Below are positions 1 to 64,000 of a DNA stretch of 64,000 nt, piece after piece. Under the pieces are notes generated by a model that worked only from the letters and a program-made list of their open reading frames with translations, did no database searches and was not told where the DNA came from. The position numbers were made by a program, and so were the translations under genes. Every line of letters starts with the position of its first letter. Position 1 is the stretch's first letter. Source of the stretch: Mytilus galloprovincialis (taxonomy: Eukaryota; Mollusca; Bivalvia; Mytilida; Mytilidae); assembly GCF_965363235.1 (NCBI RefSeq), contig NC_134841.1:62021078-62085077 (forward strand), read 5' to 3'.

Positions 1-37
1 AAACTTAATCGATTAGTAATGAAGATTCTGTCATGTA

Positions 38-336
38 TTTTTATGCCCCACCTACGATAGAAGAGGGTCATTATGTTTTCTAGTCTGTGTGTCCGTTCGT
101 CTTTCTATTCGTTCGTTCGTCTGTTAGTCAGTCTGTCCCGCTTCAGGTTAAAGTTTTTGGTCAAGGTAGTTTTTGATGAAGTAGAAGTCTAATCAACTTC
201 AAACATAGTTCACATGTGCCCTATGATATAATCTTTTATGCCAAATAAGAGTTTTTACCCCAATTTTACGATCCACTGAACATAGAAAATGATAGTGCAA
301 GAGGGGCATCCGTGTACTGGGGACACATTATTGTTG
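38..336 (+). mobile_element. Non-autonomous Helitron-like element, 'GGGGCAT' family, copy 1
   Basis: It begins with a hairpin-forming pair (atgcccc... gggtcat), has a TCCG/TTCG-rich stretch, a 'ttaaagtttttggtcaaggtag' core, and ends with gaggggcatccgtgtact and a small palindrome-like tail. The copy at 15057 is clearly the same family and is longer. Hairpin ends with internal repeats resemble HINE or bivalve 'pearl' elements; that assignment is tentative. Confidence 0.6.
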
Positions 337-845
337 ATTTCTGAATCAGTTTTTTTCTCTAACATATTCTGTTAACTCGTAAACACACCAAGATACTAAA
401 AATTAAATCAGATATAAGTTGAGGGCATAGCTACATATTTTTCTTTCGCAGTTTGCATATTGTTAAATTGAGTTATTCAAACTTATTGTTTTAACAATTT
501 TTTGAATTCCCGTTAAATTTTTTAATGGCATAGCAATATTTTATTCAGTTTTAGAAAAAGATTAAGCTGTATTCAATAATAAAAAAAATGATTTTCACTT
601 AACAAACGAAAACATTTCGTTTGAAAGAATGTTAGTAAGATTCGTTTTTACCCTTACTATAGGATTATGAAGAAAGAGACACTAACTGATTGGTGCTTTT
701 TTATAACAGGAATAACGTGCAGAGTCCAAAAAAATATTGTTTCTATAACATGTGCGCGTGCATGATTTTTTTTATTTTCAATTATAAAGTTAAATGTATT
801 TTCAGTAGAGTGATATCTTACTATCATGGTTTCAATCTATATAAA

Positions 846-1540
846 AATAGAAGATGTGGTATGATTTCCAATAAGACAGCTCTCCGAAAGAGACCAAATG
901 GTACAAAATTTAACAACTATAGGTCACCGTGCGGCCTTCAACAATGAACAAAGGCCATACCGCATAGTCAGCTTTAAAATGTCCCAAAGTTACAAATACA
1001 AAAATTTCAAACGAGGGAACTAACGGCCTAACTTATGTACAAATGATGAACGAAAAACAAATATGCAACACAGCAACATACGACAGCCACTGCATTACAG
1101 GTTCCTGACTTGGGACAGGCACATAAAGAATGAGTTGGGGTTACTGTTAAATCAGAAATTATTGCGTGCATTTATTATTGCGATTTTGTCATTTTAGACT
1201 TAAATGCCATTTAATTTTTACGAATTAGAGAAAAATCCTGTTTAGTTCATATAAAATATTTCAAAATGCGAGTTTTAATTATTTCGTTTACAACTCTGTT
1301 GCATTTTTCGCAATAATAAAAACCTCGCATTAATTTCTGAATTTACAGTAAATCAATTTGATTGCGTTAACCCTCCCCTAAAATGGGACAGTAGTGTAAT
1401 AGTACAACATAAGAACAAACTATAAAATCAATTTAAAAAATCTTTACTCGTCAGATAGATCGTATAGAAATACATAAAAAAAAAAACACATAGTAGACGT
1501 GGACGGGTACTTGTACATCCCAACAAAAAAAAACACTAAG
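846..1540 (+). mobile_element. Dispersed repeat R1 (GATGTGGTATGATTGCC family), copy
   Basis: Starts 'agatgtggtatgatt', continues through 'gaccaaatggtac', 'ccgtgcggccttcaacaatg', 'gacttgggacaggcacat' and ends near a 'gacgtggacggg' stretch. It matches the copies at 5648, 16980, 28813, 38345 (opposite), 40405 and 51085. I know this as a very common mussel repeat; its transposon class is unclear to me. Confidence 0.7.
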
Positions 1541-2066
1541 TTTAAATCTGAGGGTACTCGCGGTTACTGATAGCTAGTTCAAAGCTTATATAATTAATTA
1601 AAAAAACAATTATGCATGTACATACATGTAAGCAAGCGCTCACCCGAAACTCGAATGTTCATACAAAATAGATCAGATGAGAAAGATTAATAAAATGTTA
1701 TAAGTTATGTAAATCCTGCTGTCTTGACAGAGGTCAAAGTAGATAATGTTTAATAAAGTCATATTACATGTATGACAGTTACAATGGAAAATGTCATTCT
1801 CCCTGCTCTGATTACCATACATTTATTTATTTTATGATCTGGTTACATTAGTGACAACAACCGTAGCATTAAAAAATTACAACAAATGTATTCGGTTCAG
1901 AGTATTGATACTTATAACTAAATACAATAAGTAGTGCTGATATTTCATATATTCCACACTGTTAATATGGTTGGTAAGTTATGATCGTGCATAGTCAAGC
2001 CATGAAGAAAATAAAGTTAAAAACAGTTAGTGCTTGTGCGGGTAATTACTTTTGGTATTTTTTCAG

Positions 2067-2138
2067 CTCATTGAATAATAATGCAATGAAAGACATCCGT
2101 AATGGAACCTTTGACAACTTACCTCGACTACGTCGGCT
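2067..2138 (+). CDS. LRR exon 1 (type A)
   Basis: 72-nt exon between tttcag and gtaggt. It starts with the last base of a split codon and ends with two bases of the next, so it can be added or lost without a frame change. It reads SLNNNAMKDIRNGTFDNL and fits the LxxNxxxxIxxGxFxxLxxLxxL pattern. It is nearly the same as the exon at 9926 and the introns around the two are also similar. Confidence 0.8.
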
Positions 2139-5100
2139 GTAGGTACACTTATTCATCATACATACTAAGCCTGAAATAAAATAACGAGGGTATCTCATGA
2201 TCAAGCATGGTAGCTTATTGTCTTTTTCAGGCCTGATTTGACTTTAATATCGATACTTTAGTAAAAAGTAAAAATTGCCGCATTATCTCCCTTTGCTGAT
2301 GTTCTATAACTTGTAGGTTTTTGTGCCCTTTTGTGTCATGTTAGTATTTACAAACCATTATTATGTTACTCTCGGGTTTAGGTTTCACGAATTGAACCAT
2401 TGATAAGAATTAATTTTCTGAATGCTTTCAATAGCTGAATGTTGCTAACTTTGATATTATATAAAACTGTTAGATAAGAAAACGTAAGGTGCAATCGTCC
2501 CTTGGTGATTTTTGTTTGTGTTTTTTTTTAAATCCATATAGTCAAAACGAGTAAACAGCAGAAGGCGATAAAAACACATGGTCCTGTCTCAATAAGAAAA
2601 TACCAATGTCATTCAACTCTCAGTTTTCAACAGATGTAGAAAGTAAACAGGTGTCATCTACTTCAAACGCAAAAAATATCCAAATTTAGAACCATGGTTG
2701 AAACTGAAATTACACATTTTGATAATTATAAATGTTATTTCTGCTTTATCAAATTCTTATGTCGAAAGGATAGCAAAATTTGTTTTCTTATATTGTGCCT
2801 TTTGTTTTTTTTTCAATAGTAGAGAATGCAACTTTTATTTAAAGTTTTTCTTCTCAAGTCTCAATTAAAGATAATGACTGAATAGAGTATAGAAGGGAGG
2901 GGGGGCAAAACAATATGTGCCACTTATATAACTGCAATTTGATATATTTGACACTTTACATTTTGATAGCATTTTGAAGACTGATTTGTATTAATCTAAA
3001 ACCAAATGTATCTAATCTTCATAACATCAGCAGATATATATTATTAACTTCTGTGTTTGACGAACTTGATTATACATTAGGTTATGATTCTTACACAGTC
3101 AGCTCTATTACCTAGTTCAAATTTTCAGGAGCCAAGGTTCTCTGCATCAATGGATTCGTCGTGCATTTTTCAAATCGTATATCAATTATTTTTTTAAGTG
3201 TGGAGCAGCAAAATAAAATTTTATGTTATGTAAAAATTTCTGCCGATTTGTAAAATTTTCCCTATATATCATTTGTAATTAATGCGTCTCGCGCTATAAA
3301 TTTCAACAGCTTGTATCTGAAAAACGAAAATGGTTAACCCTTTTTATTTTATTTTATTCTGTATTTTTACAAGCAGAAGCCGAATGTAAAATTAAAAACA
3401 AATTTGTGGAGTAGTTACAATGTAAGTAAGTACATTTCGCCGCCTTCATAGAAATTATGCCTTTATGAAATTTTTATTGAAACTACATGTATTTTTTTGT
3501 CTTGATAACAGATAATTTATGTAATTAATATGCATGCACTCTGTTGATAGATATGTCATAATGTGTGTCTATTATGTTGTTTATTTGATTTAAAAAGCTC
3601 ATTAAAGGCTGTGTAATATGTACAAAAGACGAAGCAGTTATGGCCTGGTCGTGTTTTTTGCTAAAAATACATTAAGTTGACCTTGAGGTCAAATTTGAAG
3701 ATCAAATGAAGGTCATCATGATACTAGACATTAAACCTCATGATGATACATTTACAAGCAACATATATATGGTCTAGATCAAGACAAAAATGTTATGGCC
3801 AATATGTTTGCAAAAATAACAGACCAGTATAGTACAACAAATGGTTACTTTTTTAAAAAGTTAAACGACACATTTTGTTTTTATTTTTCTATTTATTTTT
3901 CTTCAAATACTTGATCCATCATAGTAATTTGGGGGACTAAATGTGATACCCCCCTTGTTTACTTCGGTCAAACATTTAAATCCAAAATTTAAAAAAAAAA
4001 TTACAAATAAAGAGTATCGTTAAACTCAAAATTTCATCAGTTTTCACTATAAACTATGTTTTTGTCAATTTGGAATTATTTTTTCAATATTAACATATAT
4101 ACCTCTATACCAATATTTCTGAAACTTCCAAGCTTAGCCGATATTAGCATGTAAAAGACGCCATATTTGAGTTGCCAAATCTTTTAAATCTATTGTTTAA
4201 ATATTTTGATTTTTTTTAAGATGTTAAGCTCGACGTATTTTATCAATGAGAGAAAATAAAGAAAAAATAAACTACATTTGTTTTGTGAATGGTGTTGGGT
4301 ACCCCCTTAATTCGTTGTACTTTTTATCAAACTTTATAATTTTATGTTTTGTAATAGTTGACTTTTTTCATTAATATAAAACGTAAAGAGATGTGGTAGG
4401 TAATATCTTGATTGTGTTGTAAGGTTTGAACACTTTAACTTAATATTAAAGACATTCTAACTGTCAAGATGAAATTCAGATGTAAAAATACTTTTTGAAA
4501 TTGTTGTTTAATGTATTGTACATACAAATATATAATTGTAGAAATTTAGATGACAACATGATTTCTAGCATAAGCTTTGTCAAGTTTTTATCATCAACTG
4601 TAACTACAATGTAAGTATTTCTAATATATAATTCTGTGAACAGAAATAACGAGATTTGATGAGAAAAGACTGCACAAATTGTAATCAAAAGGTCCGTTTC
4701 GATTTGTTAATTTTCTTGAATAAACAAAGATGAAATGTTGAATATAAATTAGAACAAAAAATAAGTCGATGTGACTTTACTGTTGACAGAGAAAGAAATT
4801 TATTTAATGACAACTTCTTTAAAATGGGACCGATATCATTGCTTTAAAGTAAAAGTAAAATAACAAAAAAAACGAACTCTAATGAAATTTTTAAAAACGG
4901 AAAGTCCCTTATCAAATGGAAAAATCGAAAAGCTCAAACACATCAAACGAATGGATAACAACTGTCATATTTCTGAATTTGTACAGGAGTTTTCTAATGT
5001 AGAAAATGGTGGATTAAACTTATATAGGTAGCTTAACCTACAACTTGTATGACAGTCGCATAAAATTCTACTCTATTGACAGAATGTATGAACAAAACGA

Positions 5101-8100
5101 ACAGAATTGTCAAAAACTTGTTAACATAAGTCAACATTTGTGTTATAATCTTAATCACTTTAAAAACAATCAAATATGTTAATAGACTGCAATTAAACCA
5201 TGGTATGGTAGCAAGATAAATAAGTTCTTTGATACTAATATTGTCAAATTTCAGTTAAATCAAAGACCTCTATTTTTGTGGAATTTTCAGTTTATCCTCC
5301 AGATGGAATTGTGTTCTTTGGCAGATCTGTGTGTTGTCTTTTTATGTAAATATAGGTTATTATTGTTCTTAATTGGATATTCTCTTTTTATTATACCACG
5401 AACTTCACGTCACGTCTTGTTAACTTTAGGTCTCGAGCTTATCACTAAATCGATAGCTAGTCACTTTAACTGATTTGATATTACTGAAATAGTTTTTTTT
5501 TTTAACTCTAAATATTTTATTTCACTACTGGTTGTGAACAATGTCCCTTGGCGCTACAACAATGACGCTAACTTCCTCCCTTTGTAATTAGTTGCTAATG
5601 TTACTGAAATAGTAATAATTTCGAAATAAATCATCGTCGGCGTTAATATAAAAAAGAAGATGTGGTATGATTGCCAATGAGACAACTATCCACAAGACAC
5701 AGACATTACCAACTATAGTTCACCGTACGGTCTTCAACAATAAGCAAAGCCCATACCGCATATAGTCAGCTATAAAAGGCCCGATATGACAAATGTAAAA
5801 AAATTGAAACGAGAAAACTAACGGCCTTATTTGTATAAAAAAAAAAATGAACGAAAAACAAATATGTAACATATAAACAAACGACAACCACTGAATTACA
5901 GGCTCCTGACTTGGGACAGGCACATACATAAATAGTTTATTTTAACGCTCATTTATTTTCTTAAATGGGAAGTAAAACTTCATTTTTTATCCTCAGGAAG
6001 AATTGAAAATGAAAATAACACTTAGACCAAATACCAACATTTGAACACCAGGGAGTGTATAAATACATAGAACATTAAAGGCCAAAAGAAACTTTACTAA
6101 ATAATTGACTGATTTCTATGCCATTTGGTCTCTGTTGGACAGTTGTGATATTGGCAATCGTACCACATCTTCTTGTTCCTATAAAGAATGGAAAAGATAA
6201 ATTTATCTACTGTCAACCTTGCATGAGGCTGTTGGAACCTTAGTTTCAAAGGACTTAATAAATTAGATGCAAATGCACTATACATACTAGTGGCTCTACT
6301 TTACAAAAAAGAAATACAACACTTATATTAACACTTAAAACAAGAGCAGGATTAGAATGTATGTCTTTTAATTTTGGGATTGATATATCAGGTAGAAGGT
6401 AGAAAGAACAGTAAGTTAGATAATATCATGATTTCCTGCTACCTTTCTACATATTTCTGTGAGCAAGATGACACATATAAGAATATTGCATACTTACACA
6501 TATATGAATCTGCCGTATTTGGCCAATTATTTTCAATTGAAATCAAGTTGATTTTTTCTATTTCTTTGAACGAAGTTTTCTTGAATGAAATTTACGAAAT
6601 TTGACACACATGTTACGAAGAATTGAATTATTTAAACAGATTGGTATAATACACAGAAAATATATGAAGTTAAAGGAGTATGTTCGGTAAGGTCCTAAAA
6701 TGGCCCCCTTTTTTAGCGTAAATTTCAAATTCGGATTTATTGACCAATATCACAATAAATTATAGCTAATACAGTGACTAGAAAGGAAATAAGCCATTTT
6801 GATGAAAATTTTACGTTTCTGCGTTTCATTATGACGTCAAAAGTTGTACTCATTGATTTTTCACCAAAAAATCAATAAAAATAGGTAAATTTCCATAGAT
6901 TATTGGACAGGAAACATAGAGCGCATACGTCGACAACAAAGATCTTTTGAAATAATGTTTGTGAAGACATTTCACATATCTTATTTGAATATTAAGTTTG
7001 TCGACGCCTGCGCTCTATGTTTCCTGGTCCTTAATTTGGTTGAAATGCAGCTGATTTTGTCAAATTTCACCAAAATCCCTTATCTTGACCTTTTTGGGAT
7101 GTAAAAATCAACGTGTTAGAATTAAACTTTGACAAAAACAGTTGTGTTTAACTTTCTCACATGACTTTAAGGCAACTTAAAACATTTATTGTCTTGTAAC
7201 TATGAATTTTATAATTGCGGCCAAATATGGCCCTTACCGAACTTACTCCTTTTAAATGGCGTTGATTTATACACTTATAGCCAATATTGTTATTTTTAGT
7301 CGTAATTTGGGTCAATTAGTAATGGTTTGCAAAATTCTTCATACTTCTCTTTTTTTTCGTTTGTTTTGTTTAATACAATATTAGTTACTTCCGGTGTTAT
7401 CCTTACCATAGTGTTATGAATGTATAGTCCGTTTGAATTTTATAAATCTTCAGAATAATCCTTAAAAATCTACTTTTAAAAATATTCTTTTTTGTTAGCT
7501 CACCTGGCCCAAAGGGCCAAGTGAGCTTTTCCCATCACTTAGTCCGTAGTCGTTAACTTTTACAAAAATCTTCTTCTTTGAAACTACTGGGCCAAATTAA
7601 ACCAAACTTGGCCACAATCATCATTGGGGTATCTAGTTTAAAAAATGTGTCCGGTGACCCGGCCAACCAACAAAAATGGCCACCATGGCTAAAAATAGAA
7701 CATGGGGGTAAAATGCCGTTTTTGGCTTATAAGGTGAAATTGTTTATTAGGTCAAGATATATCTGCCCTGACATTTTCAGATGAATTAGACAACCCGTTG
7801 TTGGCTTGCTGCCCCTAATTTGGTAATTTTAAGGAAATTTTACTGTTTTTGGTTATTATCTTGAATATTATTATAGATAGAGATAAACTGTAAACAGCAA
7901 TAATGTTCAGCAAAGTACGATTTACAAATAAGTCAACATGACCGAAATGGTCAGTTGACTCCTTTAGGAGTTATTGTCCTTTATAGTCAATTTTTAACAT
8001 TTTTTCGTAAATCTTAGTAATCTTTTACAAAAATCTTCTCCTCTGAAACTACTAGGCCAAATTAATCCAAACTTGGCCACAATCATCATTGGGGTATCTA

Positions 8101-11100
8101 GTTTACAAATGTGTGGCGTGACCCGGCCAACCAACCAAGATGGCCGCCATGGCTAAAAATAGAACGTTGGAATAAAATGTAGATTTTGGCTTATAACTCT
8201 AAATCCACAGCATTTAGAGCAAATCTGACATGGGGTAAAAAATATCTATTAGGTCAAGATCTATCTACCCTGAAATATTCAGACATATCGAACAACCAGT
8301 TGTTGGGTTGCTGCCCCTGAATTACAAATTTTAAGGAAATTTTGCAGTTTTTGCATACTATCTTGAATATTATTATAGATAGAGATAAACTGTAAACAGC
8401 AATAATGTTCAGCAAAGTAAGATCTACAAATAAGTCAACATGACCAAAATTGTCAGTTAACCTATTAAGGAGTCATTGCCCTTTATAGTCATTTTTTAAC
8501 CATTTTTCTAAAATTTTTGTATTCTTTTAATAAATCTTCTCCTCTGAAACTACTGGCCCAAATTTAACCAAACTTGGCCACAATTATCATTTAGATATTT
8601 AGTTTTAAAAATGTGTGGCGTGACCCTGCCAACACACCAAGATGGCCGCCATGGCTAAACATAGTACATAGAGGCGACAGTAGATTTTGGCTTATATTTC
8701 TGAAACCAAAGCATTTAGAGCAAATCTGAAAGTGGATAATTTGTTTATCAGGTCAAGATCTATCTGCCCTGAAATTTTCAGACAAAACAGACAACCTGCT
8801 GTTGGGTTGCTGCCCAAGAATTAGTAATTTTAAGGAAATTTTGCAGTTTTTGGTTATTATCTTGAATATTATAATAGATAGAGATAAACTGTAAACAGCA
8901 ATGATGTTCAGCAAAGTAAGATCTACAAATAAGTCAAATGACCAAATTGTCAGTTTACCCCTTAAGGAGTTATTGCCCTTTATAGTAATTTTTTAACAAT
9001 TTTCTTAAATTTTGGTAAATTTTGGTAAATTTTTAGAATATATTTTCCACTGTAATTACTGGGCCAAGTTCATTATAGATAAAGATAATTGTAGCAAGAA
9101 AAATGTCCAGTAAAGTAAGATCTACATGATCACCAAAACACAATTTTGTCATGAATTTATCTGTGTCCATTGTTTAATATGCACATAGACCAAGGTGAGC
9201 GACACAGGCTCTTGAGAGCCTCTAGTTCTTTATGTATGTTAATGCATGGTATGTACGAAATCTGACCATGAATATCATAATTTGGGGCCAGTTGAAAAAA
9301 GATACCCATTTAGACTCGCATTTTGACTCTATGCTACTTCTATTTTTTTGTATACAATACTTGATAACGTAAGTATGAAAGGTGTAACAGTCTTCCATTC
9401 AAAACAAAAACATTAGACATGTGATTTAATGTTTGTTTCATTGTAACACGTGACTTTTCTCCTTTGAATAACTCTGACTATAACAGTTGTTTTTGGTGTT
9501 TTTTTATAACAGGAGTTATTTGCAGAGTCTAAACTGTCATTGTTTCTTAACCGATCTTTGTGTGTGCGGTTTTATTATTTATTATTTTCAATTATAAAGT
9601 TGAATGTATTTTCAGTAAAGTGATATCATTTTTATCCTGGTTTCTATCTACGCTTTTTTATAATTATTTAACCTTTTTCATTATTTTAAAATGTACATAC
9701 ATGATATACATGAAGCGCACACCTTGAACTTGAATGGCTACCTGTATACAAAATACACCAGATGAGGGAAAATTAATAAAATCTTTATATTTTAGAGATT
9801 CCGTACTACAAATGGGAATACGTTATTATCGTTGATAGTTATGCTATGATGACACTATTGTTTAAAACAAATAGCTTCATGAAAACTAGTACGTGTGATT
9901 TATTAATTTTTTTTTTATTTTTTAGCTCATTGAATAATAATTCAATTAACGATATCAGTATGGGAACCTTTGACAACTTGCCTCGACTAGGTTTGCTGTA
10001 GGTACAATTATTCTGCACGCATACCAAGCATACAATAATGAACGAGGGTGATCGAAATCCTGGTAGCATATGATCTTTTGATGGCCTGGTTTTGCTTAGA
10101 TATCAGTACTTTATTAATTTGCTATATATTGTCGAACAATCTCGCTTGCTGATGTTCTATAGCTGGGACGTATTTTGTGCTCTTTTGATGGCATGTTGAT
10201 TTTAATTTAACATTATTATGTTACTTTTGGATTAAAGTTTCGTTAATTGAACCACTGATAAAACTTAATTTTCAATATGCACATTGGTTGTATGAATCTA
10301 ACCTCGATACCATGTAAAACTGTTTAAAAATGAAACGCAATGTGTAATCGTTCTTAAACGATTTTTTTAAACTGTTTTTTAGTATATTTAAATTCATAAA
10401 AACGCCTATAGACAACACGATTAAACAGCAGAAAGCGATAAACATACAGAGGCCAGTACAATCAAAATGACCATTAAATACCTGCTAGGACAACAAAAAA
10501 ACAAAATTGCCTGACCCACTACATATTTTCCTGTAAGAAAAATAACCGATATGTAAATTTCGACTAAAAAAGCTGCAAAGCAACTGCGCGAGTAAACCAA
10601 ATGTGATTTTGCATAGTAAATTGTTTCTTGCAGTATCAATCTACATTAATGTCATTTTGATCAGTAGTTTTAACTGAAATAAAATTGAGAAAGGAAATGG
10701 GGAATGTGTCAAAGCGACAACAACCCGACCATAGAGCAGACAACATGACTTTTATTACTTTTTAGTGTTTGATTTTCTTGCTGTCTTGTCTTTAATGTCC
10801 ACCACAAAGTTGAGATATTGCTAACAAAAGAGAATGTTTTTTTTTATATTTCGTATTAATTTTATTTATATTTTTGTGATAGTCCTTCTCAATGTAGCTT
10901 TATTGTAGATTATGAGCACTTGTGAATTACGATAAACAGTCAGATAATTGGGCTTTTGATAATCGATATATTTGCAATGTTTTATTTTTTAATTCAACAA
11001 AATGTTCTACAGAAAGAAGAACATCATTTTAAGAACATATTATTTTGAAGTAAACCACTCCGTCATCAAGGCTAGTGTTTAGTATTTTTGGTATTATATT

Positions 11101-14100
11101 TTCCGAAATAAGCCATGCAATAAATAAATCATCATTGAATTCGGCAATGAAATAAGTAGAAACTTTTCTACTACAAATCGGTTTTAAGCAAAATTATATC
11201 AGGTACGGCCATACATGTAACCAATCGAAGTGGATTTAAGTAAGTACAAGAAGATAATGTGCCATTGCCAATGAGGAAAATTCACAGGATAAAAAAATTA
11301 AAAAGATATTTAAACAACACTATGGGTCACAGTACGGTGTTTTTTACAACAATCATTAGTTATCTAAAGTCCATGAATATAAACATAAGATTAATCGAAC
11401 CAAACCAAAAATTGTTTGATATCTGTTATTTAAAAAGGGCGTCAAAACAACGAAATAGAATAGGTCCCTGGCTTAAAACAGGGCCTCGGTGACCGAGTAG
11501 TTTACGTAGTCGAACTACTGTATCACTAGCGTATTAAACTGAGGTTGTGACTTCGAATCCCGCACGTGGTAGGTGTATTCGTCTCCAATCTTAATTGACT
11601 GAGATTATTACTTTTCCTACCGATGGTCGATGTTTCTCCCTGTGCATTCCAGCTTCATCTGCCAATAAAAACTGACCTCCATAAAATAGCACAAGAGAGT
11701 TATAAGTTGTGTTAATCAATGGAACAGGCACATGTACTGTGTTTATGTTTGTTTGTAATATCAATACGTAATTCTAATGCAATTTGGATGTAACAATTTT
11801 TTTCATTGGCTAAAAGTTGCCGTCAAATCCACAGTTGACCAGGCGTAACTAAGGAGGGACCCGCCATTTTGAATTGATGCATCAACAAATGTTCGATTAC
11901 TACTATATAATCGAAAATAAAACAACACCTACCTCGAATTCGCCGTTTTAATGTAATTCTATCCGAATTTGAAGCGTACAGGTAACGTAATAACCTCCAG
12001 TTTGTAAGTTTTCATTTGTATGACGTCACGTTTAGCCATGACGTCTTTGTGCCAAAATCATTCATGAAGTTTCGCGGATTTTTTTTTATTTGACAAATCT
12101 AGAAATTTTTTCAAGTTTTATCGTATTTTTTCTTTTGGTAATGCATTAGAATCGGAATAACAGTACTGTAGTTGAAGAGTTTCACCGTCAATTTTGATTT
12201 GACGGTCGCAAATCTCCGTTTTACTGTCTCCGCTACGCTTCGCCAGTAAAACTGCATTTGCGACCGTCAAATCTACAATTGACGGTGGCAACTCTTCAAC
12301 TACAGTACTGTTATTCCTTAATTAGACACGCTGTGCAATATTTAAATAAAACATGAATTATTAACATGGTAACCTCTATTTGACTTATTTTATATTTTAT
12401 AGGTATCTGCGTAGCAATTCGTTGACAGAAATAAGGAATGGTATCTTCGACAATTTGAAAGCACTTTACTGGCTGTATGTATTTTTTACAAAATATTGTA
12501 AACACGTTAGAGTTACTTTTATATCAAACATGATTGCATATTGACAATTATTTCCATTGCTGAAAGATAATTAAATAATGTTTCGCTATTCTAGTTTATC
12601 TGGTCCTTAGGGCAAGTTTAAGCTATTACTATTACTTGACGTCTGCAGTCTGTCGCCTTCGTCGTCAGTCGTCTTCGTTGTCAGTTGTCAAACACCTTTT
12701 ATATTAGTTTTTTCGTCGACACTAATGATCCAAATATAACCAAATTTGGCTTCAATTTCATTTAAGTATTTTGTATAAGAAAAGTGCCAGTTAATCCTGT
12801 CGGTAAAAAAAAACCAAAATGGCCGACTTGGTTAGAAAAAGGAACATAGTGTAAATAAGTTGTGTCTTATATCTTGAAACTTTCATAGATAAAGAAAATC
12901 TGAAAGCAGCAACAATTTTAAGAATACTCCGCGATCGATTTACTGTTCGTTTACATAAAAACTGTCAGATGACATCTGATATGAGTTATTTTCCTTAATT
13001 CACGAATTTTACTTCATTTTCATTGTGGCCAATTCTCTTCAAAACTTAGACAATATATAATACCGCAGTCACACTAGGCCACGATCGCACTATGATCTGC
13101 GAAAAATTTAAAATGTTTAAGATCGTAGTGCGATCGTGTAGATAGTAATACGATCGTTTAGAGAGGTCTTCAAGATCGTGATAAGCGTGGCCAACTTTGA
13201 ACATTTTCAAAACAATCGTGTTGCGGTCGTGGCGAAATCTGGTCGTAGTAGAAGCGTAGTGTGAGCGCAGTAAGGTTGTGGTAAGCTCGCAAAGGTCGCT
13301 GTATCCTCGTAGCGAGAGCGTAGAAAAAGCATGATTTTATTCGAAGAGACTGCACTACAATTTCACTGCGACGTTACTACGCTGTTCAAGATCATATAAA
13401 AAGGAAGATTTGGTTTGATTGCCAATGAGACAACTCTCCATAAGAGACACAGAAATTAACAACTAATGGTCACAGTACGGCCTTCAACAATGAGCAAAAC
13501 CCATATCGCATAGTCAACTATAAAAGGCCCCGAAATGACAACGTAAAACAACTTATTGTCGTTTTCACATGAAATATATAAAAGTTCTCCAGCTTTTGTT
13601 TTTGTCCGTATGTAATTTGGACCTTTTGTCTTTTTCTCAAACGGCTCAACCATGCTTGACACATCTGTCGCATCCCTGCTATCGTTCACTAAAACATCTT
13701 CATTAGAGCTTGATGGACCAGCAATATGTTGTGAATCAGGTTGGATTGGTCTGTCCGACATCTCAGGATTCGTTGAAATACTAAGGTTTTTCTACCTCAG
13801 GAATAGATTACCTTAGCTGTATTTGGCAAAACGTTTAGAAATTTTCGGTCATTAATGCTCTTCAACTTCGTACTTTATTTGGCCCTTTAAACATTTTTGG
13901 TTCGAGCGTCACTGATGAGTCTTTTGTAGACGAAACGCGCGTCTGACGTAAATAAAAAATTTAAATCCTGGTATCTATGATGATTTCATTTACTATCATA
14001 GCTCCGCTCCCTCTGTCTATTTATCTACTTAATCGCAGTAGAAGCGTGGTTAGATCGTGTTGTAAACTCGTAGTACGGTCGTAGTGAGAAAGTGGTAAGC

Positions 14101-17100
14101 GTTGTAAGCTCATGGTTATCGTAAAAAAAGCGTTGCGAGTACATGGTATAATCGTAACGGGATAGTTATAGAAGCGTCATGAGGACATAGTATCATCGTG
14201 AAATCAACGAAAGTTAACATTTTCATGACGCTCATAGCACGACCTCACTACGATCTTAATGTATTTAATATCATGGTGATCGTGGTGTGCGATCGTGGTC
14301 TAATGTGACTGGGGCGTTACACAATAAAGTTTTGAAAGTCCTTTTTTTGTCACCACAATCTTGAAACTTATTAACTTATAAAAAAAAAGATAAATCCTCA
14401 TTCTTATAAAAGATCACCTCCATGGAAAAGAGGTTATCTTTATATTAGATATTGAATACTTATAATAGGTATAAATACATCAAGATAGCGCTCATTTAAT
14501 TTTCGAAGGGATGCCTTCAACTTTCTTATTATGAATTTTTTATTGAACAACATTTTTGAAAGCAGCAGTTCTCTCGATTACAGAATCAAAGATTTGTTTG
14601 CCTTCTCAAACAAGATATAAACACGTTTGCTAATATTTTTTATGAAACAAAGTTGAATTCCTTTTTCATTATGTCCCTATGTTTAGAATTGGCATTGGTG
14701 CGTAGATGTCAAAGAAAGTATGATCGTAGGTCCTTATTTATTTAAGAATTAAATAGTGAAAATCTAGATTTGAATATGATGATACTTAACAAAAAAATGT
14801 TCGTGTTTGTAATTTTTTTTTGCATAGTTTAGTTTTGCCCAATTTCATATGTTTTCAGATTAATAGTAGTTATGAATTCTTTCTATTTTTTCAGAGATCT
14901 AAGCGATAACAAGATATCTCATATAGACAATGAAGCTTTTTTTCGTTCCTCTTCACTTTTTTATATGTAAGTACATTCTATAACTTGTTCATATCACTAT
15001 ACATTATACATATACATCTGATATTTTGTCAATATAAATATAAGAATAAGGGATGATTTTTATGCCCCACCTACGATAGTAGAGGGGCATTATGTTTTCT
15101 GGTCTGTGCTTCCGTTCGTGCGTTCGTTCGTTCGTCCGTCCGTCCGTCCGTCCGTCCGTCCGTCCGTCCGTTCGTTCGTCTGTGCGTCCGTTCAGGTTAA
15201 AGTTTTTGGTCAAGGTAGCTTTTGATGAAGCTGAAGTCCAATCAACTTCAAACTTAATACACTTGTTGCTTATGATATGATCTTTCTAATTTTAAAGCTA
15301 AATTAGACTTTTGATCCCGATTTCACGGTCCACTTAACATAGAAAATGAAAGTTGGAGTTTCAGGTTAAAGTTTTTGGTCAAGGTAGTTTTTGGTCAAGG
15401 TAGTTTTTGATGAAATTGAAGTCCAATCATCTTGAAACTTAGTACATATGTTCCCTATAGTATAATCTTTCTTATTTTAATGCCAAATTAGATTATTACC
15501 CAATTTTTACAGTCCATAGAACATGGAAAAGGATAGTGCGAGTGGGGCATCCGTGTACTTTGGACACATTCTTGTTGTTTAAAAAATGGACAACAACGAT
15601 TCAAGTTAATAACAGAAAACCAACTGCAATAATGCTAGATAGAAACAAAAACAACACTTTGATTGGGTTGCTGTCTTGAGAAAAATTGATGATACTACTA
15701 CATGATTATGCATGTATTTAATACAGTATTAAACTAATGTGCTAGTTTTTTTCTTCATTAAACTATATAATTGCAAATTACTCACAAATTTAACTTCACT
15801 AACTTGTTTTTTTTTTTAGTTATCTTCGTAACAACTCATTGACTGGAATAAGAAATGGAATGTTCGATAATTTGACTAGACTTTACTTGCTGTATGTATT
15901 GTATAGACATTTTTTTCCTAAATATTATAAAACATGGAAAAATAATTATTTAAGTAAGAATCAATTGCAATTTGACAACTTTTCCCAATTATATGAGAGA
16001 TCACTGCAACGATGTTATCCTCATCTTCGCTAGCCAAGGGTTACGATCCACTCCCGCTCTCTTCACCCTTGGCGGATTGAGATAAAATTTCGGAGACACA
16101 AGGTAAGGATTTTTATTGGTTGCAGTAGAAACTCGCTGCATCCAATCAAAAAGCGCCTATAAAATGATCACGTGTAGATGTAGAAAGTGTTTGTAAACAA
16201 TTGCCACGTGTTTATTGCGCAAAAAGTCTTTACATCACTTAACATACGACTATATTTAGTGACAACTGGAATGTTTTAATCAACTAATAGAAGTTCCTGT
16301 GTATGTTTCATGCACAAATGCATGAATGTTGACGTATATTTTCGTTTCCGGCTTTACCAAGTGTGTAGAATTTAGACGCTACAGTGTTTTTACCTCCAAA
16401 TTGAAGAGTTCAAGTGCTACCATTGGTCAAGAATAATGTATTCGAAATGGGTTGACTTTAATCTTCCGATAGATGGCGCAACATTGATATCACAAATCTT
16501 AGCTCAATCCGCCAAGGGTGAAGAGAGCGGGAGTGGATCGTAACCCTTGGCTAGCGAAGATGTGTTATCCTATATTTTGTAATGATTAGAGTCTCAAGTG
16601 AGTTTTGCTATGCACTACCAAATATATCGTCTATTTTTATCATCTCATTATGCATCGGATTTCTGTTTTTTAATAATTTCTTAAGTGTATTATGTATTAC
16701 CCATGCTCTTGTCAGTTTAGAAATTATTTTCCCAATATCACGATATTTAGTTTGAATGAGGCAATATTCTTTTAACTGACAAACCAGATTTATATGATGT
16801 CCAACTATCTTAAATTAAAATATATCGGTATCTTATGAAGATGGTTAAAACAAATAACAAGAATTTAGGGAGTTTACTCAAATTAAATATGCACAAGGTT
16901 TCATTCTCAGCAGAGACACTTGTGAGTGTAACAATAAAAAAAAAGCATTCAGCGATCTTTGCATTGGTTTATGATATATAAAAAAAGATGATGTGGTATG
17001 ATTGCCAATGAGAAAATTCTCCACAGGAGACCTTATGACACAGAAATTAACAGCTATAGGCTACCATACGGCCTTCAACAATGAACAGAACTAATACCTC

Positions 17101-20100
17101 ATAGTCAGCTATAAAAGACCTCGAAATCACAAATGTAAAACCATTCAAACAAAAAAGCTAACGGCCTAATTAATTAACGTTTGTTTAGTTAGAAACAATC
17201 TGTTTGTAAGATCTAAGCTGATTTTGTATTTTGATTTAGTGAGTTTCTCTTATAGAATTTTAGTTCCTTTTTCTTTCAGGTAAAATTTGAACGTCAAATC
17301 AGGGTTGTAAATATTGTACATATTGCATTTTTAATTAAATTTAATCAACCTGCCATACAGTAGAACCATTTTTTTATTGACTGGTAAACAAGTTAGGCTC
17401 TTATCCAACTTTGTGTTTTATGTCCATTGAATATTATTTTCTTATAAATTAGCATTTGAATGAGTAATAATTGGAAACACATCAATTATAAGAGGGGGGA
17501 AAAAACAACAAAAACATCATATTGGCGATAATTTCGCAATAAAATTTTACATAAACCGTTATAAAAGGACAATTGATTCTCAGACGGGAATGTGATTCTT
17601 TTTAAGTGACAAGGGATAGTTTCAGCCAATCAAGGACATGTACTCCCTAAACTATCAATATTTATACACTGTGGAATAAAGATGAGATGATACATAGATG
17701 ATAACCGGTTCTTGTAAAATGATTTGGGTCAAGTAATGGTCCTTATTATTAACAGAATCAAAACACAATACAACAAGGTGTTGATATTAAGTGGAAAAGT
17801 GTCACACTCACATTAATTACTTCATGATTATAACAAGTAAATTAATAAAAAAAATAAAAAATTTCAATTTTTGAAATATTTTAATATAATTCTTTAACAT
17901 TTTTATATTTACTGTTAAATGTTCAACATTTCGATATAGGTGATCAGTTTTATAATGGATGTTACGATAAATATTTACTTTTTTCAGCGATGTAAGTGGC
18001 AACATGATTTCTGATATTAACGATGGAGCTTTTATTCATTCCTCTTCACTTTCGAGTTTGTAAGTATATTATGGTATTAATCCATATCACCCAAAAATTC
18101 ATATTACACAAATAGAGACGATATTTTGTCTTAAAATATAGATATGATATCCAAGAGTGTGTATCAATCCATGAACTGTAACATGAAATCATTAAAAAAA
18201 AATCACAAAATGAAGGAAAATTTTCCTTATGAAATCACCGTATCAAATTGGTTTTATCGTTACAACTGGTCTGATAATTATTTTTAACAACAGAAGTCCA
18301 CCGATGTTCAAATTTCGCAAATACATTGATATTATACAATTCAAGGTACCAAACCAAAACAGCAGATGAACGAGCGAGACCGTGCTTTGACGGTGTGATA
18401 AGACAAGCCATTTCAAATTAATATTAATTTAAGTGCCAGTCTGCCTAAGAATCAGGCAGTGGTGAAAACATAACCAAAAAACCCCACTCAATTTGACATT
18501 GATTTTAGTTCATAATATGTAGTTATGCACAAAAATAACATTCATTTCTGTTTTCTGCTCTGGTAATAGAAGATAAAATTTGGTTGAAATGCACTAGAAA
18601 TTAACGAATAAGGGGAGATAATTCTGTAATTTGCTATCATTCTAACCAATTTTCTAACCAAGTTATTTGATATTACCAGACACACACAAACGAAAGACTA
18701 ACACTTTTTAACTCAGGATGATGGTTAGTATTAAATAGCATGATTAGCTCGGTGAGTTTTTTCTTATCATGTTTTAATTTTTACCTAAATTGCCTGATTC
18801 TTACAAAGACTGGCACTTAAATCTCGGTCCTACTTTAGGAAATGGCTGATCTTTGTTTTGTACTCTTTGGAAGAAAAAAAATTATATATAAAAAAAATAT
18901 TCAAAAACCTTTCCCACATCAAATCGATGGAAGTGGTTTCGGTGTTATACCCAGTTTTCTGTGTCGATGATATGAAGGGAGTTATTCGTTAAAAAATCTT
19001 ATTGAAATTTAATTCATTATTTAGTATATCAGCAATTCAATGCACATCGTATCAGTTTCTGAATGTTGTGAATTTTTTCTCCACACATACATGGAAACAT
19101 AAATTGGATATTCAATAGATACTCTTTAATTAAACAAAGCATGATTTTTTTCAGGAATATAGGATTCAATCCAATAACAGAACTGGATGAAAACGCCTTT
19201 ATTGGCTTACCTAATCTCAGAACACTGTAAGTGCTATCAATTTGTATTAAAATTTGGGTAAAACCATAAAAGGATTTAACGCGTTTTGCCTATATCGTAG
19301 AATAATATAAAATACAAATAGCAAAAGTATTTAACTAGACAATATGCTGAAATGCAAGGCATTACAAGTTTTCCATTCATAAAAAATGTCATCATGTTGT
19401 TTCACATTATGATGAAATTTCAGGTTTAGATTTCAATCATTACAAATGCATCAATGCTTTCGAATTATCTATTTCCAGCCCCAAAAAAAATGGGTATCGA
19501 ACTTCGAACTGTCACTTTTAATCTAGTACGTTAATCTTACGTGTCCGTTTATCACAGAACAGGGCTTACATTCATATTATATCAGCATGGTCCCGTCCTG
19601 AATATGCATTTGATTTGCTAGTCCTAGATAGATCAACTGCCTTCTGCAGGAAAATTTTTAACCAATTAAGATCGGGGTCTGACGGAATGACATCGAGAGG
19701 GATTCGAAATCCCAGCATCAGCGCTGCTGTGATAGTGATCACTATAGATAAATAAGGGTATATGTTTATGAAGAAAAAAACACATCAATGATAACATATT
19801 ATTACTTTGTATGCCATCACGAATTGGTTGACCTTTATAAAAAAAAAAAAACCTGTTCCAAGGAATTGTTTTTACCAAACTCTCCTTTTCCAGAATGTGA
19901 CCTATCGAATTAGATATATCACCCGGGTTTGTACTAACCATGACTAGTGTCTGAGCAGAAAGTTGACGAACCAGGGTTATGTTAAAGAAAGTCTAGTCCT
20001 CTTTCGGAAAAAAAATTTCATCGGAAGATATAACGACCTTGTAAATAAATATTCCGTATCAACTTCACAAATAATACATGATGCTCTTGAAGTATCGATT

Positions 20101-23100
20101 CTATATCCTGACGTTGTTTATCATCTTAAATACGTATTATATTGTTCTTTTATATGTGTTATATTATTATTACCTTTACTGCTTTGCTCATTTTTGGTGA
20201 TCTCTGTCTGTCGTGCCTCGGTACTTATTCATCCTGTCATTGTGTTATTGTGCTACGGTAATTTTTGTATTCTTGTCTTTCATTATTGCTTATGTGCTTT
20301 GTTTATTTGCCAATTTTGTGTTTCTACAATGACGTATTAGTTTGTCTTTATAGTTTATAAGTTATTACATAATGTTCGCTGTTGTACCCTTATTTTTTTA
20401 CATTTGTTTTTTAATTTTAAGCGACTGTCATAAAATTCAGAGGTTAGATTTGCTATAAAACCAGGTTTATTTCATATTTTTTACAAAAGGAAATGCCTAT
20501 TCCAAGTCAGGAATATGTCTGTGGTTTTCTTTTCATTCGTTGATCTGTTTGAGCTTTTGATTTTGCCTTAGATAAGAGACATTCCGTTTTGAATTTTACT
20601 TGGAGTTATATTTTTGGTAATTGAATCTTTGCATATGTAGCAAGATCTACCCTTTTTCATTTCCGGAGATACCATCCGGGTTGTTTTTTTGTTAGAAGGG
20701 TTGGGGGTGCTTAGTTTTTAGTTTTCTATGTTGTGTTTAGTATACTGCTGTTTGTCCTTTGTCCTTTTTCATATTTTGCCACGGCGTTATTAAGTTAGAA
20801 TGTCCCTTCGATATATTTCGCCTTGTACGCCAGCCGCGTGTTTTGTCTGCAAAAGACATATCAGTTATGCTCGAATCATACAAATCAAACCCCAAATTAA
20901 GTACGTCGTTAGAGATGAAAAATATACAGGAACTTAAAATATAATAGGGTCATCCGTTGGAAATGACCAACAAAATGTGTTTTAAAAAATAACATCAAAC
21001 GTGTTAAAGATACTCTGTTAATGATCACAAAAAGACTAAACGTTTACTTTTCTACATTGGCTAGCAGTATAGGGGGAGGGTTGAGATCTCATAAACATGT
21101 TTAACCCCGCCGCACTTTTGCGCCTGTCCCAAGTCAGAAGCCTTTGGCTTTTGTTAGTCTTGTATCATTTTTAATTCTAGTTTCTTGTGTACAATTTGGA
21201 GTTTAGTATGGCGTTCATTATCACTAAACTTGTATATATTTGTTTAGGGGCCAGCTGAAGGACGCCTCCGGGTGCGGGAATTTCTCGCTACATTGAAAAC
21301 CTGTTGGTGACTGTCTGCTGTTGTCTTTTCTATGGTCGGGTTGTTGTCTCTTTGACACATTCCCCATTTCCATTTTTAATTCTAAAGTAATTTTTTTCAT
21401 TTATTACAGAGATTTAAGTGGAACAAAGTTGACAGTCATTAAAAGACGTACTTTCCAACACGTATCAGGTTTATACACATTGTATGTAGTTAAATGATTT
21501 CTAAACATTTGTAGTGTTTTCTATAGGTGACATCTTCAGGATCTTTATAATGATTGATTTTTCTTTGGGGTTAATCTATTTATAAATTTAAATATTTAAA
21601 TAAATCAGACTTCCTATTTATGTAAAATTAGCATTCGACGTTATGGAGGGATACTGGCATAATTTAGATATATGACAAACAACTTATTGATTAAGGTGGA
21701 GATGATGCATGTTTTATCTTTTATATAAAAAATAGGACATGCTATTTAAATAATCTTTGCGTTATATCAATTTGATGTTCTTCAACTTTTTAAACATTTG
21801 TATTTATGTTTCTTTAGGAGGACCCTTAATGAGAAATAAAGTTCGAAAGGCACATATAGTGCATCAAATTATATATAATTGCATGTAATTTGCACAATGC
21901 ATTATTTAAAAAACTGAACCAAGAAGTCAGACCTTTAAAATTGCATTATTACATCAAACGAGATATGTCCTCACACAAAAATATGAAATATAAAACATAC
22001 GACAGAGCCTACGCGTATACGAAAGTGTTCCTAAGTACTTCTTAAAGATATCATGTTTAACATTTAAAAACTCTGTCAATAGTTTGACTTTTAATTTTTT
22101 ACAAACTTGTTGTAAATGAGCTACAAGGACCACTATAATAAGTCTACCTTTATTTATAACACCTTTCTAGTAGTTTAAAATATTCCAACTGAATGAAATA
22201 CTTTAAATTGATAAAAGAAAGGAAACATGTTGACAGCAAATTTTGTTCGATTTAAAAATAAGTTATTAATAAAACCTGATCTTCGACAGAATAAATTTAT
22301 CTAATCTTTATTTATATTTTAGGTTTCTTAAGAACATGACATCAATGACTACACTAGATGGATCGGTATTTGAGCAGTTAACCTTACTAAGCTACCTGTA
22401 ATAGCCTAAATATATTTCGTCTTAATATCAGCCCAACAATGTTAGATCTGTTAATTTGTTTTTTTGTTCTTCACTGGCTGGGATTCGAACTCATGCTACT
22501 GAGATATCGTGGCTCCAAATCGCCTTGCACTAAGACCGACACGCTAGACATCTTGATCACCTTGGCTCTCCAAAAATAAAGATTTCAGTGGCCGGGTGTT
22601 ACCTGTTCTCGTCAGTTTTAATCTAGCGTCGTAACATCGTCCATGCTATATAAGGCATGAAGATGATTTTTTTAACAGATCAGCTTAATTATCTGTCGTA
22701 CAGCATCTTACAAATTAATGTAGGATGCAGTCACATAAATAAATATATTATAAGTACGTCTAAACCAGTGACAACTCTACAACTGATTTCATCCAGTGGA
22801 TCACCAGTGATGGTGATAGAAGGCTGAAAATACATTCTGTATATGTAATTTGTCTAGATACAAGCACAACAATGATAGATCTGTAGATGGGCGGAATATA
22901 TATAAACATATTCATCTTTATTTTTATTTACATTTAATCTAGAATCTTCGGGTGGATACCAATACAAATGTATAAAGAATTAGGTTTTCCATACTTGTTA
23001 TCTCGAGAGTACTCGATGAAGGTTATTCTTTAATCACGTTTAGTTCGACTTGAAATCACCATCATATTGACATTACATATCCTGGTGAATTTTCACTGCG

Positions 23101-26100
23101 GATATTATCTACCAAAAAGCCATTGAATCGGTACCTGCATGATTTCAAGTGTACATTTGTTTTCTGCAAGTTTGCTTTGAATGAATTGTGTAAATTTACT
23201 CAATTAAGTTTACATATCCCCTAGATAAAATAGACCTTTGTTTTTATTATATTATTGTCATTGAATTTTTGGGTTCAACAGTATTTCCCTTATTATGCGT
23301 TTCACACTTTTAATAATGTTCGATGAACTTAATTGATGAAACATGTTTCACACGTCATGCGCCCTGATATTGATATTTAACGTTGTGTAAATTAAAAATT
23401 CTAGACTTTCCTTTAAGCGTTTCAATTCTTTTCAATTTTATTTCGATTTATTCCTTTGTTTGTTTATATTTTGACATGAAGGCATCTGATAATGATTATA
23501 ATATTTCATTAAAACCAGGGATTTGAGTGGAACATCATTGATATGTGACTGTGGTCTTTACAAGTTTGCAGAATGGCTGAATAAAACCACTAACCATTAT
23601 TTTGGTCCATTTACTGGACCAGTGGGTGCAAATCAGAAACAGAACCGATATGTCTACTATATAATTGAAAGTTGTAGAGACTCGGAATTCAATGTCACCG
23701 ACTACCCATATGAATGTCGTAAGTTGTTATATACATTGTACTACCATGATTGTGCTTTTCTTGTTGTAGTCATATGGTTCAAACATGAATGTACAAAATA
23801 TTACATACCAAACTAAATAATCTACAAAATTTAAGTTAGTCCTATATAAAACATTATGAGTACTAATTATAACAAAACAATAAAATTCACTATATTACAC
23901 TTTAATTTAATTTGAAAAAGAATTAATTAGATTTTCATCAGTTATTACTTTTTATTATGAGTAGGATCAGGACAGCTTCTCCCATCGTGAGAACTGATTT
24001 GAATTGATCATTTAAAACAAATTCTCTTCAAATTTGTTTAGATGTTTGCACTAACAATTTGAATAAGAAAAATCCCCCACACCAGATCTTCTTTGGCAAT
24101 TTATATTTATAGTTATCTTTTTCAAACTTAATACTTACTACAAATACTAATATGTAAACAATTAGCAAATTGTAAAGATTCAAGAATTGAGCGGGTAACA
24201 TTTTTCAAAATTGTCCTGATATTGCTGTTTCTGCATTGGTCCTTGTAATGTTTCTAGGCAGAACCCAAGCGTCGAACATCTATTTTTTCTCACTCACGAT
24301 GGATGGCTGTTGAAATGGATGAAATTTCGGATTTTTCTTATTAGTTCTTATCAAACTAACGTTATTCATTTGATATAACATATACATAGAAATAAATCAG
24401 ATATTGAACTATTCTTATACCTCATATATGTCAACTTTTTGCGGTTTGTGGTTGAAGAAAGTTTAACGAAAAAGATGTCAATCGAAAATGTAGCTCGGAA
24501 GGATGTGGATTTTTCCCTTTCTAGTCGAACATATAGATCAACCAAAGAGTAGTATACCGGTGTTTAAAGGTTAAATCGATTGAGAAAAGACAAATCCGGG
24601 TCACAAACTTCAACTGAGAGAAACACATTAGCTATAAGAGGACAATGTTCAAGTTTTTCCGTGGGTGTCATTTAGAATTACAAAATAAGATAAAAAAAAA
24701 AGTGTCTTACGCGTCAAAATGTAAAGTTTGTTAAGTCTTGACACCTATGTAAACGGAAGTGAGTATTAGTCCGTCCCATTCATTGCAATATTCAACTAGT
24801 TTACGACAAAAGATGAATAATTTTTAAATCAATTTACTAAGCAATGATGCAAAAAGTGTCAAGTTTCATACGGTTGTATAATGAAATCAAACGATACGAA
24901 ATGCATACAATTAAAAAGAACAATTATAAAAGCTTGTCAGGGTCTCTAACGTTTAATAAAATTGAGAATGAAAATGGGGAATGTGTCAAAGAGACAACAA
25001 CCCGACCAATAAAAAACAACAGCAGAATGTCACCAACAGGTCTTCAATGTAGCGAGAAATTCCCGCACCCGGAGGCGTCCTTCAGCTGGCCCCTAAACAA
25101 ATATATACTAGTCCAGTGATAATGAACGTCATAATAATTTCCAAATTGTACACAAGAAACTAAAATTAAAATAATTACCATTTTCTTTATAATTATATTG
25201 TTAGCCAACGTGCCTTTTGTTAACTCAATACTCACTGAAGGGCCAATATATCCAATTCAAAATACTATTCCAACTCCTAGTCTGGTTCCAGTCTTCAGAT
25301 GTAGCTTCGACGACAAATGGACGGGAAGATACAACTATGATGTAAAGTGGGAGATTGATGAGGATGAAATAAAAACGTATTTAAACGTTTCCGTAATGAA
25401 TATTAACACGACCTTTCTTCGAGATTCTGATTGGACAGATACCCATAACATGAACATGGTGGTAAGGGTAAAAAAAATAAAAACGATTTAGCTAGTCCAT
25501 CATTTCAACTGCATATATGTCAGCATAAACTATAAATCAAGAGTAATTACAAAAAAGAAAAAGTACTTCTTTTATTAGCAAAATAAAGGCCCTGATGTTT
25601 ACACTCATTATGTTTGAAACATAGAAATATTTATTTTGATGATTGCTCGAAAAGGCTTCCAATTATTATATAGATTTGATGTAAAATGACGGGTGCCACA
25701 TGTGGAGCAGGATCTGCTTACCCTTCCAGAGCACCTGAGATCACCCCTAGTTTTTGTTGGGGTTCGTATTGCTTATTCTTTAGTTTTCTATGGTGTCATG
25801 TGTACTATTGTTTGTCTGTTTGTCTTTTTCATTTTAAGCCATGGCGTTGTCAGTTTATTTTCGATTTATGAGTTTGACTGTCCCTCTGGTATCTTTCGTC
25901 CATCTTGTATACAAACTCACTGACAAGATGATGATGTCACATTTGGCATCAGTTTTCATAATAGAATAGATCTTAGTACTAATATCACACATAGCTGTTT
26001 TATTCTGGATTACATTTTAAAAAAGAGCAAATTCAGAGATATGTTAGTATTGTCAAACATGGATGACATGTATTACCGTTTTCCGGTACGTCATCGAAAT

Positions 26101-29100
26101 AAAAAAAAAAAACATACAAATTTCGAAAAAAACATAGCAAATAAAAGAAAACTGGCGACAAGCACAAATATTAACATATCTAACTATTGTATATATTGTT
26201 ACTCTTTTCAAATGTTTAACTATGAGTTAAACTCAACATTCGCGAGAATGCATAGTGAAGAGATCAAGTGATAAAGTTGGGTTAACGTATATTTTTAGGT
26301 TCGATGTGGAATAAGAGTCAACGATTCTGAACATGATAACCAGTTTATTTTTAGTTCAGATTTCAGAGCTGGGATTTTCGTAAGTGGAACATGAAAAAAC
26401 TTGTATCTTTTCACTTCTTTACATGATTTTATCAGTACTGCTTTGCCAGCAACAATCTTCTGATTGTAGTAAATAATTACTTGACATGGCAGAATTGTTC
26501 TCCAAAACAATGATTTTTTTTTAATTTGATTGTTTATTTGGACCATTTAAACTTAAAAAAAAAGTAATCGAAAAAAAATAATCTGGCCAAAAGTTTTCAT
26601 ATTTGGTCTATTATTACAGAGAATTGATGTTAAAATTTGTCTTAGTTTGAATGTTTCATCGAAATTGTTTCGCTTAATTTTTTAGCTTCATATACATAAT
26701 AGTCAATGATGTTGGTATAGTATTATACGTTTAACTTTATATCATAACAATGTTAGAATTGAATACCGGGTGAACGTTAATAATACGGCGAAACTATAAA
26801 ACAGGCTAAAAGAAATCAAGGAATCAAGACCAAAATGCCACGTTCAATGTTACTGGATCACCATACCATATTATGTAAACCCTCCACCAGGCTATCGCTT
26901 ATGCTACATTAATGATAGAAACAAACTATTTATTGAAACCAAACGTATTATTGCTTGTATTCGTTCACACAATTTTTTTTCGTTTTTTGTGTTGAAGAAA
27001 CAGATACGCCATTTGACAATCTTATGACTGTTTATGAGATTTATATATAGACGGGTCAGATATAAGGGGGACAAATATGTAACCTTTATGATTTAGGATG
27101 CCATTTGAACCCCTTGTATCTACATTCATCGCTTTCTTAGTAATTTTGAATTTAGAACAAGCTCAAAAACTATAGTTTATTAAATTTTAATGTGAATAAT
27201 GAAATCCTATAAAAACAATCTTACTCGATTTATCCATTTTCTGACCTGTTGATTAAATGCATTGCTGGTCATTTGATCTGAGGTCTGAATTGGTCAAAAT
27301 TCGATTATGACATTCTTATTTTCTTGCTTTCCTTTAAAATGCCTATTGTGACGTCACGAAAAAAGATGACCATGTCTGATGACATCACGTAGAAAAAACA
27401 CAAATATCTTCTAATTGTCGTTCAAAAGGACGGCTAAAGATTGTTTGCATATCGTCTTAAATCATTAGAGTAACAGATTCCACACTAAAATATCGTGCAA
27501 TTCATATGTAACCACTACCGACAGATAAATTTTAAATATTTTTAAACGCTCGTCAGATATCTGTGGATAGATATCGTATTACACTCGATGCAGTGGTAGA
27601 ATTTACATATGTCTGTTAAGTAATAATTCTAAGATGACGTGAATCTCAATTGAAACAAATAGCAAAAATGTGAATTTGTTGCTTTTCACCAAACATGATT
27701 ATTTTAAAGGCGTCGCAGAAAAGACTTGATGTCAGAGTCAGTCGAATGTATTCAGGTTTGTCAACATGACTGAATTGGATCATATACCCTGTGGATTAGG
27801 GAGTTAACAATTCGATTCGAGTACGAAACATATTTATACTCATATTTCAGAAATATCTCATCGTCCGGATTGTGAAGCAAAATTTAGATATGGACGATAC
27901 GCAGCCACCTTTCAATTTATCTATCAAATAAAAGTCAAGGTTCGCGTTATCAAGTAATGCGACAAATATTATCAGTCTCTTCCCTTCCTACTGGTTCGGA
28001 TCTTCCTGTCATAAATAATCGCAGGGTACTCAGGTAGGCTTCCTTCAACAATACAAACTGATCATTATGATGTAGACAAAAGTGCCGACAGTTGCATTCA
28101 ACAATCAATTATTCAATATGTTTGCCATAACACATTCTTAATAATATCTAAACATTATGTCGTTGTCTCATTGGCACTCATACCACATTTTCCAATATCT
28201 ATTGTGCTAATTTGACTTAATGACTATTGAAGTTCAATGCATTGTATTGAAATTATTTTTTAGGCTGACCAGTCGGAGTACATCGTGGTGGAAGGAGAGT
28301 CAATTAACATAACTTTGACTGCAACTGTTCCTATCGGATGTATAGCATCAAATGATGAAATAAGATCAAAATGTTTTCAAGATTTTCATATCTTTCAACC
28401 GAGTTTCGACAAAAGTGTACTGCAATGCTCTAATCTCTATGGGAGTAGAAATATTGTCTTTAAAAATGAAGTTTGTGGAATAAGAATGACAGATTCGGGA
28501 AAGAACGTAAAAAATTTAGAAGTATATGGATTCAGTGATGGTTTGTACAATTACAGAGATCGGTCGACCTATATTAGCATGTATACAACATCGGTGTCAA
28601 CGCCAAATGCTGTTTGGCAAAATTTCAACATCAGAGATATAAAGGTATGCTCATATGTAAATCCATAAATCAGTAAATTCTATATATTTGAAGGTTAAAT
28701 AAGCTACCATTTTATGCCTCGTTTTTTTAATATTCATGTATTCCATAAGATAAAATTCATAACTTTCTTATGTCATCAAAATATTTTTATATCGTTTATA
28801 TATATATATATATAAAAGAAGATGTGGTATGATTGCCAATGAGACAACTCTCCACAAGAGACCAAAATGATGCAGAAATTAACAACTATAGGTCACCGTA
28901 CGGCCTTCAACAATGAGCAAAGCCCATACCGCATAGCCAGCTATAAAAGACCCCTAAATGACAATGTAAAACAATTTAAACGACAAACTAACGGCCTTAT
29001 TTATATAAAAAAAAATAAACGAAAATTCTAACTATCTTCTGTGAAAGGTAACTGTAAAAGATGGAGATGCTTTGGTGAAAAATAGATGTTGCCGTTCGTA

Positions 29101-32100
29101 TAATGATCCTCACATCACCACTTTTGATGGAAAGACCTATCATTACCATGAAGTTGGAGAATTTGTCATGTACAGAAATGACAAAGGTCCATATTGGGTA
29201 AGAATCATATCTGAAATTAGAAACGAAATACTCTTATGTGATATCATATTAGACTGAATAGTTAAATAAAGTTAAAGGGACTAAAGAAAACAATACAACT
29301 TCTGTTATTCATTCATCCGTACTACAACAATAAATTACTTTTGCTTGCAATGACACATTCTAAAAATTATTAAACAGTTTAGTACGTTGTGTGAGGTATT
29401 GAGTATTGATGTTTGAAGATTGAAAAAAAACTGAAATTATAACTATAAGCCCTTGATTTAAGAATGCCTTGTTACGGTTTTACTTAAACGATATGTTAAA
29501 GTCTCTACTTCCTATCACATTTATTTTTCTTCCACCTGTTATTCATTCGCTGCTAATCAATAGCTGATATCCGTATTCTAAACTGTCCAATAAACAATAA
29601 CCACTTTGGACGTCAAACTTCCTTGCAATATTATTGGTTTGCTTTGTAAACTGCATAAAAAGACCAACATTTGTTTTGAATATTACAAAGAAGATATCAT
29701 CTCTTTGCAATTCACAATAAAACAAAATACTGTTTTTATATAATATATGTAAAATCATGTTAAAGAAAATTGCACTGGTCCATTCAGTGTGACTTGATAT
29801 TTCTTATCAATCATTCACAGATATATCATTACAGTGGGATTGCAACATATGTCATTACAAAATGAAAGTTCTAAACAATGTGCGTCCAAAAACATATTAC
29901 CCCAATAAGGTGTGCAATGACAGATTATATATTCTGTCCCCCTTCGTATATATACATGTATTATTTAAATGTTTGTTGGATTAACTGATATCATTGCTCA
30001 AGCGAGAAAATTAATCTCGTTGAGATGATCAACGATAATCTATAAGTATCAATTATAAAAGGTTTGTGATTGTTTTGATATAATTTATCGAAATTATTTA
30101 AAAGTTATGAAGCTGGAAGATTTCAAATAAATTTAACCAGATTTGTGGTAGGTAAAAGAAAGCATGATTTTGCTTTACATTTACTGTTAATAAAGAAGTT
30201 TCTTTCTTATGATAGTTACAAAAATGTATTTCTATTGTTTCTACTTATGTAGAACTTAAGGTAGCACTACAGTCTAACAATGATTTTTTGATCATATTTT
30301 TTTTATCACATAATTTTGAAATAAGTATTATTCTGCACAGTTTGTAAAAATCCCAAAGTTATTGTCATATCACATCAGGGAGTAAATTGATAATGAATTT
30401 ATGTAAATAAAAGCACATGGTAATTAATCTAAATATATAGGCATTTGGGAGGGGCTTATATGTCAATCATCTGTTGATACCAGTGTCCAGCTGTTAATCC
30501 CTGACCACAAGATAAATATTGTAGTCTTATCATCATGTCATTGTTTTGCAACACAAATTATTTATATAACATGGAAGTGAACAAAGAAAAAGAAAAAAAA
30601 AACTAAAGGGAAAAAATCTACCAAAAAAGAAAAAAAGTACTATGGAAAAGAGTGGGGAAGTATTTTTGAAAGCCTCTGACTGCCTGTTTAAATTTCTTCT
30701 CTTAGATCTTCTTCATCTAAATACAGTTTTATGAATTTTAACTAATTTTCAGTTGATGTGTATTTTTTCAGTCCCATTTAATTAAATGTATTTTCAAGAA
30801 AAGGGTGGTCTTGATCTTTTTATGAACATGTTTTTTTATGCACACTTTTAATGTTTAGCTAATTTCAGACATAGTTTATTTCTTTTTTAAAATTCAAATG
30901 AAAATTATTCTTTATACATTTATTAAATGCAGCTGGTCAAGAATGTTATTCTCTTATCTGAGACTGTCTTGAAAGAGGCGGAGCTTTGTCGATATTTAAT
31001 TACTTGATCACAGATGTTGGTCATATCTGTGACGTCAAACTCCCGCCAAATGCCAAGTTAGTGTTGGACAGTTCACATATAATGCAAAATTTACAGCATT
31101 AGAGCATCAAAGACACAAAGTGTGTGGTTATATTGATATAGTAATGGTATCAGAACACTCCTGGTGTGTTCCCAGTGGAACGTTTGTATTTATATTGACT
31201 TTATAGGGGTTCTAAGGGGAAAATTCAGTTTTTAGGTCATTTCTCAGAACAATTTTTCATGAGAATTGTAAGGAAAAAATGAAAATAGAAACTTTATAGG
31301 TGCCCCCTTTGGCTTGACTTTGATATATATGATTAAAGAGTGTATTTTCTACAATACCGTGTCCCAGTTTTTGGATAATTTTTTCTAAATGAATTTATAG
31401 GTCTCCAAAGATGAAAGGTGAAATGAGGTTTGGCACCCAGCAGTTAAATCAATATATCTTCTTACTGGAGGCATATATCAAAAATCTGAGACACGGTTTT
31501 GGAGATTGTATATGGTTGATTACAGGGATGAAAACAAATTTTTACTACCATTTGACATGAAAGTGCCATTTTCATCCAAGTTGGAAGACCACTTTTTTGA
31601 CAATTAATAAGCTATATTTTGAGATAAATCAAACCAAAAATAAATTTATATATAAATTAAGAAAGAGTTATATTTCAGCTTTAAAATGAGTTAAAGATTT
31701 TAAAAATCCATTGAGTAGTTTTGGAGAAATTAATCTTTAAAGACTGTTGATTGGAGTCAGAAAATTCTGACTGTAGTGCTACCTTAATTAGTCAATCTGT
31801 ATTCAAACCATATGAGTTTTAAATTAATCTGGTTTAAATAGTGTCATTGTTAAGAATAGCGTCTACAGATTTGAATCAAACGGTTTTTAATGACTATCTC
31901 AAGCTTGAAATATTCCTTATTTAATAGCAAAACTTCAATTTCAAATCAAAGGTTTTTGTTCTTTACTTTAAGGTGCATGCATTGTTCACCAATTGCAATG
32001 ACGGATTTCCAGGAGCCGCATGCCATTGTGGTGTAGCAATTAGAAGCCGAAATTCCCTTTTCGTTTTACGAACCTGTCAAACAATTTCAAGAAGTAAGAG

Positions 32101-35100
32101 ATATAGCCTGAAAACGCCTCTTGTTTATATAAAACAATGTGATCCTAGTGATATGTTCATTCAACCGTTGTCAATTACTAAATATAAGGTATGTATAAAG
32201 AAAATATTTATAATGTAGCATGCATAATATAAAAAAAATATAATATCTAGCATTTTCGTGAAATATAATTTCATGCAAGGTAAATACGCAAGTATTATAT
32301 GAACCACAATATGTGTAAACCATAGTGCTCTTGTGGTTTCATTCAATGTTTCATTTATTCAATATTATGATAAAGCAATACTTGCATCTAAAAGTGTCTT
32401 TCATTTGTCGATAAGTGAACATATAAACTAGACTAGGGTAGGAATTATATATAATGAGAGATGATTTGTTCATTTTAATCTTTTCTTATTATGTGGAAAA
32501 TTTTGAATTGATTGCCTAACTTCAAGAAAAATGTTACAAACGCGCGAAATTCATACCGCGTGGGGTTTGTTTTGTTTTTTTTTTTTTTTGTTTTTTTATA
32601 ATTTTGTGTTGGGTTTTTTTTAAATACAATTCTGAAAACAAAGTTGTGATAACTGACAGCAAATTCGAAATATTCAGATTTCAAAATCGATATGCTTTTG
32701 CCTGTGGTTTTTAAAACAATATTCTAAACAATTGTGAACTGGAAAAGGAAATACCTTATTTTTTAACTCTCTCTGATTACTGAGTTTCTACTTATTTATA
32801 ATTGTTTGTTTTATAATCTCAGGTAACGTTGCCAATAGGAACTGAAATAATTATTACATTTCAACGGTTGTTCATTAGCAGTATAATAATTAAACCTTCA
32901 TATCATGACATAAACATGGCGAAAGGACTCTGCGGATTTCCAAGCACAACCAAAGACACAACTGACGATTTCATGCATAGGTATTATGGAGTGGTGCAGA
33001 ATCAACGGACGTTTGCAGATTCATGGAGGTATTTGTATAATCTGAAGAAAAAACGAACCCTACATAGTCGTTTTCTTCTCTATGTGATAACACAATCGGG
33101 GATGTAAAATAATTTACTTTTTTTTCAAATAAACTGACAGAACAACTGAGGGAGACATATATAAGTGTTTCTGTCGTATTTTTTTCACTATCCTTTGTTT
33201 TAAAGCCTTTCTTTTAACATATTATATCATTTCATATGCATATCAAGTAACGTCGTGATATAACCATATTGCGATTTTTTTATTTTTGTTTGGTGTAATA
33301 TTGTTTTTTTGGAGAGATTCGTTTATTTTTTTAGATATCATTAGCTCTTTCTAAACAAAAATATTGTTTTAACATGTATATCTGTAAGTATCAAAGAATA
33401 AATTCACATAAAATGAACAGTCGAAAGTCATATTACAAGTTATGTTATTCATAATAAAAAAGAAAGTAAGAATATAATATATTCAAATTGAATAATTGAA
33501 CGAAATTTGATTATTGATATTGAATACTCGGCAGAAAATAAAAGCATGTGTTAAAAAGCAGTTGAAACTTAGAAGTCAAATGCTTGCCTAAATATATTAC
33601 TTTTCATAACTGTTTCCTCCAGATTCATAAGATAAGAACATATTCGTATGTATGTTATGAGGGATAGCAATAACCAGTATTGTTTACTTTCTTTCAATCG
33701 AAATCTTTTAAATGACCATTACTAATTGTTTCAGAATCAATGACACTATGGTGAATGAACAGCTCTTTTTTCAAATTCCAATTTTTCTAACTGAAAATTT
33801 TAAAGTGACAGAAATCAACCAGACGCCACCCTTGACTTTAGATCATTTCTGTGTGTGTGGAAAAAAGGAAACAAACCCTCTTTCATTAGATGATTTGAAT
33901 ACTGCTCAATGTCAGCTGACATCCACTACAGATTATTGCGTAGAATCAAGTGCAACTATAGACAGCAGATTGCCTACTGAGTCTCTGAACTGTTTAGCCT
34001 CAGGTCGTATAAGGAAACGCTCTGTCAGCTCGAAATCATTTAATCGGCGCAGCATTGAAAGCGATGACGGATTAGAATTTCACCCTTTAACTTACGACGA
34101 TGATGTATACAGCGAAAATCTAACGGTAGGATATTTTGTGATGTTGTGTTTTGAATATTTTTTTTTATGTTAACAGCAATTCTCGAGGCAAATTATAGTA
34201 TATAATATACTAAGAGTCGAAAATATCGCTTTACGAGTTCATATGCAAATCATTGATTTCGGTTATTTGGGTGATTGGTTCTTTTATATGATTTTTGTCG
34301 AGCCTTCGACTTTAGTCGAAAAAGCGAGACATAGCGATCCTACATTCCGTCGTCGTCGTCGTCGTCGGTGGCGTCCACAATTATTCACTCTGTGGTTAAA
34401 GTTTTTGAAATTTTAATAACTTTTTTAAACTATCCTTGAATTGTACGAAACTTTGACAGAAGCTTGTTTATGATCAGGAGATAGTATCCAGAAGTAAATT
34501 TTGTAAAAATAAAATTCCATTTTTTCCGTATTTTACTTATAAATGGACTTAGTTTTTTCTGCGGGGAAACATTACATTCACTCTATGGTTTAAGTTTTTA
34601 AAATTTTAATAACTTTCTTAAACTATCCTGGAAATGTACAAAATTTGGCCAGAAGCTTGTTTATGATCAGGAGATAGTATCCAGAAGTAAATTTTGTAAA
34701 AATAAAATTCCATTTTTTCCGTATTTTACTTATAAATGGACTTAGTTTTTCTGCCAGGAAACATTACATTCACTCTGTGGTTAAAGTTTTTAAAATTTTA
34801 ATAACTTTCTTAAACTATCCTGGAATTGTAAGAAACTTGGCCAGAAGCTTGTTTATGATCAGAAGATAGCATCCAGATGTAAATTTTGTAAAAATAAAAT
34901 TCCATTTTTCCCGTATTTTACTTATAAATGGACTTTGTTTTTCTTCCAGCTAACATTACATACAGTCTGCAGTTAAAGTATTTAAAACATTTTTAAGATT
35001 CTTAAACTAGCCTGGATTTTTACCAAACTTGGACAGAAGCTTCTGACAATCAAAAGATAGTATCGAGAGGAATAATTTTATTGATTTTTTTCATTATTTT

Positions 35101-38100
35101 TGATGAGTGTGTGATAAACAGCAAAAGTAGGCGAGACACTGGGTTCCGCGGAACCCTTACAAATTTTTATAATTCCACTCCGAACAGTTTTGTTTTCAGT
35201 TTCCTTGCTTTTCCAATCAAGGTAAACCGAAAATTGTACTTATAAGATATATGCTTTGATACGAGACGTATTATGCGAAGAACTAGAACTAAGATTATTT
35301 TTTTTCGTGTTGATAGGTACTAAAAGATATATTACTAACATTAACCCCACAACTCTTTTCATTCATCGACATAAAGTCAAATGTAGACCGACCTATCAAA
35401 ATTACTACCTGATCTTTTAACCTTCAAATGTAGAATTACACAAGAAATTCCAGATAAATATCCAGATTGTTACAGTTATCTAAATGAAGATTTATATAAA
35501 AGTACCGAGCTCATACTCAAATTTTAAAAGGGGAAAGTCGAAATAATGAAAAACAATTGCTATATTCCTTGCTATATTCGTGCATTGTCCAAAGAAAATT
35601 GCAAGTAATATTATGTAAATTTTATATATAAGAAAAATTCTGAAATTGATTATAGCAGTTCTTTAAAGTGACTTTCGTCCTATAAAATATATGTGGATCC
35701 AGTTATAGTAAATGGTTAAGTGGCTCGTTTTATATTTAAAGGCTCCAGCTGCTTTCAAAAATAGTTGGACAGAAGAAAATGCTACAAACACGTGCAGGGA
35801 AAGTATACAAAATGCCCTCCCGTCACACATATACAGCGAGTATGTAGAACTATCAGAAGATGAGTTTGTAGAGTCTTGTGTTTTGGATATAATGGTGAGT
35901 CGACAGCAAAGAAAGTTGGAATATGTTTAGTTTTCGATATAAATACTTTGAGATAAAAGGACACACAGATCCATGTCTTCGTTTCCTTGCATCATTTTAT
36001 TCTATTACTTTTTTATTTTGTCTTCATTTTTTATTGTATAACCACTTGCCTTTACTTTATTGTATATCTTTTTGTATAATAATGCATTGTCGTTGGTAGT
36101 GAGTAACTCCTTTGGACGAATTTATATTCAATATTAACATGAACTAAAATATCAGAATTTTCTTATATTGCTTATCGTTCAAGTAGTGGAATTCTAAAAA
36201 ATAGGCGAATCTTGCAATTTGTCAACTGCATCTTCTTTTTTAATTTAATAAACGCGCGTCTGGCGCAAATACAAATTTTCAATTCTGGTATCTTTGATGA
36301 GTTTATTTACATAAATTTTGTTTGCTTCTATTAGTTGTAATTTTTGTCTTACCTTGACGGAGTTGGTGGCGTCGTCAATGTATTTGTTTGGGATTAGTTC
36401 AGTTTAAAGGGATCCACTAGTGGTATATCAATGATATTTAGTATGCAGTGGTATTGGCATTCTCACATCTCATTTTCATGGATATAATTCAGACCCGGGG
36501 CCCGTCAGTCATTGTTTATTGACTTTGAACTTTTGCTTGTTTACATGTATAAGTTTGTAACTAAGTAAGTTTATCGGGAACCCCTGGTGGTAGGTCAATG
36601 ATATTTTGAATTCAGTTCCATAAGTTTTGAAACATCTCATTTACATTGGATTTTTTTGGCCTTGTACCTTCAGGCATGGTTCATTGACTTTGAATATTGT
36701 GTAACACTTGCAAACTAAAGTATTGCTCTTTTAATAGCAACATTTATATTTTACTATCAGAATAACAAAAAATAAGAACAGAGGCGCAGCATTAGTAACT
36801 ACTGTTATTGTAGGAGCATGAACACGTCAATTAAGTGAAAATGAATGGTAATTAAAGAGAAAAAAGAACGACGGGAACAAACAAAAAAGGTCCCTACCCC
36901 AAACGCACGTGTTTTCTCTTACGGAAGAAATTGTAGACCCGATAAATGCGCTTAATATAGGTTCTAGATATACAGCAGATATACCAAGAACAAACAGGAT
37001 GTCAAAGATAAAGAATTTTAGTCAGAAATTCTAGTTCGGAGAACGAGCTATGAGTTCCTATGAAGAAATTTAGAATTTATTCAAAAATACATATATGGTC
37101 TATGTACTCATATGGGCCGTTTTGTTGATAACCAAACGAGTATATACTCATATGATCCTACCATACGTGTATACGAAGCAACGTCCAAAACTATTTCGTA
37201 CCTTCTCTTATATGCATCGATTGGATAAACCAAACAACGTGAAACGCCTTTGTAGCTGCTTATAACGATAAGTGTAGATACACTTCCATTACACGTACAC
37301 AAACTCCTAGATTTTTCAATATTTTTGAAATATCTGCCATAAAAGTAGTAGAATGATCGCGTATGGAAATATCAGTCAATATAAAGTCAGGTTTATGACA
37401 ATTAATCACCATTTGTTTCAATAATCAGCGTTTGAAGAACTTTCCTTTGGCAGGCTTATGTTTTTAATATCTAACATGCTATACCATCTACTTTCCTTTT
37501 GACGCTTAGTTTATTTGTTATTCTTGTTCTTGAACTGTCCTTCGTCGACAAGTTCCCATGGAAAATAGTCTTTAAACGGGTTCGTTTGCTGTCTATGCCC
37601 TTATTGAACCATCACAAATATTTCTATTTATTTTCATCTCTCGTTTTGGTCCCAAATAAAGGTTCTCCATAACTGCATATTTTAGTTCAACCTGAAATCA
37701 ACTGTTGCCGTCAACATATTGAGTGTTTTTAATTTCTACAACAGGTATATACATTAAAACTCACATATCAACTTGAACGATGTATTTCACTATTGTAGGC
37801 TACTGGAGATACAACCTACATTGTAGATACCATTGATGCCATGGCAACAATCATACTCGTGGAGCTTTCACGGAATGAATATATACATATCAAAAACATG
37901 ACCGAAGGAAACCAAACGGTACTGGATTATATTACTGGTTTCCTTTGTCCTAATAACTGTAATGACAACGGTAATTGTGTGTCAGGTTAGTATTTGGAAG
38001 ATTGTTATATGTTTACTAAATCACTACATTTATAAAAGACTTGCTGTAGACACTGTTGTACTAAAACCAATTATAATATTGTAAGCACTGTATTTTTACA

Positions 38101-41100
38101 TTAATTGACGTAATTGTGTATGATACAATATTTTGAACTTTTAATCAACTTTACATTACTTGTCATTGGCTTTGAATTGATCGAACTAGCTCTGAGTAAC
38201 TGCGATTATTCTCTGATATGTACTCAGTGTCTTTTTTGTTGTCGAATGTAGAAATATCCTTCTACGTCCGGTCTGTGTTTGTATCAGAAGTCTTTCTGCT
38301 TTGTATCGATCTAAATACTAGTAGTGCCTTCTTGTGTTGTACAGTTATATCAGTGTCCCAGGTTAAGTAGAAGGTTTGGCGCCAACAAATTAGTTTAACC
38401 CCGCCAAATTCTGTATATGCCTGTCCCAAATCAGGAGCCTATTATTCAGGGGTTGTCGTTTTTGCTGTATATCATATTTGGTTTCCGTTCATTGTTTGTA
38501 CGCAAATCCGGGTGTTAGTTTTCTTGTTTAAATTTTGTTACTTGTCATTCCCGCGACTTTTATAGCTGACTGTGCGGTATGAATTTTGCTCATTGTTGAA
38601 GGCCGTTCGGTACCTATAATTGTTAACTTCTTTGTCATTTAGTCTCTAGTGGAGAGTTGTCTGGAATTCATACGACACCTTCTTATTTTTATATTTAAGA
38701 TTCATTGAAAGCAAATGACAGTATGGGACGGAAATGATCTTTGTGATTTCAAAGGAAAGACATTTCTTACTGACAACGATAACCACTCAGAATATCTTCG
38801 ACATAAGAAAAAAATTCTTTGAGATGGTCTTATTCAAACATATCACATTGCTAATATATAATGGGCTTTTTTATGCTGTATGTTTAAGTTAAATTAAATC
38901 TTGGCTTTTTGTGTTGTTTGAGTTGAACAACAATTACTTTCCTGGACTTTCCTGTCATAACAGCCACATCTAGATATTTTGTTTTTGGCATACATCCAGC
39001 ATTTTGATATTAACTAAGTTGATAAGATTTATCGTATCCAAAGTTTGAGATGCAGATATTTAATATCCATGATTCCCAACTATACAATCAGAAGATGACT
39101 TGCATTGACGAACATGAAAATCTTTAAAAGAGAGGTGGAAGATATTAAAGGTATATATACAAACTTATTAGTGAAAGAAATGCTGACTTCGTTATGTCTA
39201 CAAAACAGATAATAGTAAACTAAACACTGAGCAGCACTAACCTCACATACAAATAGGGAATGATATTCTATGCTCTGGAAGGTAAAGATATCTTGCTCGA
39301 CAAGAGGTACCCGTAGTGTTAAAATCAGTAAACCACTGTTGCTCCTTATCATGCACTTTATCTGAAGATTTTTCCCCATTTCTAAACTCATGTTATTATA
39401 CCTTTAAGGTGTTTGTGCTTGTTATAAAGGATACATGGGTGATAGCTGTGCTGAACAGACATCTTCGCCACCGTCTGACACAAGTTTACCGAATGATGGG
39501 CTGTGTTCTATAAGCACAAAGTCATGTATAACAACCAATGTGTATGGCAATTTTCAGTCAACGACTGTGTGGTATAAAAAGAGAAGTTTCCAGGTGATTA
39601 ATTTAAAGGATAGATAAATCTTTAGGGGGAAAACATATCTAAATAGCATTTCAATTAATTTCTTATTGGTTCATAAAGAGTATGAATTTCTAGATGATTA
39701 AATCTTTAAAAATGGAACATTATTGATTTTGTTCTCATGTTTTAACAAAAGATTTTTGAAGCTAGAAATACCCTTTTTTTACAAAATTGATTAAAATATT
39801 CACAATTTGAAAGTTTTAGAATGAATATATGTATGAGTTAGTTCGTCGTACAAGCGAGTGTACAATGCATACATAATACTTCAAGCATATATTTATAATA
39901 TTACTTACTTACTTACTTAGTGGTCCACCTTTTGACATCCGCCTTTCTTAAGTTCTTTCATATTGTCCACATTACACAAATTCTAAAACAAAAATCTATT
40001 CATTTATTTCAATTATTTTTTTAATCGAAAATAACAACATCATTGATTTGTATTATTTTGGTTATTTTATTCAAATCCCAAATAAACTTAAATATCAATT
40101 ACATTTTTTAAATATTAATCAGGAATGTTCCTTCATTAGTGATCATCGGAATATCGTTTTCAATAAATGTTTAAATAGCAGGTTTAATCAACTCAATATC
40201 TATATAATAATGGCATCAGCTGTCGAAGCCATCATAGGATATGAAATGTATAGTCAAAACCGGAGGGAAACTTGTTATTTTGTATGAAGGCAGGTATAAT
40301 AATTCATTCAATAGTAAACCGAATAAAGTTAACGGGCTATTTTGAAATAAATAAAGCAGAAACATGTAGCCTCTGACCATAAGGGTCGAAAAGCCTTACA
40401 TATAAAAAGGGAAGATGTGGTGTGATTACCAATGAGACAACTCTCCACAAGAGACCAACATAACTCAGAAATTAACAAATATAGGTCACCGTAAGGCCTA
40501 CAACAATGAGCAAAGCCCATACCGCATAGTCACCTATAAAAGGCCCCGAAATGACAATGTAAAACAATTCAAACGAGAAAACTCACGGCCTAGTTTATGT
40601 AAAAATTGAAAGAAAAAAAATATGAAACATAAAAACAAACTGAATTACAAGTTCCTGACTTGGGACAGGCACATACATACAGAATGTAGCGGGGTTAAAC
40701 ATGTTAGTGTGATCCGAACCTTCCCCCTAACCTGGGACAGTACACCACAAGAACGAACAATAAAAATCAGTTGAAAAAGTCTAAACTCATCAGATGGACA
40801 AAAATACAAGTGGACGGGGACGGGTGGAGTTCTTATATTTAATTGTGTAAAATGGGTGAAAACTTCAAAACAACAAAGTTTAATTAGGAAATTAACCATC
40901 AAGAACATTTCGCAAATTGATTCCAGACTGACAATTCTAGGAATAACCAAAACATAAACCTTCTGGTATAGTATTTAAATATAAGATTATGATTTAAACG
41001 AAATCACATTGATAACATAATATGTAAAAAAAAAATGACGTTGAAAGTTTGCATATTGTCATGTTACAAATTGTTACGGAAATGTCCAAATGGCTATAAG

Positions 41101-44100
41101 TTATACATAAATGTAAGTTTACTTATTTTTGAAACTTCATTGGGAGAACAAAACTTGGTCAAATAGAATTTAAGCTGGATAAGCGAATTTTTCAGGCGGT
41201 ATAACCATATAATATGTATTCAGTGAAGTGATTAAGAGAGACACAAAGATTACGTTTTTTCACTGCTTTTTTCATTTAAACGTTATATATAAAGTGTGTT
41301 GATGTGTATCTACATTCAGATTACCGAAAATGGTACAGTCTACACATCTGGAAATGAAACGGCCACTGCAGAATATCGGCATTTGTTCATGGTAACTGTA
41401 CCGCTTAAGATATCAAGACGTAAAAGATCTACCGAGTCGATGCATTCACCAGAAGGATATGAAATTAGCTTGTCAAATGACGGCAGTAATTTTGGAGAAT
41501 CTTTCAACATGATTGTGTATGACGAAAATTGTTTCACTTGTAACTCAACATCAGTAACTTGTGTTGCCTTGGTATGTTATATTTATACTTACATTATAAG
41601 TTATTCATTCACAGAGAAGTTGTACTAGTCAGCATTCACTGATTGTTTTAGTAATAGGTTTGTCTTTCATAAAAAAAACATTTATTATACGCGGTTTGGG
41701 TGTATTTATTGATTGCATCAAATGGTTTATTCATGTATATGGTTTTGATGTTATATTTGTTATTCTCGTGGGATTTTGTCTGTTGCTTGGTCCGTTTCTG
41801 TGTGTGTTACATTGCAGTGTTGTGTCGTTGTTCTCCTCTTATATTTAATGCGTTTCCCTCAGTTTTAGTTTGTTACCCCGATTTTGTTTTTTGTCCATGG
41901 ATTTATGAGTTTGAACATCGGTATACTACTGTTGCCTTTATTTATTCTAGATAGAAACTTAAATAAGTAATTTCAATATTAAATACGTTAAAACAACATA
42001 TCAAAACAATCTTACAAATGATAAAACATTTTACATAATACCAGAGTATGTTTAAGTAAGAAACAAATCATTTTAATTATAATTTAATTTATGACTCCTA
42101 ACCCTAAAGATTGAGAGTGTTATCCCGAGTGCTTCAATGCTCAATACATGCTCCGCATGCGATATCCGCCTTGTCCGTCGTATCCAAGGTAGACAACATC
42201 TTTTACATGTCAGATCCTGTAACAGGTGAAATATTTCATTAGAGATGCCGTACTTTTATTGTATAATTAAAAACTGATGCAATTTGTATATGTCATGCTC
42301 ATTGTACATGACGCAGAAGAAATTATTTACAAATACAATACAGGTTAATTAAGTGAATAAAGTGTAAATTGAGAGCCATTCACATTTGTAAGATGGTATC
42401 ACAATATTCGATTTGAATACTAAATATGTTGCAATGAATCATTTGATTTCGAGGGGGAAATGTATTTCTGGAACCGTTGTTTTTTTTCTATTTTCGTCAA
42501 AACCAATATTTTCATTGGTAAAAGAAAACACGTTTTTCGTCAATAGTTAGTTTTGTTATATTAAAAACCATCCATATAGACCTCAAGAGATGTATTTTTG
42601 TTGAACATAGAAAATTGTTGTTCCAATGAAATAAATATTCTACGAATGGAATAGCGCAATTTTCTTTTAATGTTGTTCCATTAAGAGTTTCATTAAATAG
42701 TCTTTAGTGCAATTTTTCGTATTAACTGTATGCCAAAAAATGTCCGAAACAATTTCACAGAATAATCCATTTCCAATTTCAGGAAAGATGTAAACAAAGC
42801 AATAAAGACGGTAAGCTTTGATATTTAGATTACTCTTTTAAAGACACCGATTGCATTTTCAAACTTATTCAATCTATTCAAAATAAAGTAGTGATACTTA
42901 AGATGTCCTAATAAAACAATGAATTATGTGTTTGGTAACAAGAACCAAAATAAAAGCACAAAATATCTACACAGATAGTGCGTTTTTGTGCAGCTGCCTT
43001 TAACATCACAACGGGAAATCTTTTATCCTCTACGTAGTCCGCGTCACTGTTAATATAAATCTTTAGCTCCTTAAAAACAGCTTGACGGAATTCGACCAAA
43101 CTAATAGATATAGATTCGTATTCAGGACACGAATTTATCAACCTGCTTTTTAATGTTTGATCTGATAGATTTCTTAATATATAATTTGAACACGACTGGC
43201 GACACACAAAGTCATTCGAAGAATCAAACATTTCGTAATTATTTGCGTGCTGACAAAAAATATTGTGCGACTTTTGTATTTTCTGTTGATTAGCCAAAAT
43301 ATTTTCCCAAAGAACTAGGCTGTTGCTTAAATCTTACATATATTAATTCATGTCGGTTTAATGCATTATATATATAGTCATAATGTGCCATCAGTTTTGT
43401 TCAGTCAGAAGTCCAGTCAACGCAAAGACTCAAATTGGCATTTTTTTTTTATTTCTCATCCAAACATGAGGTATATTTAGGAATATGAGCAAATATTGGT
43501 TGAATCGAAGATAGAAAGAGGTGTTGATATTTTTTTTCTTAATTTCTTTCAGATAATAATAAAATCTACGTAACAATAGGTGTAGCTCTTGGAGTTGTAC
43601 TTGCAATTATACTGATTGTTTTGGTTGTTATTATCTACAGAGTAAAACATACAAAATCACTGTGAGTATTAATGAGATGTCAATGGTTATGACTGTATAC
43701 GTAAATTTTTAGAAATTAGAATATGCAACATTCCAACAGCATCTACAAATAGAGTATACATCTTTGGATTGATACGATATGTAAGAGCTTTAGAACTATG
43801 TAAATAAATATTAAGGACATATGAAACAGGTTGCATCCCACGGTGCTTTTTTACGAAAATTTGCATACAAACTATTTTTCAACTAGTCAATTCAAATTTG
43901 TAATAAAAAATATACCTTAATGGTATCGAAATTTTAAACATTTATTAAAATGGTATCGAAACTTTAAACATTTACTAAAAAGATATATAAAAAAACAGGA
44001 CTTTTGTACAAACATTTAGAAAATCTTCTTTACAAAAGTATGCTCTAAGTTTGTTTAACAATTCTTTAAAATGATTGTTTTTATCAAAGTATCACGATTT

Positions 44101-45416
44101 TAGAAAAAGAACTGCATTGTAACTGTATCGTATGCCCTTAAATCTACTTTGTTTTACAGGAAGTTAAAATCTTTTCTTGGTTGTATGTGCATTATTTCAC
44201 GTTTACAGGTTGCTCTTTGTAGAATCAGCTGTTACACAAACCACGACTTTTTTTAGGAGATATATACTATTTATAGATATTTTGTTTCGTTCCCAGATAT
44301 AATCTCTATATTTCATATCATAGATACATTACTTGGGAATATTACCAGTATAAATAAACATGGATAGCGGCCGCCTTGAATTCTGAGGAAGACTCAAAGC
44401 GGAGGGAGGGGTAGTACAAGATTTTTATGTATATTTTGTCATTTAAAAAAAATAGTATTGCACATGAGCTAATGATTTCATCCTAAGATATTGGTGCAGT
44501 TTTAGCCATAATAGGAAATTGCCTTTTCTATATTTACAGAAATGCAACCTATATAAAAACGTAAAAATTATCTAAGTTGGGTAAAATCTCAGAGTTGTTC
44601 CTCTTAGGTTATTATTATAATTTATCTGATAATTGAAAAGTGTTACTGAGTGAAATTCTATAATCATTTTCAGCTGTTTGTTAATTTAAGAATCTTTTGC
44701 AACGATGATAAGTATGCATATCAAAACATGGACATGATACCCTTCAAATCGATCTCACATTTTATTGAAAATCGAACAAAGTAAAGTACATGTTTAGATC
44801 TTTCTCTTTTTTCAAAATTTATAAAAGGGAAGTTAACATAAGGAAAAGATACTAAATGTATCTCAAAAACTGAACTAATGTGAATTTAATGTTGAATTTT
44901 AAAAAGAAATGAAATATTCACAATATTTGTGTTACATATTCCCATTCTGTTGTTTACACGGTTAATGTATCAGCATTTATCAGTAAATTGTCTAAACTTA
45001 ACTGGCAGACCATCTTGGCCATTAGACTAAACATACTGCAAAATATAACAGTACACAACCTGTGTACCAAACGATTTGGTTTGCAAAATCAATCTTTTTA
45101 TAATATATCGGTGATTTAATTTTGCTCTTGAAAGTTTTTTTGATATATTTGTTCTTCAAGAATCACTGCAGAGACATCAATTATGACCGAAATATTGTCA
45201 TACTATATCACTAAAATATAAAATTAGTTATCATTATGATTAATTCCATATGGGATAATAAAAAAAAATAATCATAAAACATTTGTTATTCACAGGAAAA
45301 GGATAAATGCTGAGAAGGAAGAAAAAAATGGACGACAGTCAATGTTTGAAAAACTAGAGAATCACGCAGATGAGAATAGGTCTAGAACACCAGTAGAACT
45401 GTTTAAAGTAAAGTAG
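2067..45416 (+). CDS. Large LRR + VWDE-like single-pass membrane protein gene (25 exons traced, 5' end missing)
   Basis: Twenty-five exons join in matching phase to an open frame of about 1,210 residues. Order: ten LRR exons, an LRR C-terminal cap, a VWDE-like extracellular region, a VWD domain (residue string DPHITTFDGK, later GLCGF), a basic site RIRKR, an EGF-like module (CPNNCNDNGNC then CACYKGYMGDSC), a second VWDE-like segment (YEISLSNDGSNFGES), a transmembrane helix and a charged tail of about 45 residues. Every boundary has AG/GT and the phases agree throughout. This predicts a type I surface protein with an adhesive or recognition ectodomain; the LRRs suggest protein binding. The body resembles the VWDE family from my knowledge of it, but the fused LRR array and the short EGF region are unlike vertebrate VWDE, which has many EGF modules. 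No signal peptide or N-terminal LRR cap was found, so the gene probably starts before the window. Two adjacent genes is the alternative, but I see no stop, start or phase break between the LRR and VWDE parts. Confidence 0.8.
2600..4541. other. Intron, mostly plain AT-rich sequence
   Basis: No exon seen. A degenerate repeat at about 3620-3840 contains 'gttatggcctgg', 'gttgaccttgaggtc' and near-repeated 'catgatgata' pieces, of a type common in bivalve introns. The rest is AT-rich with no structure I can name. Confidence 0.4.
4542..4610 (+). CDS. LRR exon 2 (type B, weak)
   Basis: 69-nt candidate between ttgtag and gtaagt, in the phase of all other LRR exons. It reads NLDDNMISSISFVKFLSS and resembles the type B exons at 14895 and 17988 (shared N-x-I-S core). 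It lies about 2.5 kb after a type A exon, the same spacing as the 12403-14895 pair. It is one codon short and lacks the usual G/A-F signature, so it may be decayed or skipped. Confidence 0.55.
4880..5115 (-). mobile_element. Dispersed repeat R3 (retroelement 3'-end-like), reverse orientation
   Basis: Contains 'acggaaagtcccttatcaaa', 'aaagctcaaacacatcaaac', 'gaatggataacaactgtcat' and 'ttgtatgacagtcgca'. The reverse complement matches 20440-20640, which follows a reverse-transcriptase fossil. Confidence 0.6.
5116..5645. other. Intron sequence without recognised features
   Basis: AT-rich; the short open frame at 5276-5473 has no recognisable domain or splice context. Confidence 0.35.
5646..5935 (+). 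mobile_element. Dispersed repeat R1, copy
   Basis: Nearly complete first part of R1, from 'aaaagaagatgtggtatga' to 'cttgggacaggcacatac'. Confidence 0.75.
6105..6185 (-). mobile_element. Dispersed repeat R1, short reverse fragment
   Basis: Reads 'tttctatgccatttggtctc' to 'cgtaccacatcttct' on the plus strand, the reverse of the R1 start. An isolated fragment. Confidence 0.55.
6186..6669. other. Intron sequence without recognised features
   Basis: AT-rich, with one 76-codon open frame (6374-6604) that lacks domain signals. Confidence 0.35.
6674..7251. mobile_element. TTAA-flanked inverted-repeat element 1 (578 bp)
   Basis: The left end, aggagtatgttcggtaagg, matches the reverse complement of the right end, ccttaccgaacttactcctt. 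TTAA lies on both sides (6670-6673 and 7252-7255). Inside is a second inverted pair around 6909 and 7025 (aggaaacatagagcgc... gcgctctatgtttcct). No coding capacity. TTAA target sites suggest a piggyBac- or Kolobok-type MITE. Confidence 0.7.
7500..9225 (+). mobile_element. Helitron-like element with hairpin ends and about 480-bp internal tandem units
   Basis: The left end begins tcacctggccc and folds with gggccaagtgagc. Three long units and part of a fourth start near 7567, 8033, 8532 and 9042, each with a 'gaaactactgggccaaatt' motif and 'agataaactgtaaacagcaa'. The right end is a hairpin (aggctcttgagagcct) followed by CTAG and then T, as in Helitron 3' ends. A 5' TC is present but the preceding base is C, not the A expected. 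No replicase is encoded. Confidence 0.6.
9400..10460 (+). repeat. Intron/exon segmental duplicate 2
   Basis: The partner of 590-2600. The exon and the following 450 bp of intron align by eye with a few small gaps. It shows that this LRR exon was duplicated with its introns. Confidence 0.7.
9926..9997 (+). CDS. LRR exon 3 (type A)
   Basis: 72 nt between tttag and gtaggt; reads SLNNNSINDISMGTFDNL. It is the close duplicate of the exon at 2067. Confidence 0.82.
10670..10745 (-). mobile_element. Repeat R4 fragment
   Basis: 'ggaaatggggaatgtgtcaa' and 'cgacaacaacccgacc' match the start of the copy at 24950 and the reverse of 21060-21390. Confidence 0.6.
10746..11469. other. Intron sequence without recognised features
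   Basis: AT-rich. A degenerate R1-like stretch may lie near 11240-11340 ('gccattgccaatgaggaaa'), too weak to place exactly. Confidence 0.35.
11478..11725 (+). mobile_element. tRNA-derived SINE
   Basis: The head is tRNA-like: 'ggtgaccgagtagtt' resembles an A box and 'gacttcgaatccc' fits a B box (GGTTCGAATCC). The tail contains 'aataaaactgacctcc'-like sequence and ends 'gtgttaatcaatgg', like mollusc tRNA SINEs whose tails end in AATCA-type repeats. The long diverged body argues against a functional tRNA gene. Confidence 0.65.
11726..12153. other. Intron sequence; possible fragment of the foldback element
   Basis: Near 11818-11850 the sequence 'gttgccgtcaaatccaca' resembles an arm of the foldback element at 12154, which suggests an older related fragment. 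Nothing else identified. Confidence 0.35.
12154..12317. mobile_element. Foldback (long-hairpin) MITE, 164 bp
   Basis: Arms 12154-12226 and 12244-12317 are nearly complementary, with a 17-nt centre. Both carry 'ggaataacagtactgtagt' (or its complement), a 'gaagagtt' block and 'gacggtcgcaaat'. The exon at 12403 begins 85 bp later. Confidence 0.75.
12403..12474 (+). CDS. LRR exon 4 (type A)
   Basis: 72 nt after ttttatag and before gtatgt; reads YLRSNSLTEIRNGIFDNL. It pairs with the exon at 15820 as a recent module duplicate. Confidence 0.85.
12590..13055 (+). mobile_element. Degenerate copy related to the 7500-9225 element
   Basis: Shared motifs in the same order: 'tggtccttagggc', 'aatataaccaaatttggctt', 'accaaaatggccgacttggt', 'aaatctgaaagcagcaacaa', 'aaaactgtcagatgac'. 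The ends are not clear. Confidence 0.5.
13392..13555 (+). mobile_element. Dispersed repeat R1, truncated, nested
   Basis: 'ggtttgattgccaatgagac' to 'aaatgacaacgtaaaac'. It is inserted in the inverted-repeat element at 13063-14320. Confidence 0.65.
13558..13761 (-). other. Unassigned coding-like fragment (about 66 residues before it runs into R1)
   Basis: A minus-strand frame starting at 13761 reads MSDRPIQPDSQHIAGPSSSN and later KKTKGPNYIRTKTKAGELLY; beyond about residue 67 it is just the complement of R1. The composition (acidic, Ser-rich, then basic) looks like real protein, probably from a mobile element, but I recognise no family. Confidence 0.25.
13775..13995 (+). mobile_element. Retrozyme / Penelope-type pseudo-LTR copy with hammerhead
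   Basis: From 'actaaggtttttctacctca' through 'ttaatgctcttcaacttcgt' to 'atcctggtatctatgatga', it matches the repeats at 54600-55160 and 63240-63860. It contains the ribozyme at 13906-13949. Confidence 0.65.
13906..13949 (+). ncRNA. Hammerhead ribozyme motif (intact core) 1
   Basis: Stem I gcgtca/tgacgt (five Watson-Crick pairs and one G-U), core CUGAUGA, stem II gtct/agac with a 5-nt loop, core GAAA, stem III acgc/gcgt with no loop, and cleavage base C at 13943 after GU. All conserved hammerhead core bases are present. A loop-less self-complementary stem III fits ribozymes that work as dimers, as described for retrozymes and Penelope-like elements. Confidence 0.75.
14321..14894. other. Intron sequence without recognised features
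   Basis: AT-rich; nothing seen beyond short homopolymer runs. Confidence 0.35.
14895..14966 (+). CDS. LRR exon 5 (type B)
   Basis: 72 nt after ttttttcag and before gtaagt; reads DLSDNKISHIDNEAFFRSSS. It pairs with the exon at 17988. Confidence 0.85.
15057..15580 (+). mobile_element. Non-autonomous Helitron-like element, 'GGGGCAT' family, copy 2
   Basis: 'atgccccacctacgatagta' then gaggggcat forms a terminal hairpin. Two internal units each start 'ttcaggttaaagtttttggt' (near 15190 and 15360). It ends 'gtggggcatccgtgtacttt' and 'ggacacattcttgttg'. It is a longer relative of 38-336. Confidence 0.65.
15112..15190. repeat. TTCG/TCCG microsatellite
   Basis: Runs of (ttcg) and then (tccg) repeats inside the element above. 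They create long but meaningless open frames on both strands. Confidence 0.9.
15820..15891 (+). CDS. LRR exon 6 (type A)
   Basis: 72 nt after a T-rich tract ending in ttag and before gtatgt; reads YLRNNSLTGIRNGMFDNL. A Mutator-like MITE is inserted 130 bp into the following intron. Confidence 0.85.
16022..16562. mobile_element. Mutator-like MITE with 60-bp perfect inverted ends (541 bp)
   Basis: Bases 16022-16081 are exactly the reverse complement of 16503-16562 (starting catcttcgctagccaagggt). The 9-bp direct repeat TGTTATCCT flanks it at 16013-16021 and 16563-16571. Long TIRs with a 9-bp target duplication are typical of Mutator-like elements. No transposase is encoded. The perfect ends point to a young insertion. 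Confidence 0.85.
16572..16977. other. Intron sequence without recognised features
   Basis: AT-rich; no repeats or exons identified. Confidence 0.35.
16978..17175 (+). mobile_element. Dispersed repeat R1, copy
   Basis: 'aagatgatgtggtatgattg' to 'aaagctaacggcctaatt'; the 5' part of R1 only. Confidence 0.7.
17176..17987. other. Intron sequence, mostly featureless
   Basis: A short stretch near 17475-17500 ('ggaaacacatcaattataag') resembles a piece of repeat R5. Otherwise AT-rich with nothing identified. Confidence 0.35.
17988..18059 (+). CDS. LRR exon 7 (type B)
   Basis: 72 nt after ttttttcag and before gtaagt; reads DVSGNMISDINDGAFIHSSS. It is the duplicate of the exon at 14895, with similar sequence just after the donor (both contain a 'gatattttgtc' stretch). 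Confidence 0.85.
18060..18428. other. Intron sequence without recognised features
   Basis: AT-rich; nothing identified before the TTAA-flanked element. Confidence 0.35.
18433..18816. mobile_element. TTAA-flanked inverted-repeat element 2 (384 bp)
   Basis: Left end gtgccagtctgcctaagaat then caggca; the right end reversed reads gtgccagtctttgtaagaat then caggca. TTAA flanks both sides (18429-18432 and 18817-18820). No coding capacity. Confidence 0.75.
18821..19154. other. Intron sequence without recognised features
   Basis: AT-rich; ends in the T-rich acceptor of the exon at 19155. Confidence 0.35.
19155..19226 (+). CDS. LRR exon 8
   Basis: 72 nt after tttttttcag and before gtaagt; reads NIGFNPITELDENAFIGLPN. 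This is a classical extracellular LRR. Confidence 0.88.
19227..19934. other. Intron sequence with a possible SINE trace
   Basis: Around 19670-19735, 'agggattcgaaatccc' resembles a reversed B box of a tRNA-derived SINE, but the flanking match is poor. Nothing else identified. Confidence 0.3.
19935..20425 (+). mobile_element. Retroelement fossil: C-terminal end of a reverse-transcriptase ORF plus 3' UTR
   Basis: The frame contains FIGRYNDLVNKYSVSTSQI, similar to the FYGRHHELVDRYG end of the reverse transcriptase at 53418-54550, followed by a T-rich tail ('ttttggtgatctctgtctgt', 'tgtgttattgtgctacgg') that recurs at 61160-61315. Only the 3' end is present; the copy is old and broken. Probably Penelope-like or another target-primed retroelement. 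Confidence 0.55.
20440..20640 (+). mobile_element. Dispersed repeat R3 copy
   Basis: 'gctataaaaccaggttta', 'ggaaatgcctattccaagtc', 'gagcttttgattttgcctta', 'gacattccgttttgaatttt'. The same family is reversed at 4880-5115. Its place after a reverse-transcriptase end suggests a retroelement 3' region. Confidence 0.6.
20690..20826 (+). mobile_element. Repeat R2 (retroelement 3' end), degenerate copy
   Basis: 'ttagttttctatgttgtgtt' through 'gtcccttcgatatatttcgc' matches 25686-25915, 60725-60875 and the reverse of 53075-53310. Confidence 0.5.
20827..20870 (-). ncRNA. Degraded hammerhead ribozyme motif, antisense
   Basis: On the minus strand the stems and spacing of the hammerhead family are recognisable (stem II gtct...agac, cgcg...tggcg), but both core boxes depart from consensus, so activity is unlikely. 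It follows R2 directly. Confidence 0.45.
21060..21390 (+). mobile_element. Dispersed repeat R4, copy
   Basis: 'tttaaccccgccgcactttt', 'ggggccagctgaaggacgcc', 'tccgggtgcgggaatttctc', 'gtcgggttgttgtctctttg', 'acacattccccatttcc'. A reversed copy lies at 24950-25172, so the pair forms an inverted repeat about 3.6 kb apart around three coding exons. Confidence 0.75.
21410..21481 (+). CDS. LRR exon 9
   Basis: 72 nt after ttattacag and before gtatgt; reads DLSGTKLTVIKRRTFQHVSG. The same phase is kept. Confidence 0.85.
21482..22322. other. Intron sequence without recognised features
   Basis: Strongly AT-rich; no repeats or exons identified. Confidence 0.35.
22323..22397 (+). CDS. LRR exon 10 (25 residues)
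   Basis: 75 nt after tattttag and before gtaata; reads FLKNMTSMTTLDGSVFEQLT. It is one codon longer than the others and has a less standard donor, but its phase matches on both sides. Confidence 0.75.
22470..22640 (-). mobile_element. tRNA-derived SINE, reverse orientation
   Basis: 'ctgggattcgaactcatgct' is a reversed B box (gagttcgaatcccag). The head extends about 100 bp, followed by a diverged body. Not a functional tRNA gene. Confidence 0.6.
22641..23518. other. Intron sequence without recognised features
   Basis: AT-rich; some short direct repeats ('caacaatg..tagatctg' at 22435 and 22868) but no clear element. Confidence 0.35.
23519..23718 (+). CDS. LRR C-terminal cap exon
   Basis: 200 nt after aaaaccag and before gtaagt. 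It begins DLSGTSLICDCGLYKFAEWL, and the C-D-C-x-L...F..W pattern is that of an LRRCT cap; two more cysteines follow (ESC and YEC). It ends in phase 1, which the next exon at 25205 completes. Confidence 0.87.
23719..24529. other. Intron sequence without recognised features
   Basis: AT-rich; no repeat family recognised. Confidence 0.35.
24530..24660 (-). mobile_element. Repeat R5 fragment
   Basis: 'agagtagtataccggtgttt', 'atcgattgagaaaagacaaa', 'tccgggtcacaaact' and 'tataagaggacaatg' match the copy at 46725-47150 and the reverse of 41640-41955. Confidence 0.55.
24950..25172 (-). mobile_element. Dispersed repeat R4, reverse copy
   Basis: 'gaaaatggggaatgtgtcaa' to 'ttgtacacaagaaactaaaa'. It ends about 30 bp before the exon at 25205, so only a short unique stretch supplies that splice acceptor. 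Confidence 0.75.
25205..25461 (+). CDS. VWDE-like exon after the LRR cap
   Basis: 257 nt after ttgttag and before gtaagg. It supplies two bases to complete the split codon and continues PNVPFVNSILTEGPIYPIQN, then a segment with RCSFDDKW and DVKWEIDEDE. This resembles the extracellular region that precedes VWD in VWDE proteins. An inverted dispersed repeat ends about 30 bp before it. It ends in phase 0. Confidence 0.85.
25686..25915 (+). mobile_element. Repeat R2 (retroelement 3' end), copy
   Basis: 'gggtgccacatgtggagcag' through 'ccatggcgttgtcagtttat' to 'ctggtatctttcgtccatct'. The reverse of the same sequence forms the 3' UTR of the reverse-transcriptase fossil at 53075-54550, so this is a 5'-truncated copy. 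Confidence 0.7.
25916..26298. other. Intron sequence without recognised features
   Basis: AT-rich with an A-run near 26101; ends in the acceptor for 26299. Confidence 0.35.
26299..26379 (+). CDS. Short VWDE-like exon
   Basis: 81 nt, phase 0 on both sides, after atttttag and before gtaagt; reads VRCGIRVNDSEHDNQFIFSS and ends FRAGIF. It fits between the flanking exons without a frame change. Confidence 0.8.
26380..28263. other. Long intron without recognised features
   Basis: I see no element ends, tandem repeats or exon. 'gacgtcac' near 27350 and 'gacatcacgtag' near 27382 look like CRE-type half sites but have no support. Confidence 0.35.
28264..28644 (+). CDS. VWDE-like exon before the VWD domain
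   Basis: 381 nt, phase 0 on both sides. It contains EGESINITLTATVPIGC and five further cysteines. It is the extracellular segment just ahead of the VWD domain. Confidence 0.87.
28813..29030 (+). mobile_element. Dispersed repeat R1, copy close to a splice acceptor
   Basis: 'agaagatgtggtatgattgc' to 'aaactaacggccttattt', preceded by a (TA)n run at 28796-28815. It ends about 20 bp before the VWD exon at 29048. Confidence 0.78.
29048..29197 (+). CDS. VWD domain, first exon
   Basis: 150 nt, phase 0. It contains CCRSYNDPHITTFDGKTYHY and GEFVMYR, the diagnostic start of a von Willebrand D domain. The acceptor is unusual (ctgtgaaag, with a possible branch point ctaac 20 nt before it) and a dispersed repeat ends just upstream. 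Confidence 0.88.
29198..30255. other. Intron sequence without recognised features
   Basis: AT-rich; no exon or repeat family recognised. Confidence 0.35.
30260..31783. mobile_element. TTAA-flanked inverted-repeat element 3 (1,524 bp)
   Basis: Ends are perfect 15-bp inverted repeats, ggtagcactacagtc at 30260-30274 and gactgtagtgctacc at 31769-31783, each next to TTAA (30256-30259 and 31784-31787). The interior has no long open frame. It is less AT-rich than the surrounding intron near 30970-31060. Confidence 0.78.
31973..32188 (+). CDS. VWD domain, second exon
   Basis: 216 nt, phase 0, after ctttaag and before gtatgt. It contains NCNDGFPGAACHCGVAIRSR, as expected for the middle of a VWDE-type VWD domain. 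The long intron before it carries a 1.5-kb TTAA-flanked element. Confidence 0.86.
32189..32822. other. Intron sequence without recognised features
   Basis: AT-rich with a T-run at 32571-32598. Confidence 0.35.
32823..33028 (+). CDS. VWD domain, third exon
   Basis: 206 nt after aatctcag and before gtattt. It contains AKGLCGFPSTTKDTTDDF and ends FADSWR, the usual C-terminal signature of VWD in this family. It ends with two bases of a split codon, completed at 33735. Confidence 0.88.
33029..33734. other. Intron sequence without recognised features
   Basis: AT-rich; the splice phases of the exons on either side agree and nothing else is seen. Confidence 0.35.
33735..34125 (+). CDS. Post-VWD exon with basic cleavage-like site
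   Basis: 391 nt after tgtttcag and before gtagga. It has a cysteine-rich start (FCVCGKKE...QCQL...YCVESS) and RIRKRS at 34006-34023, which fits the furin consensus R-x-K/R-R. Confidence 0.86.
34006..34020 (+). other. Furin-like site 1 (RIRKR)
   Basis: Codons spell R-I-R-K-R followed by S, matching R-x-K/R-R. It lies after the VWD domain and before the EGF-like module. Cleavage is inferred. Confidence 0.5.
34290..35172 (+). mobile_element. Helitron-like / pearl-like element with about 191-bp tandem units
   Basis: The start has the palindrome tcgactttagtcga and a GTC run (34350-34370). Four units begin near 34384, 34576, 34766 and 34958, each with 'ggttaaagtttttaaaattt', 'agaagcttgtttatgatcag' and 'ttttacttataaatggactt'. 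The end is the perfect palindrome gggttccgcggaaccc. Short conserved ends around a tandem core recall bivalve pearl and HINE elements. Confidence 0.65.
35173..35741. other. Intron sequence without recognised features
   Basis: AT-rich; ends in the acceptor for 35742. Confidence 0.35.
35742..35894 (+). CDS. VWDE-like exon
   Basis: 153 nt, phase 0, after tttaaag and before gtgagt; reads APAAFKNSWTEENATNTC and ends ESCVLDIM. The pattern of a cysteine-bearing helix pair followed by C-V-L-D is what I expect after VWD in VWDE proteins. Confidence 0.84.
36248..36312 (+). mobile_element. Hammerhead-repeat remnant (3' half only)
   Basis: 'aaacgcgcgtctggcgcaaa' then 'ttctggtatctttgatgagt' matches the part after the GAAA box of the other copies. 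The 5' half is absent. Confidence 0.6.
36405..36735. repeat. Two-unit tandem repeat, period about 165 bp
   Basis: 'ggtggtatatcaatgatatt'-like sequence near 36420 recurs as 'ggtggtaggtcaatgatatt' near 36585, with 'acatctcattt' and 'cattg..ttgactttgaa' repeated at the same offset. Confidence 0.5.
36736..37798. other. Intron sequence without recognised features
   Basis: AT-rich; an antisense 64-codon frame near 37108-37302 has no domain signal. Confidence 0.35.
37799..37985 (+). CDS. VWDE-like exon ending in the first half of an EGF module
   Basis: 187 nt after attgtag and before gttagt. The last residues, CPNNCNDNGNCVSG, are the first half of an EGF-like module; it ends in phase 1 and the module continues at 39409. 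Confidence 0.86.
38345..38700 (-). mobile_element. Dispersed repeat R1, reverse copy
   Basis: 'tttaaccccgccaaattctg', 'gcctgtcccaaatcaggagc', 'ttttatagctgactgtgcgg', 'tagtggagagttgtctggaa', 'cgacaccttctt'. A fairly complete reverse copy. Confidence 0.72.
38701..39408. other. Intron sequence with a weak R2-like trace
   Basis: Near 39250-39320, 'ctatgctctggaaggtaaag' and 'cgacaagaggtacccgtagtg' resemble the reversed start of repeat R2. Otherwise AT-rich. Confidence 0.3.
39409..39593 (+). CDS. EGF second half plus start of second VWDE-like segment
   Basis: 185 nt after ctttaag and before gtgatt. It completes the EGF-like module with VCACYKGYMGDSC, then LCSISTKSCITTNVYGNF and a basic stretch WYKKRSFQ. 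It ends in phase 0 and fits the exon at 41320 directly. Confidence 0.85.
39594..40399. other. Intron sequence with an ACTT microsatellite
   Basis: (tact)n at 39899-39920. The open stretch 40124-40284 was considered as an exon and rejected. Confidence 0.4.
40400..40835 (+). mobile_element. Dispersed repeat R1, near full-length copy
   Basis: 'gggaagatgtggtgtgatta' through 'ttgggacaggcacatacata', 'gtagcggggttaaacatgtt' to 'acaagtggacggggac'. It defines the longest form of R1 seen here. Confidence 0.78.
40836..41319. other. Intron sequence without recognised features
   Basis: AT-rich; nothing identified. Confidence 0.35.
41320..41571 (+). CDS. Second conserved VWDE-like segment
   Basis: 252 nt, phase 0, after acattcag and before gtatgt. 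It contains a second basic site SRRKRS (41413-41430) and YEISLSNDGSNFGESFNM followed by C-F-T-C, a segment I recognise from VWDE relatives. Confidence 0.86.
41416..41427 (+). other. Furin-like site 2 (RRKR)
   Basis: Codons spell R-R-K-R followed by S, matching the furin consensus, about 150 residues before the membrane helix. Cleavage is inferred. Confidence 0.5.
41640..41955 (+). mobile_element. Repeat R5, copy
   Basis: 'ttctcgtgggattttgtctg', 'cttggtccgtttctgtgtgt', 'ttgtgtcgttgttctcctct', 'tttgtccatggatttatgag', 'ggtatactactgttgccttt'. The reverse of the same family is at 46725-47150. Confidence 0.65.
41956..42782. other. Intron sequence without recognised features
   Basis: AT-rich, with one GC-richer patch at about 42120-42190 that I cannot assign. 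Confidence 0.35.
42783..42810 (+). CDS. 28-nt microexon
   Basis: 28 nt after aatttcag and before gtaagc; reads ERCKQSNKD plus one base. Its phase links the exon at 41320 (phase 0) to the transmembrane exon (needs one base), which is the main reason to accept it. Confidence 0.72.
42908..43297 (-). CDS. Unassigned antisense open frame in an intron (129 codons)
   Basis: An ATG-started minus-strand frame with balanced composition and seven cysteines (e.g. FVCRQSCSNYI, VEDKRFPVVMLKAAAQKR). Its length is notable in such AT-rich sequence and it does not overlap a repeat I know. No signal peptide, membrane segment or family is recognised. It could be a small nested gene, one exon of an antisense gene, or chance. 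Confidence 0.22.
   Translation of the reverse strand: MANQQKIQKSHNIFCQHANNYEMFDSSNDFVCRQSCSNYILRNLSDQTLKSRLINSCPEYESISISLVEFRQAVFKELKIYINSDADYVEDKRFPVVMLKAAAQKRTICVDILCFYFGSCYQTHNSLFY
43553..43661 (+). CDS. Transmembrane-helix exon
   Basis: 109 nt after tttctttcag and before gtgagt. It reads YVTIGVALGVVLAIILIVLV and on to VIIYRVKH: one hydrophobic helix followed by basic residues, so the C-terminus is predicted cytoplasmic. Confidence 0.88.
43662..45295. other. Intron sequence without recognised features
   Basis: AT-rich; a short direct repeat at 43920-43980 ('tggtatcgaaa..ttaaacattta') and nothing else. Confidence 0.35.
45296..45416 (+). CDS. Last exon, cytoplasmic tail and stop
   Basis: 121 nt after attcacag. 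It encodes KRINAEKEEKNGRQSMFEKL and ends RTPVELFKVK followed by TAG. The tail is charged and I see no known signalling motif. Confidence 0.87.
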
Positions 45417-45460
45417 AGTAAAGGTTCATGAAGAATCCAACAGCAAGAACAGTGCAACCA

Positions 45461-45466
45461 ATTAAA
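45461..45466 (+). promoter_or_regulatory. Possible poly(A) signal of the LRR-VWDE gene
   Basis: ATTAAA lies 45 nt after the stop and is followed by an A-run. A repeat-rich element begins 94 nt further on, so a short 3' UTR would be reasonable. Usage is inferred. Confidence 0.35.
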
Positions 45467-46724
45467 AAAAAACAATGTTAACATTCATGTCGTTTATAAA
45501 GAATTCTATGACAATTGAACCGTTTTTTCTATATCATGATAATTGAAGATTTAAATTGTAGTCATTTCGTACCCTTACCATTTCGTACCCATAATTTCGT
45601 ACCCTGGCAAAATCAAATTCGTACTTTGACCGTTTAGTACCATGACCATCATATACCTAATGGAATATTAACATGTATACCATTTCGTACCTGATGGAAG
45701 ATTTTAATGTATGTCATTTAGTACATCTTGTAAGTTTATATGTATGCTTTTTCGTACCCCATGGAAGATTTACATGTATGTCATTTCGTACCTCATTGAG
45801 GATGTATTTTTATGTATGCTAATTCGTACTCATGGAAGATTTTTCATGTGTAAGATGTCTGGGTGAAAAAGTTCATAGACGTATATTCCTTGTGTCACTT
45901 TAACATGCCAAGCAATCCTCGCTAAAAATTCCGGTCGACCCCCTACGGCAGTCATTAGTAGCTAAAGATTTGATTTCATTCAAGAAATTAATGTATGACC
46001 TTCATGTACGTGTCGCTTAGAACACGGCCATATACCAAATGGTCAAAATTAATCATCCATGTAATTTGCTCTATGGGGTGTTTGCAGAATTTCAACGGAG
46101 GCAATTTCTTGGCATGGGAGAAAGGAAGAAAGACCATTCACAATTTGTCTGATAATTGTTTTTCTCTTTTTTAATTAAATAAAAAAAATAATAAACCTTT
46201 CAAATGTACAGATCATAAGATAAAAAATATTCCCTGTGGAACACCTCCCCCCTTTTTTTTGTGCTCTCTATGTTTAACCCTCGAATTAAGCTTTCCAATC
46301 TAATTAAAATTAAAACCTTGCTTTCTAACCAAATTGAATCTATTCATGTACCGGACCGGTAACTTTCTTTATTTAATACGAAAATCTACAGTGCCGTTAT
46401 ACAAATGCATGTTGTTTGCTTGGAGTCCCTTCCCGAAAAGAAAGAAATAGCCCAAACTCCAAGATACTATATTCCTGCATCACGTGATTTTTACCACGTG
46501 GAGCTTAGATTTGAATAAATACCGAATATGGAAAGTGAAACTACAATTCAAAACATAAAGTCCGAAGGCACAAATAAGAAAAAAGAAAGGTTGTTTTTTT
46601 TTTGGCAAAGGGTGCCGAGGTAATTCTCTCGGTGTTCAAAATATACATGAAATATTTGCCACTGCCCCTTTTCTGTTCTATGAATTTTGACCCTGAGTTT
46701 TTTTATCTGTTACTGCATTTCCTG

Positions 46725-47150
46725 ACAAAAATAAAGGCAACAGTAGTATACTGCTGTTCGAAATTCATAAATGGATTGAGAAAAAAATAAATCCGGGTTA
46801 CAAACAAAAACTAAGCCAAACACATCAATTATAAGAGGAGAACTACGACACAACAGAAACACAACATTAAAATGTAACACTCATAGAAACGAACTATAAT
46901 ATAACAATGGCCATTTTCCTGACTTGACACAGGACATTTTAAGAAAAAAATTGTGGTTTGAAACTAGTTTTGTGGCATGCCAAACCTCCCGCTTTTATGG
47001 CTGCCAATGTTAAATATAACATTCAAATGACAACATTACATGATAGGACTACAAAACAAATAAATGAGAGAACATATAGGACAGAGAAACACACGAATAG
47101 GAGCTAACAAAAGGTACCAGATTTAAAATTTAATACGCCAGACAAAAAAA
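46725..47150 (-). mobile_element. Repeat R5, reverse copy (nested)
   Basis: 'aaataaaggcaacagtagta', 'atccgggttacaaacaaaaa', 'aattataagaggagaactac', 'gacttgacacaggacatttt', 'gtttgaaactagttttgtgg'. It matches 41640-41955 where they overlap and extends further. Confidence 0.65.
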
Positions 47151-47270
47151 ATATTTATAACTAGAAAACAGTTACATGACAAATCCTGTAAACAAACAAA
47201 GTGTTAATAACACTATTGAAGTTTCCAAGTGCTGCTTAATCAAACCAATTATCGGTCTTTATAAAATTGT

Positions 47271-47987
47271 TAGACCCCGTTCACACTAGCATTTTTTTAT
47301 CGATCTAATTTGAACCGATCTAAATAAAACCAGTAAGCGTTCACATTATCTTAAAATCATAACGATCTCTATCGGTCTAATATGAACCACTGCGTTCACA
47401 CTACAATTAAAAACGCAATCGATCTAACCTTTCTATCCGTAAAACTGTAAACATTGTGTATAAATAGAACTGATTTATCAAATTCATGTGTTGATACACT
47501 GATACACACTCTTGAAAAAAAATGGATAAAGTTATTGTTTCTCTTGAATCACAAGTTAAATTTTGATACTGGTGTTATTGCAGTTTTCTTGAATTTTAAA
47601 AAAAAATATAGCTGTAGCAACGAAGTTCCAACACGACGCCGGAAATACTGCGGTTCCTGCAAAAAAAAATCAACATAAGAAAAGAAGACACAGATTTCGC
47701 AAATTTATGCTACGGCGAAGACAATATGTTTGCAGTTTGTTTTAAAGATCCTTTAAGACAGAAATATGGGTTAAACAATCGTACTAGTTAAAACCGATCT
47801 CTGCGTTCACATTTAAAGTAAGATCGGTTTACTTTAGATCGATTCAAACTAACCTACCTCTTTTGGTGTTTTAGTTTAGACCGATTGAAGATCGATTCTA
47901 AGCGTTCACATTAGCCCTTAAACCGATCTAAAGTGAACCGGTCTAGTTTAAATGAATAAAAATGTCCTAGTGTGAACGGGGGGTCTA
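47271..47987. mobile_element. Inverted-repeat element with GTTCACACTAG ends (717 bp, nested)
   Basis: Left end ttagaccccgttcacactag; right end reversed reads ttagaccccccgttcacact then ag. The interior repeats 'accgatcta' and 'atcgatcta' motifs and 'gcgttcaca'. No transposase. Confidence 0.75.
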
Positions 47988-48287
47988 AGTCTATTGCAAT
48001 AATTTTATTAATGTTATATTCTTAAAAAAAAAAGTCCAAATATGATATGAAATAGTTAACATGTATTAAGTCCATTAGGTATGAGATGGTAGATGCATTT
48101 GGCCCATAGGGTACGAAATTGATATTATCGTTGGTACGAAATTGATATTATCGTGGGTACGAAGTTGATATTATCATGGCTACGAAATTGATATTATTGT
48201 GTGTACTAAATGGTAAATGTTGGGTATGAAAGGCAAATTTGGGTACGAACTGGCAGATGTACGAAACGGTCAAGGTACAAAATGACT

Positions 48288-50690
48288 TGCTTCCGAATAT
48301 TTTGCAACAAAATTCTATCTTTCCATTGAGTTTTACTTTTTTTAATATTATCATATTTTTAATTATATACATTTATCATAATATATTTAGTAGTAGATAC
48401 AGTAGTTTTGAATATGCTGTTTAATCCATATCGCGCAACTTTGATGCGCACCCTTTACTATACCAAACTCCTATCCTTTATCACAACCTTTATCACACCC
48501 CTAAAAAAAAATTATTATTTTTTTTTTTACATAAAGTCAGTTTTTATTTATGTAAACTTAAGAAATAATTTTCCTCAAAATAGGTCCAAAATGAACGGTC
48601 ATTCGGGCGTGACTTAATTTATTGAATAACGTCATTGATTGGCATGTGACGTCACGAACGTCAAGTTTTCATATTTTTTGGCACACTAAATGCAACTATA
48701 AAAAATACAAAACACACAAAAAAATACAATAAACAAAGTATTTTTAAAACAACAGCACGCAAATTGTAATGTAACCCAGGTGCTTCGGATAAGTAATTGA
48801 GCAGTTCTTTTAAAAGGCTTTTTTTTAAAACAAGACAAAAGTAGAACTGAAGGTTACCCAGTGCTATGGATCAGAAAACAATTCATATCATATAATACTC
48901 TCCTGTTGAAATATATGATAAAGTGTAAAAAGCATGGCAAAATCCGTATCACATGACATGCCGTATCTCGGGATGATACGACATATGATACGGATTTTGC
49001 CATGTATTATTCCCTATGTATTCTTTTACGAAATTCAAAACTAGGTATTGACCAAATTGTATATATCTGTAATTAAACGAATCGAAACAAACAATTTGTT
49101 TTCGATGAGACGTATATTAACTAAATATATCCAGGAAGATTTATAGTTTATTTATTAGTCTATCCATTTGTAAAATAAACCATTATTATTAATGTCTTTT
49201 ATTCGTATCATTATTTTCATTTTCTCATCAATTTATTATAATAGAAATAGTTGTATGTTAACAAAAGAGGATTTCGAGAACTGTTATCATGTAAAATTCT
49301 TGATATAAAGGTTTTCATCAGCTGTAATTCAAACGGCATATGTATGAACCCGCAACAAAATGTCAATGGCTAATAATTTTACTCCTGTACAGATATAGGT
49401 TACATGTTTTTTTTTCTGCTTAAACAAGGATTTCCATAATAACAAAATGTTAAAGATATTATTATAATGATTTGAATATTGTCATAATTTTGATTTTCCC
49501 TAGAGTTTTAAGATATTACAGGATTTAATTTTATTTTGGTGGATTTTGTCAAACCGGGTATATGGTTTTCCGGCTAAAAACCTCATACAGTTTCCAAGCT
49601 TAAATCTATATTATATATGATGTTTGTACATATACTAGATAAGGTTAAACTTATTATTAGAATTTCTATTTTCGTTAAAGTTTTCATAGATGGTTTGTCC
49701 AACTTAAACTTCCTATGTTTCCGAGCTAGAACGTTATGCATGGTGTTAGTACATATACTATTAGTGGGAGATATCAGAAATTTACCATATATGACAGGAT
49801 GTTTAACTTGTTAGTCATGTTTATGTCCCGGGTCAAAAAGTTGTGTCGTTTACTTTTGTCGTTACATAATGAAATAAAAATTCATTTATAAAGACTTCAC
49901 CATTTTGTAAAATTTATTATTTTCTGTAAATATTGTCACATCACTCCCATATCCATCAAGACAACTTGATCATTTTGTAACTGGAAATGACACTCACATG
50001 TACATTTTGTATTAATAACATTCACCCTTTTTACTTCCTGGTAACCCTGCAAAATTTGAGATTTGAAATCTTGAAAGATTAACAACAGTAATATTTCCTA
50101 TATAATATAAATATCATAACTACTATGGGCCATATAATGTGTTTTTGAGTCATATCCATTTCCAACTGCTTACTTTTAAAAAAAAATTTGTGGCAATATA
50201 TTTATGCATGCAGCAGGGGCATTATATGTGTCTAGTTTATTTATTAACGTCAACTTGCTTTGAAACAAACTTACGATTATACTTAATATGTTTTGCGAGT
50301 TCGATAAATCAAGACTGATACCGAATTTGAATAATAAAAATGAATCTAAAGAAATTTGAAAAGTAATATTATAAAATGTTATTTTTTATTCGTTGTTTTC
50401 TTTGGATTGACAAAATAACAAACAAATCTATTCTTATATAAGAACACACTAACTTTTGACCGATATAATGAATAGAAATATATATATACATGTACGATAT
50501 AGCGAAATGTTACACACATCTGCAATTTCAGCTAAATGTTATGATAAAGTTGTGTTTTTTGTCAAGGAAACCGTATAAATGTATCTCAAGATCTTTTTTG
50601 TAGTTACGAGGGAATAAATGTATTATCTTTTATAATTAGATATATATTAAACTTTGTTTTCACAATTTGTGCTAAAAAATCAAAGCAACA
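48288..50690. other. Intergenic AT-rich sequence; one long hairpin
   Basis: No gene recognised. A CRE-like palindrome tgacgtca lies at about 48648-48655. The hairpin at 48933-49004 is listed separately. Open frames here are short and lack domain signals. Confidence 0.35.
48933..49004. repeat. Perfect 19-bp-armed hairpin
   Basis: catggcaaaatccgtatca (48933-48951) pairs exactly with its reverse complement at 48986-49004, and the 34-nt middle holds a second weaker pair (ccgtatc/gatacg). It could be a small foldback element. Confidence 0.7.
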
Positions 50691-50694
50691 AGTT

Positions 50695-50800
50695 AATAGT
50701 TTCATGCGTCCGACGCCCTTTCATCAGGAACGCTCAAAGTCGAATATTCGAAAGCCGAGGATGTACAAGAACCAAAACAGTGGAAGAGTAACATTACCCC
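50695..50800 (+). mobile_element. Repeat R6 ('TCATCAGGAAC') copy
   Basis: 'catgcgtccgacgccctttc', 'atcaggaacgctcaaagtcg', 'aatattcgaaagccgaggat'. Related copies lie in both C1q gene introns near 56740-56815 and 62900-62980. Confidence 0.55.
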
Positions 50801-51084
50801 AAAGCATATACAAAATAGCCAAATTTATCAAAGTAAACTATGTGCGAGGGATTTGAAACCTTAGTTTCTGTATAATTTCATAATTTATAAACGGACAATT
50901 TGAGAAAGGTTTGTTCTCAATCATGTCAGTACTATAGTGCTGCCTTCTGAGCTGATAATACTCTCGGGGACAGCAGTTATATTTAACGTGTAAGAGGGGA
51001 TTATATAACAACATTATTCCTGTTTCAGGGTTTTTCATTTATCTCCGTACTGCTTCTAGCACCATAGACGACACGGCCAATGAT

Positions 51085-51345
51085 TATGAAAATAAGAAGA
51101 CGTGGTATGATTGCCAATGAGATAACTCTCCACAAGAGACCAAATGACACCGAAATCAACAACTATATGTCACTGTAAAACCTTCAACATCGAACAAACC
51201 CCATACCGCATAGTAAGCTATGAAAGGCCCCGGAATGACAAATGTAAAACAATTTAAACGAGAAAACTACGGCCTGATTAATGTACGAAACGAAAACAAA
51301 TATGATACTCAGCTAAAAACGACAACCGATGAATGACAGACTTCT
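51085..51345 (+). mobile_element. Dispersed repeat R1, copy
   Basis: 'aataagaagacgtggtatga' to 'gaatgacagacttcttactt'; diverged. Confidence 0.68.
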
Positions 51346-51525
51346 TACTTGGTGGCTAGATTTCAGTTGCTCTGGAAGGGTAGACATTTCCTGCTAAAAA
51401 AAGAACACCCGTCGTGTTGCTTGTGCACGTACAAACCCATCGATAAGACGTTTTTGGTAGGTCACAATCGAGGAAAAAAAGACAGGATTGTGGTTACAAT
51501 TGGTATTTATCCGTCGTCATTCTAT
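51346..51525 (-). mobile_element. Repeat R2, diverged reverse copy
   Basis: 'gctctggaagggtagacatt' and 'caaacccatcgataagac' resemble 53260-53370, the 3' region of the reverse-transcriptase fossil. Confidence 0.4.
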
Positions 51526-52799
51526 ATTCTGCAATAGATCTGGTATACACCTTACCTACCCACTTCACTATAAATAATGTTGTTATATGAAATTATCCTT
51601 TTATTCTATTAGGGATAAATAATGGATTTTTTTGTCCACTATGTAAAATTCCCAATTCTGGACTGCTGGAATTTGCAAAGAATTGTTTATAGATGGAGCT
51701 CATACTATGCATTACATTTAGGCATATGACTGTTAAGATCATTTTGATAAAATTTATTTTACAGCACAAATACCCGAAGAATGGCATGAATAGTGCAGAT
51801 ACATACATTTCTCTTAACTAACTAAATGAACAGACAAACGAGAGTGTGGGGATTGGTTAAGGCTGTCGTGACTGTCATGGCTGTGTTTTCGTTGATACAC
51901 ATAAGAATTAAAACCGAATGGATTACAAATACACATCGTCGTGTGAATATTGAAGTGTTATATGCCCACTTTTGATCAAAATGGGGATAGCTACATGCAT
52001 ATGTTTGATATCCAAATGTAATGGTCTCCATATCAAATTGTACTACGGGATTTCTACAACCTCATTCTGGAATAGTGTGTACACATTTTTGTGTTTAGTA
52101 CATTGACGGTCTCAATCTCATACTAAACTTATCAGTTTTTGACAGTTGTGTTTCCAATAAATGGATTTAGGCTCATGATATTTAGGGCCTTTGGATAACA
52201 CATTGTGCATAGAGTTTTCATGTCACCAGTGATAAAGTAGCAAGTCAGGATATATATTATGAAAGGGGAACTAAAACAAGTGCAATCAGGAGGTATATAC
52301 TTGAAGTAGTTAATATTGAAATCCTGCAACACTTGTTTTTAATAGAAAGTTTTAGCTGCAATTGAATTGGTATATGTATAAGAGATAATCTGTACATATG
52401 GATCTTCAATGAGAGAAGGTACATTCGAATGAACTTAATGTTAAAGAAAGATATTGCCAAAGTTGATGGCATAGACCCATTTGTTGTTTAGTGCGACTTA
52501 ATGTCACTATTTTTTTTAAATGACGATATTGTAAAATACATTCAGGTGATATTTTCCTCTACTCCTTTTGTTTTCTAATTATTTTTTTTTTAGGACTGGA
52601 ACTCAAATTTTCTTGTTTTATGTACATTTTGAGCAGAACTGTTTCTTGTGCCTTTTCAGAAAGTAATCTCAGTCCGATCATGGTACACGTACATGTGCTA
52701 CAGATGATTTGTAACATTGTACAATAAAATCCCTTGTGCAAAATGTCACTTCATATTCTGAAACAATAGAAATGATACGGGTTTTCTTTCCAAGAAATA
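51526..52799. other. Intergenic sequence without recognised features
   Basis: AT-rich; several short open frames without domains. Confidence 0.35.
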
Positions 52800-53067
52800 T
52801 ATTACCTTAATAGTGCTATTATGTGGTACTTACTTTATTTTGCCTTTTAATTCGAGCGCCACTGGCGAGTCTTTTGTAGACGAAACGTGCGTTTCTCGTA
52901 AATACGAAATTTCAATCCTGGTATCTTTGATCAGTATATGTACAACCACTGGGTCGATGCAACTGTTGGTGAAGATTAATTTTCCCAAAGGTATCTCCAG
53001 CAAAGTAGTCAGCACTTCTGTGTTGACTTCAGTTATTGAGATGCTACTGGAAATGACTTGAGTCATA
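52800..53067 (+). mobile_element. Retrozyme / pseudo-LTR copy with degraded hammerhead
   Basis: 'ttattttgccttttaattcg' through 'caaccactgggtcgatgcaa' to 'agcacttctgtgttgact' matches the unit repeated at 54600-55160 and 63240-63860. It lies directly beyond the 3' end of the reverse-transcriptase fossil. Confidence 0.65.
52856..52899 (+). ncRNA. Degraded hammerhead ribozyme motif
   Basis: Stem II (gtct/agac) and GAAA are kept but the CUGAUGA box and stem III depart from consensus; probably inactive. Confidence 0.5.
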
Positions 53068-53074
53068 GATATTT

Positions 53075-54550
53075 TCATAATTATAAAAGAGGGACGAAAG
53101 GTACCAGAGGGACAGTCAAAATCATAAATTGAAAATAAACTGACAACGCCATGTCTACAAATGAAAAAGACAAACAGACAAACAATAGACCACATGACAC
53201 AACATGGAAAACTAAAGAATAGGCAACACGAACCCGACCAAAAACTAGGGGTGATCTCAGGTGCTCCGGAAGGGTAAGCAGATCATGTTCCACATGTGGC
53301 ACCCGTCGTGTTGCTCATGTGGTAACAAATCCGGTAAATAGTCTAACTCGGTAGATCACATTCATGAAAGAGAAGGGGATTGTAGTACGACGCAAGGAAC
53401 ATGTCCGATATCATTTGTTAAACGGTTATTCCATAACGGTCAACCAACTCGTGATGGCGTCCGTAAAATTTCTGAAGGGATGATTTCAACTTTAACATTT
53501 GGAACTCTTGGTTTAATAGCTTCCTTGTGAGCAGCAACCCTCTATTAAGATTATCATGATAGGAAATGAAAGCCCGAGAATATCGTATCAATTGCGAGAT
53601 ATATACCCCGTATGCAGGTGCTGCCGGAATGCTGCTACTTAGAAATGGAAAGTTTACAATTGGAAAGCTGAAATCATCTCTTTTGTCGTAAAGTTTTGTT
53701 TTCAACGTACCCTCATTGTCTATTTCTAGATGTAAGTCAAGATATGAGGCCAACTTAACTGTGTCTGAAGTATCCTTTATCTCTAGTTCGAAGGGATAGA
53801 TGAGTTCAACATAGTCACCAAATTTTGGATTATTTAGTGAAAGAACATCATCTATATAGCGGAAAGTAGAGTTAAGAAGTTGATGAATGAAGTCAACCTC
53901 ATAATAATAAAGAAACAAGTCGGCAAGAAGAGAGGCACAATTTGTTCCCATTGGAATGTCGACAGTCTGTTGAAAAAACACGTCCTCCGAACGTAACAAA
54001 TATGTTGTCAATCAAGAAATTAAGCATCTTGCTAATGTCAGTTTTAGAGAATTTTTTGTTTGAATCAGAGTGATCCTTTACAAAGAAGGATGTGTCCCTC
54101 CCTAAGACAAGACACTTGTATCTACGTTGTCCATTCTTTTTTATGAAACAAAGCAATACCAACTCTTTTAATTTTTCTTTAAGTATGGAATGTGGAATAC
54201 TTGTGTAAAGTGTAGAAAAGTCAAATGTTTTAATACTATTACAGGATAAAAGAGAGTTAGATTGTATTTACTCTAAAAGATCTTTGGAATTTTTTAAGTA
54301 TCCACATCTGATTCACGCCACCTCTAGAATAGGCAGTTTCACAATAACTTTGAAGCCCATCTTTGATTGCTGATAAAATAGATGTTAACAATTTAGAAAG
54401 AGGTTTCGTGGAGCACTTGGAAGACCCAGCAATATACCGTTGTTTGTGAGGACACTTATGCAGTTTCGGTATCCAATACAGTGATGGAAGATCCAGTTCT
54501 TCATCTTTGATTTAAATTACAAAGGAACAGACCTATGATTATCCAGGATT
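53075..54550 (-). mobile_element. Broken reverse-transcriptase retroelement (Penelope-like or related) with 3' UTR
   Basis: Minus-strand frames carry reverse-transcriptase signatures: an IPMGTNC...ADLFLYY block and the catalytic FRYIDDVLSL. The 3' UTR runs to about 53075 and is repeat R2, which occurs as 5'-truncated copies elsewhere in the window, as for target-primed retroelements. The copy is old and broken (a few breaks) and lacks its 5' part. No capsid, protease or integrase is seen. Penelope-like is my preferred family given the adjoining hammerhead repeats, but the class is not certain. Confidence 0.7.
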
Positions 54551-54718
54551 TCCTCTTTGGTAAGTGTCTTGAGGGTATATTTTGAATTTTTGAAACATTA
54601 AGGCTTTTCTACCTCAGGAATACCTTAGCTGTATTTGGAAAAACAATTTAGGAATTTTTTTTCCTCATGCTCTTCAACTTCGTACTCTATTTGGCCTTTT
54701 TAACAATTTTTTATTTGA

Positions 54719-54759
54719 GCGTTGATGAGTCTTTTGTAGACGAAACGCGCGTCTGGCGT
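54719..54759 (+). ncRNA. Hammerhead ribozyme motif (degraded core)
   Basis: Stem II, GAAA, stem III and cleavage site match the intact copies, but the region of stem I and the CUGAUGA box is incomplete. Confidence 0.55.
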
Positions 54760-55066
54760 AAATACGAAATTTTAATCTTAGTATCTTTGATGAGTATATG
54801 TACAACCACTGGGTCGATGCCACTGCTGGTGGACATTTATTTCCAGAGGATATCACCAGCCCAGTAGTCAGCACTTCTGAGTTGACCTGAGTTATCAATG
54901 ATATGTTTATAAGTATGAATTAACTGTTAATAAAAAAAAATTTAAATACTAAGGCTTTTCTGCCTCAGGAAAAGATAACCTTAGCTGTATTTGGCAAAAC
55001 TTTTAGGAATTTTCAATGCTCTTCAACTTTGTACTTATTTTGCCTTTTAACCAATTATTGATTCGA

Positions 55067-55110
55067 GTGTCACTGATGAGTCTTTTGAAGACGAAACGCG
55101 CGTCTGGCGT
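55067..55110 (+). ncRNA. Hammerhead ribozyme motif (intact core) 2
   Basis: Stem I gtgtca/tggcgt (with G-U pairs), CUGAUGA, stem II gtct/agac, GAAA, stem III acgc/gcgt, cleavage base C at 55104. It lies 351 bp (allowing for a small gap) after the motif at 54719. Confidence 0.75.
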
Positions 55111-55200
55111 AAATATCAAATTTCATTCCTGGTATCTTTGATGAGTTTATTTGTAGACGAAAACTCGCGTCTTGTGTCGAAAAACATAAGCCTGGTATCT

Positions 55201-55958
55201 TTGATGTGTTAATTTTATTTAAATATATATAATATATAAGCGTAGTGCCAAATAAATTTAGATGGAATATAAACCCATGGGAATTTTTTATATGAATTAT
55301 TACACATTTTTTTCTTTTTTTTTTTTAAAGCAAAGCAATCCAGAAACTACCTTAGAGTACGTAAAATATTTATTTCTTAACTGTCAAACATAAATTCAAA
55401 AATCGATAAAATCAACACAAAATCTCACAGTTAAATTAAAACAATTGTCCTCATAACACAGTCATGGGGAATGAGATCAGGAGACAAGCCTTTTCAATCT
55501 TGATTTGTAGTTATATGATTTAATCTGATTTTAAGTGTGGTTTTTTTTTTTTGTCAAAAACAATATAGTTTAAATAGTTTAATTTTATCAATGCAGGTGA
55601 TTAAATGTAGAAACTGTAGCTTTTTTTACGGTGTTTAGGGGTAAGTAGGAACCGAAGCCTTGTACAGCCTTGAATCTGAACAGAAAAAAACGGCAGCGTT
55701 TTAGTCACAAACATGACAGTGAAGATTTGGCAGAAGAAGAGTGGAGTACGTTGCACTTAAAAGTTTTTTATGAGGAGAATTGGTGGACCCTATTGAAAAG
55801 AAATTCCAATTCAGGAAAATTATGAGGTGTTTTTTAATTACGGTAATACAAACTAAAGTTGACAGAATTACAGACAAAACTATGAAGACAATATCAATAA
55901 TATTAGGCACTGCTATCTGTCAAAAACGTAACAATACATTTGCACGAAAAAAAACAAT
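55201..55958. other. 3' flank of C1q gene 1
   Basis: Contains sequence near 55240-55310 that matches 61890-61975 beyond C1q gene 2, so the segmental duplication reaches past the stop codons. T-runs and no other gene. Confidence 0.45.
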
Positions 55959-56368
55959 TTACATTGTTGCTATTAGGAACCCTGTAAATGATGCCAGTCT
56001 ATTACCATGGAGTCGTTCTGTCTGTTTATTGCTGTTTGTTCTACGGGTCACTTCAATGATATCACCTTTCTTTAGTTCTAAAATCGCTTCCATGTCAGCA
56101 GTATTATAATTTTGTGCTGCAGTACTACGAGCGACTTCAATCCCGTTTTTGTTCATTTGCAGAAAAACACTATGATAACTTTGCGACATCCCAGTACTTC
56201 CGAAACGATACAATCCATCAAAAGGCGCAATGAATTTTCCTGTTTTCGGATTATAACCTTTACCAATGTTAGTGTATACCTGATCAAAAACTACTGTTTG
56301 ACTAAACTCAAGGTCGAGATCTCTGGTTGAGATTGCGTAGAAAGCGATGATTCCTTGCTTAGTCCCAT
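55959..56368 (-). CDS. C1q gene 1, exon 3 (C1q domain)
   Basis: 410 nt after ttctctttag, ending with TAA. It holds the whole C1q domain, as is common in this family, and is exactly as long as the gene 2 exon. Confidence 0.9.
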
Positions 56369-59300
56369 CTAAAGAGAAAGAAAACACATCAAAATAGACA
56401 TTTAGTGGCAGTAATATATAAAAATATTTACCTTAGATTAAGACATATAATCGTCCGATTATAATGGTTTTTTGTCAATGGTATGAGGAAATAGACATTA
56501 TGTGGATAACTGGAAACAATTTACAACAATCCCATGATACTGGAAATTATGAGCAATATCAATCGTATAGCGTTTTTATTGGTGCTGTTCATCATCTGGA
56601 TCACAGTCACTGGAAGAACTGAAACAATAACCTGCACTGAGCAATTCTTTTTTTACGTTTTTTTATTTTATTTGATATTCACCGATAACCACTAAAACGA
56701 AGTTCATTGAATACTACAAAATAAAAACAACAGTTTATAAATTATATGTGTCCGACGCGTTTTCTGAATAAACCTTCATCAGGAACTCTCAAAGCAAAGA
56801 ATGTATACGAAACAAATCAGTTGAAGAGCTACTTGTCAAAAAAAGGACCTAATTTGTTTTGCTAAATTATATAGAGTTAAATAAATTAATGAATTTAAAA
56901 AGTAAAGTACCTTGATATCTAAAATGAAAAAAGTTTGCGTTTGCAATGTTGCAAATGGATGGATCCAACAGTGTGATCACACATGTACCGAACTTGTAAA
57001 AAAAGAAACAGGAACAAACGACAATCACTGAATTTCAGGTTGGTTTACTTGGAATAGCACATGCAAAATATGGTGGTGCTAAGCATGTTTGTTGGAGCCA
57101 AACATTTCCCCCTAATCTTCGACAGTGGTGAACCGGTACAACATAGGAACAAACTACACAAATTAGTTGAAAAAGTGTTCATTATAGTTAAATGTGATTT
57201 ACTGTATCTGCCTACAACACTGTAGTTTTCTTACAAGATTATAGTATCTGTCTTAAATGCTTATAGTAGGCAATGGATATTTTAATCTTAATATTGTAAT
57301 GTTAATTTAGATTTCGAGGAATTAAACCACAGAAGAGCTAAAAATCAAGTATGGTTCTGCATTGGTTTATGGTGGATACAAATGTAGCAAACTCCCCGGC
57401 AGTTCCAGTTCCGATCCGCATACGGGTCCGCATACTACTCTACACTAATGATGGAGTAAAGGAAAATAGTTCCGGAACGGAAACGATCACTGTTCGGAGT
57501 TTGCAAATGTAGTTGTCTCATTTACAAGCATACCGCAGATCGTATTTTCAAATGTAAAAAATGAAAGAGAAAAAGGAATAAGAGAGCACTGTTCCTGTTG
57601 TGAAATCACTTACCGTTAGACTTTTCGTTGCTTGTTGAGTTCTTCGAGTCCCTAATGACATTCAATATCTCGTCTTTTGAATCTTTTATAAGCTGAGCTA
57701 TTTCTAAAAGAAAACATGATACATTATCGTGCCATGATATGTTTGTGTATGTTTCCTAAACAGTTTATTGGTATCATATATAGAGCCTGTGTTTTTCAAA
57801 TCAATTATTGCGAGAGTTGTGAGCGTCACTGATGAGTCTTGTGTAGACGAAACGCGCGTCTGACGTACTAAATTATAATCCTGGTACCTTTGATAACTAT
57901 TGATACAATATCAGTGAAGAAAACAATACATTTATTTGGTTTGCATGCTCATAAACCTAGAGACTAAAACACCTAGTTTTATCTCAATCCATCATTCAGT
58001 CCAAAATACAATGTGGACAAAATCAGGTTGCACATAGACTTGCCCTTTACAACAAACAAAATAAAGTTTCCGCAGATCGTAGTGTTTTGCCTGCGATTGA
58101 TGATGTCTGGGTAAAAGTGTAATTTGATCGCCAAAAAACTAAGTCAAAACATATAGGAAAATCTAGATTCGGACATTATCTTTTATAATACATTGTATAT
58201 TATATATCATTACTCTAAATATCAGCACACCAATTTGCCGAAGAAATTTTTGTTGTTCCCTCGCTGGGATTCGAACTGATGCTATTAGGATATCGAGACA
58301 ACACCGCCTGCACTGTGCCATATATATATTATCATAAAATGTACTCTGCCAAAATTTCCGAATAATTAAATGAAGGTTGAACATAGTTATTGATGTCTAT
58401 ATAACTTTTATCCGAGGCGTTATCTGAATATATACTGCAAAAACACTAAGTCATTAAATAATTGATAGAATACGGGAAATGACAACATATGTTGAAAATT
58501 TTACTCTGGATGCTTTATTTTGATCATAAAATATCTACTGTCTAAGTTTCATAAAATTCCAGGAATGGTTGATAAAGATATTGATGTTGAAAAACAAATT
58601 AAATGCAGACTAAACCTAAAAATTGACAACGACCAACCAATGAATGTAAGATCGCTATATCCCGCTTAGGTGGCGTTTTTCCACATGCTCAGAAAAAGGT
58701 GAAATTTAAAGTATATCTCATGTATTATTTAGCGGATACGGAGTACTTATACATTTGTTATGATCATGATAACCCTGTATGTATGTATGTGTGTTAATTG
58801 CCTTCATATTGACTTACTGTTGACCTGTTGAAACAGATCATGAAAATGACGGTATTCTGCTCTATTTGCCAGCTTTTATGTTTGGTATTCATGAGGTGAT
58901 ACTTTGAATTTAGTTTTGTAATAAGAAGGACAAATGTTTACTACTTTTGTGTCATGGATGGATAACAAATATCCTGTGTTTTTTTTTATTAAAATATCTT
59001 ATATGAGTTTGACGACGATGTATTCTAATGTCTTGGGCACTATTAACGGCATTATGAAAAAAGAAGTTTCATGAAATCTGGCAAATTTCATGATAAGGAG
59101 TTTACTTGTACGAGTTATAAATTCCGATTTTTTTTCAATTATCGCTTGATAGTGACTTTTACGTTACTTGATGGCTATAATTACCCAAACCATTTCAACA
59201 CCAACTCCCTGAAGGCTTCTTTGAACGTGGTAGATCACAATGCTACGTAAGTTAACACATAACACCCTACCCAACAGATGTTTACATCTAAAAGCCTTGA

Positions 59301-59719
59301 TCACTTCTAAATTCTTGCTGATAAAAACATTTTTGAAATATTCGGTTTCGATCATCTTTACGGGGACCGAAAACACGTATTTCAGAATTTAAATCAAAGA
59401 ACAGCAAACTAACAAGAGACCAGTGAGACAGTTTATATTGTTCTTAGTAGATAAAGCATCAATTCGGATACCATAAATTAAAAAATAAATGAAATTAAAT
59501 AAATAATTCTTAGTGTTTCTATAGGTTCACATTTGAAGTAAAATGGAAAACATCACTGTCACACTTACTAAAATTCTGGATATTCCCTCTTCCTTTTTCT
59601 TGCCCTATCGAAAATAAAAGATAGCTCATTCCAATCGCGATTGAATATCCCAGAATTAATCCGCTGACTGTATATACCAACGTACGATTTCTGCTCCAAA
59701 ATGTCTGTAATCCGCTCAT
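55959..59719 (-). CDS. C1q-domain protein, N-terminally anchored (complete, 3 exons)
   Basis: Exons 59719-59569, 57703-57614 and 56368-55959 join in phase (1, 1) to 216 residues. Residues 1-50 have basic residues (WSRNRT) before one hydrophobic helix (VYTVSGLILGYSIAIGMSYL); this looks like a signal anchor with the N-terminus inside. Residues 51-81 are polar and heptad-like (IAQLIKDSKDEILNVIRDSK), a probable short trimer stalk. The rest is a C1q domain (IIAFYAIS..., VYTNIGKGYNPKTGKF, GLYRFG, TGFLIATM). C1q-domain proteins are trimeric recognition molecules, strongly expanded in bivalves where many bind microbial surfaces. The start is the first ATG of exon 1. The gene has no collagen stretch. 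Its paralogue lies upstream at 62138. A cleaved signal peptide is the alternative reading of the helix. Confidence 0.82.
56985..57180 (+). mobile_element. Dispersed repeat R1, diverged partial copy
   Basis: 'acaaacgacaatcactgaat', 'gtgctaagcatgtttgttgg', 'acaacataggaacaaactac' match the later part of R1. It lies in the intron between C1q exons 2 and 3. Confidence 0.5.
57614..57703 (-). CDS. C1q gene 1, exon 2 (stalk)
   Basis: 90 nt after tttcttttag and before gtaagt; phase 1 in and 1 out. It encodes the charged stalk ending STSNEKSN. Confidence 0.78.
57815..57905 (+). mobile_element. Short hammerhead-bearing repeat copy
   Basis: Only the ribozyme and its 3' side ('aatcctggtacctttgataa') are present, in C1q gene 1 intron 1, antisense to the gene. 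Confidence 0.65.
57823..57866 (+). ncRNA. Hammerhead ribozyme motif (intact core) 3
   Basis: Stem I gcgtca/tgacgt, CUGAUGA, stem II gtct/agac with loop tgtgt, GAAA, stem III acgc/gcgt, cleavage base C at 57860. All core positions fit the consensus. Confidence 0.78.
58250..58335 (-). mobile_element. tRNA-derived SINE head fragment
   Basis: 'ctgggattcgaactgatgct' is a reversed B box and is close to the SINE at 22470. It ends in a (TA)n run. Confidence 0.55.
58336..59568. other. C1q gene 1 intron 1 (5' part), featureless
   Basis: AT-rich with no exon or repeat recognised. Confidence 0.35.
59569..59719 (-). CDS. C1q gene 1, exon 1 (signal anchor)
   Basis: 151 nt from ATG (59717-59719) to a gtaagt donor; ends in phase 1. 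Confidence 0.75.
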
Positions 59720-60724
59720 GTTTGGTGCGTTGACAATAAACTATCTGTGAAGCTGAAATATGACTTCAAACGTTCATTCAATTAATCTGGTTTTTCCAAA
59801 TAAACAAGTACAACGTAAAGACAGACACAAAAAGTAATTAGAGTTCTTTGTACTTCATATGTTTATATAATTTAAAGTAGTTTATAATATCAATTTCAAG
59901 TGCAAGAAATGGTTTGCTTTAATTAACACTCGACAGTTTTCTTTATTATATGTGCATACTGTATGAACAATGGCTGTCCTTCTCATTCTATATATTTCAA
60001 CATGTACATGTATGAATGTAAGATTATTTTCAGATAACTAGTATTCAGTTATTCAGTAACAATCCGGATTTTAAAGAATCGTCTAGAAAGGCATTTAGAA
60101 CACAATTGTCCACATGTGTTCTATTACGGTAGCATGTTTATAAAAAAAAATACAGTTTTCTAACTTTTGAAAAAAAATATCTCAATAATTTCCTTGCCCT
60201 TTCAAAAAATACTAAAATTGAAAAAAATGCCTCCTTTGTTAGAACAATTTGTAGAAAGGTAATGGGTATTATATAGTTTTGTAGTGGGATGGTTATAAAA
60301 AATTGTTAATTGAAACTAATGTGTATTGAATTTTCTTCTCATGTAAGATTATATGCGAAACACAAGAACTTTCTTTAAACTGGTACTTAATAAAAAAAAA
60401 TAGAGGAAAATAAGAATACAAGCAATTTACAGATACTTGTGGTAAACAAGACAATACATTAAAAATCATAGATCACAATTATACAGATTTGTTACTTAAA
60501 ACAGTATTAATTTTTTTCCGAGGGCGTAATAAAACGCAAGTATACCGATGTTTATGTAATGCTAATGTCATACATTAAAGTATAAAACATCCAAACTATG
60601 AAATAGTAATTTCTTTAACCCCAAAGAGAATGATACGGATTTGTAGTTATCTATTGTTGTGCATATATCACTAGTCATACCGTTCCAATATCACACTATG
60701 CGGATGTTAGACTAACTTAAATTA
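59720..60724. other. Upstream region of C1q gene 1
   Basis: It should hold the promoter (minus strand), but I cannot point to a convincing TATA box or initiator. AT-rich, with no recognised repeats. Confidence 0.35.
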
Positions 60725-60875
60725 GTTCGTGTTGTTTATTCTTTAGTTTTCTATGTTGTGTCATGTGTACTATTGTTTGTCTGTTTGACCTTTTCATTTT
60801 TAGCCATGGTGTTGTCAGTTTATTTTCGATTTATGAGATTGACTGTCCCTCTGGTATCTTTCGTCCCTCTCTTTT
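60725..60875 (+). mobile_element. Repeat R2, copy
   Basis: 'gtgttgtttattctttagtt' to 'atctttcgtccctctctttt'; 5'-truncated like the copy at 25686. Confidence 0.68.
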
Positions 60876-60884
60876 AAGTGACAT

Positions 60885-61130
60885 GATTGATGTCAGACTA
60901 ACATTAGTGGACATGTAAGATGCCAGCATACATTTGTGGACATATCTCATGTTAGACGAACATTAGTGAACATGTCTGATGTCAAACTAACATTTTTGGA
61001 CATATCTGATGTCAGACTACCATTAGTGGACTTGTCTGATGTCATACTAACATGAGTGGACATGTCTAATGACGGACTAACATTAGTGGACATGTATGAT
61101 GTTAGACTAACGTGAGTGGACATACTAGTA
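60885..61130. repeat. Minisatellite, period about 30 bp, about 8 copies
   Basis: Repeats of 'gtcagactaacattagtgga' plus 'catgtctgat' with substitutions. It follows R2 directly. Confidence 0.8.
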
Positions 61131-61159
61131 GCTAATGTTAGACTTATTTGTCTTTTTGA

Positions 61160-61315
61160 ATATTACTTTTACTGTTTAGTCTATTTTTGGTGATATCGAT
61201 CTGTGTTTTATACATCCCGTTATTGTGCTATGGTAATTTTTTGTTTTCTTGTCTTTCATGTTTGTTAATGTGCTTTGTCTATATGCCCCCCGTTTTTGTT
61301 ATTGTATTCTACAGG
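61160..61315 (+). mobile_element. Retroelement 3' UTR fragment
   Basis: 'gtttagtctatttttggtga', 'cccgttattgtgctatggta', 'cttgtctttcatgtttgtta' match the region after the reverse-transcriptase end at 19935-20425. A short fossil fragment. Confidence 0.5.
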
Positions 61316-62137
61316 GTGATATTCGAATTTTTATCGTTTCAGTTACACTGGAAGGGGCATATTGTATCCAGTGCCTTTTCAAAGAGTGTTCTTAATACGA
61401 GCCTTGTGCAAAAGATGATTTGTAATATTTTTCGAAAAAAAAATAAACCCTTGTAAAAAGGGTTCACTTACCATTCTGTAAACACATTCTTAAATATCTT
61501 CAGGTAAAACATCTTATCCTCATATTTAGGTTCACAGCTGTGAGTAGAGCTTAATATACCTTCTTTAGAAGAATGCATATATTTGGTTTTTTTTCAACAT
61601 AATACACGTTAACAAACTCAAAACATAACATTTTTAAAATGAATTTGTGTTGACATGAATAATCATTGATTCATGCTTTTTTCATATTTATACATAAGCT
61701 GATTTCAAAAATTAATTTATTCGAAATACTATGGATAAATTAACACAGAAACAGGTTGCCTTAGCTGTAATTACTTCTGTTTTTTATTGGCCTGTTAATT
61801 TTTTTTTATATAAGTTTCTGAAGAAACTCGCGCCATGTGTGGAAAATAATAAGCCTGGTACCTTTGGCGAGTTATACTTATAAAAATGGCCCAATATATA
61901 AACGTAGTACAAAATACATTCAGATGTAATATAAATCTATGGTGATATTCAACATGAATAACAACACATTCTCTAAAAAGAAGAAATGCAGAAATTGTCA
62001 AATTCTTAGTAACAAGAGACTCTGCAAATTTTCAATAGATTGAAAGACGTAAGTTTTTAGGTCTCTGTTTTATACATAAGTCAAAGTAATAGCTCTATGA
62101 AGTGTATTTCCAATATTTTTTGTCCGTTTTACATAAT
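61316..62137. other. 3' flank of C1q gene 2
   Basis: The part from about 61800 matches the gene 1 flank. A gtaagt on the minus strand near 61470 (after ttacagaatg) looks like a splice donor, but no exon could be built around it. Confidence 0.35.
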
Positions 62138-63180
62138 CTACATTGTTGCTATTAGGAACCCCGTAAATGACGCCATTCTGTTACCATGGAGTCGTTCTGT
62201 CTGTTTATTGTTGTTTGTTCTACGTGTGACGTCAATAATATCACCCTTCTTGAGTTCTAAAATGGCTTCCATGTCAGCAGTGTTATAATTTTGTTGTGCA
62301 GTGCTACGGGCGACTTCAACACTGTTTTTGTTCATTTGCAAATGAACTACATCATCACTTTGCGACATCCCTGTACTTCCGAAACGATACAATCCATTTA
62401 AAGGCACAATGAATTTTCCTGTTTTCGGATTATAACTTTTACCAATGTTAGTGTATACATGATCAAAAACTATTGTCTGGCTATGCTCGAGGTCGATAGA
62501 TCTGGTTGCGATTGCATAGAAAGCGATGATTCCTTGCTTACTCACAGCTAAAAAGAAGAAAAAAAACACATCAAAATAGCAAATTCATGGCAACAATATA
62601 TAGAATGATAAAAGTTATATTTAAACGTGGAATCATACGATTAGATCATAATGGTTTGGTTTTTTTATCAACAGTATGAGTAAATTGATATTATGTGGAT
62701 AACTGGAAACACGATACAGGCAAATACAACAAAGACCAATCGAACAGCGTTAAACTTTATATCTCTGTCTGCTGTTCATCTTTTGAATCACATTCACTGT
62801 AAGAAGTGAATCAATAATCTACAATGAGTACTATCTCTTTATTAATACTTGATATTCTTTGTCATTTACACAAAACCACAAAAAACAACACTTTATAAAT
62901 TGTATGCGTCTAACCTGCTTTTCTGGTTTTACCTTCACCAGGAACTCCCAAAGTTGAATACTTGAAAGCCAAGATTGTATAAAAACTAAACGTTGAAGAG
63001 CTATATTACCAAAAAAGGACCTTACATATAGTTTTACTAAAATTTCTATAGTTAAATAAATTATTTAAATTCAAATAGTTCGTTAACTCTGATATTTAAA
63101 ATGAAAAAGATTTACGTTTGTAAAGTTTCAAATGGATGGATCCAACACTATGATCACACAAACACCGAACTTGTAAGATT
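61800..63180 (-). repeat. Segmental duplicate containing C1q gene 2 exon
   Basis: The partner of 55201-57010. After 63180 the match is broken by the hammerhead repeat array. Confidence 0.72.
62138..62547 (-). CDS. C1q-domain protein 2, last exon (partial gene)
   Basis: 410 nt after cttctttttag, ending with TAG. It encodes a full C1q domain (KQGIIAFYAIATR, VYTNIGKSYNPKTGKF, GLYRFGSTGMSQ, ELKKGDIIDVTRRT, FTGFLIATM), about 85% identical to gene 1 by hand count. The entry phase is the same as in gene 1, so stalk and anchor exons are expected upstream (beyond 64000 on the minus strand); none is found in 62548-64000. The methionine codons before the acceptor are in the intron's T-rich tract and are not a likely start. 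The frame is intact, so this is probably a functional paralogue. Confidence 0.82.
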
Positions 63181-63239
63181 TTCTTGAAAAGTAAGTATGT
63201 CATATTAAGCTCATGAATTTTGTTTTGTAAAATCACTAA

Positions 63240-63860
63240 AACAGAGTATGTTTGGCGTATTAAATTGTAATCCTGGTACCTTTGATAAATATTTACACCA
63301 CTGGGTCGATGCCACTGCTGGTGGACGTTTCGTCCTCGAGAGTATCATTAGCCCAGTAGTCAGCACTTCGGTGTTGACATTAATATCAATTATATCGTCA
63401 TTTTATGAATTTCCTGTTGACAAAACTTTGATTTTTTCGGAAAACTAAGGATTTTTTTCCCCCAGGAATAGATTACCTTAGCCGTATTTTGCACAACTTT
63501 TTGAAATTTTGGGTCCTAATTGCTCTTCAACTTTGTACTTGTTGGCTTCATAACTATTTTTATCTGAGCGTCACTGATGAGTCTTATGTAGACGAAACGC
63601 GCGTTTGGTGTATAAAATTGTAATCATGATACCTTTGATAACTATTTACACCACTGGGTCGATGCCGCTGCTGAATAACGTTTCGACCCCCAGGCTATCA
63701 CCAACCCAGTAGTCAGCACTTCGGTATTGACATGAATATCAATTATATGGTCATTTTATAAATTTCTTGTTGACAAAACTTTGATTTGTTTGGAAAACTA
63801 AGGATGTTCTTATCCCAGGAATAGATTACCTTAGCCGTATTTGAAAAAAAAATAAAAATT
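63240..63860 (+). mobile_element. Hammerhead retrozyme / pseudo-LTR array, period 353 bp
   Basis: 'ctgggtcgatgcc.ctgctg' occurs at 63301 and 63654, and 'agcccagtagtcagcacttc'-type, 'tgaatttcctgttgacaaaa'-type and 'ggaatagattaccttagccg' blocks recur at the same offset. One intact-core hammerhead lies between the units. The left edge holds the 3' half of another hammerhead (gtttggcgta). Confidence 0.75.
63568..63611 (+). ncRNA. Hammerhead ribozyme motif (intact core) 4
   Basis: Stem I gcgtca/tggtgt (with G-U pairs), CUGAUGA, stem II gtct/agac, GAAA, stem III acgc/gcgt. The cleavage base is U (GUU) rather than C, which is allowed but usually slower. Confidence 0.7.
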
Positions 63861-64000
63861 TGAAAAAATTTGAAAAAAAAATGGAACCCCTTAAAAGATT
63901 GGAACCCCTTAAATTGTTTTTGAATCCCTCCTTGGAGCAATTAATCCCACATTCAAACCCAGCCTTTCCTTTGTAGTATAGAACCTTGTAGTACGATTTC
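63861..64000. other. Window edge, A-rich and unassigned
   Basis: 'ccccttaaa' repeats and A-runs follow the array; nothing else recognised. Confidence 0.35.

Follow-up and report, generated by a model that had tools for sequence, protein, structure and literature searches.

A predicted membrane protein gene of Mytilus galloprovincialis that probably joins a leucine-rich repeat array to a VWDE-family body

The window analysed here is a stretch of 64,000 nucleotides from Mytilus galloprovincialis, located at C4:62021078-62085077 in a searched genome of 1.385 Gb and 331 contigs. Positions are those of the window, and negative positions lie upstream of it. An independent rebuild of the gene at 2067-45416 on the plus strand yielded 25 exons; all 25 begin after an AG acceptor, and all 24 internal exon ends are followed by a GT donor (Table 1). 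A single open frame of 1242 codons, the first of them incomplete, crosses the exons without an internal stop, and the terminal stop codon ends at 45416. Nine leucine-rich repeat (LRR) exons in one phase (eight of 72 nt and one of 75 nt) are followed by the cap exon 23519-23718 and by 15 VWDE-type exons at 25205-45416. The join of 23718 to 25205 is in phase, with phase 1 on both sides, a match expected in a third of random joins. An earlier note on this DNA had described 25 exons in one reading frame, the ends 2067 and 45416 and the same join, all of which agree with the rebuild. Its end of the gene was borne out, while 2067 does not hold as the start: in-phase LRR exons continue upstream.

Table 1. 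Exons and other parts of the predicted gene, in window positions
Feature	Position	Strand	Remark
LRR exon, 72 nt	2067..2138	+	
LRR exon, 72 nt	9926..9997	+	in an older copy of the region around 2067-2138 (550 bases, 73% DNA identity)
LRR exon, 72 nt	12403..12474	+	
LRR exon, 72 nt	14895..14966	+	
LRR exon, 72 nt	15820..15891	+	
LRR exon, 72 nt	17988..18059	+	
LRR exon, 72 nt	19155..19226	+	
LRR exon, 72 nt	21410..21481	+	
LRR exon, 75 nt	22323..22397	+	
Last half repeat and LRR C-terminal cap (CxC...C...C)	23519..23718	+	phase-1 donor
1486-base intron separating the LRR cap from the VWDE body	23719..25204	+	partly shared with an intron at L042, a paralogue
First VWDE-family exon	25205..25461	+	phase-1 acceptor, like relatives
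VWDE-body exon	26299..26379	+	
VWDE-body exon, 127 codons	28264..28644	+	aligned with 16 paralogues, 40-56% identity
VWD domain start (NDPHITTFDG)	29048..29197	+	
VWD domain middle	31973..32188	+	
VWD domain end (GLCGF)	32823..33028	+	
Post-VWD exon, basic stretch RIRKR	33735..34125	+	
VWDE-body exon	35742..35894	+	
VWDE-body exon, EGF-like module start	37799..37985	+	
EGF-like module end and part after it	39409..39593	+	
Body exon, predicted donor	40123..40281	+	no convincing match in nearest paralogue
Juxtamembrane exon, furin-type motif RRKR/S	41320..41571	+	no match in nearest paralogue
Linker exon, 28 nt	42783..42810	+	predicted from phase
Transmembrane helix exon	43553..43661	+	
Short cytoplasmic tail and stop codon	45296..45416	+	

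Pfam reported LRR_8 (7.8e-42) and VWD (PF00094, 1.7e-10) over the cut-off in the joined protein, for which the query was a 1194-aa earlier model without LRR exons 14895 and 17988. The nine window repeats with the cap exon gave LRR_8 at 2.3e-70, and the LRR part matched PDB chains down to 4.2e-50. The VWDE body had weak PDB matches only, the best being the Fc fragment of IgG binding protein at 0.001. The Pfam LRRCT model was not reported for cap exon 23519-23718, which we assigned by its CxC...C...C pattern and by an LRRC15 chain whose alignment extends as far as the CDC/W stretch. Since every EGF-type model scored under its cut-off (EGF_TEN 28.1 of 65 bits, EGF_Teneurin 20.9 of 24.3 and EGF_2 18.2 of 22.1), the term "one EGF-like module" stands for weak matches and a cysteine pattern. 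RGM_C was under its cut-off as well (21.5 of 27). The transmembrane helix is clear (19-mer mean hydropathy 3.46), and the cytoplasmic tail of fewer than 50 residues contains no TIR, kinase or any other Pfam match over cut-off. About 65-70 residues before the membrane lies an RRKR furin-type motif, one among three R-x-K/R-R matches. The domain series of the earlier note thus stands for the LRRs, VWD and membrane helix. Its suggested search with LRR_8, LRRCT, VWD and EGF returned the first and third over cut-off, leaving the cap as a cysteine pattern with an LRRC15 alignment and the EGF-like module as matches below cut-off.

The LRR array extends beyond the window. A filter for 72-nt LRR exons, applied to the plus strand of the window and the preceding 60 kb, matched 23 times, 21 times at full score and twice at lower scores that resemble noise. 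An LRR-exon HMM run on both strands of the same 124 kb with a threshold of >8 bits found 18 plus-strand matches at 31 bits or more, two at 10-13 bits, and one on the minus strand (11.0 bits). Nine further 72-nt LRR exons are located at -15030 to -30, where they share the phase of the window exons and are in frame with them. Eight of these nine are tandem copies of three exon types, present in three, two and three copies. The duplicated blocks measure 1.2-1.5 kb including introns and are 91.7-93.9% identical (L010/L009, window -15412 to -2852), an identity that makes the tandem duplication probably recent. Such near-identical repeat modules suggest that the repeat number may vary between individuals. 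Four more LRR exons occur at -47861 to -41379, beyond a 26-kb gap that has none. Simple patterns applied to the 60 kb upstream revealed neither a start for this part of the protein nor a signal peptide or N-terminal LRR cap. Some or all of the LRR exons upstream of the window could belong to a separate second LRR gene, as the gap isolating the farthest four and the lack of a detected start would allow. However, the nine near exons continue the frame of the window exons and agree with them in strand, length, phase and consensus. We regard a second LRR gene as unlikely overall, though the farthest four exons may belong to one, and it would be compatible with an LRR array joined to the VWDE body.

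To place the body, we searched the genome with its first three exons, which gave 67 matches (76 candidates scored). The 31 matches that cover the first body exon, the 25205 locus included, were taken as the family set, which puts at least 31 N-terminal exons of this type in the genome. Exon 28264-28644 is 42.6-55.5% identical to its counterparts at 16 other loci. Relatives carry three exons ahead of the first body exon: one for D8C, one for the D10C fold's second half, and a short linker exon with the pattern CP-G-SSETG-PGC. When the D8C and D10C-half exons of relatives were joined, Pfam reported D8C_UMOD over cut-off in five of the five tried. A decoy exon was found on the same strand within 25 kb upstream of 25 of the 31 loci in the genome search (D8C in 24, D10C second half in 24, both in 23); from 138 D8C and 117 D10C genome matches, these tallies kept those on chromosomes or stretches holding family exons. 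The 10 kb upstream of 11 mostly distant paralogues contained D8C in eight, the D10C second half clearly in nine, the linker in ten and any of the three in ten. Decoy counts are partly a matter of construction because the loci counted also supplied most of the sequences for the HMMs; finds outside the building set were D8C at L036, the D10C half at L037 and L043, and the linker at L037 and L041.

Conversely, neither D8C, the D10C second half nor the linker gave anything below E 1 in the window or the 60 kb upstream, intron 23719-25204 included. The decoy module was not found at the 25205 locus, so we describe its body as belonging to the VWDE family and not as a typical VWDE protein. Decoy absence is not unique to it, since six of the 31 loci have no detected decoy exon: this locus, its nearest paralogue and four others. 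At one of the six, L041, a local scan picked up a linker exon together with a weak remnant of D10C. At L035 (C4:72577450-72587449), the 10 kb preceding the first body exon of a VWDE paralogue yielded neither decoy nor LRR exons. Elsewhere, C10:68924270-68986746 on the minus strand holds a tandem array of D8C and D10C second-half exons, spaced at about 3010 bases for many copies, which could represent a single giant repeat gene or a large number of genes. A second cluster of decoy exons is present at C10:67178759-67272512.

LRR exons were not detected in the 10 kb upstream of any of the 11 paralogues (HMM, E 1). A loose LRR pattern gave scattered matches in paralogue loci that do not resemble LRRs, and the HMM found none there at E 1 in the loci other than the window, L009-L013, L048 and L049. 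A search of the genome with cap exon 23519-23718 returned only itself at E 0.01, and at E 10 three matches, namely itself and two at E >1. The genome LRRCT search (18 matches), the cap exon and the 75-nt LRR exon, which found itself only, did not reveal a second LRR-VWDE locus. Genome searches with LRR queries were dominated by LRR genes with long open exons among the 150 scored of 2459, 809 and 598 candidates, and were uninformative about the nearest paralogue.

The nearest paralogue, C4:61881209-61881469 on the minus strand, is 58% identical over the first body exon. It groups with the 25205 locus in a tree of this one exon (96/91), where the branch of the window copy is 0.56 long versus 0.28 for its sister. 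About 30 kb upstream of the paralogue, on the same strand, one sequence weakly matches the linker exon (14.5 bits, E 0.019; minus strand of L046 near 620, around C4:61911719). Of the 15 body exons, the first ten have matches in the paralogue; for the last five, membrane helix included, nothing convincing was found in the remaining searchable part of its locus, roughly 1.1 kb. Across 719 codons of these ten exons, pN is 0.273 and pS, which is saturated, is 0.764; the first body exon alone has a pN of 0.273 and a pS of 0.86. These values bear on the reading in which the body is a decaying VWDE copy that has lost its 5' exons and lies behind an LRR gene by chance, any joined transcript being functionless. 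Undetected decoy exons, the longer branch (one exon) and the weak acceptor at 25205 would all fit a decaying copy. However, all 15 body exons retain usable borders and an open frame, and ten have been constrained since the split from the sister, a test that a very recent loss would escape. We consider decay very improbable.

Donor 23718 is the top-scoring donor within 23400-25520. Acceptor 25205 is weak at 1.9 bits (training mean 12.0, lowest 4.9), as are two acceptors outside the training set, 23519 (1.6) and 45296 (0.6). Its phase recurs at the matching AG in 15 of 15 readable relatives when compared by eye, and under a mechanical rule the best-scoring nearby AG has this phase in 13 of 15 (chance 1 in 3); L026, where the exon start is outside the locus, and L046, a chance match at E 0.048, were set aside. 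The earlier note named a start site with a signal peptide directly ahead of the VWDE exons as evidence against a joined gene, and we looked for both. The 23 codons before 25205 form an open, strongly hydrophobic frame, and the nearest paralogue has a similar stretch. This frame contains no ATG, and the only alternative AG acceptor by which it could enter the transcript, 25157, has a score of -13.3 bits. No good independent start emerged between the LRR and VWDE parts: the best 9-residue hydropathy among 31 candidate initiator exons in 23719-25204 was 1.87, and a short ATG exon at 24645-24660 with a fair donor (5.5 bits) could be spliced to 25205.

These observations can also be read as two adjacent genes, one for LRRs that stops after the cap and one for a VWDE protein lacking the decoy, with a separate first exon and a signal peptide encoded just before 25205. 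The hydrophobic stretch, which is the most hydrophobic of 34 exon fronts and has its counterpart in the paralogue, speaks for such an arrangement, as does the ATG exon. Yet open frames of at least 17 codons precede ten of the 34 exon fronts, and three of the 34, that of 25205 among them, also reach a mean hydropathy of 2.0. The missing ATG and the poor score of 25157 weigh against use of the stretch, and the 25205 acceptor has the same phase as those of relatives. If the LRR gene stopped at the cap, it would further need a 3' end of its own, and read-through past donor 23718 gives a short tail with a hydrophobic run of only ten residues. Two separate genes are, in our assessment, improbable.

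We consider it likely that the locus is one gene, in which an LRR array and its cap are joined to a VWDE-family body in a single-pass type-I membrane protein. The best support for this reading is the within-genome comparison: the body needs a phase-1 upstream coding exon, the exons that usually provide it were not found, and a cap exon with a fitting donor stands in their place. The fused, single-pass protein proposed in the earlier note is supported by comparison with its family in the same genome and by constraint on ten body exons out of 15, among them the first, while the splice from cap to body is predicted.

VWDE proteins start with VWD-type regions and carry many EGF modules, and we know of no vertebrate VWDE with LRRs. 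The mussel protein shares with them the body order of N-terminal VWDE modules, VWD and EGF-like region, taking the vertebrate order as we know it. It differs in having an LRR array instead of the decoy module, a transmembrane helix and, where VWDE has several EGF modules, one weak EGF-like stretch below the Pfam cut-offs. A passage of PMC9117669 describes VWDE as a von Willebrand domain with EGF repeats, and the D10C domains of human and mouse VWDE are aligned in a figure of PMC8930769. According to the same paper, the decoy module of human uromodulin and GP2 presents a high-mannose glycan to bacterial FimH. Compared with this uromodulin/GP2 module (D10C), the module of the mussel family members matches D8C_UMOD, and it was not found at the 25205 locus.

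With extracellular LRR proteins such as the acid-labile subunit, LRRC15, LRIG1, Toll-like receptors and lamprey VLRs, the mussel protein has 24-residue repeats and a cap-like CDC...W motif in common. To our knowledge, none of these joins LRRs to a VWD or VWDE body. Toll-like receptors possess a cytoplasmic TIR domain, whereas the short mussel tail has no TIR match. A join of LRRs to a VWDE body in the place of the decoy was not found in the open-licence literature, a scope that lies apart from animal protein databases, and the combination may well be present in annotated bivalve proteomes.

We read the locus as a swap of an LRR array for the decoy module within the VWDE family, both parent kinds being already known. 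Most other family members have a uromodulin-type decoy module (D8C/D10C) ahead of the VWDE body. At this locus the decoy exons may have been lost and the phase-1 acceptor of the family joined to an LRR array whose cap exon has a phase-1 end, perhaps in that order. In the resulting protein, the LRR horseshoe would serve as a ligand-binding head, and the N-terminal modules, VWD and EGF-like module of the body as a stalk and assembly part. Presumably located at the cell surface, it might act in capture, in adhesion or as a co-receptor, and could be shed at the RRKR site near the membrane. Such roles are likelier than direct signalling because the search of the tail detected no known signalling domain, and the surface recognition or adhesion receptor envisaged in the earlier note is a reasonable suggestion of function. 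A more far-reaching version, which we offer tentatively as a doubtful possibility, is that a pathogen-facing head was exchanged, the decoy giving way to an LRR array that grows by tandem exon duplication, so that a new receptor with a variable repeat number arose; the nearest paralogue, likewise with no decoy exon detected, may share the LRR head. If real, the swap of decoy module for LRR array would show exon shuffling exchanging a recognition head while the intron phase stays fixed, in a family of about 30 loci within one genome. It would then provide a testable before-and-after case for the building of new recognition receptors in invertebrates.

The window and its surroundings contain several other features. 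Inside an intron of the gene, a tandem repeat at 34383-35042 has a period of 192, 3.4 copies and 90% matches. Reverse-transcriptase-like ORFs lie at 53418-54267 on the minus strand and about 54.5 kb upstream of the window on the plus strand. Both carry a GIPMGTNCA motif, which we take to be a mark of retroelement reverse transcriptase; the window piece 53421-54011 had no Pfam match at 0.001. Two mutually similar C1q-domain stretches are found on the minus strand at 55962-56432 and 62141-62584 (PF00386, 6.9e-19 and 1.1e-20).
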